Shown here: positions 1 through 64,000 of the stretch, in pieces | Numbering within the stretch: position 1 is the stretch's first letter | Layout: each line of letters starts with the position of its first letter | Origin: Eubacterium sp. | Lineage (GTDB): Bacteria > Bacillota > Clostridia > Peptostreptococcales > Anaerovoracaceae | Length of the DNA: 64,000 nt | NCBI GenBank assembly: GCA_017533915.1 | Contig: JAFWHX010000005.1 | Location: forward strand, 186,001 to 250,000 | Reading direction: 5' to 3' | Translations under genes and position numbers: made by a program | The notes under the pieces: model-generated | The model's input: only the letters and a program-made list of their open reading frames with translations | Databases searched by the model: none | What the model was told of the DNA's origin: nothing

Positions 1-288
1 TGCAAGGGCAAGCAGGCGAGGCAGATGACAAAAGATGATTATGCGTACTATGATTTGATCATCTTCATGGATAAATGGAATATACTGAACGCGAGAAGAT
101 TCATAGGATTTGACAAGGCGCATAAGGCAAGCATGCTGCTGGATCACTGCGGCAGGGCAGGTGAGCAGGTCGCAGACCCATGGTATACAGATGACTTTGA
201 CGCTGCATGGGACGATGTGGTGCAGGGCTGTGAAGGACTGATAGAAGAAATAGAAGGAAGCGGCATTCATGGAAAAGAAAAGGCCTGA
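1..288 (+). CDS. Low-molecular-weight protein tyrosine phosphatase, C-terminal part
   Basis: The reading frame is open from base 1, so the gene starts outside the window. The visible part has the LMW-PTP pattern of an arginine-rich helix (KGKQARQMT), then YDLIIFMD, then the DPWY loop, whose aspartate is the general acid of the family. The N-terminal CX5R P-loop lies upstream and cannot be checked. The family dephosphorylates protein phosphotyrosine or small phosphoesters in the cytosol, and in Gram-positives is often linked to polysaccharide kinases. The stop overlaps the next gene by 20 bases, so the two are translated together. Function of the visible half is clear; substrate is unknown. 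Confidence 0.85.
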   Translation, partial: CKGKQARQMTKDDYAYYDLIIFMDKWNILNARRFIGFDKAHKASMLLDHCGRAGEQVADPWYTDDFDAAWDDVVQGCEGLIEEIEGSGIHGKEKA

Positions 289-898
289 AGACGGAAAAGA
301 ATTTGATGATCTGGAATGGGAAGAGATAAGCAGGAAGACTTTGATCCACAATGAATGGATAGACTTCAGGCAGTCCGCATACAGGTTCCCGGATGGAAAT
401 GTGTACGAGCCGTATTACAGCTACAGCAGACGTGATTATGCAGTGGTGGTCGCAACTGATGAAGAGGGGCGCTATATCTGTGTGCGTCAGTTCCGGCAGG
501 GCATCAAGGAAGTTACGACTGAATTCCCGGCGGGCGGGATCGAGAGAAAAGACGGAAAAGAGTATGCAGGCCGGGCGATATACGGAGACGATAGAGGTCC
601 TGATGCAGCTGAAGAGGCACTCGAGGCAGCAAAGCGGGAGCTTCTTGAGGAGACCGGGTATGAATCTGATGAGTGGGAACACCTGCTGACTATACCATCA
701 AATGCTACGATATCAGACAATTATGCGTATATCTACTCAGCTAAGAACTGCCGAAAAGTGTCAGGACAGGAGCTTGACGTGATGGAATTCCTAAATGTCT
801 GCCTGTGCTCAGACGACGAGATAGATGAACTGATACACGGTGGGGACTTCAAGCAGTCTGTACATGTAATGGCGTGGCTTCTGGCAAAACGACTTTAG
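269..898 (+). CDS. NUDIX hydrolase, ADP-ribose pyrophosphatase-like
   Basis: A 209-residue protein with a NUDIX box around residues 112-133 ending in RELLEETGY, the metal-binding helix that cleaves nucleoside diphosphates linked to another group. The first position of the classical GX5EX7REUXEEXGU pattern is Arg with Gly one place later, a small deviation. Upstream, the strand YAVVVATDEEG and the segment EFPAGGIE are typical of the ADP-ribose pyrophosphatase subfamily (NudF/YqkG-like). The ATG lies inside the end of the phosphatase gene with a GGAAG site before it. Housecleaning of ADP-ribose or nucleotide sugars is the likely role; the substrate is inferred. Confidence 0.85.
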   Translation: MEKKRPEDGKEFDDLEWEEISRKTLIHNEWIDFRQSAYRFPDGNVYEPYYSYSRRDYAVVVATDEEGRYICVRQFRQGIKEVTTEFPAGGIERKDGKEYAGRAIYGDDRGPDAAEEALEAAKRELLEETGYESDEWEHLLTIPSNATISDNYAYIYSAKNCRKVSGQELDVMEFLNVCLCSDDEIDELIHGGDFKQSVHVMAWLLAKRL

Positions 899-966
899 TA
901 TGCCTTCAGGAAACAGGTCTGACATCTGATCACAGTGGAAGATCACAGCTGAAATGGAATGAATGT

Positions 967-1005
967 ATGACAGAATACCTCTATGTTATGGTACAATAAT
1001 AACAT
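967..1005 (+). promoter_or_regulatory. Candidate promoter with overlapping inverted repeat
   Basis: TACAAT at 992-997 is a plausible -10 element, with a weak -35 (ATGACA, 967-972) 19 bases upstream. The arms ATGTTAT (983-989) and ATAACAT (999-1005) flank and partly cover the -10, so a repressor could bind there. It precedes the proline iminopeptidase gene. Motif reading only. Confidence 0.35.
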
Positions 1006-1043
1006 GAAGCTGCGGTGCAGCATTCTCAAATGAAGGGAGATGT

Positions 1044-1928
1044 ATGGAAATGGAAGTAAAAGAAGGATATATGCCTTATAAAGGCTTCAAGACATGGTAC
1101 AAGATCGTGGGAGAACCATCGGACAAAGCTCCTGTGATCCTTCTTCATGGAGGACCTGGAGCCTGCCACAATTATATGGAGCCGTACGAGGCGATCGCCG
1201 AGAGGTACGGAAGACAGGTCATCACATATGACCAGATCGGTTGCGGCAAGTCGCCGATCCCTCATCAGGAAGACGATTTTTATACGATCCAGCTCTGGGT
1301 CGATGAGCTGGATGAGCTCCGTAAGTATCTCGGGATCAAAGAGTGCTACCTGCTGGGACATTCATGGGGCACGATCCTCGCTATGGAGTACATCCTCGCA
1401 GGCAAAGGTGAGGGCGTAAAGGGCATCATCCTCGCAAGCGGACTTTGCTCGATCGACCTCTGGCTCGAGGAAGCGGACAGGTATGTAAGCTATCTGCCTG
1501 AGGACCTCGCCGAAGCGATCCGGGAAGGAAACAAGAGAGGAGATTATTCTTCAGAGAAGGCGCAGCAGGCACAGGCGCTCTACTACGCGAGACACGTGGA
1601 AGGCGCGGGTGAAGAGCCGAAGTGCGTGCAGGAATCGTTTGAAGGCATAGGCGAGTGCTATGTCGTGATGCAGGGCGAGGCTGAGTTCGTCGTAACAGGA
1701 AAGCTGAAGGATTGGGACATCGTCGACAGGCTGAAATATATCGACGTTCCTGCTCTCATGATTTCAGGCAATGACGATGAGTCGACACCGCTCATCAACA
1801 AAGTCATGTATGACAATATCCCGAACTCAAAGTGGGATCTTATCCCGCACGGGACTCACATGGGCCACTGCTACAACCCGGAGCCTTATATTAAATCTGT
1901 AGAGACATTCATGGAGGAAAATGACTAG
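1044..1928 (+). CDS. pip: Proline iminopeptidase, alpha/beta hydrolase (S33)
   Basis: The 294 residues match the usual length of proline-specific peptidases. The oxyanion-hole motif HGGPG lies near residue 35, the nucleophile elbow GHSWG near residue 107, and the late segment SGNDDESTP plus HGTHMGH supplies the acid and histidine. The family releases N-terminal proline from peptides in the cytosol. The gene stands alone behind a candidate promoter with an inverted repeat. An AAGGGAG site serves either of two nearby ATG codons (1044 or 1050); the first is given. Family is near certain; other S33 hydrolase substrates remain possible. Confidence 0.88.
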   Translation: MEMEVKEGYMPYKGFKTWYKIVGEPSDKAPVILLHGGPGACHNYMEPYEAIAERYGRQVITYDQIGCGKSPIPHQEDDFYTIQLWVDELDELRKYLGIKECYLLGHSWGTILAMEYILAGKGEGVKGIILASGLCSIDLWLEEADRYVSYLPEDLAEAIREGNKRGDYSSEKAQQAQALYYARHVEGAGEEPKCVQESFEGIGECYVVMQGEAEFVVTGKLKDWDIVDRLKYIDVPALMISGNDDESTPLINKVMYDNIPNSKWDLIPHGTHMGHCYNPEPYIKSVETFMEEND

Positions 1929-1968
1929 ATAGACCGTGCAGGCCGGACATGTTAACGGGAGGCATGTT

Positions 1969-2916
1969 ATGTACGATAATGAATACAGATCTCAGCTGAA
2001 GGAACTTGGCGTATTTCTGGACGAGCTCGGGCTGGTGCTCCAGAACGCATCCAAGTTCGGCATGACGGACGTCTGCTGGTCGGCGAATGTGCTGCTGTCG
2101 ATCGACTCGGGCTATGACGCGCCGGGAGTCACGATCGATATAGCAAAGCAGCTTATCGCCGGGGGTGTGCAGTTCCACAGCACACAGGTACCAGCCGTAC
2201 AGTCGTTTTCGATACCGGCGGCGCCTGAAAAAGCTGAGCTGATGTGGAATCAGGCTTTTGCTTTTATCGAAAAATGCAGCATCGCGGAAAGAAGCAGTGG
2301 GAAGAGGATCGATGATGAGCCCCTTATCTTCAGCTTTGATCTGTCTGACTGCATCAGCGGTATCGGCGGAAAGGACATCCACGACAGGCTTAAGATGCTG
2401 AGCGATATCAAAGGACGGTTCATATATGTCTTCCGCGTGCCATATCTCGACGGCCAGGCGCTTATCAAAGTGAAGACAGCGATCTCTGATATCTTTCCGG
2501 TACGGGTGCTCGCAGTTTCACCTCTGTCGGATGAAGAACTGACGAAGTACCTGCATCAGAGACTGGAGCAGAAAGGAATAGTCATAAAGGAAAGTGATCT
2601 TCCTGGTAAAGCCGGCGCGGTAGATGATGTGATAGGCGAGATGATCGCGTTCGAAAAGAGCGATGGCAGGTTCGACGGCATCGCCACGATGAACAAACTT
2701 GCAGACAGCATAGTCTATCTCAAGCTCGCCGGCATGAAAGACCCGACTAAAAAGAGCAAAGCCGGAAGCTTCAGGGTCACTATTGACGCCAAAGAACTAG
2801 CGTCGATATATGCTGATCTTAGAGGCGGGGAAGAAGGTGCTGACAATACTCTTCTCGATAAGCTCGCCTCGGCGGCGGATTTGCTCAATTCAAAAACACA
2901 GAAGGTCGGATTCTGA
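1969..2916 (+). CDS. Unrecognised protein, possible degenerate AAA-like
   Basis: A cytosolic protein of about 315 residues without signal peptide or membrane segment. The ATG at 1969 is preferred over an in-frame GTG at 1936 because GGGAGG lies just upstream. I do not recognise it confidently. The middle part (FSFDLSDC, then RFIYVFRVPYLD, then FPVRVLAVSPLSDEELTKYLHQRL) resembles the strand, sensor and small lid order of CbxX/SpoVK-type AAA proteins, but no P-loop or clear Walker B is visible. If it belongs there it is a non-catalytic relative. Its stop overlaps the next start (TGATG), so it is co-translated with the broken amidotransferase. Confidence 0.6.
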   Translation: MYDNEYRSQLKELGVFLDELGLVLQNASKFGMTDVCWSANVLLSIDSGYDAPGVTIDIAKQLIAGGVQFHSTQVPAVQSFSIPAAPEKAELMWNQAFAFIEKCSIAERSSGKRIDDEPLIFSFDLSDCISGIGGKDIHDRLKMLSDIKGRFIYVFRVPYLDGQALIKVKTAISDIFPVRVLAVSPLSDEELTKYLHQRLEQKGIVIKESDLPGKAGAVDDVIGEMIAFEKSDGRFDGIATMNKLADSIVYLKLAGMKDPTKKSKAGSFRVTIDAKELASIYADLRGGEEGADNTLLDKLASAADLLNSKTQKVGF

Positions 2917-3844
2917 TGGAATACGTTTTTGATGGAAAAAAGCGTACTTCAGCTGCAGTCATGATTTTGCTTCTGGTGATCTTGTGCGCGGTGCCTCTCT
3001 CAGGGTGCAGCGGCAAGGCTGGAGGAAGTCAGGGCCAGGCACAGAGCGAAGACGTCGATAGTGAAGGTTTTGATGAAGGCACTGAGGCTGATGCCGGCAC
3101 AGACGGTGACGACGAGCCATACAGGATCGCAATTGCGTGGAGCAACGTGCAGGACAGCTACAGCTATACCAGCACGATCAAAGCCGTCGAGGCTATGGGC
3201 GCGGAGCCGGTCATTCTGGACATGGTGAGATCAAAAGACCTTTCATATAAAAAGAACGGGGCTGGCACGGTATCAAAGAGGATACTGAGTACAGCGCAGA
3301 GAGAGACGTGTCGGATTATCTGCTTGTGTCGTACTGCCTGGATAATGATATCCCGATGATCGCGATCTGCAGAGGAATGCAGATGCTGTCCGTGGTATCC
3401 GGAGCCGATATAATCCAGGATCTCGGGAAATGGTATGAGAAGCAGGGCATAGAGTATCACTCCATGCACAGAGACCCTGAGAAGAAAGACCTGGTCCCGC
3501 ATGATGCGAAGATCATTTCACGCGATTCGCTTTTATATGAGATAATAGGAGAGGACAGGCTGAAAGGCGTGCCGTCATGGCATCATCAGGCAGTCAGATC
3601 TGTGGAAGACACAAGGCTGGCAGTTACCGCAAAGACGAAGACGGACGGAAAGAATGTGATCGAAGCCGTTGAGCGGCCGGATAAGAGGTTCTGCATAGGA
3701 GTCCAGTTCCATCCGGAAGTCGCTGTGCGCAAGGTGGTAGATAAAGAGGAGAACGCTGACGAGTTCATGAGCTACGAGACGGCGGAGAAGCTGTTCAGAG
3801 CGCTGATCAGGGAAGGTTATCCGGATGGTGTCACGGAAGGGTGA
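2916..3844 (+). pseudogene. Lipoprotein class I glutamine amidotransferase-like, frameshifted with internal deletion
   Basis: Two frames together make one gene. The first (2916-3359) begins with a lipoprotein signal ending LSGC, then a short acidic linker, then the start of a gamma-Glu-GABA hydrolase (PuuD)-like domain (YRIAIAWSN, AVEAMGAEPVIL). The second frame is readable from about 3251 and continues with ERDVSDYLL, the nucleophile motif ICRGMQ and the histidine motif GVQFHPE. Between them the segment that normally carries the oxyanion glycines (about 30-50 residues) is missing and the frame shifts near 3249-3270. The catalytic Cys, His and Glu survive. Either the gene decayed by deletion or the assembly has an error; no convincing start initiates the second half alone. 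Confidence 0.72.
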
Positions 3845-3871
3845 CATTGAACAGGATAGTGAGGTATACAT

Positions 3872-5092
3872 ATGGAATTAACAGGTAAAACAGTTGTGAT
3901 AGGGGTATCTGCGGGTATCGCGGCATACAAGACGTGTTATCTCGTAAGCCGCCTTACACAGGCCGGCGCCGAGGTGCATGTCATCATGACGCCTAACGCG
4001 AAGCATTTCGTAGATCCGCTGACATTCGAGACTTTGTCAGGCAACAAGTGCATCACAGATACGTTCGACAGAGAATTTGAATTCGACGTAAAGCACGTAT
4101 CGCTTGCAAAAAAAGCGGATCTGTTCATGATAGCGCCTGCGACGGCGGACGTAATAGCAAAGTGTGCCTGCGGAATCTGCGACGATATGCTGACTACGAC
4201 ATTCCTCGCTGCCAGCTGCCCCAAGTATGTGGTCCCGGCTATGAACACCGGGATGTACCTGAACCTCATAACACAGAATAACCTGAAGACGCTCATCCAT
4301 TACGGCGTGCATGTGATCGAGCCTGCGGAAGGACATCTGGCATGCGGAGACACAGGAGCGGGGAAGATGCCAGAACCGGAGCAGCTGTTCGATGTGATCA
4401 TATCTGTGCTCGGGAAAGAGCAGGACATGGCGGGTCTGAGCATGCTCGTCACAGCCGGCGCGACGCAGGAAGCGATGGACCCTGTCAGGTTCATAACTAA
4501 TCATTCAACAGGGAAAATGGGCGCGGCTATCGCGAGGGAGGCTGTCTCCCGCGGCGCAAGTGTCACATACATCAAAGCCTCTACTTCTGTTCCTGATCCT
4601 GACGGGTGCGAAGTCGTCTCAGCAGTCTCTGCTGCCGAGCTATGCAAAGCAGTCACTGAGAGAGCCGGATCAGCCGACATAATAATCATGGCTGCTGCTG
4701 TCGCAGACTACAGACCTAAAACTGTAAGCGATGACAAAATGAAGAAGAAGGACGGCGAGCTCACGCTTGAGCTGGAGCGGACTACTGACATACTTGCAGA
4801 GCTTGGAAAGCAACGTGCTGAGGGGAAGCTTCCTGCCGGTCAGTTCATATGCGGCTTTTCGATGGAGACAAAAGACCTGATAGAGAATTCGCGCGCTAAG
4901 CTTGAGAAGAAGAACTGCGATATGATCGTAGCGAATAATCTGAAGGAGCAGGGTGCGGGATTCGGCCACGACACCAACAAGGTAACGCTGATCACTAAAG
5001 AGGGAAATGTGGAGCTTGAGCTTATGTCCAAGCAGGACGTAGCAGCGGCGATACTCGACAGAATAATAAAGAAAAACTTTGCGGAAATGTGA
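3872..5092 (+). CDS. coaBC: Phosphopantothenoylcysteine decarboxylase / phosphopantothenate-cysteine ligase
   Basis: A bifunctional enzyme of coenzyme A synthesis at the standard length of 406 residues. The N-terminal flavoprotein half (CoaC) shows GVSAGIAAYK, the catalytic histidine in VKHVSLAKKAD, the substrate motif PAMNTGMY and the redox-cysteine motif ACGDTGAGKM. The C-terminal half (CoaB, from about residue 190) shows GATQEAMDPVRFITNHSTGKMG and the AAVADYRP segment. It joins cysteine to 4'-phosphopantothenate using CTP and then decarboxylates the product. ATG at 3872 follows GTGAGG. No other coa gene is adjacent. Confidence 0.96.
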   Translation: MELTGKTVVIGVSAGIAAYKTCYLVSRLTQAGAEVHVIMTPNAKHFVDPLTFETLSGNKCITDTFDREFEFDVKHVSLAKKADLFMIAPATADVIAKCACGICDDMLTTTFLAASCPKYVVPAMNTGMYLNLITQNNLKTLIHYGVHVIEPAEGHLACGDTGAGKMPEPEQLFDVIISVLGKEQDMAGLSMLVTAGATQEAMDPVRFITNHSTGKMGAAIAREAVSRGASVTYIKASTSVPDPDGCEVVSAVSAAELCKAVTERAGSADIIIMAAAVADYRPKTVSDDKMKKKDGELTLELERTTDILAELGKQRAEGKLPAGQFICGFSMETKDLIENSRAKLEKKNCDMIVANNLKEQGAGFGHDTNKVTLITKEGNVELELMSKQDVAAAILDRIIKKNFAEM

Positions 5093-5123
5093 TCAGCGGT
5101 AATCGGTATTCTTGATAATGTCG

Positions 5124-5152
5124 TTGACAGAATAAGGAAATAATTATAAAAT
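5124..5152 (+). promoter_or_regulatory. Promoter of hisA
   Basis: Perfect -35 TTGACA (5124-5129), 17-base spacer and -10 TAAAAT (5147-5152), about 60 bases before the hisA start. Confidence 0.7.
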
Positions 5153-5213
5153 AATATTCACCGCACTGCGGAATTTATGGGTTTTGATCGTGTTTCCGGG
5201 AGGGGAGGTCCAT

Positions 5214-5936
5214 ATGAAAGTTTTTCCTGCTATTGATCTCAGGGAAGGTAATGTTGTAAGGCTTCTTAAGGGTGACTATAACAAGATGACTGTGTACGGG
5301 GAGAACCCTCTTGAGGTGGCGCAGGAGTTCGAAGACGCCGGTGCAGAGTATCTTCATGTCGTAGACCTCGACGGCGCTATCGACGGCTCTCAGCCGAACT
5401 TTGCCGCTGTGCGTGACATCATCGAGGGTACAGGTCTCAAAGTGGAGATCGGCGGCGGCATCAGAAATGAGGATATAATCGTTGATTACGCACAGATCGG
5501 CGCACTCCGGGTGATCATCGGAACGATGGCTATCAAGGATCCGGAGTTCACCGCCAGGATGGTCAAAAAGCATGGAAAGAATGTCGCGGTCGGCGTCGAC
5601 ATCAATAACGGATTCGTGGCGATCAAAGGCTGGACTGAGGTGACTGACAAGACTGTAGACGATATGTGCCAGGAACTGATCGATATAGGCGACAGGACGA
5701 TAATCTGCACAGACATATCAAGAGACGGTGCCATGGAAGGTACTAACATCGAGCTCTACAAACAGCTCGTTGACGAGTACGGTGACTATGTAGATATCAT
5801 TGCTTCAGGCGGTATTTCAACTATGGAAGATCTGGAGAAGCTTGCCGAGATCGGAGTCGACGGAGTGATCATAGGCCGTGCGCTCTATAATGGTGCGTTA
5901 GATCTTGGCGAAGTACTTTCGAACTTCGCAGACTGA
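5214..5936 (+). CDS. hisA: Phosphoribosylformimino-5-aminoimidazole carboxamide ribotide isomerase (lone hisA)
   Basis: A TIM-barrel isomerase of about 240 residues for step four of histidine synthesis. Visible motifs are FPAIDLREGNVVRL with the N-terminal catalytic aspartate, VDLDGA, the phosphate loop EIGGGIRN, VDINNGFVAIKGW around the second catalytic aspartate, and a final ASGGIS phosphate loop. The ATG at 5214 follows GGGGAGGT directly; an upstream in-frame TTG would place that site inside the protein. It has its own promoter and terminator and no his neighbours, which is unusual because hisA normally lies beside hisH and hisF. Confidence 0.95.
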   Translation: MKVFPAIDLREGNVVRLLKGDYNKMTVYGENPLEVAQEFEDAGAEYLHVVDLDGAIDGSQPNFAAVRDIIEGTGLKVEIGGGIRNEDIIVDYAQIGALRVIIGTMAIKDPEFTARMVKKHGKNVAVGVDINNGFVAIKGWTEVTDKTVDDMCQELIDIGDRTIICTDISRDGAMEGTNIELYKQLVDEYGDYVDIIASGGISTMEDLEKLAEIGVDGVIIGRALYNGALDLGEVLSNFAD

Positions 5937-5965
5937 TACGTCGGAAGATAGATAAGATACAGATA

Positions 5966-5992
5966 AGCAGGTCTCAGAGGCCTGCTTTTTTT
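5966..5992 (+). terminator. Rho-independent terminator of hisA
   Basis: AGCAGG (5966-5971) pairs with CCTGCT (5981-5986) and is followed by a run of seven T. Confidence 0.8.
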
Positions 5993-6087
5993 GCGCCCTG
6001 ATCAATGTGTGACAGTCAAAGATAACCGTGTTTTTTTGATGTTTAGTTGAAATGATGTGATAGTTATGTGAAAAATCGCCAAGATGT

Positions 6088-6116
6088 TTGAAATACTGCT
6101 TTTTATATGATAATAT
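6088..6116 (+). promoter_or_regulatory. Promoter of the membrane foldase gene
   Basis: TTGAAA (6088-6093), 17-base spacer, TAATAT (6111-6116), about 40 bases before the start codon. Confidence 0.55.
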
Positions 6117-6158
6117 TATCTTCGTGAAATTATTGCCGTTATAGGAGAAAATATAATT

Positions 6159-7955
6159 ATGGACGACGAGAAGAAAATGAATGAAGCAGCTGAGAGGGGC
6201 GCTGAGATCAAGGAAGCGGTAGAAGAAAAAGTCGAGGCCGCAGAGAAAAAAGCTGAAGAAGCAGTAGACATAGTTGATGAGAAGCTTGACGCTGTGGAAG
6301 AGAAAGCAGAAGCTGCTAAAGAAGAACTGAAAGAAAAAGCTGAAGAAGCACAGGAGAAGGCTGAGGCTGCCGAGGAAGAGCTGAAGGAGAAGGCTGAGGC
6401 CGTTAAAGAGGAACTTGAAGAAAAAGCTGAGAAAGCCAAGGAAGAGATGGATATGAATTCCGCTGCCGCAGCAGCTGCTGTAGAAGGCGCTGTAGCAGAA
6501 GCAAAAGAAAAGGCTGCCGAAAAGCATGAAGAGAATAAAGAGAAGTTCGAAGAGTTCCAGGACGAGGTAGTAGAAAAGGCTGAAGAGGCACAGGAAAAGG
6601 CTGAGGCTGCTGAAGAAGAAATGAAAGAGAATTCTGAAGCAGCAACAGAAGCTGTGGAAGAAGCCGTAGAAGAAGTAAAGTCAGCAAAGCAGCAGAGAAA
6701 AGAAGAAAAAGCCGCAAAGAAGGCTGAGAAGGCTGCCGCTGAAGCTGAGGCTGCTGCCAAAGCGAAGAAGACAGTGAGCACAAAGACTGTCGTACTGATC
6801 ACACTTGCGATCTGCGCTGCAGTTCTGATCGGCGTCGTAGCTTATATGAACCAGCCTGAGAAGTCGATCTACGAGAAGGTCTCAAATTATGACGAATATG
6901 TGACCCTTGGGGAATACAAAGGACTGAAGTACACTAAAGAAGATATCGAAGTTACTGATGAGGAAGTAAAGGCTGAGATCGACAGAAGACTTCAGGAGAA
7001 ATCCACTACAGAGGACTCCAAGAAGGGCAAAGTAAAAGACGGTGATAATGTCAATATCGATTATGTCGGAAAGATCGACGGAAAAGAATTTGACGGAGGA
7101 TCAGCAGAAGGATATACGCTGACTATCGGATCCAGCACATTCATCGACGGATTTGAAGAAGGCCTGATCGGAAAGAAGATCGGCGATACAGTAACGCTCG
7201 ACCTCAAGTTCCCGGATGACTACACGAACAAGGATGTCGCCGGCAAGGACGTAACGTTTGAAGTCAAGCTCAACTCCAAGCAGATAACCAATACTCCGGA
7301 ATATGACGAAGCATTCATCAAAGCCAACTCAGACTATGACAACAAAGCGGATTATGAGGCATCTGTAAAGAAAGAGCTCGAGCATGACAAAGAGCATACC
7401 GCAGAGGATACCGCGAAGCAGTCTCTCTGGAGCGAAGCTGTAGAGAATGCAGAAGTCAAGAAGTATCCAAAGGGAGTCGTAAGCCAGGAGAAGGAAGCTA
7501 TTATCGAGCAGTATAAGCTCATGGCTGAGAACTACAACGTCGAATGGGCTGATTTCCTTGACCAGTTCATGGGTACTACAGAGGAAGATTTTGACAAGCA
7601 GGCTAAAGAATATGGTAAGTCAGTCGCAAAGCAGAAGCTCGTTATGTACGCTATCGCTGACAAGGAGAATCTAAAGCTCAGCGGCAAGGAATACAAAGAC
7701 CGCCTGAAAGAGCTCCTTGACAATGCCGGTATGACAGAAAAGCAGTTCAAAGAGCAGTACAACCAGACTATCGAAGAGTACGCAGATGAGAACGACTTTA
7801 AATCACAGTTCATGCTTGAAAAGATCTACGATTTCCTTTATGAGAATGGTAAAGCTGTAGAACCTGGCTCAGAAGAAGCTAAAGAGCTTGAAGAGAGTCA
7901 GCATGATCATGAGCACGATCACGAGCATGAAGAAGAAGCAGCAGAAAACGAATAA
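6159..7955 (+). CDS. Membrane-anchored trigger-factor-like FKBP peptidyl-prolyl isomerase
   Basis: A 598-residue protein with four parts. Residues 1-205 are almost only Ala, Glu and Lys in an amphipathic repeat (EEKAEAAKEELKEKA-like), expected to form a long charged helix. One membrane segment follows (TVVLITLAICAAVLIGVVAY, about 209-230), so the rest is probably outside the cell. Residues 250-390 resemble trigger factor: the linker EVTDEEVKAEIDRRL, then an FKBP domain (GDNVNIDYVGKIDGKEFDGG, IDGFEEGLIGKKIGDTVTL). Residues 390-570 resemble the trigger-factor C-terminal arms. The tail is rich in His, Asp and Glu and may bind metal. It likely helps fold exported proteins. GGAGAA precedes the ATG. 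Confidence 0.82.
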   Translation: MDDEKKMNEAAERGAEIKEAVEEKVEAAEKKAEEAVDIVDEKLDAVEEKAEAAKEELKEKAEEAQEKAEAAEEELKEKAEAVKEELEEKAEKAKEEMDMNSAAAAAAVEGAVAEAKEKAAEKHEENKEKFEEFQDEVVEKAEEAQEKAEAAEEEMKENSEAATEAVEEAVEEVKSAKQQRKEEKAAKKAEKAAAEAEAAAKAKKTVSTKTVVLITLAICAAVLIGVVAYMNQPEKSIYEKVSNYDEYVTLGEYKGLKYTKEDIEVTDEEVKAEIDRRLQEKSTTEDSKKGKVKDGDNVNIDYVGKIDGKEFDGGSAEGYTLTIGSSTFIDGFEEGLIGKKIGDTVTLDLKFPDDYTNKDVAGKDVTFEVKLNSKQITNTPEYDEAFIKANSDYDNKADYEASVKKELEHDKEHTAEDTAKQSLWSEAVENAEVKKYPKGVVSQEKEAIIEQYKLMAENYNVEWADFLDQFMGTTEEDFDKQAKEYGKSVAKQKLVMYAIADKENLKLSGKEYKDRLKELLDNAGMTEKQFKEQYNQTIEEYADENDFKSQFMLEKIYDFLYENGKAVEPGSEEAKELEESQHDHEHDHEHEEEAAENE

Positions 7956-7984
7956 TCGCTGATACGAATAAAAACAACACGATG

Positions 7985-8015
7985 CAGCGCCGGGCTGATG
8001 CCCGGCGCTGTTTTT
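7985..8015 (+). terminator. Rho-independent terminator
   Basis: CAGCGCCGGG (7985-7994) and CCCGGCGCTG (8001-8010) form a perfect 10-base-pair stem followed by TTTTT. It ends the foldase transcript. Confidence 0.92.
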
Positions 8016-8016
8016 A

Positions 8017-8325
8017 TATGCTGTGGTATATGATAAGCATAAACAGAGGCACTATATGTATGTTAAATGTTAAGAATTGTTTAGTTAGAAGGGTGTTTGT
8101 TAAGAAATATTTAGTTAAAAATGGTGTTTTTTTCGTCAATAACCCACTAAATATAGTATAATTGCATTATGGGAGGCATTTCAGGCGGACAGATGAGATT
8201 TTGATGGTTCTATATATTGTGCCACTAATGGATCGGTATGGCGGGCTCATAGGAGTTCACGGCAGCCGGACGTGTCTGACGCGGGGGATGCATATATTGG
8301 AGATTGATCGAAAGAAGGGTTTGAA
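8017..8325 (+). promoter_or_regulatory. nrdR upstream region with two tandem 30-base repeats and a candidate promoter
   Basis: About 309 bases without a gene. It contains two imperfect tandem copies of an AT-rich unit (8068-8097 and 8098-8128), each starting TGTTAAGAA and containing TTTAGTTA then GGTGTT. Downstream, TATAAT at 8157-8162 is a good -10; the -35 is weak (TTCGTC, 8132-8137). The repeats lie directly upstream of this promoter, where an activator or repressor could bind. No typical NrdR box pair is apparent. The remaining roughly 160 bases are a leader with no feature I recognise. Confidence 0.5.
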
Positions 8326-8784
8326 ATGAAGTGTCCGTATTGCAACAGTGAGGATACGAAGGTCATCGACTCACGTCCGACCGAGGATGGCCACGCGATC
8401 AGAAGAAGACGCGGCTGTGAGAAGTGCGGCAAGCGCTTTACGACTTATGAGAAGGTGGAAGAGTCTATCATCATGATCGTGAAGAAGGATGGAAGCCGTG
8501 AGGCATTTGACCGCGGCAAGCTGATGAACGGGATCATCAGAGCTTGTGAGAAGCGGCCGGTACCGATGGCGACGATCGAAGGAATGGTGGACAGGATCGA
8601 GCGGGGGCTGAACAATCTGATGCAGAAGGAAGTAAAGAGCGACTTTATCGGCGAGCTCGTCATGGATGAGCTGAAGAAAGTCGACCAGGTGGCGTATATC
8701 AGATTCGCTTCGGTATACCGCCAGTTCACAGATGTCGAGACGTTCACAGAGGAGATCAACAAGCTGAAGGATGCAGAACGGTAA
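8326..8784 (+). CDS. nrdR: Transcriptional repressor NrdR
   Basis: A repressor of ribonucleotide reductase genes, 152 residues as usual. The N-terminal zinc ribbon has the pairs CPYC and CEKC separated by the conserved [17 protein letters not shown]. An ATP-cone domain follows from about residue 48 ([19 protein letters not shown]) and senses ATP or dATP. It begins after AAGAAGGG at ATG 8326. No nrd target gene lies in the window. Certain by family. Confidence 0.97.
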
Positions 8785-8853
8785 TATACGTACGGGCATG
8801 CTGCGATATGTGATGCGGCAGGATGATGCCGCTCTGATTGGAGTGGATTGGAT

Positions 8854-9528
8854 ATGAGTGATAAAGAGATACTGAGGATCGCGATAGACGGCCCTTCAGG
8901 CGCGGGGAAGAGCACGATCGCGAAGATCGTTGCTGAGAGAATGGGCATCGACTATATCGATACCGGTGCCATGTACAGGGCGATCGGCCTCAAGATGGTG
9001 AACGAGGGAGTGTCTCGAGAAGACACTGAAGAAGCGGCATCTGAAAGGCAAAAGGTGCTGGACAGGACCGAGATAGATTTTGACAACGGGGTGATCACGC
9101 TCGACGGTGAAGATGTCGGCGGTAAGATCAGGACCCCGGAGATATCGATCGCCGCGTCGGATTATTCCAGATTTCCGGAAGTCCGGAGCAAGCTGGTCGC
9201 GATACAGCGCGAGATCGGCCACAGGAAAAGCGTGGTCATGGACGGACGCGACATAGGCACGAACGTTTTCACTGATGCACAGTATAAGTTCTTCCTTACC
9301 GCTACGCCGGAAGAGAGGGCGAGCCGCCGAGTGAAGGAGCTTCAGGAGAAGGGCGAGGACGTCAGCTATGAAGCGACGCTTGAGGACATCAGGAAGCGTG
9401 ACTATAACGACACACACCGGAAACTGAACCCGCTGGCGAAAGCAGACGATGCGATCGAGATCGATACGACCGACATGACGATCGAGGAGGTCGCGTCCGC
9501 GATACTTGATAAGATCGATCAAAACTGA
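8854..9528 (+). CDS. cmk: Cytidylate kinase
   Basis: Transfers phosphate from ATP to CMP or dCMP in pyrimidine salvage. The P-loop GPSGAGKST lies near residue 16, followed by DTGAMYRAIG, the nucleotide-binding MDGRDIGTNVF and RDYNDTHR of the lid. At about 224 residues it has normal length. ATG 8854 is chosen over a TTG six bases upstream. It lies 69 bases behind nrdR and may share its transcript. Confidence 0.95.
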   Translation: MSDKEILRIAIDGPSGAGKSTIAKIVAERMGIDYIDTGAMYRAIGLKMVNEGVSREDTEEAASERQKVLDRTEIDFDNGVITLDGEDVGGKIRTPEISIAASDYSRFPEVRSKLVAIQREIGHRKSVVMDGRDIGTNVFTDAQYKFFLTATPEERASRRVKELQEKGEDVSYEATLEDIRKRDYNDTHRKLNPLAKADDAIEIDTTDMTIEEVASAILDKIDQN

Positions 9529-9591
9529 TAAAATCCAGATATAATACTGATATTCCGGATGTCAGGCGTGATTGAAAGCATGGAGGTGCAT

Positions 9592-10272
9592 ATGCTTATC
9601 AAATCATTGCCTGAGGATGAGCGCCCGCAGGAAAAGGCGCTGAAAAACGGAGTAGGAGCTCTTTCAGATACGGAACTCATCGCTTTGATCTTAAGGACAG
9701 GGAGGCATAACGCGTCGTCGATCGCGCTTGCTGAGGATGTCCTGTCGATCTGCGATGAGGGCCTTTTCAGTATGGGGACGTTTGAGGCCGAAGATCTTCT
9801 TAAGATAGAAGGGATAGGCCCCGGTAAGGCGAGCATGCTCATGGCGGCGGTGGAACTGGGAAAGAGGATCGCCGCGAGCAGAAAGCCGGAGAAATACGTG
9901 GCGGACGATCCGGATATGATAGCGGATATGTTCATGGAAGACCTCAGATACGAGAAGAAAGAGTATTTCAAGTCGGTGATACTGAACACAAAGAGTGAAG
10001 TCATCGCTGTGGACAATATCTCGGTCGGCGAGCTCTCAAGCACGATAGTTCATCCGAGAGAGGTGTTCTCACGGGCGGTACGGAAAAGCGCGTATGGAGT
10101 AGTGTTCGTTCACAATCATCCGAGCGGCGACCCGACGCCGAGTCAGGAGGACATCCAGACGACCAACAGACTTGTGGAGAGCGGAAACATACTCGGCATC
10201 AAAGTCCTGGATCATGTCATTATAGGCGACGGCAGGTATGAGAGCATGAGGTCTCTCAATATTATCAGATAG
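9592..10272 (+). CDS. radC: RadC family protein (JAB/MPN domain)
   Basis: About 226 residues: an N-terminal helix-hairpin-helix-like part (LSDTELIALILRTG, LLKIEGIGPGKASML) and a C-terminal JAB1/MPN metalloprotease-like domain with the zinc motif HNHPSGDPTPSQED. Despite the name, the biochemical role of RadC is unsettled; a DNA-repair function is historical. ATG 9592 is preferred because GGAGGTG lies just upstream; an earlier in-frame start would include that site. Spacing to cmk is short, so one transcript is possible, ended by the hairpin at 10328. Confidence 0.93.
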   Translation: MLIKSLPEDERPQEKALKNGVGALSDTELIALILRTGRHNASSIALAEDVLSICDEGLFSMGTFEAEDLLKIEGIGPGKASMLMAAVELGKRIAASRKPEKYVADDPDMIADMFMEDLRYEKKEYFKSVILNTKSEVIAVDNISVGELSSTIVHPREVFSRAVRKSAYGVVFVHNHPSGDPTPSQEDIQTTNRLVESGNILGIKVLDHVIIGDGRYESMRSLNIIR

Positions 10273-10327
10273 GGATGTCAGGCACGATGATATCGTGCGG
10301 TATGACGATCTGAAACGTGAGGTCAGG

Positions 10328-10352
10328 AGCGGTGCTGCGGCACCGCTTTTTC
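10328..10352 (+). terminator. Terminator after radC
   Basis: AGCGGTGC (10328-10335) and GCACCGCT (10340-10347) with a TGCG loop, followed by T residues. Confidence 0.85.
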
Positions 10353-10353
10353 C

Positions 10354-10382
10354 TTGACTCAGCCCGTATATCCTACTATAAT
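10354..10382 (+). promoter_or_regulatory. Promoter of rny
   Basis: TTGACT (10354-10359), 17-base spacer, perfect TATAAT (10377-10382). The leader to the ATG at 10559 is about 170 bases, long enough for post-transcriptional control, although no known riboswitch is recognised. Confidence 0.8.
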
Positions 10383-10558
10383 AATATCAGCAATTTGTTT
10401 GTTTATATATAGATGTTTTGTTTCAGAATAATAGATCCCGGGCGACAGGACGCAGCGGCAGAGACAGTACGTATGCCGGATGCGGCTCTCACTGGAGCTG
10501 ATGGGGTCTGTACATAGGCCAACTGAATATAAACAGCTAGTAGGAAATGGAGGTGTCC

Positions 10559-12112
10559 ATGGGAATGGGTCCAAACCCGATGGTTTCAGTTTTGATTGGA
10601 GTCATCGTGGCGATCGTGGCCTTCATAGCGGGCTATATAGTCAGAAAGAGCTCCGCTGAGAAGGCGATCGGAAGCGCTGAGCAGCAGGCAAAGAACATAG
10701 TGCTCGACGCAGAAAGCAAATCAGAAACTATCAAGAAAGAAATCGAGATCGAGGCAAAAGAAGAAGCTCATAAAATGAGGAGCGAGGTCGAGAAGGAAGT
10801 AAGAGACCGCCGCTCTGAGGTGCAGCGCCAGGAGAAAAGACTCCTGCAGAAAGAGGAGTCAGTAGACAGAAAACTTGAATCGATCGAGAGAAAAGAAGAA
10901 CGTATCATCCAGAAAGAACATCAGATCGACGAAAAAAGAGCTGAAGTCGACGCTTTGATCGATAAGCGGGTGGCGGAGCTCGAGAAGATCTCCGGATACA
11001 CCGCTGACGAAGCGAAGAAGCTGCTTCTTCAGGAAGTCGAGAAAGATGTACGTCATGATGCTTCGCAGATGATCAAGCAGATCGAGCAGGAAGCGCATGA
11101 AGAGGCCGATAACAGGGCTAAAGAGATCATCACCGGAGCGATCCAGAGATGTGCCGCAGACCATGTGGCTGAGACTACTCTCTCAGTCGTGAACCTGCCG
11201 AATGATGACATGAAGGGCAGGATCATCGGCCGCGAAGGCAGAAACATCAGATCGATAGAGACTATGACAGGCGTGGACCTCATCATAGACGATACGCCTG
11301 AAGCAGTCATTATTTCCGGCTTTGATCCTGTCAGACGTGAGATCGCCAGGATCGCGCTCGAGAAGCTGATCGTAGACGGACGTATCCATCCGGCGAAGAT
11401 CGAAGAGATGGTCGACAAGGCGAGAAAAGAAGTTGCGAGAACCATCAAGGAGGAAGGAGAGCAGGCTACATTCGAGACTGATATCCACAATCTCCATCCT
11501 GAGCTCGTGAAGCTGCTCGGAAGGCTGCATTACAGAACTTCCTACGGTCAGAACGTGCTCAAGCACTCGATAGAAGTATCGCACCTCGCAGGTCTCATGG
11601 CAGGGGAGCTCGGACTTGACATCAAGCTTGCGAAGAGAGCAGGGCTTCTGCATGATATCGGTAAAGCCCTTGACCACGAGTATGAAGGGACGCACGTGGA
11701 CATCGGTATCCAGGTGCTAAAGAAGTACAAGGAATCACAGGCTGTTATCGACGCGATGGCAGCACATCACGGTGATTACGAAGCCAAGACTCCGGAAGCA
11801 GTGCTCATCGCCGCGGCAGACGCACTGTCTGCAGCGAGACCTGGAGCACGCCGCGAGACGCTCGATGTTTATATCAAGAGACTTGAGCAGCTCGAAGAGA
11901 TCGCGAACTCCACTGAAGGAGTTGAGAACTCGTATGCCATCCAGGCAGGACGTGAGATCAGGATCATCGTTAATCCTGAAGAGGTCAAGGACGACGATAT
12001 GGCGCTCCTGGCAAGAGACGTATCCAAGAAGATCGAGAACGAGCTCGATTATCCTGGCCAGATAAAGGTCAACGTCGTCAGGGAGACCAAAGCTGTAGAT
12101 TACGCCAAGTAG
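10559..12112 (+). CDS. rny: Ribonuclease Y
   Basis: The membrane-anchored endoribonuclease that starts mRNA decay in many Gram-positives. In order: an N-terminal membrane helix ([18 protein letters not shown]), a long charged coiled coil (about residues 30-200), a KH RNA-binding domain ([15 protein letters not shown]) and an HD domain with catalytic [10 protein letters not shown]. About 517 residues is normal. ATG 10559 is chosen because GGAGGTG lies before it; the earlier ATG at 10547 is part of that site. Confidence 0.97.
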
Positions 12113-12192
12113 TCGCAGCATCGAGACTCTGCTGCTGCAGGACAGCCGGCGCTTTGCGGTTCCCGGCGCAGCTGAAGTAAAAAGCACATCAG

Positions 12193-12220
12193 GGCTCCCC
12201 GGTACGCCGGGGAGCCTGTT
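12193..12220 (+). terminator. Terminator after rny
   Basis: A perfect 10-base-pair stem GGCTCCCCGG (12193-12202) with CCGGGGAGCC (12207-12216), then TGTTTT. The T tract is short. Confidence 0.7.
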
Positions 12221-12236
12221 TTCAGAAGAGGAATAA

Positions 12237-13481
12237 ATGGTTTATCTGGATAACAGTTCTACAACGAGACAGGCTGATGAGGTAACTGATCTCATTTATG
12301 AAATAAGCAGAAATGACTTCGGCAATCCGTCGTCGCTCCACAGTATCGGCTTCAGCGCCGAGAAGCTGGTGGAGGCTGCACGTAAGAGCTTTGCCGGCTC
12401 GATCGGAGCAGATCCGCAGGAAGTCACATTCAATTCCGGCGGGACAGAGGGCGACAATACGGTCCTGTTCGGAGCGGCGCGAGCCAGGAAGCACGACGGC
12501 AGGAGGATAGTCATCTCAGCCGTAGAGCATCCCGCAGTTCTGGAAGCCGCGGACAGGCTGAAGCACGACGGATTCGATATCGTGAAAGTAGGCGTCGGAT
12601 CTGATGGGATCGTCGATATGGCTGAGCTCCGTGAAGCAGTGACAGACGACACCATTCTTGTCTCTGTCATGACTGTGAACAACGAGACGGGCGCGCTCAT
12701 GCCGATCCGTCAGATCACTGAGATAGCACATTCACATGGCGCTTTGATGCATACCGACGCGGTGCAGGCTTACGGCAAGATAGACATGTCAGCGTACCCC
12801 GCCGGTTCTGCGGGGGCGTCGCCTAAGCGTACAAAGTCAAAATGGAAGACATCGGGCGGCGTGGACTACATAACGGTCAGCAGCCATAAGATACATGGGC
12901 CGAAGGGAGTCGGCGCGCTGTATCAGAAGAAGGGGATGGAGCTTCCTGCATATATGCTGGGCGGAGGCCAGGAGAAAGGAAGAAGGTCCGGGACTGAGAA
13001 CGTTCCGGGGATCGCCGGATTCGGGAAAGCATGCGGTCTGGCCGAAGATCTTATAGAAGTCTCATATGAGAAAGTAGCTGCGGCGCGGAAATACCTGCTT
13101 GACGGGATACTGGACCGGATCCCTGACGTTCTGGTGAACAGTCCGGACATGATCTTGAGCAGCCCGGATACATTAGCTGACGGCCGTGAGGCTGCAGGTA
13201 TTCCATATGTGCTGAACGTATCGTTCCTCGGAACGCGCGGCGAAGTGCTCCTTCACACTCTTGAGCAGGAAGGCATATTCGTATCTACAGGCTCGGCGTG
13301 CTCATCAAACAAAAAGGGCGGGAGCCACGTGCTCGCGGCGATGGGACGCACGCCGAAAGAGATCGAATCCGCAATCCGCTTCAGCTTCTGCAGATACAAT
13401 ACAGCAGAGGAAATGGACTATGTCGTCGACAAGGTGGCGGCAGCCGTTGAACGGTTCAGAAAGCTTGGATCTTTCAGATGA
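12237..13481 (+). CDS. Cysteine desulfurase (NifS/IscS class)
   Basis: A PLP enzyme that takes sulfur from cysteine as a persulfide. Visible are the N-terminal YLDNSSTT, HP and NNETG motifs, the PLP lysine in SSHKIHGPKG, and the active-site loop STGSACSS with the persulfide cysteine. A stretch around residues 185-207 (SAYPAGSAGASPKRTKSKW), just before the lysine strand, is about 20 residues longer than usual and basic. The next gene is thiI, so this enzyme probably feeds sulfur to tRNA 4-thiouridine and thiamine thiazole, like the NifZ-ThiI pair of Bacillus. ATG 12237 follows AGAGG. Confidence 0.93.
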   Translation: MVYLDNSSTTRQADEVTDLIYEISRNDFGNPSSLHSIGFSAEKLVEAARKSFAGSIGADPQEVTFNSGGTEGDNTVLFGAARARKHDGRRIVISAVEHPAVLEAADRLKHDGFDIVKVGVGSDGIVDMAELREAVTDDTILVSVMTVNNETGALMPIRQITEIAHSHGALMHTDAVQAYGKIDMSAYPAGSAGASPKRTKSKWKTSGGVDYITVSSHKIHGPKGVGALYQKKGMELPAYMLGGGQEKGRRSGTENVPGIAGFGKACGLAEDLIEVSYEKVAAARKYLLDGILDRIPDVLVNSPDMILSSPDTLADGREAAGIPYVLNVSFLGTRGEVLLHTLEQEGIFVSTGSACSSNKKGGSHVLAAMGRTPKEIESAIRFSFCRYNTAEEMDYVVDKVAAAVERFRKLGSFR

Positions 13482-13516
13482 TTCGTGGTGAAAGTTCACC
13501 GACCGGAGATTAAACA

Positions 13517-14821
13517 ATGAACGAGAAGAACATTTACATAGTAAGGTGCGGCGAGGTCGCGCTGAAGGGCATGAACAAGCCGTACTTTGAGCGGAAGCTT
13601 GCGGACAGGGTGAGAAACAGCCTGGCAGATCTCGGACTCGTAAGCGGCAGACCGGAGAAAAAGGCGGCGGCTCAGGATGGACCTGTGCTGCTTAATCCAG
13701 ATGAGAACACAGGTGATGGAGCTGCATCACGTGATGTGATCCAGAATGATGTCAGAGACGGCGTGGAGGTAACGCGGCACCAGGGACTTATCTATATCAG
13801 GAGCCCGAAGTCGATCCCGGATGAAGAGATCATCAGAAGGGTCTCAAAGGTATTCGGTGTGGCGTCTGTCTCGCCGGCAGTCGAGGCTGAGAGCGATCTT
13901 GACAAGATCGGCGAGGAAGCTGTGAAGTTCATGCTGCGCCAGATCGAGGAGCGCGGCATCAAGTCTTTCAAGGTCTACGCGAAGCGCGCGGATAAGAACT
14001 TCCCGGTGGAATCGCCTGAGATTGCCAGAATAATAGGCGCGAAGGTTTTGATCGGGTGCAAGGTGCTTCATGTAGATGTGCACGATCCGGACTGCAGGCT
14101 GTTTGTCGACCTGAGAGAGGATAAGACATATATCTACGACCAGAAGATCGGCGGCATGGGTGGACTTCCGATCGGCACCAACGGGAAAGGACTTGTGCTG
14201 TTCTCGGGCGGGATCGACAGCCCGGTCGCGGCATGGATGATGGCAAAGCGCGGCATGGTGATCGAAGCGATGCATTTCCATTCGTATCCGTATACAAGCG
14301 ACCGCGCGAAGGAGAAAGTCGAGAGGCTGGCCGGTATAGTCGCGTCATACGCCGGCAGGATCAGGATGCACATCGTCAATCTGCTGCCTGTCCAGGAACA
14401 GATCGTACAGCATTGCCCTGAAGAGGAGACTACGATACTTGTGAGACGCTTCATGATGCGGATTGCGGAGAAGATCGCGGAGAAGAACAGATGCATGATG
14501 CTCATCACAGGTGAGGACCTCGGCCAGGTAGCGAGCCAGACAGCTGAAGCGCTCGTCGTAACTGATGCTACAGTGAAGATGCCGGTCCTGCGGCCGCTTA
14601 TCGGCATGGACAAAGTCGAGATCATGGACCGCGCAAAGGAGATCGGAACGTTCGAGACGTCGATCGAGCCGTACGAGGACTGCTGCACGGTATTCCTGCC
14701 TAAGCATCCGACGACAAAGCCAAAGCTTGATAGAATAGAACAGTCGGAATCAGCACTTGACGTCGACGCGCTGGTCAAAGCCGCAGTGGAGTCTGAAGAG
14801 ATCATCGATATCGAACCGTAA
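13517..14821 (+). CDS. thiI: tRNA 4-thiouridine sulfurtransferase ThiI
   Basis: The 434 residues give an N-terminal ferredoxin-like region, a THUMP RNA-binding domain (about 85-170) and a PP-loop adenylation domain with the signature SGGIDSPVAAW. There is no C-terminal rhodanese domain, as in Firmicutes, where the cysteine desulfurase hands sulfur over directly; that partner is the gene 35 bases upstream. The early part has a longer linker (about residues 43-75) than typical. It makes s4U8 in tRNA and can contribute to thiazole synthesis. A long hairpin terminator follows. Confidence 0.95.
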   Translation: MNEKNIYIVRCGEVALKGMNKPYFERKLADRVRNSLADLGLVSGRPEKKAAAQDGPVLLNPDENTGDGAASRDVIQNDVRDGVEVTRHQGLIYIRSPKSIPDEEIIRRVSKVFGVASVSPAVEAESDLDKIGEEAVKFMLRQIEERGIKSFKVYAKRADKNFPVESPEIARIIGAKVLIGCKVLHVDVHDPDCRLFVDLREDKTYIYDQKIGGMGGLPIGTNGKGLVLFSGGIDSPVAAWMMAKRGMVIEAMHFHSYPYTSDRAKEKVERLAGIVASYAGRIRMHIVNLLPVQEQIVQHCPEEETTILVRRFMMRIAEKIAEKNRCMMLITGEDLGQVASQTAEALVVTDATVKMPVLRPLIGMDKVEIMDRAKEIGTFETSIEPYEDCCTVFLPKHPTTKPKLDRIEQSESALDVDALVKAAVESEEIIDIEP

Positions 14822-14843
14822 GGTCTATAAACAGTATAAAGAG

Positions 14844-14894
14844 ACAGGCTTGAAAAGGTATGAAGCGAAAATGCGGCTCAAGCCTGTTCTTTTT
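14844..14894 (+). terminator. Long-loop terminator after thiI
   Basis: ACAGGCTTGA (14844-14853) pairs with TCAAGCCTGT (14878-14887) across a 24-base loop, followed by a T-rich stretch. Confidence 0.7.
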
Positions 14895-14937
14895 ATGCTT
14901 TTTCGTTTGTTTTTGCCGTATTTTACTGCGATAAAGC

Positions 14938-14971
14938 ACTTGAAAAATAGCCTTGAACGTGGTTTAATTTT
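14938..14971 (+). promoter_or_regulatory. Promoter of the acyl-CoA dehydrogenase operon
   Basis: TTGAAA (14940-14945), 17-base spacer, TTTAAT (14963-14968). The spacer contains GAACGTG next to the -10, and the whole 34-base block resembles a second promoter at 26403-26436. Confidence 0.55.
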
Positions 14972-15185
14972 TATAGTGCATACTTGTAACTTTATTTACA
15001 GGACAGCACATGTTTCAAGCGGTTAAATCATCTGCCGCGGTGCTCATCGCAGGCTGCCTTTCAGGGCGCCTCGTGGATGCAGTGCGTGCGCTCTGTTATG
15101 GCTTGCATCGCCTGGATGATGCGCCGCTTATGGAAACACGTCAAGGTGTTTCCGCAGACCGTTAAATATTTAAGGAGGCATTTAC
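14972..15185 (+). promoter_or_regulatory. Structured leader of the acd-etfBA operon
   Basis: About 210 bases between the promoter and the start codon. It is GC-rich in the middle and can fold into several hairpins; the clearest is GGAAACAC (15132-15139) with GTGTTTCC (15146-15153), 33 bases before the ATG. No known riboswitch class is recognised. Short reading frames in this stretch lack support. Confidence 0.35.
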
Positions 15186-16325
15186 ATGGACTTTCAACTT
15201 TCGAAGGAACAGGAATTCGTAAGAAAGATGGTGAGAGAGTTCGCCGAGACAGAAGTCGAGCCTATTGCTGCTGATGTCGACAAGGAGCACAGATTCCCTG
15301 AAGAGACAGTAAAGAAGATGGCACGCTATGGCATGATGGGCATCCCATTCCCGACAGCACTCGGCGGAGCAGGCGGCGACGAGCTTTCATACGCTATCAC
15401 AGTAGAAGAGCTGGCAAAGTGCTGCGCGTCTACAGCTGTAATCGTATCGGCTCATACATCACTTTGCTGCTGGCCTATCTACAAGTACGGAACCAAAGAG
15501 CAGAAGGAAAAGTACCTTCCTGATCTTCTTTCCGGAAAGAAACTCGGTGCTTTCGGTCTGACTGAGCCGGGCGCCGGAACTGATGCTGCAGGACAGCAGA
15601 CAAGAGCGGTCCTCGACGGTGACGAGTGGGTCCTGAACGGATCCAAGGTGTTCATCACCAACGGCGGATATGCCGACACATTCGTCATCATGGCGATGAC
15701 GGACAAATCGCTTGGAACTCACGGTATCTCCTCATTCATAGTTGAAAAGGGAGACGAAGGGTTCTCGATCGGAAAGACAGAGGATAAGATGGGTATCCAC
15801 GGATCATCCACAACAGAGCTTATCTTCCAGAACGTAAGGCTTCCTAAGGACAGACTTCTCGGTCAGCTTGGAAAAGGTTTCAAAGTGGCTATGTCCACAC
15901 TGGACGGCGGCCGTATCGGAATCGCTTCACAGGCACTCGGTATCGCAGAGGGAGCTTACAACAAGACAGTTGAGTACATGAAGCAGAGAAAGCAGTTCGG
16001 ACGTAAGCTTACACAGTTCGAAGGACTGCAGTTCTACATCGCAGACATGGCGACAAGGATCCACGCTGCTCAGGACCTCGTATACGAGGCGGCATGCAAG
16101 GTCGACAACGGCGAGCCTTATGGCGAAGCTGCTGCAATGGCCAAGCTCTATGCAGCTGAAACTGCAATGTATGTAACGACCAAGGCTGTACAGCTCCACG
16201 GCGGCTATGGTTACACAGCTGATTATCCGGTAGAGAGAATGATGAGAGACGCCAAGATCACAGAGATCTATGAAGGTACCTCAGAAGTTCAGAAGATGGT
16301 CATCGCGGCCAACGAACTGCGCTAA
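15186..16325 (+). CDS. Acyl-CoA dehydrogenase, butyryl-CoA dehydrogenase type
   Basis: An FAD enzyme of 379 residues, the standard length of short-chain acyl-CoA dehydrogenases. Motifs: FGLTEPGAGTDA (FAD/substrate loop), TNGGYADTFVI, the helix RKQFGRKLTQFEGLQF, and the C-terminal IYEGTSEVQ segment that carries the catalytic glutamate region of this subfamily. It lies directly upstream of etfB and etfA, the arrangement seen for butyryl-CoA dehydrogenase complexes that reduce crotonyl-CoA in butyrate-forming clostridia. Thiolase, hydroxybutyryl-CoA dehydrogenase and crotonase are not here, so the exact chain length is inferred. AAGGAGGC precedes the ATG. Confidence 0.9.
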   Translation: MDFQLSKEQEFVRKMVREFAETEVEPIAADVDKEHRFPEETVKKMARYGMMGIPFPTALGGAGGDELSYAITVEELAKCCASTAVIVSAHTSLCCWPIYKYGTKEQKEKYLPDLLSGKKLGAFGLTEPGAGTDAAGQQTRAVLDGDEWVLNGSKVFITNGGYADTFVIMAMTDKSLGTHGISSFIVEKGDEGFSIGKTEDKMGIHGSSTTELIFQNVRLPKDRLLGQLGKGFKVAMSTLDGGRIGIASQALGIAEGAYNKTVEYMKQRKQFGRKLTQFEGLQFYIADMATRIHAAQDLVYEAACKVDNGEPYGEAAAMAKLYAAETAMYVTTKAVQLHGGYGYTADYPVERMMRDAKITEIYEGTSEVQKMVIAANELR

Positions 16326-16341
16326 GTCAAAGGAGGATAAT

Positions 16342-17142
16342 ATGGCATTTAAAATTGTAGTATGTGCAAAGCAGGTTCCTGATACGAACGAGATCAGGAT
16401 CAATCCTGAGACGGGTACTCTGATCAGAGACGGCGTTCCAAGCATCATGAACCCGGACGACGCCAATGCACTGGAAATGGCGCTGGAACTCAAGGATAAG
16501 TACGATGACGTACATGTAACAGTTGTAACAATGGGACCTCCTCAGGCTGAGGATCTTCTGTTCGAAGCTCTCGCAATGGGCGCTGACGAAGGTATCCTCC
16601 TCACAGACAGAGCAGTCGGCGGATCAGACACATGGGCTACTTCGAACGCGGTCGCTGCTGCGATCAAATACTGTGGAGATTTTGATATCCTCATCGGCGG
16701 ACGTCAGGCTATCGACGGGGATACCGCTCAGGTAGGACCACAGATCGCTGAGAAGCTGAACCTTCCGCAGGTCACATACGTCCAGGAATATGAATTCTCT
16801 GACGATATGAAGACAGTCAAGGCTCAGAGACAGCTTGAAGACGGATATGAGACAGTAGAAGTCAAGCTTCCATGCATGCTCACATGCATCAAGGAACTGA
16901 ACACTCCGAGATACATGAACATGAAAGGCATCTTTGCCGATAAGTCAGACAGCATCAAAGTCCTGTCAGCTGCTGATGTAGGCGTGGACCTCACGACAGT
17001 AGGACTCAAAGCTTCCCCGACTAACGTATTCAAGTCATTCACACCGAAACCAAAGGGGAAGGGCGTAACGGTTGCCGGCGACACTGAAAAAGAGCTTGCT
17101 GACAATCTGCTCATCGGCCTCAAGGACAAACAGGTAATATAG
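16342..17142 (+). CDS. etfB: Electron transfer flavoprotein beta subunit
   Basis: At about 266 residues with [12 protein letters not shown] at the N-terminus, it is the small ETF subunit that binds AMP or a second FAD and pairs with EtfA to carry electrons to or from the acyl-CoA dehydrogenase. The signature [16 protein letters not shown] is the nucleotide-binding stretch. The ATG at 16342 directly follows AGGAGG; an in-frame upstream ATG falls inside the preceding gene. In clostridia such complexes can bifurcate electrons from NADH to ferredoxin and crotonyl-CoA; that is plausible here but not provable from sequence. Confidence 0.95.
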
Positions 17143-17155
17143 TGGAGGTATGGAC

Positions 17156-18265
17156 ATGGCAGAGAATTTTGAAGATTATAAGAATGTTTGGGTCTTCGCT
17201 GAGGCGAGAGACGGCAAACTTATGAACGTTGCCCTGGAGCTTCTGGGCGAAGGCTCAAGACTGGCTCACGACATCGGCGGCGACGAGAAGCTGTGTGCAG
17301 TACTGATCGGTGATGATGTAAAAGGTCTTGAGAAAGAATGCTTCGAGGCCGGAGCTGACATGATCTATGAGATCGAGAATCCACTTCTGAAGGACTACAC
17401 AACAGACGCCTTTACAAAGGTCATGACAGACGCCATCAATGAGTACAAGCCGGAGATCGTTATCTATGGCGCAACTCATATCGGAAGAGACCTGGCGCCA
17501 AGGGTAGCAGCAAGACTGAACACAGGTCTTACGGCTGACTGCACACACCTGGACGTCAAAATGGACAAGTACATCGCTTTTGCTAATGAGAGAACGACAC
17601 TTGACACATCCAAGCTCGATCCTAACAGTACAGATACAGGACTTAAGATGACTCGTCCTGCATTCGGCGGAAATCTGATGGCTACGATCATCTGCCCGAA
17701 GAACCGTCCGCAGATGGCTACAGTAAGGCCGGGCGTCATGCAGAAGCTCGAGCCTGAAGTCGGCAAGACAGGTGAGATCGTCAAAGTAGACGCTAAGCTT
17801 ACAGACGATGACATCAGAACAAAGATCGTTGAGATCGTAAGAGAGACCAAGGAAGTCGTTTCACTGACAGACGCTGACATCATCTGCTCAGGCGGACGTG
17901 GACTTGGAAGCGCAGATGGATTCAAGCTGATCCAGGAATTCGCTGATAAAGTCGGCGGAGTCGTAGGTGCTTCCCGTGCTGCTGTAGACTCTGGATGGAT
18001 AGACCATTCACACCAGGTCGGCCAGACAGGAACGACTGTAAAGCCTAAGATCTACTTCGCATGCGGCATCTCAGGCGCTATCCAGCACCTGGCAGGAATG
18101 CAGAACTCAGATATCATCGTAGCGATCAACAAGGATCCGGATGCTCCTATCTTTGAGGTAGCAGACTTCGGTATCGTAGGAGATCTCTACAAAGTCATTC
18201 CTGAGATCATCGCTGAGTGGGATAAAGCTGAAGCTCTGTACGACGAGGTACATAAAGAAGCATAG
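17156..18265 (+). CDS. etfA: Electron transfer flavoprotein alpha subunit
   Basis: About 369 residues with an N-terminal nucleotide-binding-like domain ([12 protein letters not shown]) and the C-terminal FAD domain: [48 protein letters not shown] and [20 protein letters not shown]. It completes the ETF with the preceding subunit; together they shuttle electrons with the acyl-CoA dehydrogenase. GGAGGT lies seven bases before ATG 17156; the ATG six bases earlier is too close to it. A GC-rich hairpin follows the stop. Confidence 0.96.
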
Positions 18266-18330
18266 CAGAGCAGTATCATAATACGATTATTATGTACGGC
18301 TGTTGAAAGTTCAGTTGATTTATAACAAGT

Positions 18331-18365
18331 GCGCGGGAGCCGGCCATGGCCCCCGCGCTGCTTTC
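18331..18365 (+). terminator. Probable terminator after etfA
   Basis: GCGCGGG (18331-18337) pairs with CCCGCGC (18352-18358); the inner part contains GGCCATGGCC. The following T tract is weak. Confidence 0.5.
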
Positions 18366-18385
18366 TATAGAGGTTCGCTGTAAAC

Positions 18386-19915
18386 ATGGGCAGAAATTAT
18401 CTTAAAAGTCTGAATAATCTTCTGACTAAAGGCCCGGAAAGGGTGATAGTCTCAAGAGCGATAAGAAAGGGAATACCGGAGACTGACGATTTTGCTGCGC
18501 GCATCCGCAGAGCGACGGAGAACGCAGACAGAAAAGAAAGTGAAAAGATTCTGAAAATGAATAAGAGGTATTATTCTCTTTCAAGATCTGTACAGATGAT
18601 GACAGAGCATATGCGCGCCGCCGGGGAGGATGAAGAACGGATAGCTAGAGTACACGAGATCAGAGACCAGATCCTGTATTCAGTCAGGCCGGAAGACGAG
18701 GAAGCTCTGGAGCTCCTTAGAGTGGAACTAATAGATCTGGAGTCAGATAGCTATAAGAAATATATCAAGGAACTCTATATAAAAAAGATCATACCCGATG
18801 TATACAGAAAGTTCGCCGACAGGCCTGTGGAGGATAAGATCCTGTTCCTGCAGCCTAGACGTACGCTGAATCCTAGCTGCAGATATATGTACAGGACTCT
18901 TATGGGAATGGAGAAGAGTGAGATCAGACTCTGCGAGCTGTACCATGGACGGGTGCCTCTGACGGAAGAATATAATAACTGCGTTGAGTTCATCAAGGAG
19001 ATGGCGACGGCAAGAGCAGTCGTTACGCATGAATTCAACGAATATTTCGGATATCTGGATATCCGTAAGGAAACGAAGCTGATCCAGCTGTGGCATGGAT
19101 GCGGAATCATCAAAGGCCTCGGTATGAGCACCGCAGGCATGGAGGGAGCTGAATTCAAATCACTGGAAGATTATAAAGAATATCCTGAGTTTGACGGCTA
19201 TGACCTGGTGACGATCCCGAGCGAGGCGGAGCGGCCGATATTTGAAGAGTTTATGGGGAGGCCGCACAACAGCCCAGAGATCAAAGCCATCGGAGTCAGC
19301 AGGACAGACGAGTTCTTCAGCGACAAATATAGAGAAAAGTGCTATAGAAAGCTTTACGAGAGGATCCCTGCGGCGAAGGAGAAGAAAGTCATCCTCTATG
19401 CTCCGACTTTCAGGGGGCTCGAGCCTGACAGATATGCGCCTGACGAGCTCGATATCAGAGCTTTTGCTGAAAGGCTGAGCGACCGGTACATCCTGATAAT
19501 AAAGCACCATCAGACTGCAAAGGTCCTTCCTGAGATCCCTGATGAATATAATGGGACATTTGCCTTTGACATGACACACGGCAGCGGGATGGATGTAAAT
19601 GAGCTTATGACTGTAAGCGATATATGTATAACTGACTACTCATCGCTCGTATTTGAATTCTCACTTTTTGAAAGGCCGGTGGCATTCTTCATGTTCGACA
19701 AGGACGAATACAGAGATCAGCGCGGCATGTACTATACGTACGAGGAGCTGTCAGAATGCGGGCCGATATTTGAGACTAATGAAGATGTGATAGAGTACAT
19801 AGATGATATTGAAAACAGGTTTGATAAAGAAAAAGTCACGTCATTCCGTGACAGATATATGAATGCATGCGACGGTCATGCGACAGAACGCATAATCGAT
19901 TTTATATACAGCTGA
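18386..19915 (+). CDS. CDP-glycerol glycerophosphotransferase family protein (WHG/KHH type)
   Basis: First gene of the surface-polymer locus. 509 residues with a helical, charged N-terminal third and a C-terminal Glyphos_transf domain (TagB/TagF family): IQLWHGCGIIKGLG, GVSRTDEFF, LYAPTFRG, IIKHHQTAK and the nucleotide-sugar motif ITDYSSLVFEFSLF. The family transfers glycerol phosphate or ribitol phosphate from the CDP form to a growing teichoic-type chain at the inner membrane face. Its closest relative here is the gene at 41471, with the same KHH motif and the same CDGHATER tail. Acceptor and unit transferred are unknown. Confidence 0.88.
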   Translation: MGRNYLKSLNNLLTKGPERVIVSRAIRKGIPETDDFAARIRRATENADRKESEKILKMNKRYYSLSRSVQMMTEHMRAAGEDEERIARVHEIRDQILYSVRPEDEEALELLRVELIDLESDSYKKYIKELYIKKIIPDVYRKFADRPVEDKILFLQPRRTLNPSCRYMYRTLMGMEKSEIRLCELYHGRVPLTEEYNNCVEFIKEMATARAVVTHEFNEYFGYLDIRKETKLIQLWHGCGIIKGLGMSTAGMEGAEFKSLEDYKEYPEFDGYDLVTIPSEAERPIFEEFMGRPHNSPEIKAIGVSRTDEFFSDKYREKCYRKLYERIPAAKEKKVILYAPTFRGLEPDRYAPDELDIRAFAERLSDRYILIIKHHQTAKVLPEIPDEYNGTFAFDMTHGSGMDVNELMTVSDICITDYSSLVFEFSLFERPVAFFMFDKDEYRDQRGMYYTYEELSECGPIFETNEDVIEYIDDIENRFDKEKVTSFRDRYMNACDGHATERIIDFIYS

Positions 19916-20023
19916 TCCTTATGGTCAGCCGGCACCTGACGCCGGTCGCAAATAAAGGCCGGATATGGTAAAATACAAGTACTGAAAAAGGCACAAGGAT
20001 CTGCGGCAAAGGAGAATCATTAC

Positions 20024-23000
20024 ATGAAAAGTACCTTCAGGAAGAAAATAGAAAGATTCTTTACTTCCACGACACATCGCAAATACCTGTACGGTATATT
20101 TTATAAATACTCTGGAATAAAGAATAATGTCATACTGCTGGAATCGTTCAATGGAGAATCTATCAATGATTCCAGCCTTGTTTTTGCAAGGGAGATCCAG
20201 AGACTGTATCCCGGAAGATTCAAAGTGTATTTCTCTTCGTCGGATGTCAAGAAACACAAGATCCTCATAGACCGTGAGAAGCTGGACGTCGAGCTGGTAG
20301 ACGTCAACACGGTCAAATACATGAAGCTTCTCGCTACAGCGAAATATTTCATATCTAATGCTTCGATCTCCACATTCTACACGAGACGTCCGGGACAGGT
20401 GTTCCTTCAGACATGGCACGGTACACCTCTCAAGACCCTTGGAAAGAAAATGAACAAGGGCAGCGCGTCGATGGGCACAGGACAGCACAGTATGCTCCAG
20501 GCTTCGCATCTTATGTTCCCGAATGAGTTCACCAGGAAAGTGATGATGGAAGACTATAATCTGGACAGGCTGTATACAGGAAAGGTCATAATGTCGGGGT
20601 ATCCGAGGAATCAGGTGTTCCTGCAGGACGGTAAAGCAGAAGAGATCCGGAAAAGATTCGAGCTTGCTGACAAGACAGTTTATGCGTATATGCCTACATG
20701 GAGAGGAACCAGCGCGGCTGACGTAAATGTCGGCGACTATATTAACAAGCTGAGAGGCATATTCAAGAAGCTGGATAAGACACTGAGAGATGACCAGGTA
20801 TTCTACGTCAATTTCCATCAGATGCTCAAGACGTCGATCAGCTTCAAGGGATACAAGCATATAAAAGAATTTCCTAAAGACGTCGATACATATTCATTCC
20901 TCAACGCTTCGGATGTTCTGGTGACGGATTACTCCAGCGTGATGTTTGATTACATGTTGACGGGAAAGCCTATCATGCTGTTCATGTACGACTATGACCA
21001 GTATCTTGCTGACCGCGGACTGTATCTTGACATAAAGACACTTCCGTTCAGGCAGATCTACAAAGAAGCGGATTTCTACGACTGCATGAAAAAAGATCTC
21101 TGCCTTAATGACAGATATGACGACACGGAATTCTACAAGTCGTTCACACAGTATGAAGACGTGGACAATCCGGAGAGACTGCTCAAGATGATCATCGACG
21201 ACGACTACTCGGGACTTGAGGTAAAGGATTACGCGTTCAACAAAGAGCGTCCGATGAAAGTGTTCATGCCGATCAAAGTTGACAGGGAATCTGATTTCAC
21301 CACATTCCGGGAAGTCGCGAATGACAGGGATTCCGTAGTACTGCTTCAGCGTAAATGGCTTAACGATGATCTCGGGCAGCTGCTGCATGATAAGTATATG
21401 GACTCGTTCAATTATGTCATCACGACGACAGCTTACGCGAGGACTTATATTGAGATGCTGCTCTACAAGCTGGGCTTTGAGGGCAGCACCAATTCGATAA
21501 ACGACAGAAATATAAAAAGATGCTTCGGTGAGCTGAATATAAAAGAACAGGTCACTGAGTATGGATGCTTCAGGGACTTCTGTCAGATCGATCCGAAAGA
21601 TGTGATACTGGTCCAGGGCGAGCTTGGCAATTACGGGCCTGCAAGCCTTGATATTACTATAAAAGATGAGATGGATATGAAAGTGGAAAGTGTAGCTGTT
21701 CTTGATGAGAAGAACACGATACTTTCAAGACGTGATCCATCTGATGAAGAGCTCAGGACTAAGACTTTCCATTATGATTTCAGGAAACAGATAGAGGACA
21801 CGCTGTTCCCTAACAAGAGCAGCGCTTCCGCAGGCCTGATCGTAACAGATGATAATGGGGACCTCAAGCTGGTAAAGTATACCGACAGAGAACGCGCAGC
21901 ACATGTCAGGCCTAAGAATACCGACAGGAAGATGATCTCATATGATCCTCTGTTCTACAGCTGCGAGCTGCCAAAGGAATTTATGATGAGGAAGACCTCA
22001 TACATGTTCCTTACAAAAGAGGTAAGCGATGAGCCTGAGATGCAGAACGTCAGTATCGTACCTTATATCGACCAGGCGTGCTCCATATCGTTCAGGGTAT
22101 GCAACGATGACAAATCCATAGAATACGCTACTGATCTCGGACAGCTTCTCTCAATAAGCTGCCACGGCAGGACCATGCGTATCAGAGTTCTTATGAAGAG
22201 CTGGAAGAGGGATAAAAAGAATCTGGAAGGTATCGTTCTGAAATATATATCCAGGATCAATGAAGAGCTTGAAGTGCCGCTTAAGACCACTTTTATTGAA
22301 AAAGGAGACGATATAATACTTGACGGTTCTTTGACCGTCGGTCCTGATACGGGATTGAAGCCGGTCAACTGGGGAGGCCTTGTAAAGATCAGATATGGCG
22401 GGACCTATCGGTATCTCAGGATAGTGACAAAGAACTTCTTTAAGAAAGAGGCATTTTTCTTAAAGGGCATGCAGACAGACTGCGGTGACGATTATATAAT
22501 CTTCCCGTTCATCAACTCGTGGGGCACGCTGAAATTCATGTACAGGCTGAAGTCGCAGTACGACACTCCTCTGGTCAAGGTAAAAGAAGCTGTCGCGCTT
22601 GCTGCATCGCCATTTGCCCGCCTGTTCCTGAAACATAATATAGTCATATTCGAGAAGTTCAGCAATACAGCGCAGGACAACAGCTATTACTTCTTCCTCT
22701 ACTGCATGAATGAGCTGCCGGAAGAAAAGAAGAAGCATATATTCTACGTGATAGATAAGGCTTCGCCTGATTATCAGGCTGTAAAGAAATACGACAGGAA
22801 CGTCATACAGTTCATGAGCCTTAAGCATATGATATATGCGCTCACGATGGAGGCCTGCGTATCCACGGATGCGAAAGTCCATTTCTATGCATGGCAGAGC
22901 AAGCCGAGCAGAGTGTTCGAAGAGATCATGCTGAAGCCGGAGATGTTCCTGCAGCACGGAGTAACGGCGCTCAAGAAAGTAGACAGACTCTTCGGAAAGC

Positions 23001-23737
23001 ACTCTGTCAACCCGATGAAGTGGTTCGTCGTTACCTCCAAGAAAGAGAAAGACCTCGTCGTAAAAGAATTTGATTATAAGCCGGAGTTCGTGCCGATCAC
23101 AGGATTCACGAGATGGGACGTTCTGCACGATAAGAGAGATCCGGAAGACAGATTCATCCTCATGATGCCTACATGGAGAGCGTGGCTTGAGGATGCGACG
23201 AACGAGCAGTTCCAGGAAAGTGATTATTATAAGAGATATGTGGAGCTGATATCAAAGCCTGAGCTTGCTGACCTGCTGAGGGAGAACGGGCTGTATCTCG
23301 TTCTGTATCTGCACCCGAAATTCGCCCAGTACATAGAGACATTCCAGAGCGTGAAGGATGAGCTGATCAGATGCGTCCCGTTCGGGCAAGAACCGCTCAA
23401 TGAGATCATGATGAGGGCAGAAATGCTGGTAACGGACTACTCCAGCGTCTGCTGGGACATGATGTTCATGAACAAGCCGGTAGTGTTCTATCAGTTCGAC
23501 AGAGATACATATCTGACAGCACATGGATCATATCTGGACCTTGAGAAGGATCTTCCGTCTGATAATACCAGAGACGGCGATGATGTGATCAGATATATGA
23601 AAGACTATATTGAAAACGGATTCCAGATAAAGGACGAGTACCGTGAGCAGGTTGATTCATTCTATGCCTTCAGGGATACGAAGAACAGCCAGCGTACATA
23701 TGAGTATCTGATGCGCCAGCTGGGACTCCTGAAATAA
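20024..23737 (+). CDS. Giant tandem-domain CDP-glycerol glycerophosphotransferase (first of a pair)
   Basis: A 1237-residue protein with two transferase domains. Domain 1 (about 35-400) shows TWHGTPLKTLGKKM with His132, MSGYPRNQVFL, YMPTWRGTS, VNFHQML and VTDYSSVMFDYML. A middle region (about 400-850) is rich in beta strands and matches nothing I can name. Domain 2 (about 850-1237) shows FLQHGVTALKKVDRLFGKH with His978, GFTRWDVL, MPTWRAWLED, LYLHPKF and VTDYSSVCWDMMF. Both domains keep the histidine expected in catalysis. It could add two different units or two linkages, as fused bifunctional teichoic or capsule polymerases do. A paralog lies at 29720. No signal peptide. Confidence 0.9.
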   Translation: MKSTFRKKIERFFTSTTHRKYLYGIFYKYSGIKNNVILLESFNGESINDSSLVFAREIQRLYPGRFKVYFSSSDVKKHKILIDREKLDVELVDVNTVKYMKLLATAKYFISNASISTFYTRRPGQVFLQTWHGTPLKTLGKKMNKGSASMGTGQHSMLQASHLMFPNEFTRKVMMEDYNLDRLYTGKVIMSGYPRNQVFLQDGKAEEIRKRFELADKTVYAYMPTWRGTSAADVNVGDYINKLRGIFKKLDKTLRDDQVFYVNFHQMLKTSISFKGYKHIKEFPKDVDTYSFLNASDVLVTDYSSVMFDYMLTGKPIMLFMYDYDQYLADRGLYLDIKTLPFRQIYKEADFYDCMKKDLCLNDRYDDTEFYKSFTQYEDVDNPERLLKMIIDDDYSGLEVKDYAFNKERPMKVFMPIKVDRESDFTTFREVANDRDSVVLLQRKWLNDDLGQLLHDKYMDSFNYVITTTAYARTYIEMLLYKLGFEGSTNSINDRNIKRCFGELNIKEQVTEYGCFRDFCQIDPKDVILVQGELGNYGPASLDITIKDEMDMKVESVAVLDEKNTILSRRDPSDEELRTKTFHYDFRKQIEDTLFPNKSSASAGLIVTDDNGDLKLVKYTDRERAAHVRPKNTDRKMISYDPLFYSCELPKEFMMRKTSYMFLTKEVSDEPEMQNVSIVPYIDQACSISFRVCNDDKSIEYATDLGQLLSISCHGRTMRIRVLMKSWKRDKKNLEGIVLKYISRINEELEVPLKTTFIEKGDDIILDGSLTVGPDTGLKPVNWGGLVKIRYGGTYRYLRIVTKNFFKKEAFFLKGMQTDCGDDYIIFPFINSWGTLKFMYRLKSQYDTPLVKVKEAVALAASPFARLFLKHNIVIFEKFSNTAQDNSYYFFLYCMNELPEEKKKHIFYVIDKASPDYQAVKKYDRNVIQFMSLKHMIYALTMEACVSTDAKVHFYAWQSKPSRVFEEIMLKPEMFLQHGVTALKKVDRLFGKHSVNPMKWFVVTSKKEKDLVVKEFDYKPEFVPITGFTRWDVLHDKRDPEDRFILMMPTWRAWLEDATNEQFQESDYYKRYVELISKPELADLLRENGLYLVLYLHPKFAQYIETFQSVKDELIRCVPFGQEPLNEIMMRAEMLVTDYSSVCWDMMFMNKPVVFYQFDRDTYLTAHGSYLDLEKDLPSDNTRDGDDVIRYMKDYIENGFQIKDEYREQVDSFYAFRDTKNSQRTYEYLMRQLGLLK

Positions 23738-23766
23738 TACTGAAGCGGCGCCCTGCAAGGGTGTTG

Positions 23767-23795
23767 TTTACAAAGACAGGCTAATATATTATAAT
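23767..23795 (+). promoter_or_regulatory. Promoter of the SGNH-like gene
   Basis: TTTACA (23767-23772), 17-base spacer, TATAAT (23790-23795), about 45 bases before the start codon. Confidence 0.65.
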
Positions 23796-23842
23796 CATAA
23801 TAATTGTGACTTTAGAATTCTGATGAAAGGCAGTCGTAGATA

Positions 23843-24943
23843 GTGAACAGAAAAGCAATCATCAAGACGATCATCGGGGGTGTAATATTCCTCGTATTAT
23901 TGTCAGTAATACTGACATTCCTCGGGAAGTATCTGCTTCCGTATGAGCATTTTGTGGATCGGCAGCAATGCATGTATTATAACTTCCCAAAAGATACTGT
24001 GGATGTTTTGTGCACCGGAAACAGCGCGTTCAGACAGGGGTTCTCTCCCAACACTTTATGGCACGAATATGGCATCGTGGCATATTCCAGAGTCGACTCC
24101 AGGCAGAGTCCGGAGCTTACATATTTTGAGGTGAAAGACACTCTGGAGAGACATCATCCGAAACTGGTCATCATGGGAGTCCCGAGGCTTTTCCAGGAAT
24201 ATGATTACGTTGAGAACGAGCCGCTTCTCAGAAGGTCCATGGATTATAAGAAGCTTACTTTCCAGAAGATAAAAACAGCTGCCGCGCTGTCTTCGCATAC
24301 TGATATAAAAGAGACTGTAAGCTACATATTCCCTCTCATCAGATACCATTCGAGATGGAATGAAGTTACACGTGAAGAAGCAGAAGAAGCAGATATAAAA
24401 GACCGTGATATCTGGAGAGGTGAGTTCCGTGTAAATCAGCTGAAGGTACTTCAGCCATGGTCATTTTATGACTCAGATAAAGAGGTGCCGGAATACAGCA
24501 AAAAAGCGATAAAATGGTACGAGAAGACCTTGGAGCTTTGTAATAGGAAAGGCGTAAAAGTGCTCATCGTCACTATGCCTGAAGTTACGAATACAGTCGG
24601 CATGAATATCGGCACACAGGAATTTGCTGACAAGTACGGAGCTGATTATCTCGATTTCACTACTGATGAGCTCATAAAAGAGACAGGGATCAAGTTTGAT
24701 GAAGATTTCCAGGGCGGGCATCACCTTGCCATAACCGGAGCTCGCAAAGTATCAAAGTATATCGGCGAATATATCGTAAAAAAATATGGCATTCCTCAGT
24801 GGGAATGCTCAGATGAGCTGACAAAGATGCTCGATGAAGATTATGAAGCGTATACAGAAGAATACGAAAGCTCTGTCAAGAAGCTTCAGAAGCAGATGAA
24901 GGAAGGCCCTGATGAGACCGATTCAGCCGAGAACTGCGGCTGA
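23843..24943 (+). CDS. Membrane-anchored SGNH/AlgJ-DltD-like protein, possible polymer O-acyltransferase
   Basis: 366 residues with one N-terminal membrane segment (IIGGVIFLVLLSVILTFLGKYLL) and an outside domain. CTGNSAFRQGFSP resembles the first block of SGNH hydrolases such as DltD and AlgJ/AlgX, and DFQGGHHLAITGARK resembles the late block carrying the histidine; KVLIVTMPE is a central strand. Such proteins move acyl groups onto exopolymers together with a membrane O-acyltransferase. The acyltransferase-3 gene at 26537 could supply acyl chains. The start is a GTG with a weak site, so the exact N-terminus is unsure. The C-terminus is acidic and low in complexity. Confidence 0.65.
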   Translation: MNRKAIIKTIIGGVIFLVLLSVILTFLGKYLLPYEHFVDRQQCMYYNFPKDTVDVLCTGNSAFRQGFSPNTLWHEYGIVAYSRVDSRQSPELTYFEVKDTLERHHPKLVIMGVPRLFQEYDYVENEPLLRRSMDYKKLTFQKIKTAAALSSHTDIKETVSYIFPLIRYHSRWNEVTREEAEEADIKDRDIWRGEFRVNQLKVLQPWSFYDSDKEVPEYSKKAIKWYEKTLELCNRKGVKVLIVTMPEVTNTVGMNIGTQEFADKYGADYLDFTTDELIKETGIKFDEDFQGGHHLAITGARKVSKYIGEYIVKKYGIPQWECSDELTKMLDEDYEAYTEEYESSVKKLQKQMKEGPDETDSAENCG

Positions 24944-26317
24944 TCATTTCTGCTTATAGACTTTGCCTTTGATAGAGCATTTGCTTTTTGTAAAACTGGA
25001 GCCTTTTCTGCAATAGATGGCTCCTTTTTTATTGCCGTAGATCTTGGCGTATTTGATGGTCGCCTTGCACTTCTTTGCGATGCCGATGCCCCAGCTGTTG
25101 CTGTAGATGTAGTTGCGCTTCCCTGTTATGCTGAGATAGGCTGATTCCACGAGCTGGATGCCGTTATTTTTGTTCTTATAGATCTTGTTGTTCTTTCCTT
25201 TGATGTAGAGCTTACCGCCTTTGTTGAGGGCTATCCCTGCTGCCTTTCCGTTGCGGATGATATTTCCGCTCCCCATGGTGACCTTGCCGGACATGCCGAA
25301 TACAGATAATGTAGCTCCGTACAGCTCATTGTTTTCCATCATTTTGATCGTCGACTTCGGATGGGCGCCCAGAGCGCATTTGCCACATTTTCCTACTTTA
25401 TTTCCGTCCATCGTGCCTTTGATGTGGCAGTTCTCTTCAAGGTATATTCCATGTGTGCCTGTATTGGTTATGGTGTTGTTGATCACGTCTGTTATGTCAC
25501 ATTCGCGCTTGCACCCGTAGCCCGGCTTCCCTGGCGTGTTGAATTCCTGCTCAGTGTCGGTGCTTATTCCGTGGCCGGTCACATTATGTATATTATTGTC
25601 TTTTATCGTTCCTACGTTTCCTGAAGTGATGTCTATCCCGGCCTGGCCTGATCCGGAGATATCGTTTCCTTCGATCAAAGCTATCGTAGATCCGCCTATG
25701 GAACGGACGCCGTTCCCGCCGCAGTCTTTTACAGTGTTCCCGATAACCTGGCAGCCTCTGGTCGATGTGCCGCGGGCTTCGATGCCGGACCATCCGGCCT
25801 TGGATACATGCGTATTCTGGACTATTCCGTTTGGAGACGTGAATTCCTGATCGTTGAACAGCAGAACGCGGCCGCTTTTGTTTGATATCTGCGGATTTCC
25901 TATGAACGTTCCGCCATAGATACTTCCGCAGACCCTTACCATATAGCTTGGACTTGTGCCTGTATGTGTCAATACTGTATCATCTTCGCCGGCAAGGACA
26001 ACATTTTCAGGTACAGTGATAGGGCGTGCCGCAGAATAGCTGCCCGGCACCATATATACCAAGAAGACGTCTGATGAGACCGCCGCTCTGTCTCCGGCTG
26101 TGCTGAGAGCATTTCTCAGTGAATCGATACTATCTGTGATAATGATATTATTGTCCGGGATATTGAATAGTTCGCAGGCTTCTACGCCATTTTCGCCCAG
26201 TGTGTAACCGGCAGCGCTTCCTGCGTCAATGGCATATGCACTGCTGATACTCATGCTCATCAGCATAATGACTGCTGCGATAACTGACTCGAGTAAAATA
26301 ACAGCCTTTTTCATCAT
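24944..26317 (-). CDS. Secreted right-handed beta-helix repeat protein
   Basis: 457 residues with a clear signal peptide (hydrophobic core, then ISSAYA). From about residue 140 it is made of repeating Gly/Asn-rich units such as GNTVKDCGGNGV, GNDISGSGQAGI, NNTITNTGTHGIYL and NKIYKNKNNGIQL, the pattern of pectate-lyase-like parallel beta helices. The C-terminal quarter is very rich in lysine, which could bind an anionic wall polymer such as teichoic acid. No catalytic residues can be assigned. Its stop codon abuts the stop of the convergent SGNH gene with no base between. A role at the cell surface is inferred from signal and context. Confidence 0.8.
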   Translation of the reverse strand: MMKKAVILLESVIAAVIMLMSMSISSAYAIDAGSAAGYTLGENGVEACELFNIPDNNIIITDSIDSLRNALSTAGDRAAVSSDVFLVYMVPGSYSAARPITVPENVVLAGEDDTVLTHTGTSPSYMVRVCGSIYGGTFIGNPQISNKSGRVLLFNDQEFTSPNGIVQNTHVSKAGWSGIEARGTSTRGCQVIGNTVKDCGGNGVRSIGGSTIALIEGNDISGSGQAGIDITSGNVGTIKDNNIHNVTGHGISTDTEQEFNTPGKPGYGCKRECDITDVINNTITNTGTHGIYLEENCHIKGTMDGNKVGKCGKCALGAHPKSTIKMMENNELYGATLSVFGMSGKVTMGSGNIIRNGKAAGIALNKGGKLYIKGKNNKIYKNKNNGIQLVESAYLSITGKRNYIYSNSWGIGIAKKCKATIKYAKIYGNKKGAIYCRKGSSFTKSKCSIKGKVYKQK

Positions 26318-26402
26318 GATCCTGTCCTTTCAATTCGGTCCTTCTTTTTCCGTTATTATATCATGAAACAGCTGCGGTTTTAAATGCAGCCGGGGTTTAC
26401 AG

Positions 26403-26436
26403 ACTTGCAAAAAGCCCGGAAACGTGTTTTAATTTT
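26403..26436 (+). promoter_or_regulatory. Promoter of the acyltransferase-3 gene
   Basis: TTGCAA (26405-26410), 17-base spacer containing AACGTG, TTTAAT (26428-26433). Of 34 aligned positions about 26 agree with the promoter block at 14938-14971. The leader to the start codon is about 100 bases. Confidence 0.5.
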
Positions 26437-26536
26437 CTCATGCCGGAACAGATGAGATCAGTATATATGACTGGTCTGATCAGGTGGTTCCGCATGTCGT
26501 CATCAAAACCAGTTAAGTTTGTCAAGAGGTCAGGAT

Positions 26537-27601
26537 ATGGCTCGTGAGCCGGGTAAAACAGCTAAAAGAATACGATTCCTGGATGTTGCCAAGGGGATAG
26601 GCATCCTTATGGTAACTTTCGGCCATATCACCGAGCTGGACAATCCTGTCGATCATTATATGTCACTATATAAGATCACGCTTTTCTATTTTGTCTCCGG
26701 CTATCTGATCTCGTATCTTGACAGATATAAAGAAACTGGATACGTAAAGTACTTTCTCAGCGTATGCAGGCATATCGGCCTTCCGTATGTCCTGTTCAGC
26801 ATAGCCGCGATCGGTGTCAGAGTCTACAGGGCGTTCGTCAGGATGAAGCCCGTCGAGACTGTATTCCATGAGCAGCTCATGAAAGCGGTGACACTTCAGG
26901 GAATAGCCACCTTGTGGTTCCTTCCTACTATCTTCTTCGCTCAGATAATGATCTTCATTATAGTCAAAAACAGCGATCACATAATCGGAAAAGTCGCTCT
27001 GGCATCTGTATTCTTCTGGCCTCTGGCAGTACTGACATACTGGAATACTTATACTCCTGAGCTCGGGCCACAGTCAGTTGCCGCAAAGAGTTTCATCGCA
27101 GCCTGGTTCATGGCTGCCGGGTTCGTATATCATAAACTGCTGCAGGATCACATCGATCCAAGGCTCAGGTTTGTTCTCGGCGTTCTGCTGACCGGCCTTA
27201 CGTTCTGGCTGGCGAGGTTCAGCATGAACATCGATTTCAACCTTATGAATTTCGGAGACGCGCCGTGGGTGTTCTTTGTTGGCGGCATCACCGGCTCCCT
27301 CGGCCTCATTATGGTCCTCGAAGGCCTGGAGAATATATATGTTCCGAAGCTTCTTGAATACTTCGGTATCAATTCGCTTATCATCATGTGCGCTCAGAGA
27401 GGGCTACTGTTCCTGAACGTCATAATGGAAGGATGGGGCGCCATGTTCAAGCTTACAGATTTTGTATGTCCTGACTATTATATCGAGAGAGTATGCATTC
27501 TGATACTCCTTCTCTTCATGTCGGCAGGCCTTATCGAGCTTATCAAAGGCGCCAAAGCATATTTCTCAGACCTGCTGAACAGAAGCGGCCAGCCGTCCTG
27601 A
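26537..27601 (+). CDS. Acyltransferase family 3 integral membrane protein
   Basis: About 354 residues with roughly ten hydrophobic segments. The start RIRFLDVAKGIGILMVTFGHI is the signature of the OafA/NodX acyltransferase-3 family, with the histidine used in acyl transfer. YFVSGYLISYL and FLPTIFFAQIMIFI are typical later helices. Such proteins acylate sugars or polyols of envelope polymers across the membrane. ATG 26537 is preferred to a TTG 18 bases upstream because GAGGTCAGGA precedes it. Likely substrate: the polymer made by the surrounding locus (inference). Confidence 0.85.
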   Translation: MAREPGKTAKRIRFLDVAKGIGILMVTFGHITELDNPVDHYMSLYKITLFYFVSGYLISYLDRYKETGYVKYFLSVCRHIGLPYVLFSIAAIGVRVYRAFVRMKPVETVFHEQLMKAVTLQGIATLWFLPTIFFAQIMIFIIVKNSDHIIGKVALASVFFWPLAVLTYWNTYTPELGPQSVAAKSFIAAWFMAAGFVYHKLLQDHIDPRLRFVLGVLLTGLTFWLARFSMNIDFNLMNFGDAPWVFFVGGITGSLGLIMVLEGLENIYVPKLLEYFGINSLIIMCAQRGLLFLNVIMEGWGAMFKLTDFVCPDYYIERVCILILLLFMSAGLIELIKGAKAYFSDLLNRSGQPS

Positions 27602-27603
27602 AG

Positions 27604-28254
27604 CTATCTGGATAATTCTCTGATAAAGTGATCATAAGGGAATCCGACTACATTCTCATAATCGCCTGATATATGATCGATATATTTGCCAAAGCCGAGC
27701 TGGATCGCATATCCGCCGGCTTTTCCTTTCGGCTCGCCGGATTCTATATAATCATGTAGATCGCTGTCTGAGATATCATCTACATATACGTCTGTTACGT
27801 CGCAGAATGTGCGTCTGATCCTCAGAAAAGGAAAGATGACTGATACTCCTGTCATTACTTTATGAGATGTGTTTCTTATAGAAGAGAGCATGCGCCATGC
27901 GTCGTCGTTGTCCCTGGGCTTGCCCATGATGCACCATGAGCCGGCATAGATATCGTATGCGTAAACGATAGTATCAGCAGAGACGATGAGAGCATGCTCG
28001 CTGTCCCTGGCTGTTTCAAGAGCACTTATGGAGTCAGCTGCTGCATCCGCCCGGCCGTGGCCTGTCTGTTCTTCGTTTAATGCTGTCTCACATGCCAGAC
28101 CTTTCTTAAGTGAAAGAAACATCACGGCGTCATCAGGGGCGATGCCTTCCGGCAGCGTCTCATCTACGTCCATGGGCATGATAACAGGGGAGAGCCCGTG
28201 GCTCTCGAATATCTCTTTTCTTCTTGCAGATCCTGAGGCTAGTATTACAGACAT
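27604..28254 (-). CDS. Maf family nucleotide pyrophosphatase
   Basis: 216 residues with the family start VILASGSARRKEI, then DVDET, the catalytic strand SADTIVY and the SGEPKGKAGGYAIQ motif. Maf proteins hydrolyse dTTP, UTP or modified nucleotides to the monophosphate. A stretch of about 25 residues (around 60-85) is inserted compared with short Maf proteins. It begins one base after the stop of the secreted protein gene on the same strand, so the two form an operon although their roles look unrelated. Confidence 0.9.
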   Translation of the reverse strand: MSVILASGSARRKEIFESHGLSPVIMPMDVDETLPEGIAPDDAVMFLSLKKGLACETALNEEQTGHGRADAAADSISALETARDSEHALIVSADTIVYAYDIYAGSWCIMGKPRDNDDAWRMLSSIRNTSHKVMTGVSVIFPFLRIRRTFCDVTDVYVDDISDSDLHDYIESGEPKGKAGGYAIQLGFGKYIDHISGDYENVVGFPYDHFIRELSR

Positions 28255-28255
28255 T

Positions 28256-29410
28256 TTAGTATTTCTTGATCCTTATTATGTTATTGTCCCTTCTGAGGAC
28301 ATAATATGCTTTCTTTACTTTCTTCCCCTTGACTTTTACTGTCTTGGTCTTTTTCTTGAGATATGAGCGGTATGTAGACGCGTACATCTTTGTATCATCA
28401 AAGAATATGCTCTCGATCTCATATCCTGTGCCGAGCTTCGCTGTCTTTATAAAGTTCCCGGCAGAGTCGTAAACATACAGTATGTTCTGGTTGTACTTCT
28501 TGTTATACCCGCTGTGGGCGCGGATGATGAAGCCGTTCTTTACGGTCATGCCCTGACGTACGTACGGCGGGAGGTCAGGAACTTTTATGACTCTAAGGAT
28601 CTTAAAGTTAGATGCGTCGAGCGCCATATAATGCCTTGTTCCCATGATGGATACGATATATTCATCGTTCTGGCTGTCGTACCCGATCCCGGTAACGCCT
28701 TTTATCGACTTGGAGAATTTGGTGCTTGCTCCTGATACACGATCTGTAGGAGTCTTGAGGTTCTTTACTTTAGTAACTTTCAGAGTGTCAGGGTCTATCA
28801 CCGAAAGACGCATCGGGTGCGGCTCATAGTGGACGACGACGAGCTGGTCGCGAGCTTCGTCATAAGTCAGATCATTCCCGTGGTCAAGCGGCAGTATCGC
28901 CGATACTTTAACGACTTTATGCGTCGACATGTTCACTTTGATGACGCGGCATTTGTTGTTTTTTCTGTTGAACAGTACATGCCAGCTGTACTTGCCGTGC
29001 GAGCATGCTCCCTGGAATGTATCGTATCCGTACATCTTCTGCTTTGAGAGCTTTCTGTACTCATAGAGTTTTCCTTTTTTGTTCTTGAGAAATGAGATGC
29101 TTGCCGTATTGCTCTTCTGCACGCCGAACCAGTCATACACCGGATTCTGGGGGTCTTCCGGGTTATCGCTCCCGTCGTTGCCCTCGTCGTTAAGTATAAA
29201 TCCTCCGTCGTATGTGTCCATGCCGATGTTCATGGCGTCCCAGTCGTCGTCGTTGAGCGCGGGGTCATCAGGATCAAAGTCTATCTCGTATGTATCATCG
29301 ACCGGCTTCTCATCTTCCGCCGCATAGCTCTCCGACAGCAATGCCGGCGTCCCCAGCGCCAGCGCCGCTGCGAGGAATGCGGCTGTTCCCTTCATCAAAA
29401 TCTCTTTCAT
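28256..29410 (-). CDS. Secreted repeat (beta-propeller-like) protein of unknown role
   Basis: A secreted protein of about 384 residues if started at the Met at 29410, which puts the signal peptide (AAFLAAALALGTPALL, then SYAAED) at the right distance; an in-frame ATG at 29464 would add 18 residues and has no ribosome site. After an acidic Asp/Asn-rich linker come repeated strands such as KVVKVSAILPLDHGNDL, LSVIDPDTLKVTKVKNL, ILRVIKVPDLPPYV and ILYVYDSAGNFIKTAKL, suggesting a beta propeller. The C-terminus is very basic (KKKTKTVKVKGKKVKK). No enzyme motif is visible. Confidence 0.7.
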   Translation of the reverse strand: MKEILMKGTAAFLAAALALGTPALLSESYAAEDEKPVDDTYEIDFDPDDPALNDDDWDAMNIGMDTYDGGFILNDEGNDGSDNPEDPQNPVYDWFGVQKSNTASISFLKNKKGKLYEYRKLSKQKMYGYDTFQGACSHGKYSWHVLFNRKNNKCRVIKVNMSTHKVVKVSAILPLDHGNDLTYDEARDQLVVVHYEPHPMRLSVIDPDTLKVTKVKNLKTPTDRVSGASTKFSKSIKGVTGIGYDSQNDEYIVSIMGTRHYMALDASNFKILRVIKVPDLPPYVRQGMTVKNGFIIRAHSGYNKKYNQNILYVYDSAGNFIKTAKLGTGYEIESIFFDDTKMYASTYRSYLKKKTKTVKVKGKKVKKAYYVLRRDNNIIRIKKY

Positions 29411-29616
29411 ATCTCTATACCCGTTCAATATCCAGGTGCGTATCATGTGATACATAAGCACCATAACAATATCACTGCAGCAGTTTTTCGATACTTGGCA
29501 TGCAGTTACACTTATCCATGTTAATATGATTATATCACTGCGTTTATTATAATTACCTTAAAATTAGTCTGAAGATTTCGTCAGTGTTCTTAAGGAGGCG
29601 ATGACGCCCTGCGGCG

Positions 29617-29645
29617 TTGAAACAAAGCGGTGTTTAAAGTATAAT
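29617..29645 (+). promoter_or_regulatory. Promoter of the second giant transferase
   Basis: TTGAAA (29617-29622), 17-base spacer, TATAAT (29640-29645), about 75 bases before the start codon. Confidence 0.65.
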
Positions 29646-29719
29646 TAGTATAAATCGATCACGGGCAGATGAAAGAAACAGCGATGCTGCCAGAATAGTA
29701 CGGGGGCAGGAAAAGCGAT

Positions 29720-32700
29720 ATGAATAAAGCAGTAAAAAAGCTTAAAGATAAAGTGCAGAGATTCTTCTCTATCACGCCTCATCTTAAATATATCTATGCT
29801 TTCCATGTAAAACACAGCAAGATAGTTGAAAATGCGGTCCTTCTGGAGTCATTTCACGGCAAGACGATAAATGATTCCAGCCTTGTGATGGCGAGAGAGA
29901 TACTGAGATCATACCCGGGACAGTACAAGCTTTATTACGCCACCAGAGATATGAAAGCCCACAGCAAGTTCATAAAAGCCGAAGGCCTGGACGTGGAGCT
30001 TGTGGACACGACCACTGCAAAGTACATGAAAGTGCTTGCGACCAGTAAATATATAATCGCAAACGCGTCTCTCCCTATGGTCTTCATAAGGCGTAAGGAG
30101 CAGGTGTATCTTCAGACGTGGCACGGGACTCCGCTTAAGACGCTCGGCCGTAAGATGCGCTTCGGCATAGAGTCGATGTACAACGTGCAGCATAATTTCC
30201 TTCAGGCGTCATACATCCTCCAGCCTAATGAGTTTACGAAAGACGCGATCATGGGCGACTATTTTCTGGAGGACCTGTATACCGGCAAAGTAATAATGTC
30301 GGGATATCCGAGAAATCAGATCCTGATGCAGCCTGATAAGGCTGAAGCGCTGAGGAGCAGACTGGGACTCGATGGAAAGACAGTGTACGCCTACATGCCT
30401 ACATGGCGTGGGACAAGCAACCACACGATCGAGACTGACGAATACTTCCACGAGATCAGAAAGATATTCGACAAGCTGGATCAGGAGATGGCTCACGATC
30501 AGGTGATGTACGTCAATTTCCACCCGATCCTGCAGGGCTCTTTCGATTTTAAGAAATATAAGCACATCAAGCCGTTCCCAAAAGGCGTCGACAACTATTC
30601 TTTCCTGAGCTGCGCAGACTGCCTTGTGACAGACTACTCGAGCGTACTCTTTGATTTCTCTCTTACAAAGAAGCCGGTCGTACTGTTCATGTACGATTAT
30701 GACCAATACATCCATGACCGCAACCTCTATATGGATATAAAGACGCTTCCGTTCAGGCAGATCTACGAAACTGATGAATTCGTGAAATGCATCTCCGGGG
30801 GAGAGGCTCTGAATGATTCATACGAGGATACTGAATACTTCAGCTCATTCTTCCGGTATGACTCACCGGACAACCCGGAGAAGATCCTCAGGCTGTTATT
30901 CAAAGGTGATGAGAGCGGCCTTACGGTGATCGACTATTCGCATAACAGAGATAAAGAGTGGACGCTCTACAGACCGGAAAAGCTGGACACTGAATCAGAT
31001 CTCCGGACACTTCAGGAGATCTGTGACGAAGATAAGAACGCACTTGTGCTGCTCGATACGGGTCTGTTCGAGAACGACAAGCTGAGTCCGATCATATATG
31101 ACAGATATAACAGGATCAGGTATATCATAGCTATCGATAAGCCTCCGAGGACATATCTCGCTCAGATAAGGATGAAGCTGGGTGACAAGAGTGCTGAGGA
31201 AGAGGTGCATCAGGACGATCTGAAACGCTGTCTGCCGGATGTGAGCATCAAAGAAGAGATCACAGACGATTATGGAGTCTTCTGCGACGGCTGCCGGGTA
31301 AAGCCTTCAGACATCGTGCTGACTGACTTCACACTGGGGAACTACGGTCCGGCGAGCCTTGACATTTCGATAAAAGACACGAAGGGCCTTGCGATAAAAG
31401 AGGTGGCTGTACTCGATGACAAGAACAGAATAATAAGAAGATGGATTCCGAATGCGAGTGAGATTGATTCACTCAGTTTCAGGTTCGATTTCAGAGAAGA
31501 TCTAGAAAAAGAGGCATTTCCGAATAAGGGGTACGCATCTGTCGGACTGATCTGCGAGGATGCCGGCGGAGATCTGAAGCTTCTGAAGTTCACGGACGGC
31601 TCAAGGCTCATCAGTTTTGATCCCCACCGCAAGATAAAGCGCAGGCTGACATATGACCCGCTGAGATACAGGTGCTCTATATCAACGGACTTCATGAAGG
31701 GAAGCCCGGAGTTTACAGAATACAGACCGAAAGAGAATGCCAGGAAGAAAGAGCAGGAGGTCTGCATGGTCCCGACTCTCATGAACGACCGCTCGCTCAG
31801 CTTCCGTATCTGCGGAGATGACAGGATCATCGAATCCGCGGGCGATACCGCCGACCTGGAGTATGTGAAGTGCGGGAAGAACAGGATCGAGATCAAAGCC
31901 GTCCTGAGAGGATGGAAGCGTGATGAAGTAAAAGCTATGGTGCTGAAATACTCTTCTAGCGCGGAAGAGCTGGTCATTCCTATGGAATCAGAAATAACGG
32001 AAGGCGCCGGAGGCGTGGTCATAAGAGCATCGCTCGATGTCGGCGGCGACCTTCCTCTGCGGCAGCTTCACTGGGATCCTCTTGTCGTCATGCGCTATGA
32101 CGGCCGCGACTATTATCTGAGGGTCACGACGGAAAGCGGCATCAAAGCCCAGAAGCTTTACTTCACCAGCACTCAGGCTGAATGCGGGAACGGCTGTATC
32201 ATCTTTCCGTACTTTACCAAGGCGGGAACGCTGAAATTTACATACAGGCCGAAGTCAAAATACGACACTACATTTGTCAGGATCAAAGAGATCACTGCGC
32301 TGATAATATGTTTCTTTGCGGGGCCTTTCCTGAGACGAAGAAAAAATATTATAGTTACAGAGAGGCTTTGCGAGACGGCTCAGGACAACAGCTTCTATTT
32401 CTTCAGGTACTATATGGAGCATCTGAAAGGCAAGAAGAAAAGCCGCATATTCTATGCTATAGACAAGTCGTCGGACGATTATAAGCGTCTGAAGAAATAT
32501 GACGCTAATGTGATCGACTTCATGAGCCTTAAATACATGGTCTATGCCATGACGATGAAAGCCGTGGTATCGACTGACTCCAAGTCGCACATGTACACAT
32601 GGCACACCAGGCCGAGCAAAGTAATGGATAAGATCAGGATGGCCGATGAATTATTCTTCCAGCCGGGGGCGACATCACTCAGGAAAGTGGACCGTATATT

Positions 32701-33442
32701 CGGACGCCATGTCGCAAAGCCGATGAAGTGGTTCGCGGCATCGTCCGCCGCCGAGCGGGATATGATCATAAAGGGCTTTGACTACGACAAGAAGAGCGTT
32801 CCTGTGACCGGATTCCCGAGGTGGGACGCGCTGAAAGACAGGCGTGATCCTTCTGACAGATTCGTGCTGATGGTACCGGCATGGAGGATGTGGCTTGAGG
32901 ATGCAACTGAAGAGCAGTTCACGGAGAGCGAGTATTTCCACAGGTATATGGATCTGATCGCACAGAGCGGCCTCGTGGATGTGCTGAAGGATAACGGCAT
33001 AAGGCTGGTGATCTACCTGCATCCGATGCTGGCAGAACATATCATGAAGCTGAAGGATGTGCCGGAAAACGTGGTCGAATGTGTGCCGTCTGATTCAGGA
33101 ACGCTTGATGATCTGGTCATGCGCGCAGAGATGCTTGTCACAGACTATTCGACTGTATGGCGGGATATGATGTTCCTGGATAAGCCTGTCGTATTCTACC
33201 AGTTCGACAGGAAGAAGTATCTTGAAGAGCACGGGCACTATATAGATCTTGAATCAAAGCTTCCGCTGGATAAGGCGGAGGATGGCTCTGAAGCGGCACG
33301 GTATGTGAAGGAGTACATAGAGAACGGCTTCGTTATCAGGCCGGAACATCAGGACTGCATGAAGAAGATATTCAAGAATAAAGACAGGAAAAACTGTAAG
33401 CGCGCTTTCGATTCACTTGACGACGTGCTCTCAGGATCCTGA
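29720..33442 (+). CDS. Giant tandem-domain CDP-glycerol glycerophosphotransferase (second of a pair), altered C-terminal domain
   Basis: A 1240-residue paralog of the gene at 20024, collinear over its whole length. Domain 1 keeps TWHGTPLKTLGRKM (His135), MSGYPRNQIL, YMPTWRGTS, VNFHPIL and VTDYSSVLFDFSL. Domain 2 keeps GFPRWDAL, VPAWRMWLED, IYLHPML and VTDYSTVWRDMMF, but the motif that reads QHG in the paralog is QPG here: Pro982 replaces the histidine. The serine in the DYSS motif is threonine as well. Domain 2 may thus be inactive or structural. The gene precedes the ABC exporter and is separated from it by a terminator and a new promoter. Confidence 0.9.
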   Translation: MNKAVKKLKDKVQRFFSITPHLKYIYAFHVKHSKIVENAVLLESFHGKTINDSSLVMAREILRSYPGQYKLYYATRDMKAHSKFIKAEGLDVELVDTTTAKYMKVLATSKYIIANASLPMVFIRRKEQVYLQTWHGTPLKTLGRKMRFGIESMYNVQHNFLQASYILQPNEFTKDAIMGDYFLEDLYTGKVIMSGYPRNQILMQPDKAEALRSRLGLDGKTVYAYMPTWRGTSNHTIETDEYFHEIRKIFDKLDQEMAHDQVMYVNFHPILQGSFDFKKYKHIKPFPKGVDNYSFLSCADCLVTDYSSVLFDFSLTKKPVVLFMYDYDQYIHDRNLYMDIKTLPFRQIYETDEFVKCISGGEALNDSYEDTEYFSSFFRYDSPDNPEKILRLLFKGDESGLTVIDYSHNRDKEWTLYRPEKLDTESDLRTLQEICDEDKNALVLLDTGLFENDKLSPIIYDRYNRIRYIIAIDKPPRTYLAQIRMKLGDKSAEEEVHQDDLKRCLPDVSIKEEITDDYGVFCDGCRVKPSDIVLTDFTLGNYGPASLDISIKDTKGLAIKEVAVLDDKNRIIRRWIPNASEIDSLSFRFDFREDLEKEAFPNKGYASVGLICEDAGGDLKLLKFTDGSRLISFDPHRKIKRRLTYDPLRYRCSISTDFMKGSPEFTEYRPKENARKKEQEVCMVPTLMNDRSLSFRICGDDRIIESAGDTADLEYVKCGKNRIEIKAVLRGWKRDEVKAMVLKYSSSAEELVIPMESEITEGAGGVVIRASLDVGGDLPLRQLHWDPLVVMRYDGRDYYLRVTTESGIKAQKLYFTSTQAECGNGCIIFPYFTKAGTLKFTYRPKSKYDTTFVRIKEITALIICFFAGPFLRRRKNIIVTERLCETAQDNSFYFFRYYMEHLKGKKKSRIFYAIDKSSDDYKRLKKYDANVIDFMSLKYMVYAMTMKAVVSTDSKSHMYTWHTRPSKVMDKIRMADELFFQPGATSLRKVDRIFGRHVAKPMKWFAASSAAERDMIIKGFDYDKKSVPVTGFPRWDALKDRRDPSDRFVLMVPAWRMWLEDATEEQFTESEYFHRYMDLIAQSGLVDVLKDNGIRLVIYLHPMLAEHIMKLKDVPENVVECVPSDSGTLDDLVMRAEMLVTDYSTVWRDMMFLDKPVVFYQFDRKKYLEEHGHYIDLESKLPLDKAEDGSEAARYVKEYIENGFVIRPEHQDCMKKIFKNKDRKNCKRAFDSLDDVLSGS

Positions 33443-33455
33443 TACTGAGCTTAAG

Positions 33456-33484
33456 AGACAGCGCTTCCGGCGCGCTGTCTTTTT
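33456..33484 (+). terminator. Terminator after the second giant transferase
   Basis: AGACAGCGC (33456-33464) pairs with GCGCTGTCT (33472-33480), followed by TTTTT. Confidence 0.9.
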
Positions 33485-33487
33485 GCG

Positions 33488-33516
33488 TTGATTTACAGGC
33501 TGCTTTTAGGTATAAT
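33488..33516 (+). promoter_or_regulatory. Promoter of the exporter operon
   Basis: TTGATT (33488-33493), 17-base spacer, TATAAT (33511-33516). It probably drives the long run of same-strand genes to 45806. Confidence 0.7.
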
Positions 33517-33570
33517 TATTATGTATCTTTATATTTTACCGGAGCATACTGTTTTACTGGAGGCTTTATT

Positions 33571-34380
33571 TTGCTTGATACGGTGAAAGAAATAATACAC
33601 GATCATGTTTACTGTCGTAAACAGCTGTTTCAGCTTGCCAAGTCGGATCTGATCAAGACATACAGAGGCGCTGCGTTCGGCTGGGCATGGGCTGTCATCA
33701 AGCCGGCAGTGACCATCTTCGTGTTCTGGTTCGCATTCTCAATAGGATTAAGACATGGTAAGCCAATAGAAGGATACCCGTTCTTCCTGTGGCTGATAGC
33801 GGGCTTTGTTCCATGGTTCTTTATGAGAGATTCGATAACGGACGGCGCCGGCTCTGTCAGAAAATACAAATATCTGGTACAGAGGATCAAATACCCGGTA
33901 GACACGATACCGACATTTGTCTGTATGTCAGATCTCTTTGTGAATATCTGTCTGTATGCGGTGGTTATCGTAATATACATGCTGTTCGGATTCAAGCCGA
34001 CTATATACTATCTGCAGATACCGCTGTTCTATCTCATGGCATTCGTATTCTTCATGCTCTGGGGACTCTTCTCAAGCATGCTCGCTGCCGTGAGCAAGGA
34101 TTTCCTGAATCTGGTCCGCGCTACCGTAACAGCTCTTTTCTGGCTTTCGGGTATCGTCTACAACGTAGATAACATTCAGAGCCACACGATCAAGACCGTA
34201 TTGAGATTCAATCCGGTGACTATAATCGCGAACGGCTTCAGAAACTCAATGGTATATCACAAGTGGTTCTGGGAGACACCAGAGGAAATGAGAAACTATC
34301 TCATAATGACCGCAATAATGTTCGTACTCGCGATATGGTCATACAAAAAGCTTAACAAAGAAATACCGGACGTACTGTAG
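33571..34380 (+). CDS. ABC-2 type polysaccharide/teichoic acid exporter permease (TagG/Wzm-like)
   Basis: 269 residues with six hydrophobic segments and the family features DLIKTYRGAAFGWAWAVIKP near the N-terminus and FWLSGIVYNVDNI late. TagG-type permeases carry finished teichoic acid or O-antigen chains on a lipid carrier to the outer face. The start is TTG with CTGGAGG at ideal distance. It pairs with the ATPase 58 bases downstream. The C-terminal NKEIPDVL is typical for the family. Confidence 0.92.
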   Translation: MLDTVKEIIHDHVYCRKQLFQLAKSDLIKTYRGAAFGWAWAVIKPAVTIFVFWFAFSIGLRHGKPIEGYPFFLWLIAGFVPWFFMRDSITDGAGSVRKYKYLVQRIKYPVDTIPTFVCMSDLFVNICLYAVVIVIYMLFGFKPTIYYLQIPLFYLMAFVFFMLWGLFSSMLAAVSKDFLNLVRATVTALFWLSGIVYNVDNIQSHTIKTVLRFNPVTIIANGFRNSMVYHKWFWETPEEMRNYLIMTAIMFVLAIWSYKKLNKEIPDVL

Positions 34381-34438
34381 CTCTGCGATAAGGAGCAGGT
34401 CAGGCAGGGTTTTTTAGGGAAAAGATATAAGGCTAGAT

Positions 34439-35218
34439 ATGGATAATGATATTGCGATAGAATTCAAGCATGTCTTCAAGACGTACAGATTATATAAGAC
34501 GGATAAGCAGCGCTTCCGCGCGATCTTCAACAAGAATATACCATGCAAGATCGTGAATGCCGCTAACGACATCTCGCTTAAGATACATAAAGGCGAGTCT
34601 GTCGCGCTTTTCGGAAGAAACGGAGCCGGAAAGTCCACTCTTCTCAAGATGATCACCCAGGTTACTTATCAGACGTCCGGGGAGATCGATGTGAACGGAC
34701 GCGTGAGCGCTCTTCTTGAGCTTACCGCCGGCTTCGACCCTGAGTTCACCGGGATAGAGAACATCGAATTCAGAGGACACATCCTGGGGCTCACCGATGA
34801 GGAGATAGCAGAGCTCATTCCAAAAGTAGAGGAGTTCGCTGAGCTCGGCGAATACATGGAACAGCCTGTAAGGACATATTCCAGCGGTATGAAGGCCAGG
34901 CTCGGATTCGGGATCAACGTTAACATAGATCCGGAGATCCTGATCGTCGATGAAGCGCTCTCAGTAGGCGACGTGTCATTCAAGAAGAAGTGCCTCGCCA
35001 AGGTCAGAGAGCTGATCGACGACAAGGGGATCACGTTCCTCCTCGTCACACACTCTACAGGTGTCGCTTCAGAATTCTGTAAGAGAGGTGTCGTCATGAA
35101 GAAGGGCAAGATCAAATTCGACGGCGATATAGACGACGCTGTGAAGTATTATGATGAAATGATCGAGAAAGAAGATGCGATCAGAAGGAAGAAGAAGAAA
35201 GAGAAAAGATTGTTTTAA
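34439..35218 (+). CDS. ABC exporter ATP-binding protein (TagH/Wzt-like)
   Basis: 259 residues with Walker A GRNGAGKST, signature YSSGMKARLGF, Walker B ILIVDEALSVGD and the H-loop LLVTHS, with the VNGRVSALLELTAGF insert that marks polysaccharide exporters of the TagH/KpsT class. There is no C-terminal carbohydrate-binding domain as in Wzt of O-antigen systems; the tail is a short lysine-rich helix. It energises the permease upstream. Confidence 0.93.
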   Translation: MDNDIAIEFKHVFKTYRLYKTDKQRFRAIFNKNIPCKIVNAANDISLKIHKGESVALFGRNGAGKSTLLKMITQVTYQTSGEIDVNGRVSALLELTAGFDPEFTGIENIEFRGHILGLTDEEIAELIPKVEEFAELGEYMEQPVRTYSSGMKARLGFGINVNIDPEILIVDEALSVGDVSFKKKCLAKVRELIDDKGITFLLVTHSTGVASEFCKRGVVMKKGKIKFDGDIDDAVKYYDEMIEKEDAIRRKKKKEKRLF

Positions 35219-35271
35219 CTGGCAGAAGCTGTTTGATAGACAAGACATAAAAGGACAGATAAGGGAGACAA

Positions 35272-36522
35272 ATGCGCAGTAAAAAATACAAAGACGCTCA
35301 GGACAGAGCAGAAGGTAAATACACCGGGCATAATCCGTTCGGGGCATTGAGCTTCTGGTTCGACAGCATCAAGACATGGCAGCGAATACTGATAATCCTC
35401 ATTTTTATGTTGGCTCTTGCAGGAGTCACAGCGTATGCTGCGTTCCAGCAGTATACTGATAAGGTGGTCGAGCAGATCCAGGATGACGAGGTGATCGAAG
35501 AGAATGACCTGTCATGCACAGACGTTGAAGGCTATGTTAACATAGTCCTTCTTGGAGTAGACTCAAGAAGCATGAAGAAGTCCGCGCTGAAATCGGCTAA
35601 TACTGACGCGATCATTGTCGTCAGCATGAACGAGAAATCCGGCGAAGTGAATCTGACTTCTGTGTTCAGAGACACGTATCTCAAGATGGGCGATACATCG
35701 ACATACGAGAAGATAAACGCGGCGTACTATTTTGGCGGCGCCAAGATGTGCATGAAGAGCCTCAACCAGGCTATGGACCTGAATATCAAGAAGTATGTGC
35801 TCTTCAACTTCAAGATGGTCGCGGATCTGGTCGACGCTGTAGACGGGATCAAAGTTGATGTTAAAGAGCGTGAGATCGATGAGCTGAACAAGTATACTAA
35901 AGAGACCGCTAAGCATATCGGTCAGAAAAAATACAAGAAAGTCAAGAAGCCGGGAAGGCAGAAGCTTGAAGGCGTACAGGCAGTTGCATACGGACGTATC
36001 AGAAAGGGCGTAGGAGACGATTTCAGACGTACCAGCAGAATGCGTATCGTGATAAAGAAGGTGACGTCAAAGCTGAAGAACAAGAATCTGTTCCAGCTGA
36101 AGAGGATCATGGAGCTCTGTCTGGATGACTGCAAGACCAATCTGTCAAAGAATGACCTTATAGGTTTTGCTCAGAGAATGGGCAAGGTGGAGCTGAAGGG
36201 AAGTATCGCATATCCATATACCGTAAAGACAGGACTTCTGAACGGCGTGTCTTATGTATTCCCCGGCGACCTTGAGGACAGCGCAAGGAGACTCCATAAG
36301 GATCTGTTTGATGACGACGAATACGAGCCGTCCGACAAGCTTCTGGAGATATCCAATCACATCAAATCACAGGTTGGATCAGGAGGCGCAGAGTCGGATG
36401 ATCTTGGAATATATGACGAAGAGATAGAAGAAGAGAAGAAGAAAGAAGAACAGAAGGAAAAGATGAAGGCTGCCGCTGAGAAGAGGCAGAAAGAGATCAA
36501 AGAGCAGCAGAAGAACAGCTGA
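35272..36522 (+). CDS. LytR-CpsA-Psr (LCP) family glycopolymer ligase
   Basis: 416 residues: a short cytosolic N-terminus, one membrane helix ([15 protein letters not shown] region, about 42-62) and an outside LCP domain with [30 protein letters not shown] and the phosphate-binding [22 protein letters not shown] enzymes move teichoic acid or capsule from undecaprenyl phosphate to peptidoglycan. The C-terminus is a Lys/Glu-rich low-complexity tail. Its place behind the exporter fits the last step of wall attachment. Confidence 0.93.
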
Positions 36523-36571
36523 TGCCCGGACAGCTTCTATCCGGCACGGCGAAAAAAAGGAGAACCGTGGA

Positions 36572-37450
36572 ATGAAGGGAATAATCCTTGCGGGAGGAAG
36601 CGGGACCAGACTCTACCCGCTTACGAGCGTGACCAGCAAACAGCTCCTTCCCGTGTATGACAAGCCTATGATCTACTACCCGCTGTCGACTCTCATGCTG
36701 GCAGGGATAAGGGATATCCTTATAATCTCGACGCCGGAAGATACAGGCAAGTTCGAGGCCCTTCTCGGCGATGGATCTCATTTCGGGATCAACCTGAGCT
36801 ATAAAGTACAGCCTAAGCCGGAGGGACTTGCGCAGGCGTTCATAATCGGCGAGGACTTTATTGCAGGAGACCGCTGCGCGATGATACTGGGCGACAATAT
36901 CTTTTATGGGCATGGACTTGTAGAGAGGCTGAAGAAAGCCTGCTCCAACGCCGGCAAGGCAACAGTGTTCGGCTTTCTCGTGGATGATCCTGAGCGTTTC
37001 GGAGTGGTCGAGTTCGACGATGACATGAATGCAGTCTCTATCGAGGAAAAGCCTGAGCATCCTAAGTCGAACTTCGCGGTGACGGGGCTTTACTTCTATG
37101 ACGAGAATGTCGTCGAGATGGCGAAGAAAGTGAAGCCGAGCGCGCGCGGCGAGCTGGAGATCACCGATCTTAACAGGATGTATCTTGAAGAAGGGCGCCT
37201 TACAGTGCAGAACCTCGGACGCGGATTCGCCTGGATGGATACCGGGACGATGGACGCGCTGCTGGAAGCATCAGACTTTGTAAGAATGATAGAGAAGAAT
37301 CAGGGAGTCGTCATATCGGCTCCTGAGGAGATAGCGTATAACGCCGGATGGATCGATAAAGAACAGATGCAGGCTGCGATCGAGAAGTACGGCAACTCAC
37401 TCTACGGAAAGCATCTCAAGAAGGTGCTCTCCGGAGCTAGATTCTGGTAG
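36572..37450 (+). CDS. rmlA: Glucose-1-phosphate thymidylyltransferase
   Basis: 292 residues, the usual length, with [40 protein letters not shown], the EKP motif and [12 protein letters not shown]. It makes dTDP-glucose from dTTP and glucose 1-phosphate, the first step toward dTDP-rhamnose and other 6-deoxysugars. rmlB follows after 8 bases; rmlC and rmlD are not in the window. Confidence 0.96.
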
Positions 37451-37458
37451 GTGAAAAG

Positions 37459-38478
37459 ATGAACATACTTGTGACAGGTGCAGCAGGATTCATCGGCAGC
37501 AATTTCGTATATTATATGCTCGAGAAGCATCCGGAGGACAGGATAGTGGCTCTGGATGCTCTTACATATGCGGGGAATCTAGAGACGCTTGAAGAAGCGC
37601 TCGAGAATAAGAATTTCAAATTCATAAAAGGCGACATCTACGACAAGAAGCACGTCTTTGAGATCTTCAGAGAGGAAAAGCCTGACATAGTCGTGAACTT
37701 TGCCGCTGAGACGCATGTCGACAGGTCGATCGAGGATCCGGGTATCTTCGTCAGGACGAACGTCGGCGGTACACAGGTGCTCCTTGACGCTGCGACAGAG
37801 TTCGGCGTCACGAGATTCCATCAGATAGGGACTGATGAGGTGTACGGCGATCTTCCTCTCGACAGGCCTGACCTGTTCTTTAAGGAGGACATGCCTCTCA
37901 AGGCCAGCAGTCCGTATTCCGCGAGCAAAGCCTCTGCGGATCTGCTTACGATGGCATACCATCGTACATACGGGCTTCCGGTCACGATCTCACGCTGCTC
38001 GAACAACTATGGACCGTACCAGTTCCCGGAGAAGCTCATACCGCTCGTTATATACAGAGCTGAAAACGATGAGAGCATACCGGTATACGGAACAGGGGAC
38101 AATGTGCGCGACTGGCTGTACGTAATGGATCACTGCTCCGCGATCGACCTCATCATGAGGGACGGCCGCGACGGAGAGATATACAATATAGGCGGACATA
38201 ATGAAAGAAACAACATTACAGTAGTCAGAAGGATCCTTGAGTATCTTGGAAAGCCTGAAAGCCTTATCACGTTTGTTACAGACAGGAAAGGCCACGATAA
38301 GAGATACGCGATCGATCCTGAGAAAACGAAGAAGGAGCTCGGCTGGGAACCTGAGACCAGATTCGAGGACGGCATCGGCATGACGATCGACTGGTATCTG
38401 GAACACAGGTCATGGTGGGAGCACATCGTTTCCGGAGACTATCAGAACTATTATCAGAAGATGTATGGAGACAGGTAA
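37459..38478 (+). CDS. rmlB: dTDP-glucose 4,6-dehydratase
   Basis: 339 residues of the extended SDR fold: NAD motif VTGAAGFIGSNFV, THVDRSI, GTDEVYGDL with the catalytic Asp-Glu pair, and YSASKAS with Tyr and Lys. It converts dTDP-glucose to dTDP-4-keto-6-deoxyglucose. The stop overlaps the next start (TAATG), so a transferase is translated directly after it. The sugar could end as rhamnose, fucosamine or another deoxysugar depending on enzymes encoded elsewhere. Confidence 0.96.
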   Translation: MNILVTGAAGFIGSNFVYYMLEKHPEDRIVALDALTYAGNLETLEEALENKNFKFIKGDIYDKKHVFEIFREEKPDIVVNFAAETHVDRSIEDPGIFVRTNVGGTQVLLDAATEFGVTRFHQIGTDEVYGDLPLDRPDLFFKEDMPLKASSPYSASKASADLLTMAYHRTYGLPVTISRCSNNYGPYQFPEKLIPLVIYRAENDESIPVYGTGDNVRDWLYVMDHCSAIDLIMRDGRDGEIYNIGGHNERNNITVVRRILEYLGKPESLITFVTDRKGHDKRYAIDPEKTKKELGWEPETRFEDGIGMTIDWYLEHRSWWEHIVSGDYQNYYQKMYGDR

Positions 38479-40202
38479 TGGCGGATTACGTAACGACAGA
38501 AATGTCATGGGAGAACATGTTCCTCAGGATGAAGATAAGATCTTCAGTCCACGGGGCGAGATTCATGTTCGTGAAATTCGGCGACAGGACATACTACGTT
38601 CCTGAAAGTGACACTATTTATAAAGACGGCACGTATGATCTCAAGATCAATATATCGTCAGCTGCCGGACGAGGCTTCCTGCCTGACGGCACATGGAGGC
38701 TCGTCGCCAGAGTGGATGGAAATGCTCATGAAGTCAGGGCGACATTTGATACTGCATACAGGTTCCAGGATCTCTCAAGGGTATTCAGGTATGGAGAAGA
38801 CAAAGCATTCATACTTACTCTTGAGCCGGAAGGCGGGAATGGTGAATGCGTACGAGGCTTTGATACACTGTATGACAGAGAGCTTGACGGAAGCATCGGG
38901 TTCATTTTCCACAGCTCGTTCATGAAGAGAGACGATGACTGGAGAGACAAGGCGAGCGGCCCGAGGAACATGATATATAAGACGTTGAATGATGCATCAT
39001 CACGCGAGCATGCTCCGGGGAAGAACCATGTTCTGTTCATGACCGAGACGAAAGACTTTATCGACGGCAATCTCAAAGCCGTGTATGACGAGGTAATGAG
39101 ACAGGGACTGGATAAAGAATATAAGGTATCTGTCTACGCAAGGAACGATGTGAAGAACGGACTTGGAGTAGCAGGACTTGTCAGGCTCAGGAGCCTCATC
39201 GCAGATCAGGATATCATTTTTGTCGATGATTTCGTACCTGTCTTCACATATCTGGATCCGCCTGAAGGTGCCAGGCTCGTTCAGCTCTGGCACGCATGCG
39301 TAGGATTCAAATCCGTGGGATACAGCAGATTCGGGAAAGAAGGATCACCGCATCCTGTATGGTCATGCCACAGAAAATATACAGATGTCTATGTGCCGCA
39401 TGAGAAACTCAGAGATGTATACAGAGAAGTATTCGGTATAGAAAAAGATGCGTTTAAAGTTGCAGGATCTCCTCGACTTGACGGTTTCCTGAATGAAGAC
39501 AGGATCGCAGACGCGAAGAAGCGGATCCTTGCGAAATATCCGTTCATTGAAGGAAAGCGTGTGATACTCTTCGCGCCTACATACAGAGGAGCAGGAGAAA
39601 GAGACGCATATTACGACGAGAGCAGGCTGGACTTCAGGAAGTGGGCTGAGATCTGCAGAGACGAGAAGAACGAATCGGTCATTCTGATCAAGATGCATCC
39701 GTTCATCGAGAAGAAAGTGGATATACCGGAAGAGTACAGAGACGTCATATACGACGTATCTGACTATCCTGATATCAATGAGCTCTACTATCTGACAGAT
39801 ATTCTGATCACAGACTACTCTTCAGACTACTTCGAATTCGCTTTGCTGAGAAAGCCTATACTCTTCTACGCATATGATCTGGATACATACCAGCTGCTCA
39901 GAGGAGTACATCAGGATATCAGGGATAACGCTCCTGGAAAGGTATGTGAGACGTTCGGCGAGCTTTGCGAAGCGATAAAGAGTGGAGATTTTGATATAGA
40001 GAAAACGGAGCAGTTCGCGGACGAATACGGTTCGGTACTCGAGCAGCACGCAGCAAAAGAGATCATCGATCAGGTCTTCACAGCACGTGATAGGCAGAAA
40101 GAAACTCTTACGGAAGAGGAAGCCGAGACGCTTAAAAATGAGATGAGCTCAGACGAAGAGTGGGATGAACAGAAAAACGGAAACGGCCTCCTTCTGAAAT
40201 AG
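38478..40202 (+). CDS. CDP-glycerol glycerophosphotransferase family protein (WHA/KMHPFI type) with N-terminal beta domain
   Basis: 574 residues. The first 150 are mostly beta strands (LPDGTWRLVARVDGN) and match a similar domain in the gene at 43995. The C-terminal transferase domain shows VQLWHACVGFKSVGYS, GSPRLDGFL, FAPTYRGAG, IKMHPFIEKK and ITDYSSDYFEFALL. The start ATG overlaps the stop of rmlB. The histidines in WHA and MHP are conserved. It should transfer a polyol phosphate from the CDP form to a polymer; a role specific to a sugar-modified acceptor is suggested only by its coupling to rmlB. Confidence 0.88.
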   Translation: MADYVTTEMSWENMFLRMKIRSSVHGARFMFVKFGDRTYYVPESDTIYKDGTYDLKINISSAAGRGFLPDGTWRLVARVDGNAHEVRATFDTAYRFQDLSRVFRYGEDKAFILTLEPEGGNGECVRGFDTLYDRELDGSIGFIFHSSFMKRDDDWRDKASGPRNMIYKTLNDASSREHAPGKNHVLFMTETKDFIDGNLKAVYDEVMRQGLDKEYKVSVYARNDVKNGLGVAGLVRLRSLIADQDIIFVDDFVPVFTYLDPPEGARLVQLWHACVGFKSVGYSRFGKEGSPHPVWSCHRKYTDVYVPHEKLRDVYREVFGIEKDAFKVAGSPRLDGFLNEDRIADAKKRILAKYPFIEGKRVILFAPTYRGAGERDAYYDESRLDFRKWAEICRDEKNESVILIKMHPFIEKKVDIPEEYRDVIYDVSDYPDINELYYLTDILITDYSSDYFEFALLRKPILFYAYDLDTYQLLRGVHQDIRDNAPGKVCETFGELCEAIKSGDFDIEKTEQFADEYGSVLEQHAAKEIIDQVFTARDRQKETLTEEEAETLKNEMSSDEEWDEQKNGNGLLLK

Positions 40203-40249
40203 CGGAATACTGAGACATGGATCAGAGATGATCCAGAAAGGACATAGAA

Positions 40250-41008
40250 GTGAGCAAGAACATTGCAGTGATCTTTGCGGGCGGCTCCGGGATCAGGATG
40301 GGAAGCGGCATGCCTAAGCAGTTTCTCAAGATAAACGGACAGCCGATCATAATCTATACGCTGGAGATCTTTGAGGACAGCCCGGATATAGATGAGATAT
40401 ATATCGCCTGCAAAGAAGACTACATAGGCAAGATGAACAAGTACATCAGGCGGTATCAGCTCCAGAAAGTGAAGAAGATCGTGCCTGGCGGTGAAACCGC
40501 GCTTGACTCAATATACAACGGGCTCTGCGCGGTGGCTGAAGATAACGATCCAGACTCAGTGGTCCTTATCCACGACGGCGTGCGGCCGTTCATACCGGAA
40601 TCGATAATCACAGCAAACATCGACTGTGTGGAAAAGCACGGAAGCGCGATAACATGCACCCCGATGTATGAGACGCCTATAAGAAGCGACGGCGGCGAGA
40701 TGATAGAAGAAGTCATACCGAGAGACATAATGTTCACGGCTCAGGCTCCGCAGAGCTTCCGTCTGGGAGATATCAAAGCGTCATATGAAAAGGTCAGGTC
40801 TCAGGGAAGCACTGAGGGGCTGGTCGACTCCTGCTCGATATACAAAAAAGCAGGGCATGACGTTGCGCTCGTACGCGGAAACCGCGGTAATATCAAAGTA
40901 ACTACGCCTGAAGATCTTTATCTGTTCCGCGGGCTCCTGAACTACAAGGAGACGCAGCAGACCATGGGCTTCACTGAAAACGAGATGGAAGCAGATTATA
41001 GAAAATAA
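40250..41008 (+). CDS. IspD/TarI family cytidylyltransferase
   Basis: 252 residues with FAGGSGIRMGSGMPKQFL, the CTP-binding start, then VLIHDGVRPFI and TTPEDLYLF. The family splits into IspD (methylerythritol 4-phosphate) and TarI (ribitol 5-phosphate). Position beside TagD and polyol-phosphate transferases favours TarI, and thus CDP-ribitol, but no ribitol-5-phosphate reductase (TarJ) is seen. It could also be the cell's IspD. The start is GTG. Confidence 0.85.
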   Translation: MSKNIAVIFAGGSGIRMGSGMPKQFLKINGQPIIIYTLEIFEDSPDIDEIYIACKEDYIGKMNKYIRRYQLQKVKKIVPGGETALDSIYNGLCAVAEDNDPDSVVLIHDGVRPFIPESIITANIDCVEKHGSAITCTPMYETPIRSDGGEMIEEVIPRDIMFTAQAPQSFRLGDIKASYEKVRSQGSTEGLVDSCSIYKKAGHDVALVRGNRGNIKVTTPEDLYLFRGLLNYKETQQTMGFTENEMEADYRK

Positions 41009-41066
41009 CGGTATGTCCGGGGTGGGACATGCTCAGCATATGATTTATACAGAAAAGGACAGAAAG

Positions 41067-41456
41067 ATGAAAAGAGTAATAACTTACGGGACATATGATC
41101 TTCTGCACTACGGACATGTCAATCTTCTGAGAAGAGCCAAGGAATACGGTGATTATCTTATCGTCGCGCTTTCCACTGACGAGTTCAACTGGGAGATGAA
41201 GCAGAAGAAGTGCTATTTCAGCTACGAGATCAGGAAGCAGCTCGTTGAATCCATCAGATACGTGGATCTGGTGATCCCTGAAGAAAGCTGGGATCAGAAG
41301 ATAAGTGATGTCAAGGAGTATCATGTGGATACATTCGTTATAGGCGACGACTGGAAAGGAAAATTCGATTTTCTGAAAGACTACTGTGAGGTAGTATATC
41401 TTCCAAGGACTCCGGAGATCTCGACCACGCAGATCAAAAAAGACCTGGGCAAATAA
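41067..41456 (+). CDS. tagD: Glycerol-3-phosphate cytidylyltransferase
   Basis: 129 residues, the exact size of TagD, with YGTYDLLHYGH (the HxGH nucleotidyl-transfer motif), VALSTDEFN and the C-terminal RTPEISTTQIKK corresponding to the RTEGISTT motif. It makes CDP-glycerol, the donor for the transferases around it. ATG 41067 follows AAAGGACAG; an earlier in-frame start is unlikely. It is the strongest single proof that the locus builds a glycerol-phosphate polymer. Confidence 0.95.
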   Translation: MKRVITYGTYDLLHYGHVNLLRRAKEYGDYLIVALSTDEFNWEMKQKKCYFSYEIRKQLVESIRYVDLVIPEESWDQKISDVKEYHVDTFVIGDDWKGKFDFLKDYCEVVYLPRTPEISTTQIKKDLGK

Positions 41457-41470
41457 CCGGCAGGGCAGAT

Positions 41471-42853
41471 ATGGGTATTAAAGGTGTTCTGAAAAATATA
41501 AAAAAGTACGGCGCTTACGGGACGTGGAAGCTCTACAGGCAGAGAGATGAAGAACGGAGGCACGTGGCGGATCAGCAGCGTGCGTTCCTGGAAAAAGAGA
41601 AAGAGCAGGGAGCTTTTACAGGGGATGAGCCTGAATATAAAGAGTACCTCAGGAGGCTTGACGAACCTAAGGGATTCAAGGCTTATCTGAGAGAGCTGCA
41701 TGACCGCGTCACCCGCGACGAGCTCCCCAGAATCTACGAAGAAGCGTCCAAGGCGCCTGTAGAAGATAAGATAATCGTGATGGAGCGTGGGTACGCGCCG
41801 TCTCCTTCTAGTGCGCATCTTGCTGAAGTGCTGGAATCACAGGGCAGATACAGGATCGTTTACATGAGCATGGAGATACGCAATTGTACGTTCCTGAAAT
41901 ATTATAATAATGTAAAAGAATTCATCAGAGAGCTCGGGACCGCAAAGGCGGTCCTCATCACTACTGCTAATGATTACCTCAGCTATATAGACCTCCGTCC
42001 GGAGACCAAAGTGATACAGCTCTGGCACGGAGTCGGTACATTCAAGAAGATCGGATACAGCACCATATCAAGCAGGAGTTTCGGCCTGAGCCAGCAGTAC
42101 AGGGACGAGTTCGATCAGTATAAAAACTACTCGTACGTCACAATCGCCTCAGAGGAACAGGCATGGATATTCGAGGACGCGATGCATATAAGCCGCGATT
42201 CAGGGATCCTTGCGCCTGTGGGCATCTCACGTACTGACCTTTTCTACGACGATGAATATAAAGCAGAAGCGAGAAGACGGCTGAACGAGTTCTGTCCCGG
42301 AATAAACGGACGGAAGATATTATTATATGCTCCGACTTTCAGAGGGACCGTGAACAACGCCAAGGCACCTGATAAGCTTGACGTGGAAGCGTTCGGAGAG
42401 GCTTTATCAGAGGACTATGTGCTGCTTATCAAGCACCACAGCGTCTGCGAGAACAGAAGGCCGCCGATACCTGAAAAATGGGCAGGAAGCTTTGCCTACG
42501 ACATCAACGCATCGACTGAGATAAGCATAGAAGATCTTCTCGTACTCGCCGATGTCTGCATCACCGACTATTCATCGATAGCGTTCGAATATTCCATACT
42601 CGAGCGCCCGATACTCTTCTTTGCATACGATCTGGACGACTACATCGACGAGCGCGGCATGTACCTTGACTACAGCGAGCTTACGCCGGGTCCTGTCTGC
42701 CGCACCAACAAAGAGATGATAGAATATATCAAAGCCCTTCCGGGAAGCTTTGAGGGGGAGTATGCGGACGAGATACATGCATTCAGGCAGAAATATGTGA
42801 ACAGATGCGACGGCCACGCGACTGAGCGGACCATAGCTTTGATAGAAAAATAG
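41471..42853 (+). CDS. CDP-glycerol glycerophosphotransferase family protein (WHG/KHH type, second copy)
   Basis: 460 residues. A charged helical N-terminus (about 1-90) precedes the transferase domain: IQLWHGVGTFKKIGYST, GISRTDLF, LYAPTFRGT, IKHHSVCE, ITDYSSIAFEYSIL and the tail CDGHATER. It is the paralog of the gene at 18386. It starts 15 bases after tagD, so donor synthesis and use are co-translated. Confidence 0.88.
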   Translation: MGIKGVLKNIKKYGAYGTWKLYRQRDEERRHVADQQRAFLEKEKEQGAFTGDEPEYKEYLRRLDEPKGFKAYLRELHDRVTRDELPRIYEEASKAPVEDKIIVMERGYAPSPSSAHLAEVLESQGRYRIVYMSMEIRNCTFLKYYNNVKEFIRELGTAKAVLITTANDYLSYIDLRPETKVIQLWHGVGTFKKIGYSTISSRSFGLSQQYRDEFDQYKNYSYVTIASEEQAWIFEDAMHISRDSGILAPVGISRTDLFYDDEYKAEARRRLNEFCPGINGRKILLYAPTFRGTVNNAKAPDKLDVEAFGEALSEDYVLLIKHHSVCENRRPPIPEKWAGSFAYDINASTEISIEDLLVLADVCITDYSSIAFEYSILERPILFFAYDLDDYIDERGMYLDYSELTPGPVCRTNKEMIEYIKALPGSFEGEYADEIHAFRQKYVNRCDGHATERTIALIEK

Positions 42854-42878
42854 ATACGAGGATCATCAGGAGACGGAA

Positions 42879-43973
42879 ATGAAGAGCAGCATTATCGACG
42901 AAGACGTAAAGCGCATACTAGAAAACGACCTCCCGTGGGATGTGTTCCGGGGGAAGACGATTCTGATAACAGGTGCGAGCGGTATGATACCGTCGTATTT
43001 TTTATATACCTTCCTGGCTTTGAATGACCTTAAGGACATGGATGTAAAAGTGATCGCGCTTGTAAGAAACGGCGAAAAGGCAAAGCGTGTGCTCGGGAGC
43101 ATGCTCGACAGGGACGACGTCACGCTCGTGTGCCAGGATGTGGCGGAGCCGCTTGAATTTGATGGGCGTATAGACTATGTCTTCCATGGCGGAAGCGCGG
43201 CAAGGCCGGCTCAGCATAAGACGTCGCCGACATCCACGATCAGGGCAAACCTTGTGGGGACGTTCAATCTTCTTGACAGGGCAGTGAAGGACAAGTCAGA
43301 GGCATTCGTGCTGATGTCATCGTCGGAAGTGTACGGCCAGCAGCTTAAGAATAAAGACGCAGAAAGGCTGGACAGTGATGACAGCAAGCCTCTGAATGCG
43401 ATAACTGAGGATGATTACGGCAGGGTCGACACTCTTGATCCGAGGTCATGCTATTCTGAAGGCAAGCGCGCTGCGGAGACGATCTGCGCCTGCTATAATG
43501 CAGAATATGGGATCCGCGTGCTCTGCCCGAGATTCGCGCATATATACGGACCCGGTCTGGCTCTTGATGACGGAAGAGTACAAGCGGACTTCGCCGCAAA
43601 CGTGATAAAAGGCGAGGATATAGTTATGAACAGCGACGGGAGCTCCGTCAGAGCCTATACTTACGTCGCCGATGCGTGCGCCGGTGTATTCTACGCGCTG
43701 CTCAAAGGCGACGGCATCGCATACAATATCTCGGACAATAACAGTATCATATCTATCAGAGAACTCGCCGAGGCGTTCGTTGCCTCGCGGCCGGAGAAAG
43801 GCCTCAAGGTCGTGATCAAAGCCCAGATTGACGGCTCGAGAAGCTACAACAAAGTCAGCTTTATCGGTCTGGACGGAAGCAGGCTCGAAGCACTCGGCTG
43901 GAAGGCGGAAGTGCAGGTCGGCGAGGGTACGAAGCGCATGATCTCACATTACGAAGAGACAGGCGAGAAATAG
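42879..43973 (+). CDS. NAD-dependent sugar epimerase/dehydratase (extended SDR)
   Basis: 364 residues with a Rossmann start ITGASGMIPSYFLY, HGGSAARPAQ, the strand VLMSSSEVYG and YSEGKRAAE with catalytic Tyr and Lys. The layout resembles UDP-glucuronate decarboxylase and related nucleotide-sugar enzymes (RPRFAHIYGPG-like segment). The precise sugar is not predictable. It starts 26 bases after the transferase gene and belongs to the same transcript; it may supply a nucleotide sugar for the polymer linkage or side chain. Confidence 0.85.
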   Translation: MKSSIIDEDVKRILENDLPWDVFRGKTILITGASGMIPSYFLYTFLALNDLKDMDVKVIALVRNGEKAKRVLGSMLDRDDVTLVCQDVAEPLEFDGRIDYVFHGGSAARPAQHKTSPTSTIRANLVGTFNLLDRAVKDKSEAFVLMSSSEVYGQQLKNKDAERLDSDDSKPLNAITEDDYGRVDTLDPRSCYSEGKRAAETICACYNAEYGIRVLCPRFAHIYGPGLALDDGRVQADFAANVIKGEDIVMNSDGSSVRAYTYVADACAGVFYALLKGDGIAYNISDNNSIISIRELAEAFVASRPEKGLKVVIKAQIDGSRSYNKVSFIGLDGSRLEALGWKAEVQVGEGTKRMISHYEETGEK

Positions 43974-43994
43974 TTCATAAAGAAGGAATCAGAA

Positions 43995-45806
43995 ATGTAT
44001 TCTGGCAAGGTCCTCGATATCTCCTGGGAAAGAGTATTCCTCACGATCTCAGGAGAGATGAGAAAGATCACAAGTGAAGAAGAAAAGCGCAGGCTGCTCC
44101 TTACGAGATATAAAGGCCTGTACGCCGAGCGTGAAAACAAGCGGGCGCAGACGGGCCCGTCATTTTCTGATGACTATATCGAGAGCTGTTTCAGAAGACA
44201 TGCTGACGATCTCATACGTGTTATCGGAAACAGCTATGATCCTGATAAGATCTATGTCTTCTTAAGGAACGAAGATTATCTCAACGCATTTCTCATAAGT
44301 GAGCTGGCTGAAGACACGGCAGAAGAACAAGAGACTGGCGCCGGCAGCGCAGAAACAGCAGAAGAGTCATGCATCATTCCATTCAGTGTAACGCTGAACG
44401 TGACTACTTTCCAGGGACGCCGCCAGATCCCTGACGGTATCTATTACCTGTCGATATTCCACAATGGGATAGACTTTGAGGCCGGGATATCTGTCGAGCT
44501 GGCAAAGAAGAGCTTCGAGCTGTCCAGGCCTTTTGTATTCGACAAAAGAAGGCAGTGCTACCTGGTCGACTTTTTCGCGACTGTCGACGAACAGGATCCG
44601 TGTATGAAAATGCAGGTGATGCTTGCAAGGACAACGATCAAAAAGAAATTTGAGATGTCGCGCTTCATCCGCGAGGCGAGGGACAGCATCATTAAGAAGC
44701 TGATCACATTCTATTATAACGTCATTTACAGCATCTCTCCGCATAACGGTAAAAATATCCTGTTCTCTACCGAGTCAAGAGGTAAGATGTCAGGAAATCT
44801 GAAGGCGGTCTATGACCGCATGATAGAGCGTGGACTGGATAAGAAATACAGGATAAGTATCTCTGAAAGGAGAGCAGCCGGGGGACATTCAAGCAGAGCG
44901 TCATGGATAAAGACAGTCACGCTCTTCGCGAAAGCTGATGTGATCCTGATCGACGACTATGCGCCGATGCTGTCATGGATGAAGCTGAATAAAGGAACAA
45001 AGCTGATCCAGCTGTGGCACGCAGGCGTCGGATTCAAGTCGGTCGGGCTCTGCAGATTCGGGCAGAACGGATCGCCGCTCCTTGACAATGCGCACAGGCA
45101 GTATGACTACGCTGTCGTCGGATCTACTGCATTAAAGAAGATCTACGCTGAAGTGTTCGGGATCGAAGAAGCTGCTCTTATTCCTACCGGTCTTCCGAGG
45201 ATAGATAAAGTAATAGACAAGAAAGAGAACCAGAAGAAGGCAGATGCGTTCTATGCAGACCATCCGGAGCTCAAGGGCCGCCGGCTGATACTGTTCGCTC
45301 CAACATTCAGAGGAGTAGGAGCGCTCACAGCCACATATCCGTATGAGAAGCTGGATATGAAGCAGATCTACGACATGTGCGGCGGCGAATATACTTTCAT
45401 CTTCAAGATGCATCCGTTCATAAAGGAAAAACCGTCGATACCTGAGGAATATCGGGACCGCATCATCGATCTGAGCGGGATCGGGGATATAAACGATCTT
45501 CTTCCTGTTATAGATATACTGATAACAGACTATTCATCTGTTATATACGAATTCTCACTGTTCAGGAGGCCGATGATATTCTTCGCGTATGACCGCGACA
45601 GTTATGCCGCGATAAGAGGATTCCAGAGCGATTACGACAACTTCGCTCCGGGGAAGATCTGCAGCACGTTCGATGAGGTCGAGCAGGCCATCAGATCACA
45701 TGACTTCCAGCTGGAGAAAGTTGACCGCTTCGTGTCAGAGAATTTCGATCATCTTGACAGCGGGTCTACAGACAGATTCATAGACTGGCTGCTGTCTATA
45801 ATATAA
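43995..45806 (+). CDS. CDP-glycerol glycerophosphotransferase family protein (WHA/KMHPFI type, second copy)
   Basis: 603 residues. An N-terminal beta-rich domain (IPDGIYYLSIFHNG, about 80-215) resembles that of the gene at 38478, and the transferase domain shows IQLWHAGVGFKSVG, GLPRIDKV, FAPTFRGVG, FKMHPFIKE and ITDYSSVIYEFSLF. It ends the long operon before a perfect hairpin. A Glu/Ala/Thr-rich insert lies near residues 103-124. Confidence 0.88.
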   Translation: MYSGKVLDISWERVFLTISGEMRKITSEEEKRRLLLTRYKGLYAERENKRAQTGPSFSDDYIESCFRRHADDLIRVIGNSYDPDKIYVFLRNEDYLNAFLISELAEDTAEEQETGAGSAETAEESCIIPFSVTLNVTTFQGRRQIPDGIYYLSIFHNGIDFEAGISVELAKKSFELSRPFVFDKRRQCYLVDFFATVDEQDPCMKMQVMLARTTIKKKFEMSRFIREARDSIIKKLITFYYNVIYSISPHNGKNILFSTESRGKMSGNLKAVYDRMIERGLDKKYRISISERRAAGGHSSRASWIKTVTLFAKADVILIDDYAPMLSWMKLNKGTKLIQLWHAGVGFKSVGLCRFGQNGSPLLDNAHRQYDYAVVGSTALKKIYAEVFGIEEAALIPTGLPRIDKVIDKKENQKKADAFYADHPELKGRRLILFAPTFRGVGALTATYPYEKLDMKQIYDMCGGEYTFIFKMHPFIKEKPSIPEEYRDRIIDLSGIGDINDLLPVIDILITDYSSVIYEFSLFRRPMIFFAYDRDSYAAIRGFQSDYDNFAPGKICSTFDEVEQAIRSHDFQLEKVDRFVSENFDHLDSGSTDRFIDWLLSII

Positions 45807-45807
45807 G

Positions 45808-45834
45808 AATAACTGCGTATACGCAGTTATTTTG
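45808..45834 (+). terminator. Terminator of the long surface-polymer operon
   Basis: AATAACTGCG (45808-45817), loop TATA, CGCAGTTATT (45822-45831), then TTT. The fully palindromic stem could work in both directions. Confidence 0.75.
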
Positions 45835-45910
45835 TATCTAATATATACAGCACATACTATGACTTGTGGTAATTGTCTGAATTTCCTCAAAGTGTGCGGA
45901 TCTGCACGCG

Positions 45911-45978
45911 AAATCTTAACAAATCCTTAAGAATCTTAAAGAATCTTCATTGACAGAGACAAAATCTTAAATTATATT
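45911..45978 (+). promoter_or_regulatory. Promoter with phased PhoP-box-like repeats
   Basis: TTGACA (45950-45955), 17-base spacer and TATATT (45973-45978) form a strong promoter. Just upstream lie TTAACA (45916), TTAAGA (45927), TTAAAG (45936) and TTCATT (45946), spaced 9-11 bases, so on one face of the helix. This resembles the TT(A/C)ACA direct repeats bound by PhoP-type response regulators in Bacillus. The regulator is inferred. Confidence 0.55.
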
Positions 45979-46015
45979 AATATTTAGGAGTATTGTTGAA
46001 GTTTAGAGGTTTTTT

Positions 46016-47554
46016 ATGATGAAAGAAAGTTTATATCGTAATTTGCGGATGACAGTGATCCTTGCCGTCATGTTTTTGATGTTATGCATGTCGGTCAATG
46101 GTGAACTGTCTTTTTCTGAGTCTGAAAGCGGTGAGGAGCCGCCGGCAGAGGTACCTGAGGAAGAGCTCGAGGAAGCTGAGCCGGAAGTACTGCCGCCGAA
46201 AAAGGTGAAGATAAAGAGCGTCAAGAGCACGAAAGAGGGACAGGCCGTCATCAAGTGGAAGTCCGTGGAATGTGACAGATATCAGATAAAGTATGCGCGG
46301 GACAAGAATTTCACCGATTCAGTTGTGACAAAGAACGTTTCCGTCAAGAACCTCAAATATACTGTAAAAGGGCTTGAGAAGGGCAAGAAGTATTATTTCA
46401 TGGTCAGGGCTCAGAACAACAAGGTCGATAAGAAGACCGGCAAGACAAAGAGGGTCAGCGGCAAATGGAGCGACGTAGTCTCAGTAGTAGTTCACAAGCA
46501 TAAGTATAAGCTCGATTCATATCTCACACCTTGTGCCGGAGTAGAATACACTGCCTGTTACAAGTGCTCATGCGGATCTGCATACTATAAGACCAAGACA
46601 GAAAAGGGCAAGATGTACGACGGCGTGATCACCAGGATGCCTTCATGCATACAGGGTATCATCAAAAAGACTCCTAAGAGCTCAGCAAGATATATCCCGG
46701 CTGTGTCAACTCATTCATATACAGACGTGGACGGCAAGTCGATCTGCAGCAAGTGCGGACAGGAGCTGAACTATATTGATACAGAATATTTTGATGAAAT
46801 TACGAACACGAGCACAAACGTCGAATTCACAGCGCCTAAGAATACAAACAGCAGCACGAGCGTCGCGCTTTCTGTAAAGAATCAGGCAGGAGCGAAGCTC
46901 AAGTACAAGCTCTACTATCAGAGAGCGACCGCGCTTGAATATAAATACACCAAGTATAAGAAGTATCTGGCGGCACACGGCTGTTCGACATGCGCTCTTA
47001 CGGCAGTACTGAACGCGACTGTTCCTAAATACAAGAACTACACGCCGGATATGGTGATCGAGAAAGTCATCAGGCCGTCAGTAGGTGAAAAGGCATTCAA
47101 AGCCAATTTCAGCAAGTCGCTCAAGAGGCAGATGCCTATTGGCCTGAAAGGGATCGCTAAGGTTCTGGAGGACAACGGGGTACAGTACAAGTATGTGTAC
47201 CAGTATACAGCAAAGAGTGCGACTAAAGAAATAACGGCGCACCTTGAGAGCGGCAACCCTGTTATATTCACAGTGCCTAAGAGCGTTTATTCAGGCGGCG
47301 TACATACCATGTGCATGCTCAGCCTTGACAAGAACGGACGCGTCATCGTAGGCGACTCCATCATGGGCTCAGCTAAGAAATGGGGCAAGAACAACAGGCT
47401 CGTCAAGTTCAACACGACGTCCAGCTCCAAGAGCAGCAAGGTCAGCAAGATCTGCAAATACTTTAACGCATCCACAAAGAGTGTGGACAACGTCGGATAT
47501 TTCTACTCCGGAAGGAAAGGAAACATCGGCTATATCCTCGTGTGGAAAGAGTAG
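46016..47554 (+). CDS. Secreted fibronectin-III / C39-like cysteine peptidase
   Basis: 512 residues: a signal peptide (MTVILAVMFLMLCMSVNG), an acidic Glu/Pro linker, an FN3 domain (about 60-155; KSTKEGQAVIKWKSVECDRYQIKYA, YFMVRAQN), a region with cysteine pairs (CYKCSCG, CSKCG), and a C-terminal papain-like C39-type domain. In the last, HGCSTCALTAVLNA holds the likely nucleophile, GGVHTMCMLSLD the histidine and VIVGDS the acid. Such secreted peptidases cut wall or surface proteins. It has its own regulated promoter and terminator. Confidence 0.82.
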   Translation: MMKESLYRNLRMTVILAVMFLMLCMSVNGELSFSESESGEEPPAEVPEEELEEAEPEVLPPKKVKIKSVKSTKEGQAVIKWKSVECDRYQIKYARDKNFTDSVVTKNVSVKNLKYTVKGLEKGKKYYFMVRAQNNKVDKKTGKTKRVSGKWSDVVSVVVHKHKYKLDSYLTPCAGVEYTACYKCSCGSAYYKTKTEKGKMYDGVITRMPSCIQGIIKKTPKSSARYIPAVSTHSYTDVDGKSICSKCGQELNYIDTEYFDEITNTSTNVEFTAPKNTNSSTSVALSVKNQAGAKLKYKLYYQRATALEYKYTKYKKYLAAHGCSTCALTAVLNATVPKYKNYTPDMVIEKVIRPSVGEKAFKANFSKSLKRQMPIGLKGIAKVLEDNGVQYKYVYQYTAKSATKEITAHLESGNPVIFTVPKSVYSGGVHTMCMLSLDKNGRVIVGDSIMGSAKKWGKNNRLVKFNTTSSSKSSKVSKICKYFNASTKSVDNVGYFYSGRKGNIGYILVWKE

Positions 47555-47586
47555 CGGAGTACTGATATCATTATAATGATCGAAAG

Positions 47587-47626
47587 AAGAGGTGACAGCC
47601 GTACTGCGGCAGGTCATCTCTTTTTT
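47587..47626 (+). terminator. Terminator after the C39 peptidase gene
   Basis: AAGAGGTGAC (47587-47596) pairs with GTCATCTC (47613-47620) through one wobble, with an inner GCCG/CGGC stem, followed by TTTTTT. Confidence 0.88.
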
Positions 47627-47693
47627 GCATAGTCCGTTTTCGCTCGACTGAATGGCGGGGCATGTAGTATAATTAACATAGGTTATCAGCGGC

Positions 47694-48995
47694 ATGTGGA
47701 AAAGAGAGGCAAGGAAGGTTTTGATCGTAGAGCTGCTTGAGAGAACGAATAACATCAAGAGAAGCGCTTATGTGTGGAATGCCATAAACGCCATGCTTTC
47801 GGCGCTCCAGTGCCCGGTAGTCCTCATGTTCGTGACGAGGATCGGCGGCATGAAGGACGCGGGGGTGTTCAGTATCGCTTTCGCGGTCTCCAGCCTGATG
47901 CTTTATATCGGGCTGTACGGACTCAGGAGATTCCAGGCGTCGGACGTTAACGAGGAGTTCAGGTTCTCGGATTACAACGGGATGCGCTTCATCACTTGCG
48001 GCGCGATGATGGCGGCGTCATTAGGCTACTGCGCGTACGGCATAGCTTTCAACAGCTATTCAACAGTGAAAGCTGCGATCGTTTTCCTTGTCTGTGTGCT
48101 CAAGCTCGTGCAGGCTTACACGGATGTGATCCACGGCAACATGCAGCAGAAAGGCAGGCTCGACGTCGCGACCAAGTGCTCAGCCGTGAGATATGTTCTG
48201 GAGGTAGCCGCGATAATCGTGACGATGTTCATTACAGGCGACCTTCTGATCTCAGTAGCAGTGAGCGCCGCGGTGTCAGTTATAGTAATGATGTTCACAT
48301 CAGTCGCGGCAGGACGTAAGTACTGCGATACGTACATGCCGAGGTTTGAGAGAAAACAGATCAGGGCGCTTACGATCGATGGCTTCCCGCTGTTCGCAAG
48401 CCTGTTCCTGAACATGTATATCAGCAATGCTCCTAAATATGCGATAGATGCCTATCTGACAGAAGAGATCCAGGCAGTGTACAATCTTATTTTCATGCCG
48501 GCTTTCATGGTGATGCTGCTGTCAAATTTCATTTTCAATCCGATCATCAAATCTTATGCTGAGCTCTGGCTCTCCGGGACAGCAGAGCAGCATAAAGAGC
48601 TGTGGCGCAGGATCAGGATGCAGCTTCTGTTCGTGCTTTGGCTTACCGTGCTCGGGCTTGCAGTAGCTGCGACGATAGGTATACCGATGCTCAGCCTGAT
48701 CTTCGGAACTGATCTGTCTGATTATAAGAATGAGCTCTGTATCGTTATGATCGGAGGCGGCGCGCTTGCATACGCGACATATTTCAGTACAGTCATCACT
48801 ATAATACGTGAGCAGAAAAGCATGATAATCTGCTATGGGATCGCTGCCGCGGCGGCATACGTGCTGTCGGGGATCCTGGTGAAGTCATACGGCATCATGG
48901 GAGCTTCTGTCATGTATGCGATAATAATGACAGTGCTTGCAGTACTTCTTGGCGCGATAACGATCTGGAACCTGAATGAAAAACTGAAGAAATAA
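47694..48995 (+). CDS. Wzx-like polysaccharide flippase (MOP superfamily)
   Basis: 433 residues with about 12 hydrophobic segments, no signal peptide and the layout of polysaccharide transporters/flippases: an N-terminal helix pair followed by ALQCPVVLMFVTRIGG, a central charged loop (RFERKQIRALTIDGFPLFASLFLNMYISNAPKYAID) and a C-terminal half with SLIFGTDLSDY. It should move lipid-linked repeat units across the membrane. This adds a second export route besides the ABC pair. TATAAT at 47668-47673 is close upstream; a TTG at 47721 with AAGG before it is an alternative start. Confidence 0.82.
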   Translation: MWKREARKVLIVELLERTNNIKRSAYVWNAINAMLSALQCPVVLMFVTRIGGMKDAGVFSIAFAVSSLMLYIGLYGLRRFQASDVNEEFRFSDYNGMRFITCGAMMAASLGYCAYGIAFNSYSTVKAAIVFLVCVLKLVQAYTDVIHGNMQQKGRLDVATKCSAVRYVLEVAAIIVTMFITGDLLISVAVSAAVSVIVMMFTSVAAGRKYCDTYMPRFERKQIRALTIDGFPLFASLFLNMYISNAPKYAIDAYLTEEIQAVYNLIFMPAFMVMLLSNFIFNPIIKSYAELWLSGTAEQHKELWRRIRMQLLFVLWLTVLGLAVAATIGIPMLSLIFGTDLSDYKNELCIVMIGGGALAYATYFSTVITIIREQKSMIICYGIAAAAAYVLSGILVKSYGIMGASVMYAIIMTVLAVLLGAITIWNLNEKLKK

Positions 48996-49027
48996 ATGCA
49001 GAAATGTGTTATAATATAATTCTATTT

Positions 49028-49057
49028 ATGACATATGTCAGACGTAAAGGATATAAT
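49028..49057 (+). promoter_or_regulatory. Promoter with 12-base palindrome before the radical SAM gene
   Basis: ATGACA (49028-49033), 18-base spacer, TATAAT (49052-49057). TGACATATGTCA (49029-49040) is a perfect palindrome covering the -35, a typical operator position. Confidence 0.5.
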
Positions 49058-49085
49058 AAGATAATATTTACGGAGTGGTAGTTAT

Positions 49086-50192
49086 ATGTGGACTGATGGA
49101 ATAAAGAACAGTTTTCAGGATGCTGACTCGATCGGCAGGGCTCTGGGCCTTCCGGAAGACGAAGTGGAAAAGATCAGAGAAGTGGTCGAACATTTCCCTG
49201 TACGCATACCTGAGTATTATCTTGATCTTATCGATAAGGACGATCCAGATGATCCTATAGCAAAGATGTGCGTTCCTTCTGAATATGAGCTTTCGCAGGA
49301 CGGGAGCTTTGATACGAGCGGAGAGGAAAGCAATACGAAAGAAGAGGGCGTTCAGCACAAGTATAAGCAGACCGCGCTGATCCTGTCTACTAATGTCTGC
49401 GCCATGTACTGCAGGCATTGCTTCAGAAGAAGGATGGTCGGGCTTACAGACGCAGAGCTTAATAAGCAGATGAGCGCCGCGGTCTCTTATGTAAAATCGC
49501 ATCCGGAGATCACCAATGTCCTGATCACCGGCGGAGACTCGCTCATGCTTCCGAATCATATCATCAGGAGCTATCTGGAGGAGTTTACAAAGCTTCCTAA
49601 TATCGATCTTATCAGATTCGGATCAAGAGTGCCTGTTTCATTCCCGCAGCGCATAACGGAGGATCCTGAGCTCATCGATATTTTCAGAGAGTATTGTGAT
49701 AAAAAGGCTATATATCTTGTCACTCAGTTTAATCATCCGCGTGAGCTTACAGAAGAAGCGGTAAAAGCTGTCAGGATGTTCCGCGACCTTGGTATCCAGG
49801 TAAGGAACCAGACAGTGCTTCTTAAGGGAGTGAATTCCGATCCTGAAGTTCTGGGAGAACTGCTGAGATCGCTTACAAGAAATGAGATCGTTCCATACTA
49901 TATCTTCCAGTGCCGTCCGGTAAGAGGAGTCAAGGGCAGATTCCAGGTGCCTCTTCTTGAAGGCGTGAAGATAGTCGATGCTGCAAAAGGCATGCAGAAC
50001 GGCATAGGAAAAGGTGTGAGATACTGCATGAGTCATCCGCTTGGGAAGATCGAGATAATCGGTGAGCTTGAAGAGGGAAAGATGCTGTTCAAGTTCCACC
50101 AGAATAAATATCCTGAGGACAGATCGAGGATATTTACAGTAGATCTCGATAAGTCTTCCACATGGCTGACTGACGAACTGATGCCGGAATAG
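49086..50192 (+). CDS. KamA-family radical SAM protein, substrate unknown
   Basis: 368 residues related to lysine 2,3-aminomutase. The iron-sulfur motif CAMYCRHC (Cys105, 109, 112) is followed by FRRRMVG, the glycine-rich NVLITGGDSLML and FGSRVPVSFPQRI. A lysine in SHPLGKIEIIG sits where the PLP lysine is expected. Where lysine aminomutases carry an aspartate after QC (the QCDL motif that holds the substrate amine), this protein has CRP (276-278), so lysine is an unlikely substrate. Members with this QCRPVRG motif occur in many Firmicutes without known function. The gene stands alone behind a palindromic operator and before a strong terminator. Confidence 0.85.
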   Translation: MWTDGIKNSFQDADSIGRALGLPEDEVEKIREVVEHFPVRIPEYYLDLIDKDDPDDPIAKMCVPSEYELSQDGSFDTSGEESNTKEEGVQHKYKQTALILSTNVCAMYCRHCFRRRMVGLTDAELNKQMSAAVSYVKSHPEITNVLITGGDSLMLPNHIIRSYLEEFTKLPNIDLIRFGSRVPVSFPQRITEDPELIDIFREYCDKKAIYLVTQFNHPRELTEEAVKAVRMFRDLGIQVRNQTVLLKGVNSDPEVLGELLRSLTRNEIVPYYIFQCRPVRGVKGRFQVPLLEGVKIVDAAKGMQNGIGKGVRYCMSHPLGKIEIIGELEEGKMLFKFHQNKYPEDRSRIFTVDLDKSSTWLTDELMPE

Positions 50193-50202
50193 AGAAGATA
50201 CA

Positions 50203-50229
50203 GCCCCGCTGAGGAAGCGGGGCTTTTTT
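50203..50229 (+). terminator. Terminator after the radical SAM gene
   Basis: GCCCCGCT (50203-50210), loop GAGGA, AGCGGGGC (50216-50223), then six T. Confidence 0.93.
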
Positions 50230-50233
50230 ACTG

Positions 50234-50279
50234 CGTAAAAGAAGACCCGGGGCTGTCTGTCATGGCGCCGGGTCTTTTC
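50234..50279 (-). terminator. Terminator for the convergent TagB-like gene
   Basis: AAGACCCGG (50242-50250) and CCGGGTCTT (50268-50276) pair. On the minus strand the stem ends in TCTTTTACG, and on the plus strand it is followed by TTCT, so it may act both ways. Confidence 0.65.
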
Positions 50280-50301
50280 TGGTATATGAGGTTTTGTCAG
50301 G

Positions 50302-51441
50302 TCATGAGATATGGCTGAAGATGAACTCCGTGATATCCGCTGTCTCATGCCCGGTCGTCCGGACATACTTGTGCAGGAAGCTCGCAAGTCTGTCATAGTC
50401 ATAGCTTTCCATGTCATCGATCGCTTCCGCAAGAGATGCCGCGTCTCCTTCCATCGGACCCGGGATCTCTTTTTTATAGTCCATGTAGATGCTGCGGGTG
50501 GACATGTACTCGTCATAGTCATATGTGTAGAAATACAGCGGTTTCATGAGGATCGCCGCCTCATAGATTATACAGCTGTAGTCTGAGATCACTGCGTCGG
50601 CCGCGAGAAGCATGTCCATGGATGAGAATTCATCACATGTGAGGAAGTTCCCGCTGGTGCTGAACTTCTGTCCGTGGTATAAGGAGAGCGGATGCGCCTT
50701 TACTATGAGATTGTATTTCTCAGGGTCCAGCGCGGCGGCAAGGTCGTGGAGCGCTTTATCAAAATCTTCATCGTCAGCCTTCCGGAATGTCGGCACATAT
50801 ACTATATTCTTCTTTCCGTTCTTAAGCTCAGGGTATGCCGCGAAGATCTCATCCAGCTTTCTGTCTATGTATTTCCTGTCCTGAAGGAGCTCGACCCGCG
50901 GAAGTGGAAAGATCTTTATGATAGACGAGTCTACATTGAATCCCTGAGCCAGATGATCGCGGTATCCTTCTCCCGCACAGAGTACATAGGAGTAGCCGTG
51001 ATGCATCTTCATGAGATGAGCGATCTTTGATGACGATCCTTCAGGCTTGTCGAGGATGCTGTAGCCGAATTTCTTCATCGTGCCTACGGAGTGCCACATC
51101 TGTATGACAAGAAGTGATCTTCTGTGAGTGAGCACGCTTGCGGCGATGCAGTACGAGTCCAGGATGAGAGCTTTTGATGTCGCCATGTGATACTCCTGAC
51201 GGAGGATATGGAAAGCATATGAGATCTTGCTGAGAATGCCGCTGTTCAGCATCCTGCACAGCATCACGACTTCGCAGTCAGGATGCTCGCGCTTTATCTC
51301 ATCTGCGAGCATATTAAAATCAAGCGACGGCTCATCCGCCTGTCTGCTGATGAATACTATTTTGTTCTTCACCGGAAACAGCTTGAACAGCTGGTAGAAC
51401 AACTGCATCACTGCGATCGCGGCTTTGACAAGTATCGTCAT
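50302..51441 (-). CDS. CDP-glycerol:glycerophosphate glycerophosphotransferase, TagB-like
   Basis: 379 residues, a single-domain member like TagB/TarB, which adds the first glycerol phosphate to the lipid-linked disaccharide primer. Motifs: an amphipathic N-terminal helix (VKAAIAVMQLFYQLFKLF) for membrane contact, IQMWHSVGTMKKFGYS, FPLPRVELL, VYVPTFRKAD, VKAHPLS and ISDYSCIIYEAAIL. It is the most TagB-like and lies apart from the rest on the other strand with its own promoter. Confidence 0.88.
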   Translation of the reverse strand: MTILVKAAIAVMQLFYQLFKLFPVKNKIVFISRQADEPSLDFNMLADEIKREHPDCEVVMLCRMLNSGILSKISYAFHILRQEYHMATSKALILDSYCIAASVLTHRRSLLVIQMWHSVGTMKKFGYSILDKPEGSSSKIAHLMKMHHGYSYVLCAGEGYRDHLAQGFNVDSSIIKIFPLPRVELLQDRKYIDRKLDEIFAAYPELKNGKKNIVYVPTFRKADDEDFDKALHDLAAALDPEKYNLIVKAHPLSLYHGQKFSTSGNFLTCDEFSSMDMLLAADAVISDYSCIIYEAAILMKPLYFYTYDYDEYMSTRSIYMDYKKEIPGPMEGDAASLAEAIDDMESYDYDRLASFLHKYVRTTGHETADITEFIFSHIS

Positions 51442-51505
51442 TGCTGGTCTTCTGTGCCTTTCAGATCGTTAGCGAGCTGCGTTAACAGGCTTCGCTTTCC
51501 TTAGA

Positions 51506-51535
51506 ATTATACCAAATAAGCCATGCTTCAATCAA
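51506..51535 (-). promoter_or_regulatory. Promoter of the TagB-like gene
   Basis: On the minus strand TTGATT (51535-51530), 18-base spacer, TATAAT (51511-51506), about 65 bases before the start. Confidence 0.6.
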
Positions 51536-51617
51536 GTGGCGCCGCTTCGACTCTGGCTCACGTCGGCAGAACACCGGCCGCACACTAAAAAACAGGTTTG
51601 AAGAAGCCTTCAGTCTT

Positions 51618-51646
51618 TTATAATCACGGCATAATAGTGTATAATA
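51618..51646 (+). promoter_or_regulatory. Promoter of the FHA gene
   Basis: TTTATA (51618-51623), 17-base spacer, TATAAT (51641-51646), 43 bases before the start codon. Confidence 0.55.
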
Positions 51647-51688
51647 TAACAAAGGCTGTATGGTATATCTAAGGCCAGGAGAAATATA

Positions 51689-52843
51689 ATGTTTGGATTT
51701 GGTAAAAAAGATTATTTCAAGCCGGGACCTGACGGCAGGGCGCCGGTCATAGCGTTCGTGAGCAAAGCCGTGACTGTCCCGGTATATGATGTGCCGGCTG
51801 TTGTCGGCCGTGACAGTAGTCAGGTGGACGTACTGATAAATGATGCGACAGTGAGCAGGAAGCATCTTTACATCGGGACATACGAGAACAAGCTTACAGT
51901 AACAGATCAGGGCTCTACTGCAGGAACGGTCATAAACGGCGAGACTCTTGAGCCGGGTGTTCCGTATTATCTTTCAGAAGGGGACAAAGTCACGATCGGA
52001 AAGCTGAACTTCGTCTGCCATCTGAATAAGGAGAGGACCGGGAAAAAGCTCAAGCTTCCTTCGTTCATACAGAAGGAAACAGCGGGCGATACTTCAGAAA
52101 TGAACAAAGCCGATATCGCTGCAGCGGCATCTCAGCTTGACGGCGCTGCCGAGAACATCGACGATGCTGCCAATGAAGAAGAACTGGAGTCTGCAGCTGA
52201 GGTCGTGAAAGAAGCCGAGATGGCTTCTGAGCCGGTGATCAAGCTGATGTCTGATCCTGTGCTGGATGAGACCGGCGATGAACAGCAAGAAGCGGAAGGG
52301 CCTGAAGGATCTGATGAAGAGAATCAGGAAGATCCTGTCTCTGAGCTGGAATCAATGGGGCTTGAGTTCGGATCTGATGCTGAGGCACAAGAAAGTCAAG
52401 ATCCGGAAGCTGAGTCAGATGAAGTAACAGCAGAAGAGCCTGAAGGATCTTCTGAGGAAGAATCAGATGCCGGGGAGCCGGAAGCGGAGAATGAGCGTCC
52501 GGCGGAGACCATCGATGTCATGCGAAGCGGCCATGCACACATGCCTGGAGCAAGATTCGTCTATTATTCAGGACATACTGCGGTCGAGTCATTTGATATA
52601 ACAGCAACGCCTTTCGTGATCGGCAGAGCCAAGTCTGATTACACGCCAGGCGCCGCCGGAGTGAGCAGGAGGCACTGTTTCATCGACAGGACCGGAAGCA
52701 TATTCTATATAACTGATCTTGAGTCTACTAACGGTGTCTGGATAAATGGAAGACGCATCAAGCCGTATAACCGTACCGCACTTGAGAGCGGCGATATAGT
52801 AGGCATAGGCGACAGAGTATATAAATTCGAGCTGGATCAGTAG
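51689..52843 (+). CDS. Double FHA-domain protein with acidic linker
   Basis: 384 residues. An N-terminal FHA domain (about 20-110) has VVGRDSSQVDVLINDATVSRKH; a C-terminal FHA domain (about 300-384) has VIGRAKSD, VSRRHCFID and STNGVWINGRRI. Both carry the Gly-Arg and Ser-x-x-His residues that hold phosphothreonine. The linker between them (about 120-280) is very rich in Glu, Asp, Ser and Pro. There is no signal peptide. Such proteins bring together targets of Ser/Thr kinases; no kinase or phosphatase is adjacent. The next gene, aconitase, starts 88 bases downstream. Confidence 0.88.
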   Translation: MFGFGKKDYFKPGPDGRAPVIAFVSKAVTVPVYDVPAVVGRDSSQVDVLINDATVSRKHLYIGTYENKLTVTDQGSTAGTVINGETLEPGVPYYLSEGDKVTIGKLNFVCHLNKERTGKKLKLPSFIQKETAGDTSEMNKADIAAAASQLDGAAENIDDAANEEELESAAEVVKEAEMASEPVIKLMSDPVLDETGDEQQEAEGPEGSDEENQEDPVSELESMGLEFGSDAEAQESQDPEAESDEVTAEEPEGSSEEESDAGEPEAENERPAETIDVMRSGHAHMPGARFVYYSGHTAVESFDITATPFVIGRAKSDYTPGAAGVSRRHCFIDRTGSIFYITDLESTNGVWINGRRIKPYNRTALESGDIVGIGDRVYKFELDQ

Positions 52844-52931
52844 GAAGAGGCAGGTATCAGTGATAAATCCGCCGTCTGGGAATGTACGAATGTACAGGGG
52901 CGGCAGGCTATATTGAATACAGGAGGAAAAC

Positions 52932-54863
52932 ATGGGACTTACAATTGCTCAGAAAATAATAAAGGCGCATATGATCTCAGGGTCCATGGAAGTGGGCAGT
53001 GAGGTCGCCCTGAGGATCGACCAGACGCTGACACAGGACGCGACAGGCACCATGGCATACCTTGAGTTCGAGGCTATGGGCATACCGCGCGTAAAGACTG
53101 AGCTTTCTGTTGCGTATATCGACCACAACACGCTCCAGTCAGGTTTTGAGAACGCGGACGATCACAGGTTCATCCAGTCAGCGGCAAAAAAGTACGGACT
53201 CAGATTCTCCAGACCTGGAAACGGCATATGCCATCAGGTACACCTTGAGAGATTCGGAAAGCCCGGGAAGACTTTGATCGGATCTGACAGCCATACTCCG
53301 ACCGGCGGCGGCATCGGTATGCTCGCCATGGGAGCCGGAGGCCTTGACGTAGCGGTCGCCATGGGCGGCGGCGCGTATTACATCAACATGCCGAAGATGT
53401 ATAAGGTCAACCTTACCGGACATCTCAGGCCGTTCGTCACAGCTAAGGATATCAGTCTGGAGATCCTCCGGATCCTTTCTGTAAAAGGCGGAGTCGGCGC
53501 GATAATCGAGTGGGGAGGCCCGGGCATCAAAGACCTGTCGGTACCAGAGCGTGCCACTATCACGAATATGGGCACGGAGCTGGGTGCTACTACGTCGATC
53601 TTCCCTTCGGACGAAGTCACTAAAGCATTCCTTACAGCAGAAGGAAGACCGGAAGACTATACACCTCTCGAGAGTGACCCGGATGCGGAATATGACAGAG
53701 TGATCTATATCGATCTCGACTCACTTTCAGCCAAGATCGCATGCCCGCACAGCCCTGACAATGTGGTAAGCGTATCAGATATAGCAGGAACTAAAGTCGA
53801 TCAGGTCTGCATCGGATCATGCACCAACTCATCGCTCTTTGATATGTTGAAGGTCGCGGCTCTTCTCAAGGGCAAGACGATCAGCCCGTCGGTAAGCCTG
53901 TCGATCTCTTGCGGATCAAAGCAGGTCATGAGCATGCTCGCTGACTGTGGGGCTCTGTCTGATATCATCGGAAGCGGAGCACGTGTGCTCGAGTGCGCAT
54001 GCGGGCCATGCATAGGAATGGGATTCTCGCCTAACTCAGGCGGCGTCTCGCTGAGAACGTTTAACAGGAATTTTGAGGGAAGATCCGGAACAGCAGATGG
54101 AAAAGTATATCTGGTGTCGCCTGAGACAGCGGTAGCGGCGGCTTTGACCGGAGAGATCACAGACCCTGAGAAGCTCGGCACTATGCCTGAGATCAAGATG
54201 CCTGACAAGTTCAAGATCAACGATAATGCGATACTTCTTCCGGCAACTGAAGAAGAGGCTCCTGATGTTAAGATCCTGAAAGGACCTAACATCAAGTCAT
54301 GCCCGATCGGTGAGCCGGTCCCTGACGAGATAGAGGCTCCACTGATCCTCAAGGTCGGCGACAATATCACGACGGACCACATCATGCCGGCGGGATCCAA
54401 GATCCTCCCATACAGATCTAACATCCCTCATCTTTCGCAGTTCTGCTTCGGAGTATGCGACAGGACATTCCCTGAGAGGGCAAAGAAAGCAGGGAGAAGC
54501 ATAGTGGTAGGCGGCGAGAACTACGGACAGGGATCATCCAGAGAACATGCGGCGCTCGTGCCGCTGTATCTCGGCGTGAGAGTAGTCATCGCAAAGAGCT
54601 TTGCCAGGATACACGTTGCGAACCTTGTGAACGCAGGCATCATGCCGCTCACGTTTGAAGATCCGGCGGATTATGATAAGATCTCACAGGGCGACGATCT
54701 CGTGGTGAAAGGCATTATGGATGGGATCGATTCCGGCGTGATAACGCTGGAAGACAAGACAGCCGGTGTGACATGCAGGCTGAAGAGCAGCTTCACTGAC
54801 CGTCAGAAAGATATGCTCAAAGCCGGCGGGCTGCTTAACTATATTGCAGCACAGGCTAAATGA
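52932..54863 (+). CDS. Aconitate hydratase
   Basis: 643 residues, the size of the short bacterial/mitochondrial-like aconitases rather than the 890-residue AcnA. The iron-sulfur cysteines lie in VCIGSCTNSS and CACGPCIGM; the substrate loop ANP-like segment reads GFSPNSGGVS; the swivel domain has GQGSSREHAALVP. It interconverts citrate and isocitrate in the cytosol. AGGAGG precedes the ATG. It forms an operon with an isocitrate dehydrogenase-family gene, but no citrate synthase is present nearby, so it may serve glutamate synthesis. Confidence 0.94.
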   Translation: MGLTIAQKIIKAHMISGSMEVGSEVALRIDQTLTQDATGTMAYLEFEAMGIPRVKTELSVAYIDHNTLQSGFENADDHRFIQSAAKKYGLRFSRPGNGICHQVHLERFGKPGKTLIGSDSHTPTGGGIGMLAMGAGGLDVAVAMGGGAYYINMPKMYKVNLTGHLRPFVTAKDISLEILRILSVKGGVGAIIEWGGPGIKDLSVPERATITNMGTELGATTSIFPSDEVTKAFLTAEGRPEDYTPLESDPDAEYDRVIYIDLDSLSAKIACPHSPDNVVSVSDIAGTKVDQVCIGSCTNSSLFDMLKVAALLKGKTISPSVSLSISCGSKQVMSMLADCGALSDIIGSGARVLECACGPCIGMGFSPNSGGVSLRTFNRNFEGRSGTADGKVYLVSPETAVAAALTGEITDPEKLGTMPEIKMPDKFKINDNAILLPATEEEAPDVKILKGPNIKSCPIGEPVPDEIEAPLILKVGDNITTDHIMPAGSKILPYRSNIPHLSQFCFGVCDRTFPERAKKAGRSIVVGGENYGQGSSREHAALVPLYLGVRVVIAKSFARIHVANLVNAGIMPLTFEDPADYDKISQGDDLVVKGIMDGIDSGVITLEDKTAGVTCRLKSSFTDRQKDMLKAGGLLNYIAAQAK

Positions 54864-54877
54864 TCAGGAGGAATGAA

Positions 54878-56080
54878 ATGTCAGACGAGAAAAACATAAT
54901 CAAAGAAGTTATTGATATCGGATTGAGCGAGATGAAGGATATGAGCGAAGTGAGCGACGCCTGTGGACAGTTCAGGCAGCTTCTCCTGGAACAGCTGAGC
55001 AGAGAGACTCAGATGGAGCAGGATGAAAGACCGCCGAAGGATTTCAGCAAGCTCGAAACAGTAACTATTGGAGTCTGCCCGGGCGACGGCATCGGAACGA
55101 TAATATCGAAAGAAGCGGAGAGAGTTCTTCGTCATCTTCTCGCTGATGAGCTGGATTCCGGCGATGTGGTCATCAAGGACATCGAAGGACTCACGATAGA
55201 AAACAGGCTTGAGAAGCAGCAGGCGGTGCCTGACGATGTGCTTGCAGAGATCAAGACATGTGATGTCCTGCTGAAAGGCCCGACGACTACACCTAAGGGC
55301 GGTACTATGGAAAGCGCGAATGTAGCGCTCCGCCGTGAGCTCGACCTTTATGCGAACGTCCGTCCTGTGAGCATCCCTGATCAGGGTATCGACTGGACAT
55401 TCTTCCGTGAGAATACAGAAGGTGAGTACGTTCTCGGAAGCAAGGGGATCGAGATCCCTGGTAAGCTTTCCATGAACTTCAAGGTAACGACAGAATGCGG
55501 CACCAGAAGGATCGCAAGAGCCGCATTTGAATATGCGAAGGCGAACGGCAAGACGAACGTCGCTATCGTGACAAAAGCCAACATCATGAAGCAGACAGAC
55601 GGGAATTTCTCAAGGATCTGCCATGAAGTGGCGAGCGATTATCCAGGCATCACCGCTGAGGACTGGTACATCGATATTATGACAGCGAATCTTCTTAAGG
55701 AAGAGCGCCGGGCTGATTTCCAGGTGTTCGTTCTCCCGAACCTCTACGGAGACATCATAACCGACGAAGCGGCACAGATCCAGGGCGGCGTAGGTACTGC
55801 CGGAAGCTCAAACATGGGCGATCACTACGCGATGTTCGAGGCTATTCACGGCTCAGCCGACAGGATGATATCTGAAGGCCGCGGCCAGTACGCAAATCCG
55901 GCGAGCATCATCAAAGCGGCGGCGATGCTTCTCCGCCATATTGGCAGGATCGACAAAGCCCAGAAGCTTGAAGACGCCCTCACAGAGTGCGTGGAGAATG
56001 AGAAGAAAGTAGTTATCACCGGACATGAAGACGGAGCTACAGCAGAAGAATTCACTGATTATCTGATCAGCAAGCTTTAA
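54878..56080 (+). CDS. Isocitrate/isopropylmalate dehydrogenase family protein
   Basis: About 400 residues. A 45-residue N-terminal extension precedes the core, which begins VTIGVCPGDGIG. Substrate-binding segments are ANVALRRELDLYANVRPV and FRENTEGEYVLGS; the metal and NAD part is LPNLYGDIITDEAAQIQGGVG, followed by AIHGSADRMISEGRGQYANPASI. Pairing with aconitase suggests NAD-type isocitrate dehydrogenase making 2-oxoglutarate; other acids of the family are possible. ATG 54878 follows AGGAGG at six bases. Confidence 0.88.
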   Translation: MSDEKNIIKEVIDIGLSEMKDMSEVSDACGQFRQLLLEQLSRETQMEQDERPPKDFSKLETVTIGVCPGDGIGTIISKEAERVLRHLLADELDSGDVVIKDIEGLTIENRLEKQQAVPDDVLAEIKTCDVLLKGPTTTPKGGTMESANVALRRELDLYANVRPVSIPDQGIDWTFFRENTEGEYVLGSKGIEIPGKLSMNFKVTTECGTRRIARAAFEYAKANGKTNVAIVTKANIMKQTDGNFSRICHEVASDYPGITAEDWYIDIMTANLLKEERRADFQVFVLPNLYGDIITDEAAQIQGGVGTAGSSNMGDHYAMFEAIHGSADRMISEGRGQYANPASIIKAAAMLLRHIGRIDKAQKLEDALTECVENEKKVVITGHEDGATAEEFTDYLISKL

Positions 56081-56084
56081 TATC

Positions 56085-57107
56085 ATGAAACACTTTTTTA
56101 TAATCAATCCTGCTGCTGGGCAGGGAAGATCAATAGATCTTGAAGAGGAGATAAGGATCCAGTCTGAGCTGAGAGGCCTTCTGGTCACTTCCGACGAGAA
56201 GCATGTGAACGATCCTGATGACTATGATGTCGTGATCTACAAGACGAAAGGAATCGGCGACGCCGAAAGATATGTCCGCTACATCTGCAGGACCAAGCTT
56301 GGCACTGACCCTGACTGGACGATAAACGGATTCGTTCAGAGGGCAGGAGACGAACAGTTCCGCTTTTACGCCTGCGGCGGCGACGGGACGCTCAACGAAG
56401 TGGTCAACGGCTGCTATGGCTTTGACGGCGCGGAAGTCGCTAATATTCCATGTGGTACAGGGAACGACTATATCAAGTGCTATCCGGAAGCCGGCGATTT
56501 CATGAGCATCAGCGCGCAGATGGACGGAAAGGCGGTCAATTCAGATCTGATCAGATTTACATCTGAAGGAAACGAGCCGCGCTACTGCATCAACATGTTC
56601 AACATCGGTCTGGACTGCAACACTGCAGACCTTACACAGAAAATGAAGAAAGCTCCGTTCGTCAGCGGCTCAATGGCATATATACTCAGTCTTCTTTTGA
56701 TATTTATCAGGAAAAAGGGCGCGGATCTTACGATCGAATGTGACGGCGAAGTCGTCTATGACGATAAGCTGCTTCTCGTCGCGGTATCGAACGGTCAGTA
56801 CTGCGGCGGAGGCGTAAAAGGACTTCCACAGGCAGACGTGAACGATGGTATCATGGACGTAAGCATCGTCAAGAAAGCAAGCCGCCTGCAGTTCGTCAGG
56901 CTTTTCGGCGAATACAAGAAAGGAGAGCACCTTGCCGACGAGCGAGCCCGTGAGCTCTTCATAGTGAAAAAATGTGAGCACGCAGTGATCACACCACGTA
57001 AAGACAAGATGAAGCTCTGCATCGACGGTGAGATCAGCATGGCAGGCAGGACCACATTTGATATCGTGCCGGACGGTATAAGATTCTCAGTACCGGCAGT
57101 AAAATAA
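56085..57107 (+). CDS. Diacylglycerol/lipid kinase family protein (DgkB/YegS-like)
   Basis: 340 residues. FFIINPAAGQGRS opens the fold and ACGGDGTLNEVVNG is the nucleotide-binding GGDGT motif; IPCGTGNDY follows. The final MKLCIDGEI motif is typical of lipid kinases. It phosphorylates diacylglycerol or a related lipid, which recycles the diacylglycerol released when glycerol phosphate is taken from phosphatidylglycerol for lipoteichoic acid. Only four bases separate it from the dehydrogenase gene. Confidence 0.9.
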   Translation: MKHFFIINPAAGQGRSIDLEEEIRIQSELRGLLVTSDEKHVNDPDDYDVVIYKTKGIGDAERYVRYICRTKLGTDPDWTINGFVQRAGDEQFRFYACGGDGTLNEVVNGCYGFDGAEVANIPCGTGNDYIKCYPEAGDFMSISAQMDGKAVNSDLIRFTSEGNEPRYCINMFNIGLDCNTADLTQKMKKAPFVSGSMAYILSLLLIFIRKKGADLTIECDGEVVYDDKLLLVAVSNGQYCGGGVKGLPQADVNDGIMDVSIVKKASRLQFVRLFGEYKKGEHLADERARELFIVKKCEHAVITPRKDKMKLCIDGEISMAGRTTFDIVPDGIRFSVPAVK

Positions 57108-57111
57108 ACCG

Positions 57112-57140
57112 TTGAACAAAACATCAAAATATGATAAAAT
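57112..57140 (+). promoter_or_regulatory. Promoter of tRNA-Ser
   Basis: TTGAAC (57112-57117), 17-base spacer, TAAAAT (57135-57140), about 75 bases before the tRNA. Confidence 0.6.
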
Positions 57141-57213
57141 CGCTTTTGTCAGCGCTCTGAGGCAGCATACTGTCAGTAATGATAAAGGCCGCAACGCCGG
57201 CACAAGCGAATAA

Positions 57214-57303
57214 GGAGACGTATCGAAGTGGCTATAACGAGCCGCACTCGAAATGCGGTGTACTCTCGTGGTACCGTGGGTTCGAATCCCACCGTCTCCG
57301 CCA
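57214..57303 (+). tRNA. tRNA-Ser (anticodon CGA)
   Basis: The acceptor arm GGAGACG pairs with CGTCTCC, with discriminator G and an encoded CCA. The anticodon stem CCGCA/TGCGG holds the loop CTCGAAA with anticodon CGA (57249-57251), reading UCG. The long variable arm (GTAC/GTAC stem) marks a class II serine tRNA, and the T arm GTGGG-TTCGAAT-CCCAC is standard. It is the probable attachment site of the element whose integrase begins 36 bases downstream. Confidence 0.96.
57275..57303 (+). other. Probable left attachment site in the tRNA-Ser 3' end
   Basis: Tyrosine integrases commonly recombine in the T arm and 3' end of tRNA genes, and this integrase lies next to this tRNA, pointing at it. A second copy of the tRNA 3' end (attR) was looked for to the end of the window and not found, so the core length is unknown. 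Confidence 0.5.
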
Positions 57304-57308
57304 GACAG

Positions 57309-57344
57309 GCCCCTTGGATGTTGAAATTCCAAGGGGCTTTAATT
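57309..57344 (+). terminator. Terminator after tRNA-Ser
   Basis: GCCCCTTGGA (57309-57318) and TCCAAGGGGC (57328-57337), a perfect 10-base-pair stem, then TTTAATTTT. The T tract contains the integrase stop codon of the other strand. Confidence 0.88.
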
Positions 57345-58748
57345 TTGTCCTGTTTGGGTACAGATGGGTACAGATCTAAGTGATTCTTTGAGCATGTCGG
57401 TGCTCATCGAGATAGGAAGGCGAGCAGCTTCGAGCTGTGCTGCTCGCGTTTCCTTATCACTTCTGTCGTAGCAATAATTATTTAAAGTTGTTCTGGCGTC
57501 TTTGTGTCCTACATAGTTTCGGATCGTTTTGATGTTCACATTTGCGTCTACAAGAGATGAGATGAATGTTCGTCTGCCGGCATAGGCTGTATTTCTCGGC
57601 GCGCCGATCGCCTCGCACATTTCCGGAACAGCTTTCCTCATGCTGTCATAGAAGCTGTTGAAGTTATCATTCATCATGAAGATATATCCGGTATCATCGA
57701 CGCCTTCTGCTTTCTGGTGATCTCTGGCAGTCTGTATTATCTCCTTTGCAAGTGATGTGAGTATCACTCTGCGAGGCCCGTGTCCTGCCTTTGTGCGGTC
57801 TTCCATGACTTTCTTTGCCTTCTCGGAGAAGTAGCGTTTTATCACGATCTCGTCGCCTATGATATCATCATACCGAAGAGTAGAGATCTCGCATGGCCGT
57901 ACTCCAAGCTGGAACAGCATTATGACTGCAAGAGGGAGCAGGTGATGCACCGGGAATTTCTTCATTTTGAAATAGCTGTAGCAAAGCTGGTATAATTCCA
58001 CCTCTTGAACAGGCGTCAGTACTTTGTTCTCATCGGACTTTTCTTCAACCTGACGGAACACATTCGGATTTGTGATCTTCAGAAGATCATATGGATTCTT
58101 ATCGATCAGTTCTTCTTCCATTGCGTACTGCAGCATCTGTTTCATCCACGTCGCCGCATTAAGGTATTCCTTTCGTGTGAGGTTATATCTGGCGATCATG
58201 CCATACGCCCATTCACGAAGTTCCTTCACCTTGATGGATTTGATAGGGACGTTGATGATAGGGTCATTTGCATAATAGTGCTTCCAGATAGACAGATTCC
58301 TCTTGAATGTGGCATCGCTCCAGGTCGTTTTCCGTCTGTGAGTGACGAACTCGTCAAACAGGTATGCAAGTGTTGGGCCGCTTCTGCACCTTCCCATAGG
58401 CTCTTTGGATCTGCAACCGTAGACCCACTCAAATATTTTGTCAATGAGCTCTTCCACAGTCTGTGCTTTGAGAGTTATGCGGCCTTCGGATCTGTTCTCA
58501 GCCTTGATACGGATATAGTATCGTTTATCAGTCTTGCCGTTCAGCTTTTTGATCTTATCTATATAGTTTTCAATGATCTCGGATCTGCGAGATTGAGTCA
58601 TAGCTATTCTCACGCCGTCCATGTCTATAGTATCATCTTCTTTGCGGTACTGTAAACAGATATCCGGGTGAGAAGCGATATATTCCAGTACCTCGGCATC
58701 GGTCAGTGCCGATGCGTATACTGATGTTTTATCGATGATATCTGTCAC
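57339..58748 (-). CDS. int: Tyrosine recombinase/integrase of a mobile element
   Basis: 469 residues: an N-terminal arm-binding part, a core-binding SAM-like domain (about 150-220) and a catalytic domain (about 250-450). Of the RHRY residues, R is in QLGVRPCEISTLRYDD, the second block reads YAGRRTFISSL (arginine kept, the usual first histidine replaced by tyrosine), GHKDARTTLNNYCY gives histidine and the nucleophile tyrosine. The start is GTG with AGGAGGT at ideal distance. It is the last gene of the element's minus-strand set and is next to its target tRNA. Confidence 0.93.
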   Translation of the reverse strand: MTDIIDKTSVYASALTDAEVLEYIASHPDICLQYRKEDDTIDMDGVRIAMTQSRRSEIIENYIDKIKKLNGKTDKRYYIRIKAENRSEGRITLKAQTVEELIDKIFEWVYGCRSKEPMGRCRSGPTLAYLFDEFVTHRRKTTWSDATFKRNLSIWKHYYANDPIINVPIKSIKVKELREWAYGMIARYNLTRKEYLNAATWMKQMLQYAMEEELIDKNPYDLLKITNPNVFRQVEEKSDENKVLTPVQEVELYQLCYSYFKMKKFPVHHLLPLAVIMLFQLGVRPCEISTLRYDDIIGDEIVIKRYFSEKAKKVMEDRTKAGHGPRRVILTSLAKEIIQTARDHQKAEGVDDTGYIFMMNDNFNSFYDSMRKAVPEMCEAIGAPRNTAYAGRRTFISSLVDANVNIKTIRNYVGHKDARTTLNNYCYDRSDKETRAAQLEAARLPISMSTDMLKESLRSVPICTQTGQN

Positions 58749-58798
58749 ATCGGCACCTCCTTTCTCTTATTTGCCGTGATATGACGGTTTTTATTGTT

Positions 58799-60166
58799 TT
58801 AACGAATGTTTTGACCACGCTTTCTCACATAGACCTCGCGCTCCTGTCTTTTCGCGGCCGTTTCTCTTGCTACGTCTTCGTGGATCTTCTCTGCTCTTTC
58901 TATTATCTGGACAGCGGTGAATTTCTTGCCGCGTATCTCTTTGATCTCAGTAGACAAGGCATTTCTCTGTTCCTTTAGGTTGCTGATGGTGTCAGGATCT
59001 TTACATCTTCTGAGCATGTTCCTGATCTTCTGACGGTCTTCACAAAGCCGTCCAATCTGGTCATCATATCTCTTGATGAGTCCTTCCGCATCAGCTGTCG
59101 TTTCAAGGTGTTCTTCACCGATAAGCCTTGCCTGTCTGGAATACTCGTCACATTTACGAAGCGCCGCTTTCATCTCCGGAGTCAGCGGTTGATAGCTGCT
59201 ATGTTTCGGGAGATAACCCATCTGATACAGACACCTTATATACAGCCCATACAGACCGGTAAGCTTCCTCTTGGGGTGGTGACAGTATGACCTGGCAGTT
59301 ACAGGTTGGTATGCTCTCCTGCGCTCATCTATAAAGCGGTAATATTTTTCTGCTGCTTCTATATCGTTCTGGCATATCCTTTCATAGATCCTCTGCGGAT
59401 CGTATTCCTCTCCCAGGTGATACAGCCTTGTCGGCTTTCCGCCATAGACAGAGCAGATGACAGGATATTTTCTGCTTGGATCCACTTTTATACTGCAGCC
59501 TTTCATACGGAGTACCGATTCAAACATCTCTATGTTCGTGCTCATAGAGATGGCTTCGTCTATGGTGCTGCGGAGCTGATTGTATATCGTAGGCGCGCCA
59601 TTTTTCTCGGCGAAGTACAGCTGCCTGGGCGTCCTGCCACGAGGATGTTCAATAACAGATAGGGTATGATCTCTGCAAAGTTCATCAGATACCTCACGCA
59701 TCCTGCGATATGCAGCCTTATTGTCATTGAACTTCTTTCCGTCAACAAAAGAAACGGAGTTGATAATAAAGTGATTATGCAGATGCTCCTTGTCCAAATG
59801 CGTCGCGACAAGGACCTGATATCGGTCGCCCCAAAGTCTTTCTGCAAGCTCGATCCCGACCTTATGGCACTCTTCAGGGGTTATCTCGCCGGGCTTGAAG
59901 CTCTGATATGCATGGTATGCGATGTTGCCGCCGGTCTTTCCGAACGCTTTTTTCACTGCGGACATCTCTTCAAAAGCAGTCTCGGCGTTGCACCTTACGC
60001 CTGTAACTAGGTATACTTTCTCAGAAGTCACTTCTGTTTTCTCACCGTTTACCGCATAGCTGATGGACTTTTTCAGGTCGTCATATTCTGTTTTATCAGG
60101 GTTTGCAGCGTAATCTGTGACACGTTTAAGGCTGTCTTTTATCGGCCAGATCTTAGTTGTCGCCAT
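58799..60166 (-). CDS. MobA-type relaxase
   Basis: 455 residues. The relaxase domain (about 1-270) opens with MATTKIWPIKDSLKRVTDYAANPDKT and has the metal motif HLDKEHLHNHF (HxDxxHxHxH class) of Firmicutes mobilization nucleases; the catalytic tyrosine region is near the start. The last part is a charged coiled coil. It nicks oriT and leads one strand into the recipient, using another element's transfer machinery since none is encoded here. The ATG lies inside the end of mobC, so the two are co-translated. Confidence 0.9.
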   Translation of the reverse strand: MATTKIWPIKDSLKRVTDYAANPDKTEYDDLKKSISYAVNGEKTEVTSEKVYLVTGVRCNAETAFEEMSAVKKAFGKTGGNIAYHAYQSFKPGEITPEECHKVGIELAERLWGDRYQVLVATHLDKEHLHNHFIINSVSFVDGKKFNDNKAAYRRMREVSDELCRDHTLSVIEHPRGRTPRQLYFAEKNGAPTIYNQLRSTIDEAISMSTNIEMFESVLRMKGCSIKVDPSRKYPVICSVYGGKPTRLYHLGEEYDPQRIYERICQNDIEAAEKYYRFIDERRRAYQPVTARSYCHHPKRKLTGLYGLYIRCLYQMGYLPKHSSYQPLTPEMKAALRKCDEYSRQARLIGEEHLETTADAEGLIKRYDDQIGRLCEDRQKIRNMLRRCKDPDTISNLKEQRNALSTEIKEIRGKKFTAVQIIERAEKIHEDVARETAAKRQEREVYVRKRGQNIR

Positions 60167-60506
60167 GGATATCAGATCCTTTCTGGTCAGCATCGAAGTT
60201 CGACATCAGCAGTTTCCATATCGTTTTCATCGTATTCCTTATCTTTCGTGTTGCTTCTGTATATGAAAGAAGCTTCTCCGGATCCTGATCTGCTTTAAGA
60301 AACAACTCAAGATCTTCGACCTCCCGCCCCAGTTTAAGCATATAGTCATATATCTTTTCTCTTGGAAGCTCTCTGGGTTCAAAACCCATAGCAAGTTTTC
60401 TTAGGTATTCTGAGGTGCTGAGATTGCATATACCTGCTCTTAATTCAATTTTCCCTTTCTCTTTATCAGTCACGCGAATGTTTATCCCTTTGTTTCTTTT
60501 TCTCAT
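60153..60506 (-). CDS. mobC: Mobilization accessory protein MobC
   Basis: 117 residues. The N-terminus is basic with a ribbon-helix-helix-like stretch (INIRVTDKEKGKIELRAGICNLSTSEYLRKLAMG), followed by helices ending in IRNTMKTIWKLLMSN, as in MobC of relaxosomes. It helps the relaxase bind and open oriT. It precedes and overlaps the relaxase gene by 14 bases, and the candidate oriT is just upstream. Confidence 0.85.
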   Translation of the reverse strand: MRKRNKGINIRVTDKEKGKIELRAGICNLSTSEYLRKLAMGFEPRELPREKIYDYMLKLGREVEDLELFLKADQDPEKLLSYTEATRKIRNTMKTIWKLLMSNFDADQKGSDIHGDN

Positions 60507-60555
60507 TGTCCCACCTTCTTTCGCTGTGTTTTGTTAAGTTATTTACGTTGTTTGT

Positions 60556-60589
60556 ACCGGGGTCATAGGGGCGGAGAGCCCCTTCCGGT
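60556..60589. other. Candidate oriT
   Basis: The 113-base gap upstream of mobC holds nested inverted repeats: outer ACCGG (60556-60560) with CCGGT (60585-60589) and inner GGGGC (60568-60572) with GCCCC (60578-60582) around GGAGA. Placement just before mobC-mobA is the usual oriT position. The nick site is not known. Confidence 0.5.
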
Positions 60590-60619
60590 GTGTTGCCATG
60601 ATGGCTTTGATCGACATGA

Positions 60620-61672
60620 CTATACCGGCGGCGATACATCGCCTATGCTCGCTACATCTGAAGACGCACTTTCTGTGGCCATACTTTCCTGAGGTGTGTA
60701 TGTCAGTGTCATCAGACGCTCATTTGCAGTACGCTTTGACGTCATGCTGATGTTCTCCGGATAGAAGACATCGTAGTAGAACTTAGTCATCTTGGCGCTG
60801 AGTACGTTAGGCTGCATCTCTGTGTTTCCAACTGCTTCAAGGAGTCCCGTCGCAGTACCGGTCCATGTGCCGACAGTCTTGACCATGTCGGCGATCGTGT
60901 AGAGTACACCCGGTACTTCTTCTTTTGCCAGTTCCTCCTCCGTCTCGACTTTGATGAGGTGCCAGCGGAACTCATCGAATTTGAGTATCATCTTCCACTG
61001 CGGTGAGTCACGGCCGACAGCTGACAGCTCGCCATCAGTACGGAAACGGTCTTTCTTAAGTAGCAGAATCTGATCAGGTACGCCGCTCATGGCTGTGGAT
61101 CCCAGTATCTCGTTCACAGGGTCGCGCTTGTCCTGCATCTTGCGAAGGTGATGGACACATACTATAGCGATGTTATGTCTGTCGGCGAATCTCTTTATCC
61201 TGGATATGTCATAGTCATCCTTGCTGTACTGGTTCGCGGTGGATACTCCATTGTCGCTGCCGCGGATCTTCTGCAGGGTGTCGATCACGATCAGGCGGAT
61301 GTCCGGATGTTCGTTGAGAGTGTCGACGAGGTCAGAGATGAATCCTTCTTCCAGGCTCTTACGCTCCAGACAGAAGTGCATCCCCGGCGGCGGCGCTTTA
61401 CCAAGCTCGAGCAGTCTGCTCTGTAATCTGACCTCTCTATCTTCCAAAGAGAAGTAGAGGACTTCACATTTCCTCGTTTCCTTACCAAGGAACGGTTCAC
61501 CTGATGATACGGCGAGGCACATGTCAAGCATCATCCAGCTCTTGCATGATTTGGGCGCACCTGCAAGAAGGGTGAGGCCCTGAGGAATGAGGTCCTCTAC
61601 GATCATCTTGGATTTTTCCTGCTCAAGCGGCTGGTAGAAGAGGTCTTCTGCTTTCTTCAATCTAAATGTCAT
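60620..61672 (-). CDS. RepA-like AAA ATPase of the element
   Basis: About 350 residues. The P-loop reads GAPKSCKSW: the glycine before the catalytic lysine is cysteine. The Walker B strand is IRLIVIDTLQKI, then a sensor VCVHHLRK and STAMSGVPDQILLL. This is the RepA/RSF1010 hexameric helicase type common in integrative elements of Firmicutes, where it may allow brief replication after excision. ATG 61672 with AAAGGAGG nine bases upstream is preferred; an earlier in-frame start would translate the iterons. The C-terminus is variable and Ser/Thr-rich. Confidence 0.85.
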   Translation of the reverse strand: MTFRLKKAEDLFYQPLEQEKSKMIVEDLIPQGLTLLAGAPKSCKSWMMLDMCLAVSSGEPFLGKETRKCEVLYFSLEDREVRLQSRLLELGKAPPPGMHFCLERKSLEEGFISDLVDTLNEHPDIRLIVIDTLQKIRGSDNGVSTANQYSKDDYDISRIKRFADRHNIAIVCVHHLRKMQDKRDPVNEILGSTAMSGVPDQILLLKKDRFRTDGELSAVGRDSPQWKMILKFDEFRWHLIKVETEEELAKEEVPGVLYTIADMVKTVGTWTGTATGLLEAVGNTEMQPNVLSAKMTKFYYDVFYPENISMTSKRTANERLMTLTYTPQESMATESASSDVASIGDVSPPV

Positions 61673-61714
61673 CTTGTTCTTCCTCCTTTGCTTAAATAGT
61701 AGTGGTGTTACATG

Positions 61715-61790
61715 TGACGATAGTGACGATGATGACGATATTGTTTCCTCTGATACACTCAATCGTCATGTGCGTCATTATCGTCATTCC
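61715..61790. repeat. Two sets of three 9-base iterons in opposite orientation
   Basis: TGACGATAG, TGACGATGA and TGACGATAT (61715-61741) are head to tail; CGTCATGTG, CGTCATTAT and CGTCATTCC (61764-61790) are the same unit inverted. The arms are 22 bases apart and lie just upstream of repA. This is typical of a replication initiator or repressor binding array. Confidence 0.75.
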
Positions 61791-61805
61791 AGCTTCTGAA
61801 GCACG

Positions 61806-61876
61806 AAAAAAAGCCGGTTTACACGGCCATTTTTCTGCACAACAAAATAGTGCTTAAATAACCATGTAAACCGACT
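61806..61876 (-). terminator. Strong hairpin terminator in the repA leader
   Basis: On the minus strand a 15-base-pair stem (61876-61862 with 61826-61812, two G-T wobbles) is followed by seven T (61812-61806). It lies between the leader promoter and repA, so the operon is expressed only by readthrough or antitermination, or the hairpin ends a short RNA. Confidence 0.75.
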
Positions 61877-61898
61877 CTAAACATTCAAACTGAGTCTC

Positions 61899-61928
61899 AA
61901 AAAAGCAGATCCCTTAAAGCGTCCTGCT
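61899..61928 (-). terminator. Second, weaker minus-strand terminator in the leader
   Basis: AGCAG/CTGCT stem (61928-61924 with 61908-61904) followed by six T on the minus strand, 23 bases before the strong one. Confidence 0.45.
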
Positions 61929-62234
61929 CCAACGCTACCGGCCTCCCGGCTCATACATCAGACGTAAACTCGCGAAGTTTCTCCATAGGCTTATTACTTA
62001 TCTGGCCTCCAAAGCAAAGGGCCTCCTGAAACAGTTCATCAGGAGGAAGTATCATTGTGGCTACCACATGGTCTTCGCACAGAAAAGTTGCGGTCTTCCT
62101 TTAAGTATATCCTGTGTATCGCTCTCCATAGAAATGGGTCATGGCGCAGATATCAATCATGCTCGCATGCGGTAGGGGTGTATCTGATGATGGGTATTAA
62201 ATTGTCAAAACGGAGAACGCATGTTCTCATATAC
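61929..62234 (-). promoter_or_regulatory. Long untranslated leader of the repA-mob transcript
   Basis: About 300 bases with no convincing gene. It includes CCTCCTGA (62022-62029) paired with TCAGGAGG (62039-62046), and a second minus TTGACA near 62201-62206 with a poor -10. A short frame MEKLREFTSDV on the minus strand near 61990 has no well-placed ribosome site. Taken with the terminators it looks like a regulatory leader. Confidence 0.4.
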
Positions 62235-62263
62235 AGTATAGCAATATGGATATACACTGTCAA
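62213..62263 (-). promoter_or_regulatory. Strong promoter of the mobile-element operon with LexA-like operator
   Basis: On the minus strand TTGACA (62263-62258), 17-base spacer and TATACT (62240-62235) make a near-consensus promoter. GAGAAC-GCAT-GTTCTC (62213-62228) starts at the expected +1. Its core GAAC-N4-GTTC matches the Gram-positive LexA (DinR) box, with A/T instead of C/G at the flanks. A bound repressor would block initiation. Confidence 0.65.
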
Positions 62264-62304
62264 CACTTTTTTATTGTTATATAATAGATGAATAATTCGT
62301 TAAA

Positions 62305-62360
62305 GTATACTACATGCTGTATACAATTCATTTGACGGCTAATATATAGTACTTTATTAT
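62305..62360 (+). promoter_or_regulatory. Promoter region of the HEPN-like gene
   Basis: TTGACG (62332-62337), 17-base spacer, TATTAT (62355-62360). Upstream, two GTATAC palindromes (62305-62310, 62319-62324) may be an operator. It diverges from the element's main promoter. Confidence 0.4.
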
Positions 62361-62464
62361 TTATTATAGTGTTTGCAAATAGAACAATATGTATTTTGGA
62401 ATTTGAATTAGCATGGTCATTATAAAAAAGGAATGTGTATAGTATAAATGGGAGGGTAGTATTG

Positions 62465-62977
62465 ATGTGCTTTATGTCCAAAATAACTTTTGATAATAAC
62501 TTTAACAAAATTTTAACTTTTTATTTATTTGAATGTCCGGTTGAAAAAGTCAGTCGTAGAGGACAAACGTTTAAACAGATTGGGTGGAAAGGATCAAGCA
62601 GATTCCAAATGCTTGAGAGATTATTAAAGGGTGCTTCTGGAATATCAGATGAAAGATGGCAAATTCTTGACTCATCTTCTGAAGTTGAAAAAAGGAGTTC
62701 AAGTATACAAAGAAATGAGCAGTTCCTTTTTTCAGATATATCAAGAGGTCGTGTCCAAACATTTATTTACTCAATCAGAAACGCTTTTGCGCATGGATCA
62801 TTTGATATTATTGTTCATAATGATGAGAAATACTATTATTTCGAAAATGATTACTGTGGGAATATGAGATCGAGATTGCTTTTGTCAGAGCAGACACTAT
62901 TACGATGGTACGAAATAATAAGGACCAGGCCAGAGTTTTTAACAAAGAAATCTAAGGTAAAGTTAAATAAAAGGTAA
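62465..62977 (+). CDS. HEPN-like protein, possible RNase toxin or defence gene
   Basis: About 170 residues. I do not recognise the exact family. The segment SIRNAFAHGSFDIIV contains RNxxxH, the signature of HEPN nucleases used in toxin-antitoxin and abortive-infection systems. The remainder is helical, with an early CPVEKVSRRG and a late YEIIRTRPEF. Base composition is clearly more AT-rich than the neighbours, which suggests a cargo gene of separate origin. The ATG at 62465 follows GGAGGG by eight bases. No antitoxin gene is adjacent; the protein may act alone or pair with something outside. Confidence 0.62.
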   Translation: MCFMSKITFDNNFNKILTFYLFECPVEKVSRRGQTFKQIGWKGSSRFQMLERLLKGASGISDERWQILDSSSEVEKRSSSIQRNEQFLFSDISRGRVQTFIYSIRNAFAHGSFDIIVHNDEKYYYFENDYCGNMRSRLLLSEQTLLRWYEIIRTRPEFLTKKSKVKLNKR

Positions 62978-63099
62978 AGAATACGATACAGCTTTCGCCT
63001 GGCATACTGCCGAAAGCAGACATCGGAAAAGAGGCAGCAGGTGACTGGCTGATCATGTCAGAAGAAGACGTGGAAAAGGAATTTGAAAAAACATATTGA
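62971..63099 (+). pseudogene. C-terminal remnant of an unidentified gene
   Basis: A reading frame without start gives LSPGILPKADIGKEAAGDWLIM and then SEEDVEKEFEKTY and a stop. It has host-like composition, unlike the HEPN gene just before it, and looks like the 3' end of a truncated gene left at an insertion or deletion junction. Its TGA lies inside the TTGACA of the arsR promoter. Confidence 0.45.
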
Positions 63100-63150
63100 C
63101 AAACGTCTATGTGTATCCTATACTTCATATATAGAAAAACATCGATGTTT
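63096..63150 (+). promoter_or_regulatory. arsR promoter and palindromic operator
   Basis: TTGACA (63096-63101), 17-base spacer, TATACT (63119-63124). AAACATCGATGTTT (63137-63150) is a perfect 14-base palindrome near +1, as expected for ArsR autoregulation. Confidence 0.75.
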
Positions 63151-63160
63151 GAGGTAGATC

Positions 63161-63472
63161 ATGGAACAGATATATGTCGATACAGCCAAAATGCTGAAGG
63201 CGATCTCAGAGCCCAAACGGCTCAGAATAGTTGATATGCTTTCATGCGGTGAGCTTTGCGCATGTGTGATACTTGAAGCTTTCAATATTACGCAGCCTAC
63301 GCTTTCACATGACATGAGCGTCCTGACAGAGGCGGGACTAGTCAGTTCGCGCAGGGAAGGGAAGAATATTTACTATTCACTGAACAAAGACGCGCTGGAG
63401 GAAATGCAAAAGACTCTGAGCAGGATGTTCAGGGACAAGCCTGACTGCATATGCCATCAGAAGCAGCTGTAG
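63161..63472 (+). CDS. arsR: ArsR/SmtB family arsenic-responsive repressor
   Basis: 103 residues with the winged helix fold; ELCACVI is the ELCVC-type As(III) site with two cysteines on the DNA-recognition helix side, and TQPTLSHDMSVLTEAGLV is the recognition helix. A CIC pair lies at the C-terminus. It represses itself and the downstream exporter until arsenite binds. GAGG precedes the ATG. Confidence 0.92.
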   Translation: MEQIYVDTAKMLKAISEPKRLRIVDMLSCGELCACVILEAFNITQPTLSHDMSVLTEAGLVSSRREGKNIYYSLNKDALEEMQKTLSRMFRDKPDCICHQKQL

Positions 63473-63496
63473 TGTATCGTGATCAGTAACCATCAG

Positions 63497-63514
63497 GCCG
63501 GCAGAAATGCCGGC
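63497..63514 (+). other. Intergenic hairpin between arsR and the exporter gene
   Basis: GCCGGCA and TGCCGGC with a four-base loop and no T tract; more likely an mRNA stability element than a terminator. Confidence 0.4.
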
Positions 63515-63573
63515 TATATAAAAGAAAGACGCATAGAAATATTGCAATGTATCAATGAGTGAGGTGAAATAGA

Positions 63574-64000
63574 ATGGATAATCAGAAGAAGGGAATCAGT
63601 TCATTCCAGAAGAATCTGACATGGTGGGTACTTGGCTGCATGCTTGTGGGGGTGTTGATCGGTCGGTTGATACCAGCAATACCTGACACTCTTGGAAGAT
63701 TGGAAATCTCCGGGATATCGATGCCTATCGCGATCCTGATCTGGGTAATGATCTATCCGATGATGATGAAGGTAGACTTTCGCAGTGTTAAGCAGGTCGG
63801 TAAGAACCCGAAAGGGTTATTCCTTACATGGATCGTAAACTGGCTTATCAAGCCATTCACTATGTATGGGATCGCATATTTGTTTTTGTATATCGTCTTT
63901 CAATCATTCATAACTCCGGATCTTGCAAAGGAATATCTTGCAGGTGCGGTCTTGCTTGGTGCAGCACCGTGCACGGCCATGGTGTTTGTCTGGAGTACTC
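63574..64000 (+). CDS. ACR3 family arsenite efflux transporter, N-terminal part
   Basis: The open frame runs off the window end after 142 residues. Start MDNQKKGISSFQKNLTWW, membrane helices (LGCMLVGVLIGRLIP, ISMPIAILIWVMIYPMMMKV, FLTWIVNWLIKPF), and GAAPCTAMVFVWS with the conserved cysteine of ACR3. It pumps arsenite out using the membrane potential. It follows arsR by 101 bases, with GTGAGG before the ATG. Confidence 0.94.
   Translation, partial: MDNQKKGISSFQKNLTWWVLGCMLVGVLIGRLIPAIPDTLGRLEISGISMPIAILIWVMIYPMMMKVDFRSVKQVGKNPKGLFLTWIVNWLIKPFTMYGIAYLFLYIVFQSFITPDLAKEYLAGAVLLGAAPCTAMVFVWST

Follow-up and report, generated by a model that had tools for sequence, protein, structure and literature searches.

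How many wall polymers, and how many kinds of repeating unit, are built by a locus that holds seven CDP-polyol phosphotransferase genes? The question was raised by a stretch of 64,000 nucleotides from Eubacterium sp. (contig JAFWHX010000005.1, positions 186,001 to 250,000), referred to here as the window. A preliminary description counted seven genes and nine transferase domains between 18386 and 51441, arranged six of the genes in three pairs, and took duplication of the full set to suggest two polymers, or one polymer with alternating units, with one exporter. The count was borne out by a Pfam profile search, where nine PF04464 domains, all above the cut-off, were found in the seven genes, with a double match only at 20024 and 29720 and a single match in the other five. 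Two further PF04464 genes of the genome lie outside the window. The locus is preceded by etfA and includes the following features.

18386..19915, + strand: T1, single PF04464 domain, subfamily with WHG, KHH and CDGHATER (Pfam, motifs, BLAST, tree)
20024..23737, + strand: T2, two-headed giant of 1237 aa, with an N domain (TarF/TagF side), a middle region and a C domain with QHG
23843..24943, + strand: unclassified protein (nothing matched in Pfam or NCBIfam)
26519..27601, + strand: acyltransferase family 3 (PF01757), possibly for polymer modification
29720..33442, + strand: T3, two-headed giant of 1240 aa, fast-evolving C domain with QPG rather than QHG
33571..34380, + strand: TagG-like ABC-2 permease
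34439..35218, + strand: TagH-like ATPase (best NCBIfam models are teichoic-acid export subunits, below cut-offs)
35272..36522, + strand: LytR-CpsA-Psr (LCP) glycopolymer transferase, for attachment to peptidoglycan
36572..37450, + strand: RmlA, glucose-1-phosphate thymidylyltransferase (TIGR01207 above cut-off)
37459..38478, + strand: RmlB, dTDP-glucose 4,6-dehydratase (TIGR01181 above cut-off)
38478..40202, + strand: T4, TarL-like, start overlapping the rmlB stop in TAATG (Pfam, NCBIfam, tree)
40250..41008, + strand: IspD/TarI-like cytidylyltransferase (NF001183, D-ribitol-5-phosphate cytidylyltransferase, above cut-off)
41013..41456, + strand: TagD, glycerol-3-phosphate cytidylyltransferase (TIGR01518 above cut-off)
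41471..42853, + strand: T5, single PF04464 domain (Pfam, tree; 71% ortholog in the congener G005)
42879..43973, + strand: extended SDR, probable CDP-alditol-forming reductase and partner of 40250
43995..45806, + strand: T6, TarL-like (Pfam, tree; 65% ortholog in G005)
47694..48995, + strand: Wzx-like flippase (Pfam match weak and under the cut-off)
50302..51441, - strand: T7, TarB-side PF04464 enzyme, putative primase (Pfam, tree)

The protein at 23843..24943 has a 41% homolog in another giant locus, L047, and homologs of 20-25% in a few others.

All motifs named in the preliminary description were found, WHG, KHH and CDGHATER being common to T1 and T5, and WHA and MHPFI to T4 and T6. A recent tandem duplication of the full set would fit the observation that, inside the locus, the two members of each proposed pair match each other best, at 39.5% over 397 aa for T1 and T5, 35.9% over 488 aa for T4 and T6, and 48.6% over 1230 aa for T2 and T3, which are collinear end to end. 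It would also fit the C domains of T2 and T3, which are sisters (support 100/98), and the T2 N domain, whose best BLAST match is the T3 N domain (58%). However, the wider comparison argued against it. A tree was built from 50 of 270 full-length domains (nearest relatives and references), where the pool of 270 contained the window's own and duplicate loci and nine proteins with partial domains had been dropped. The sister of each of T1, T4, T5, and T6 in this tree was a gene from another species; that of T1, for example, was a gene of the congener G014 rather than T5. Clades of T4 with T6 and of T1 with T5 were rejected by AU tests (p of 7e-65 and 9e-64, respectively), as was a pairing of the T2 and T3 N domains (p of 0.006 in this tree and 0.04 in a separate analysis of the giants). 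By BLAST, a gene from another species was closer than the partner for T1, the T3 N domain, T4, T5, and T6. The duplication reading thus fails for T4/T6 and T1/T5, which are not nearest neighbors once congeners and references are added, while the halves of T2 and T3 disagree, being paired in their C but not their N domains. Recent duplication of the set is therefore highly improbable, and the look-alike transferases appear to be mostly old, separately inherited subfamilies.

Two-headed giants (PF04464-PF04464) resembling T2 and T3 were widespread in Clostridia, including many gut Clostridia records. A profile and length filter identified 44 tandem proteins, comprising T2, T3, 29 other giants, 11 proteins of other architectures, and two from duplicate records; the last 13 are left out of the count of 29, and the near relatives L007 and L009 are both counted. 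In the phylum survey, no more than four candidates were scored in any genome, and the contig scan relied on two short peptide patterns, which giants may escape. The N domain of the giants had its best PDB match in Cps3D (165 bits), and those of T2 and T3 were placed on the TarF/TagF side of the 50-domain tree. A search with hhalign found no homology between the middle region of the giants and the N-terminal region of the TarL-like proteins, a result that is compatible with a shared fold.

The nine domains probably correspond to eight active sites. The catalytic histidine pair of TagF is given as H444 and H584 (PMC5974469), and both histidine motifs were present, by motif, in eight of the nine domains. 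The C domain of T3 has QPG in place of the QHG of T2, with a proline (Pro 982, codon CCG at 32663) at the first of the two histidine positions. The second-domain QHG was kept in T2 and in each of the 29 other giants, and the histidine was absent in T3 alone. The column of this change was set by motif, QHG having been placed some eight residues past the WHG column in the profile alignment. A single-base sequencing error is unlikely, since CCG is two changes away from a histidine codon. Of 105 columns that did not vary in 20 others, the T3 C domain also deviated at 28, compared with 13 for T2 and 11 each for the giants of G005 and L047. A reciprocal decay, with T2 losing its first head and T3 its second, was considered and rejected: the T2 N domain, with 53 unique sites against 54 in the N domain of G005, was no faster, and the T3 N domain was slow and unusually conserved, so that only the T3 C domain has decayed. 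This domain is probably without activity. T3 could nevertheless work beside T2, by analogy with Cps1B and Cps7D, for which polymer synthesis is described as abolished when either the TagF-like domain or its partner is mutated, and two such mutants as complementing each other in trans (PMC5974469).

Independent support for more than one type of polyol-phosphate unit comes from two predicted routes of CDP-alditol supply in the locus, namely TagD and the IspD-like protein with the extended SDR. The IspD-like protein scored 186.7 bits against NF001183 (cut-off of 166), as expected of a TarI-type cytidylyltransferase. A homolog of the zinc-type TarJ reductase was not found in the window, where the extended SDR is present instead. 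The best PDB match of this SDR was UDP-glucuronate decarboxylase (121 bits), with CDP-6-glucitol synthase at 82 bits. Donor-gene pairing was surveyed in 117 loci including the window, leaving out four loci from its own genome or duplicates. An IspD was within 6 kb of SDR homologs in 17 of 18 cases, and this SDR was present in all 17 loci with an IspD of the window's class (at least 45% identity). The other IspD class (30-34%) was adjoined by a zinc-type dehydrogenase in seven of nine. The IspD-like protein and the SDR are a probable route to a second CDP-alditol, conserved as a unit.

T4 and T6 fell in the TarL clade (93/99), and T6 scored 272 bits with TarL and 98 bits with TagF in PDB; at 304 and 338 bits, respectively, against NF041713 (TarL equivalog, cut-off of 1000 bits), they are TarL-like by tree only. 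The earlier assignment of 50302 as TagB-like was partly upheld, as T7 grouped with the TarB reference at a weak support of 83/91, but its best NCBIfam and PDB scores were to TarL, and it scored 95 bits against NF041711 (TarB equivalog, cut-off of 500). A TagGH-type exporter and an LCP ligase were found, with the TagH equivalog models below their cut-offs and no match to the TagG model. The TagGH pair is single, in agreement with the proposed one exporter, but the Wzx-like flippase makes it uncertain that this exporter is the only one. TagA/WecG (PF03808) was not found in any of the 17 genus genomes, including this one, while the same profile matched seven of 14 controls; a canonical linkage unit would thus not be made in the known way. 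Two PF00953 (TagO family) genes are present in the genome. MraY belongs to the same family, so either identity is possible.

The observations cover the genes present and their families, their places in the trees, the conserved pairing of donor genes, and the histidine loss; from them we infer which substrates the transferases use, in what order the steps run, what the second alditol is, that a single chain is made and not two, and that the T3 C domain is inactive. The reading to which we would give an even chance is of one highly variable wall-teichoic-acid-like locus that combines two modules for donor supply with PF04464 enzymes from several old subfamilies. In its favor, G005 holds orthologs of TagGH, LCP, RmlAB, T4, IspD, TagD, T5, SDR, and T6 as one run. 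T7 would act as a TarB-like primase. TagD would supply CDP-glycerol, from which T2 and T3 would add glycerol-phosphate, T3 through its first domain. In line with this, 28 loci of other giants, G005 excluded, had a tagD homolog in the fetched flanks of 14 of 21 in the closer clade and four of seven in the more distant one, and an IspD or SDR homolog in none, where a missing neighbor is weak evidence because the flanks were at most 10 kb and some were ended by contig ends. Against it, donor linkage is not clean in G005, whose giant locus (L046) has both TagD and IspD. The IspD-like protein and the SDR would supply a second CDP-alditol to T4 and T6, which probably divide chain start and chain extension as TarK and TarL do, while T1 and T5 constitute a subfamily of their own. 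TagGH would export the chain, and the LCP protein would then attach it to the wall.

The two supply routes might instead feed two separate polymers, with glycerol-phosphate from TagD and the giants, alditol-phosphate from IspD/SDR with T4, T6, and T5, and export through TagGH, perhaps together with the Wzx-like flippase. The giants with tagD but no IspD or SDR homolog in the fetched flanks of other genomes would fit this. Additionally, TarL-like, IspD, and SDR genes adjoin one another on a Streptomyces plasmid, and L. plantarum is described as having gene sets for poly(Gro-P) as well as poly(Rbo-P) (PMC3511166). However, the window's locus has a single TagGH pair, LCP gene, and TarB-side gene. 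Two unit types also need not mean two polymers, since ribitol wall teichoic acid (WTA) normally joins glycerol-phosphate and ribitol-phosphate in a single chain via TagB, TarF, TarK, and TarL, and L. plantarum WCFS1 is reported to make glycerol WTA, with ribitol WTA only in a tagF1-2 mutant (PMC3511166). Two polymers are rather unlikely on this balance.

Similarly unlikely is a serotype-like reservoir, in which recombination adds and removes genes, several transferases have become superfluous or are decaying, and the present polymer draws on fewer than seven of them. The number of PF04464 matches ranged from 0 to 11 among the 17 genus genomes, and the etfA-to-tagG segment differed between this genome and G005, as would be expected of a reservoir; the fast-evolving T3 C domain and the partly different histories of the giants' N and C halves in the tree point the same way. 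T4, T5, and T6 are nonetheless kept at 58-71% in G005, both histidine motifs are intact in every domain but the T3 C domain, and a dying-gene reading of T3 fits poorly with its unusually conserved N domain. A bolder and doubtful proposal has the giants acting as two-headed polyol-phosphate copolymerases, with T2 and T3 as a naturally split pair, T3 contributing a constrained first head on a dead scaffold domain and T2 a working second head, which with the second CDP-alditol would yield a teichoic acid of undescribed repeat. The literature searched, judged by titles and abstract starts, held no paper on PF04464-PF04464 enzymes.

In loci of this kind, gene count is a poor guide to polymer number: most of the transferases belong to old subfamilies that have been reassorted among species. 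The two-headed enzyme of gut Clostridia comes with one natural copy minus a conserved histidine, and the IspD/SDR pair appears to be a marker of a teichoic-acid alditol that is not ribitol.

The locus resembles the ribitol WTA (tar) loci of S. aureus, B. subtilis W23, and L. plantarum in TagD, the TarI-like cytidylyltransferase, TagGH, LCP, and TarB-, TarF-, and TarL-side PF04464 enzymes, and the duplicated tarIJL of S. aureus is a described precedent for duplication (PMC1458327). Unlike those loci, it has more PF04464 domains, two-headed giants, an extended SDR in place of TarJ, RmlA and RmlB without RmlC and RmlD, and no TagA found in its genome. The giants are similar to the capsule polymerases Cps3D, Cps7D, and Cps1B in being large and multi-domain with a TagF-like domain, but the second catalytic domain of the latter is described as GT-A or GT-B, with TPRs (PMC5974469, PMC11666461), whereas that of the giants is a second PF04464. 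The pairing of a cytidylyltransferase with an SDR is shared with the CDP-6-D-glucitol and CDP-mannitol pathways (C. jejuni HS5.18 and HS5.17, pneumococcal Mnp1 and Mnp2), from which the locus differs in its IspD/TarI-type cytidylyltransferase and in an SDR closest to UDP-glucuronate decarboxylase in PDB. HS5.17 is described as having an additional helix ahead of the Rossmann fold (PMC10918830), and at that place the SDRs of the present alignment carry an N-terminal stretch.

All seven transferase genes named in the preliminary description of the locus (18386-51441) matched the family PF04464 in Pfam: T1 (18386), T2 (20024), T3 (29720), T4 (38478), T5 (41471), T6 (43995), and T7 (50302), where T2 and T3 each matched twice. 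Two more PF04464 genes were found outside the window in the source genome (2.19 Mb, 21 contigs, completeness 96.9%). The 11 PF04464 matches of this genome were the highest count among 41 genomes (its own included), with a range of 0 to 8 in 16 congeners. In an even sample of the phylum, for which only four candidates were scored per genome, a PF04464 match was present in 60 of 398 genomes; 12 first-look candidates were counted here and at most six in any other genome with a match. When the C domain (second PF04464 domain) of T2 was used as the query against 291 genomes of the class, another genome reached nine candidates, so the count is high yet not apart from all others. The locus is real, unusually full, and teichoic-acid-like, and is made of known parts.

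The preliminary description had arranged the genes as three paralogous pairs (T1/T5, T4/T6, and T2/T3) arising from duplication of a full set. Its quoted motifs were confirmed in the locus, and the members of each pair were indeed mutual best matches inside it, with identities of 48.6% over 1230 amino acids for T2/T3, 39.5% for T1/T5, and 35.9% for T4/T6. At the domain level, T4 shared 66% identity with its ortholog in the congener genome G005 versus 42% with T6, and T6 shared 74% with its G005 ortholog versus 42% with T4. The T6 domain was also 49% identical to a Streptomyces protein, while the T1 domain shared 52% identity with a gene of the congener G014 versus 40% with T5. The N domain (first PF04464 domain) of T2 was exceptional, as T3-N was its top BLAST match (58%), although T3-N itself matched best elsewhere. 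A tree built from 50 selected domains placed each of T1, T4, T5, and T6 beside a sister gene from a different species (100% bootstrap). AU tests rejected the clades T4+T6 (p = 7e-65), T1+T5 (p = 9e-64), and T2-N+T3-N (p = 0.006), where the very small p-values are model-bound. Pair members were therefore not nearest neighbours, the outcome that the preliminary description had itself set against its proposal. Duplication was abandoned for T1/T5 and T4/T6, and was retained for T2/T3 by halves only.

In the same tree, T4 and T6 fell into a clade with the TarL of S. epidermidis (93/99), the N domains of T2 and T3 were placed on the TarF/TagF side, and T7 grouped weakly with the TarB of S. aureus (83/91), whose row was the longest branch. 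The clade of T1 and T5 contained no reference sequence. Against the PDB, T6 scored 272 bits to the TarL structure versus 98 to TagF, and the best score of T3 was to Cps3D, in its N domain. Because no transferase among T1-T7 reached an NCBIfam equivalog cut-off, the subfamily names mean "like" rather than "is". As described for ribitol teichoic acids, TagB, TarF, TarK, and TarL share one chain (PMC3511166), and tarIJL is reported as duplicated in S. aureus (PMC1458327); several PF04464 enzymes per chain are hence normal.

The etfA gene of G005 was 96% identical to that of this genome. The run tagG-tagH-LCP-rmlA-rmlB-T4-ispD-tagD-T5-SDR-T6 was kept in G005 (T4 at 58%, T5 at 71%, and T6 at 65%), with all eight PF04464 matches on one contig (L046; Eubacterium sp. 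isolate RGIG5802, from sheep ileum), which stops after T6 in a genome that is 88% complete. The part from etfA to tagG differed, with PF04464 proteins of 849, 544, and 1044 amino acids in place of T2/T3, and a T1 counterpart was not found between these two genes. Additionally, the PF04464 proteins L003:3158-5065 and L001:3553-5517 shared 48% identity over 642 amino acids, one lying inside the G005 etfA island and its counterpart here some 33 kb upstream of etfA.

When three aligned giants (two-headed proteins such as T2 and T3) were used as the query, a scan limited to one genome per species returned 74 loci. Together with earlier loci, tandem PF04464 domains were identified in 44 proteins by a dedicated profile and length filter; 31 of these, T2 and T3 included, had the T2-like order, and two duplicates and 11 proteins of other architecture were set aside. 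The two-headed architecture was widespread in Clostridia and also occurred in Atopobiaceae and Erysipelotrichaceae records. Outside G005, whose giant is neighboured by both TagD and IspD, the flanks fetched around the giants contained a tagD homolog at 14 of the 21 closer-clade loci and at four of the seven loci of the more distant clade, and an IspD or SDR at none of the 28. This gene context points to CDP-glycerol as the likely donor of the giants. A different type of multi-domain polymerase, of about 1520-1590 amino acids and with two PF04464 domains, was observed in nine loci (L082, L083, L085-L088, L090, L091, and L099; the L088 member, at a contig edge, has only 984), and IspD and the SDR also occurred in seven of the nine. 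The loci L069, L072, and L094 had homologs (49-61%) of the Wzx-like flippase at 47694-48995 close to their two-headed giants.

T3 has probably lost one head, judging from its motifs and substitutions. The WHG of the first half and the QHG of the second were kept by T2 and by all 29 other giants, whereas the second half of T3 has QPG, with a Pro codon (CCG) two changes from His. QHG was equated with the catalytic His of TagF by motif, since the profile alignment placed it about eight residues downstream of the WHG column. Among the 105 C-domain columns without variation across 20 other giants, T3-C deviated at 28, compared with 13 for T2 and 11 each for G005 and L047; at 110 invariant N-domain columns, the deviations were 13 for T2, 10 for G005, and seven each for T3 and L047. 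In relative-rate counts, T3-C was faster than T2-C with 8/8 outgroups (p from 0.04 to 3e-7). For the N domain, T2 had more changes with 8/8 outgroups (p < 0.05 in five), but a control showed a slow T3-N rather than a fast T2-N. The N tree joined T3 to G005 (93/91) and the C tree joined T3 to T2 (100/98), with alternatives mildly rejected (p = 0.04 and 0.018, respectively); given this disagreement, the histories of the halves are partly separate. Synthesis by Cps1B and Cps7D is described to stop when one or the other of their catalytic domains is mutated, and two such mutants restored each other in trans (PMC5974469). By analogy with this complementation, a one-headed T3 beside T2 would be workable.

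RmlA and RmlB (36572-38478) both exceeded their cut-offs, and neither an RmlC match nor an RmlD over cut-off was found in the genome. Homologs of rmlB (73-75%; 84% in G005) recurred in other PF04464 loci:
L045, L069, L076, L078-L080, L095, and L097.
In Pfam scans of the locus proteins, leaving out 27604 (presumably a Maf-like protein), no glycosyltransferase family was found over cut-off. The TagA/WecG family was absent from 17/17 genus genomes, hence these wall polymers must have a linkage unit that is built in another way. At 57214-61762, a tRNA-Ser is followed by an integrase, a relaxase, and an AAA/DnaB-like ATPase encoded on the opposite strand, and the region looks like an integrated mobilizable element.

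Two kinds of donor module were upheld: TagD (41013), which passed its own NCBIfam cut-off, and the IspD-like 40250 with the extended SDR 42879. The former of this second pair passed the cut-off of D-ribitol-5-phosphate cytidylyltransferase, and no TarJ-type enzyme was found within the window. Among 117 loci, window included, IspD was at most 6 kb from an SDR homolog in 17/18 (the exception being L085), this type of SDR was present in the locus for 17/17 IspD of the window's class, and a second IspD class had a zinc-type dehydrogenase 0 to 7 bases away in 7/9, a label that comes from Pfam for one dehydrogenase and from similarity to it for the others. Both pairs co-occurred in four loci (L005, L014, L082, and L091), which suggests two distinct alditols. 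On a Streptomyces plasmid, TarL-like, IspD/TarI, and SDR genes are adjacent. The specific novelty is modest, comprising the giant with probable loss of one head and the SDR/IspD pair, which is worth assaying. The nearest described logic to the latter is that of the CDP-6-glucitol and CDP-mannitol pathways, reported to pair a cytidylyltransferase with an SDR (PMC10918830). The PDB scores speak against this parallel, as 42879 matched UDP-glucuronate decarboxylase best (121 bits, versus 82 bits to CDP-6-glucitol synthase). The glucitol enzyme is described with an additional helix ahead of the Rossmann fold (PMC10918830), and all 12 aligned SDRs carry an N-terminal stretch at that position.
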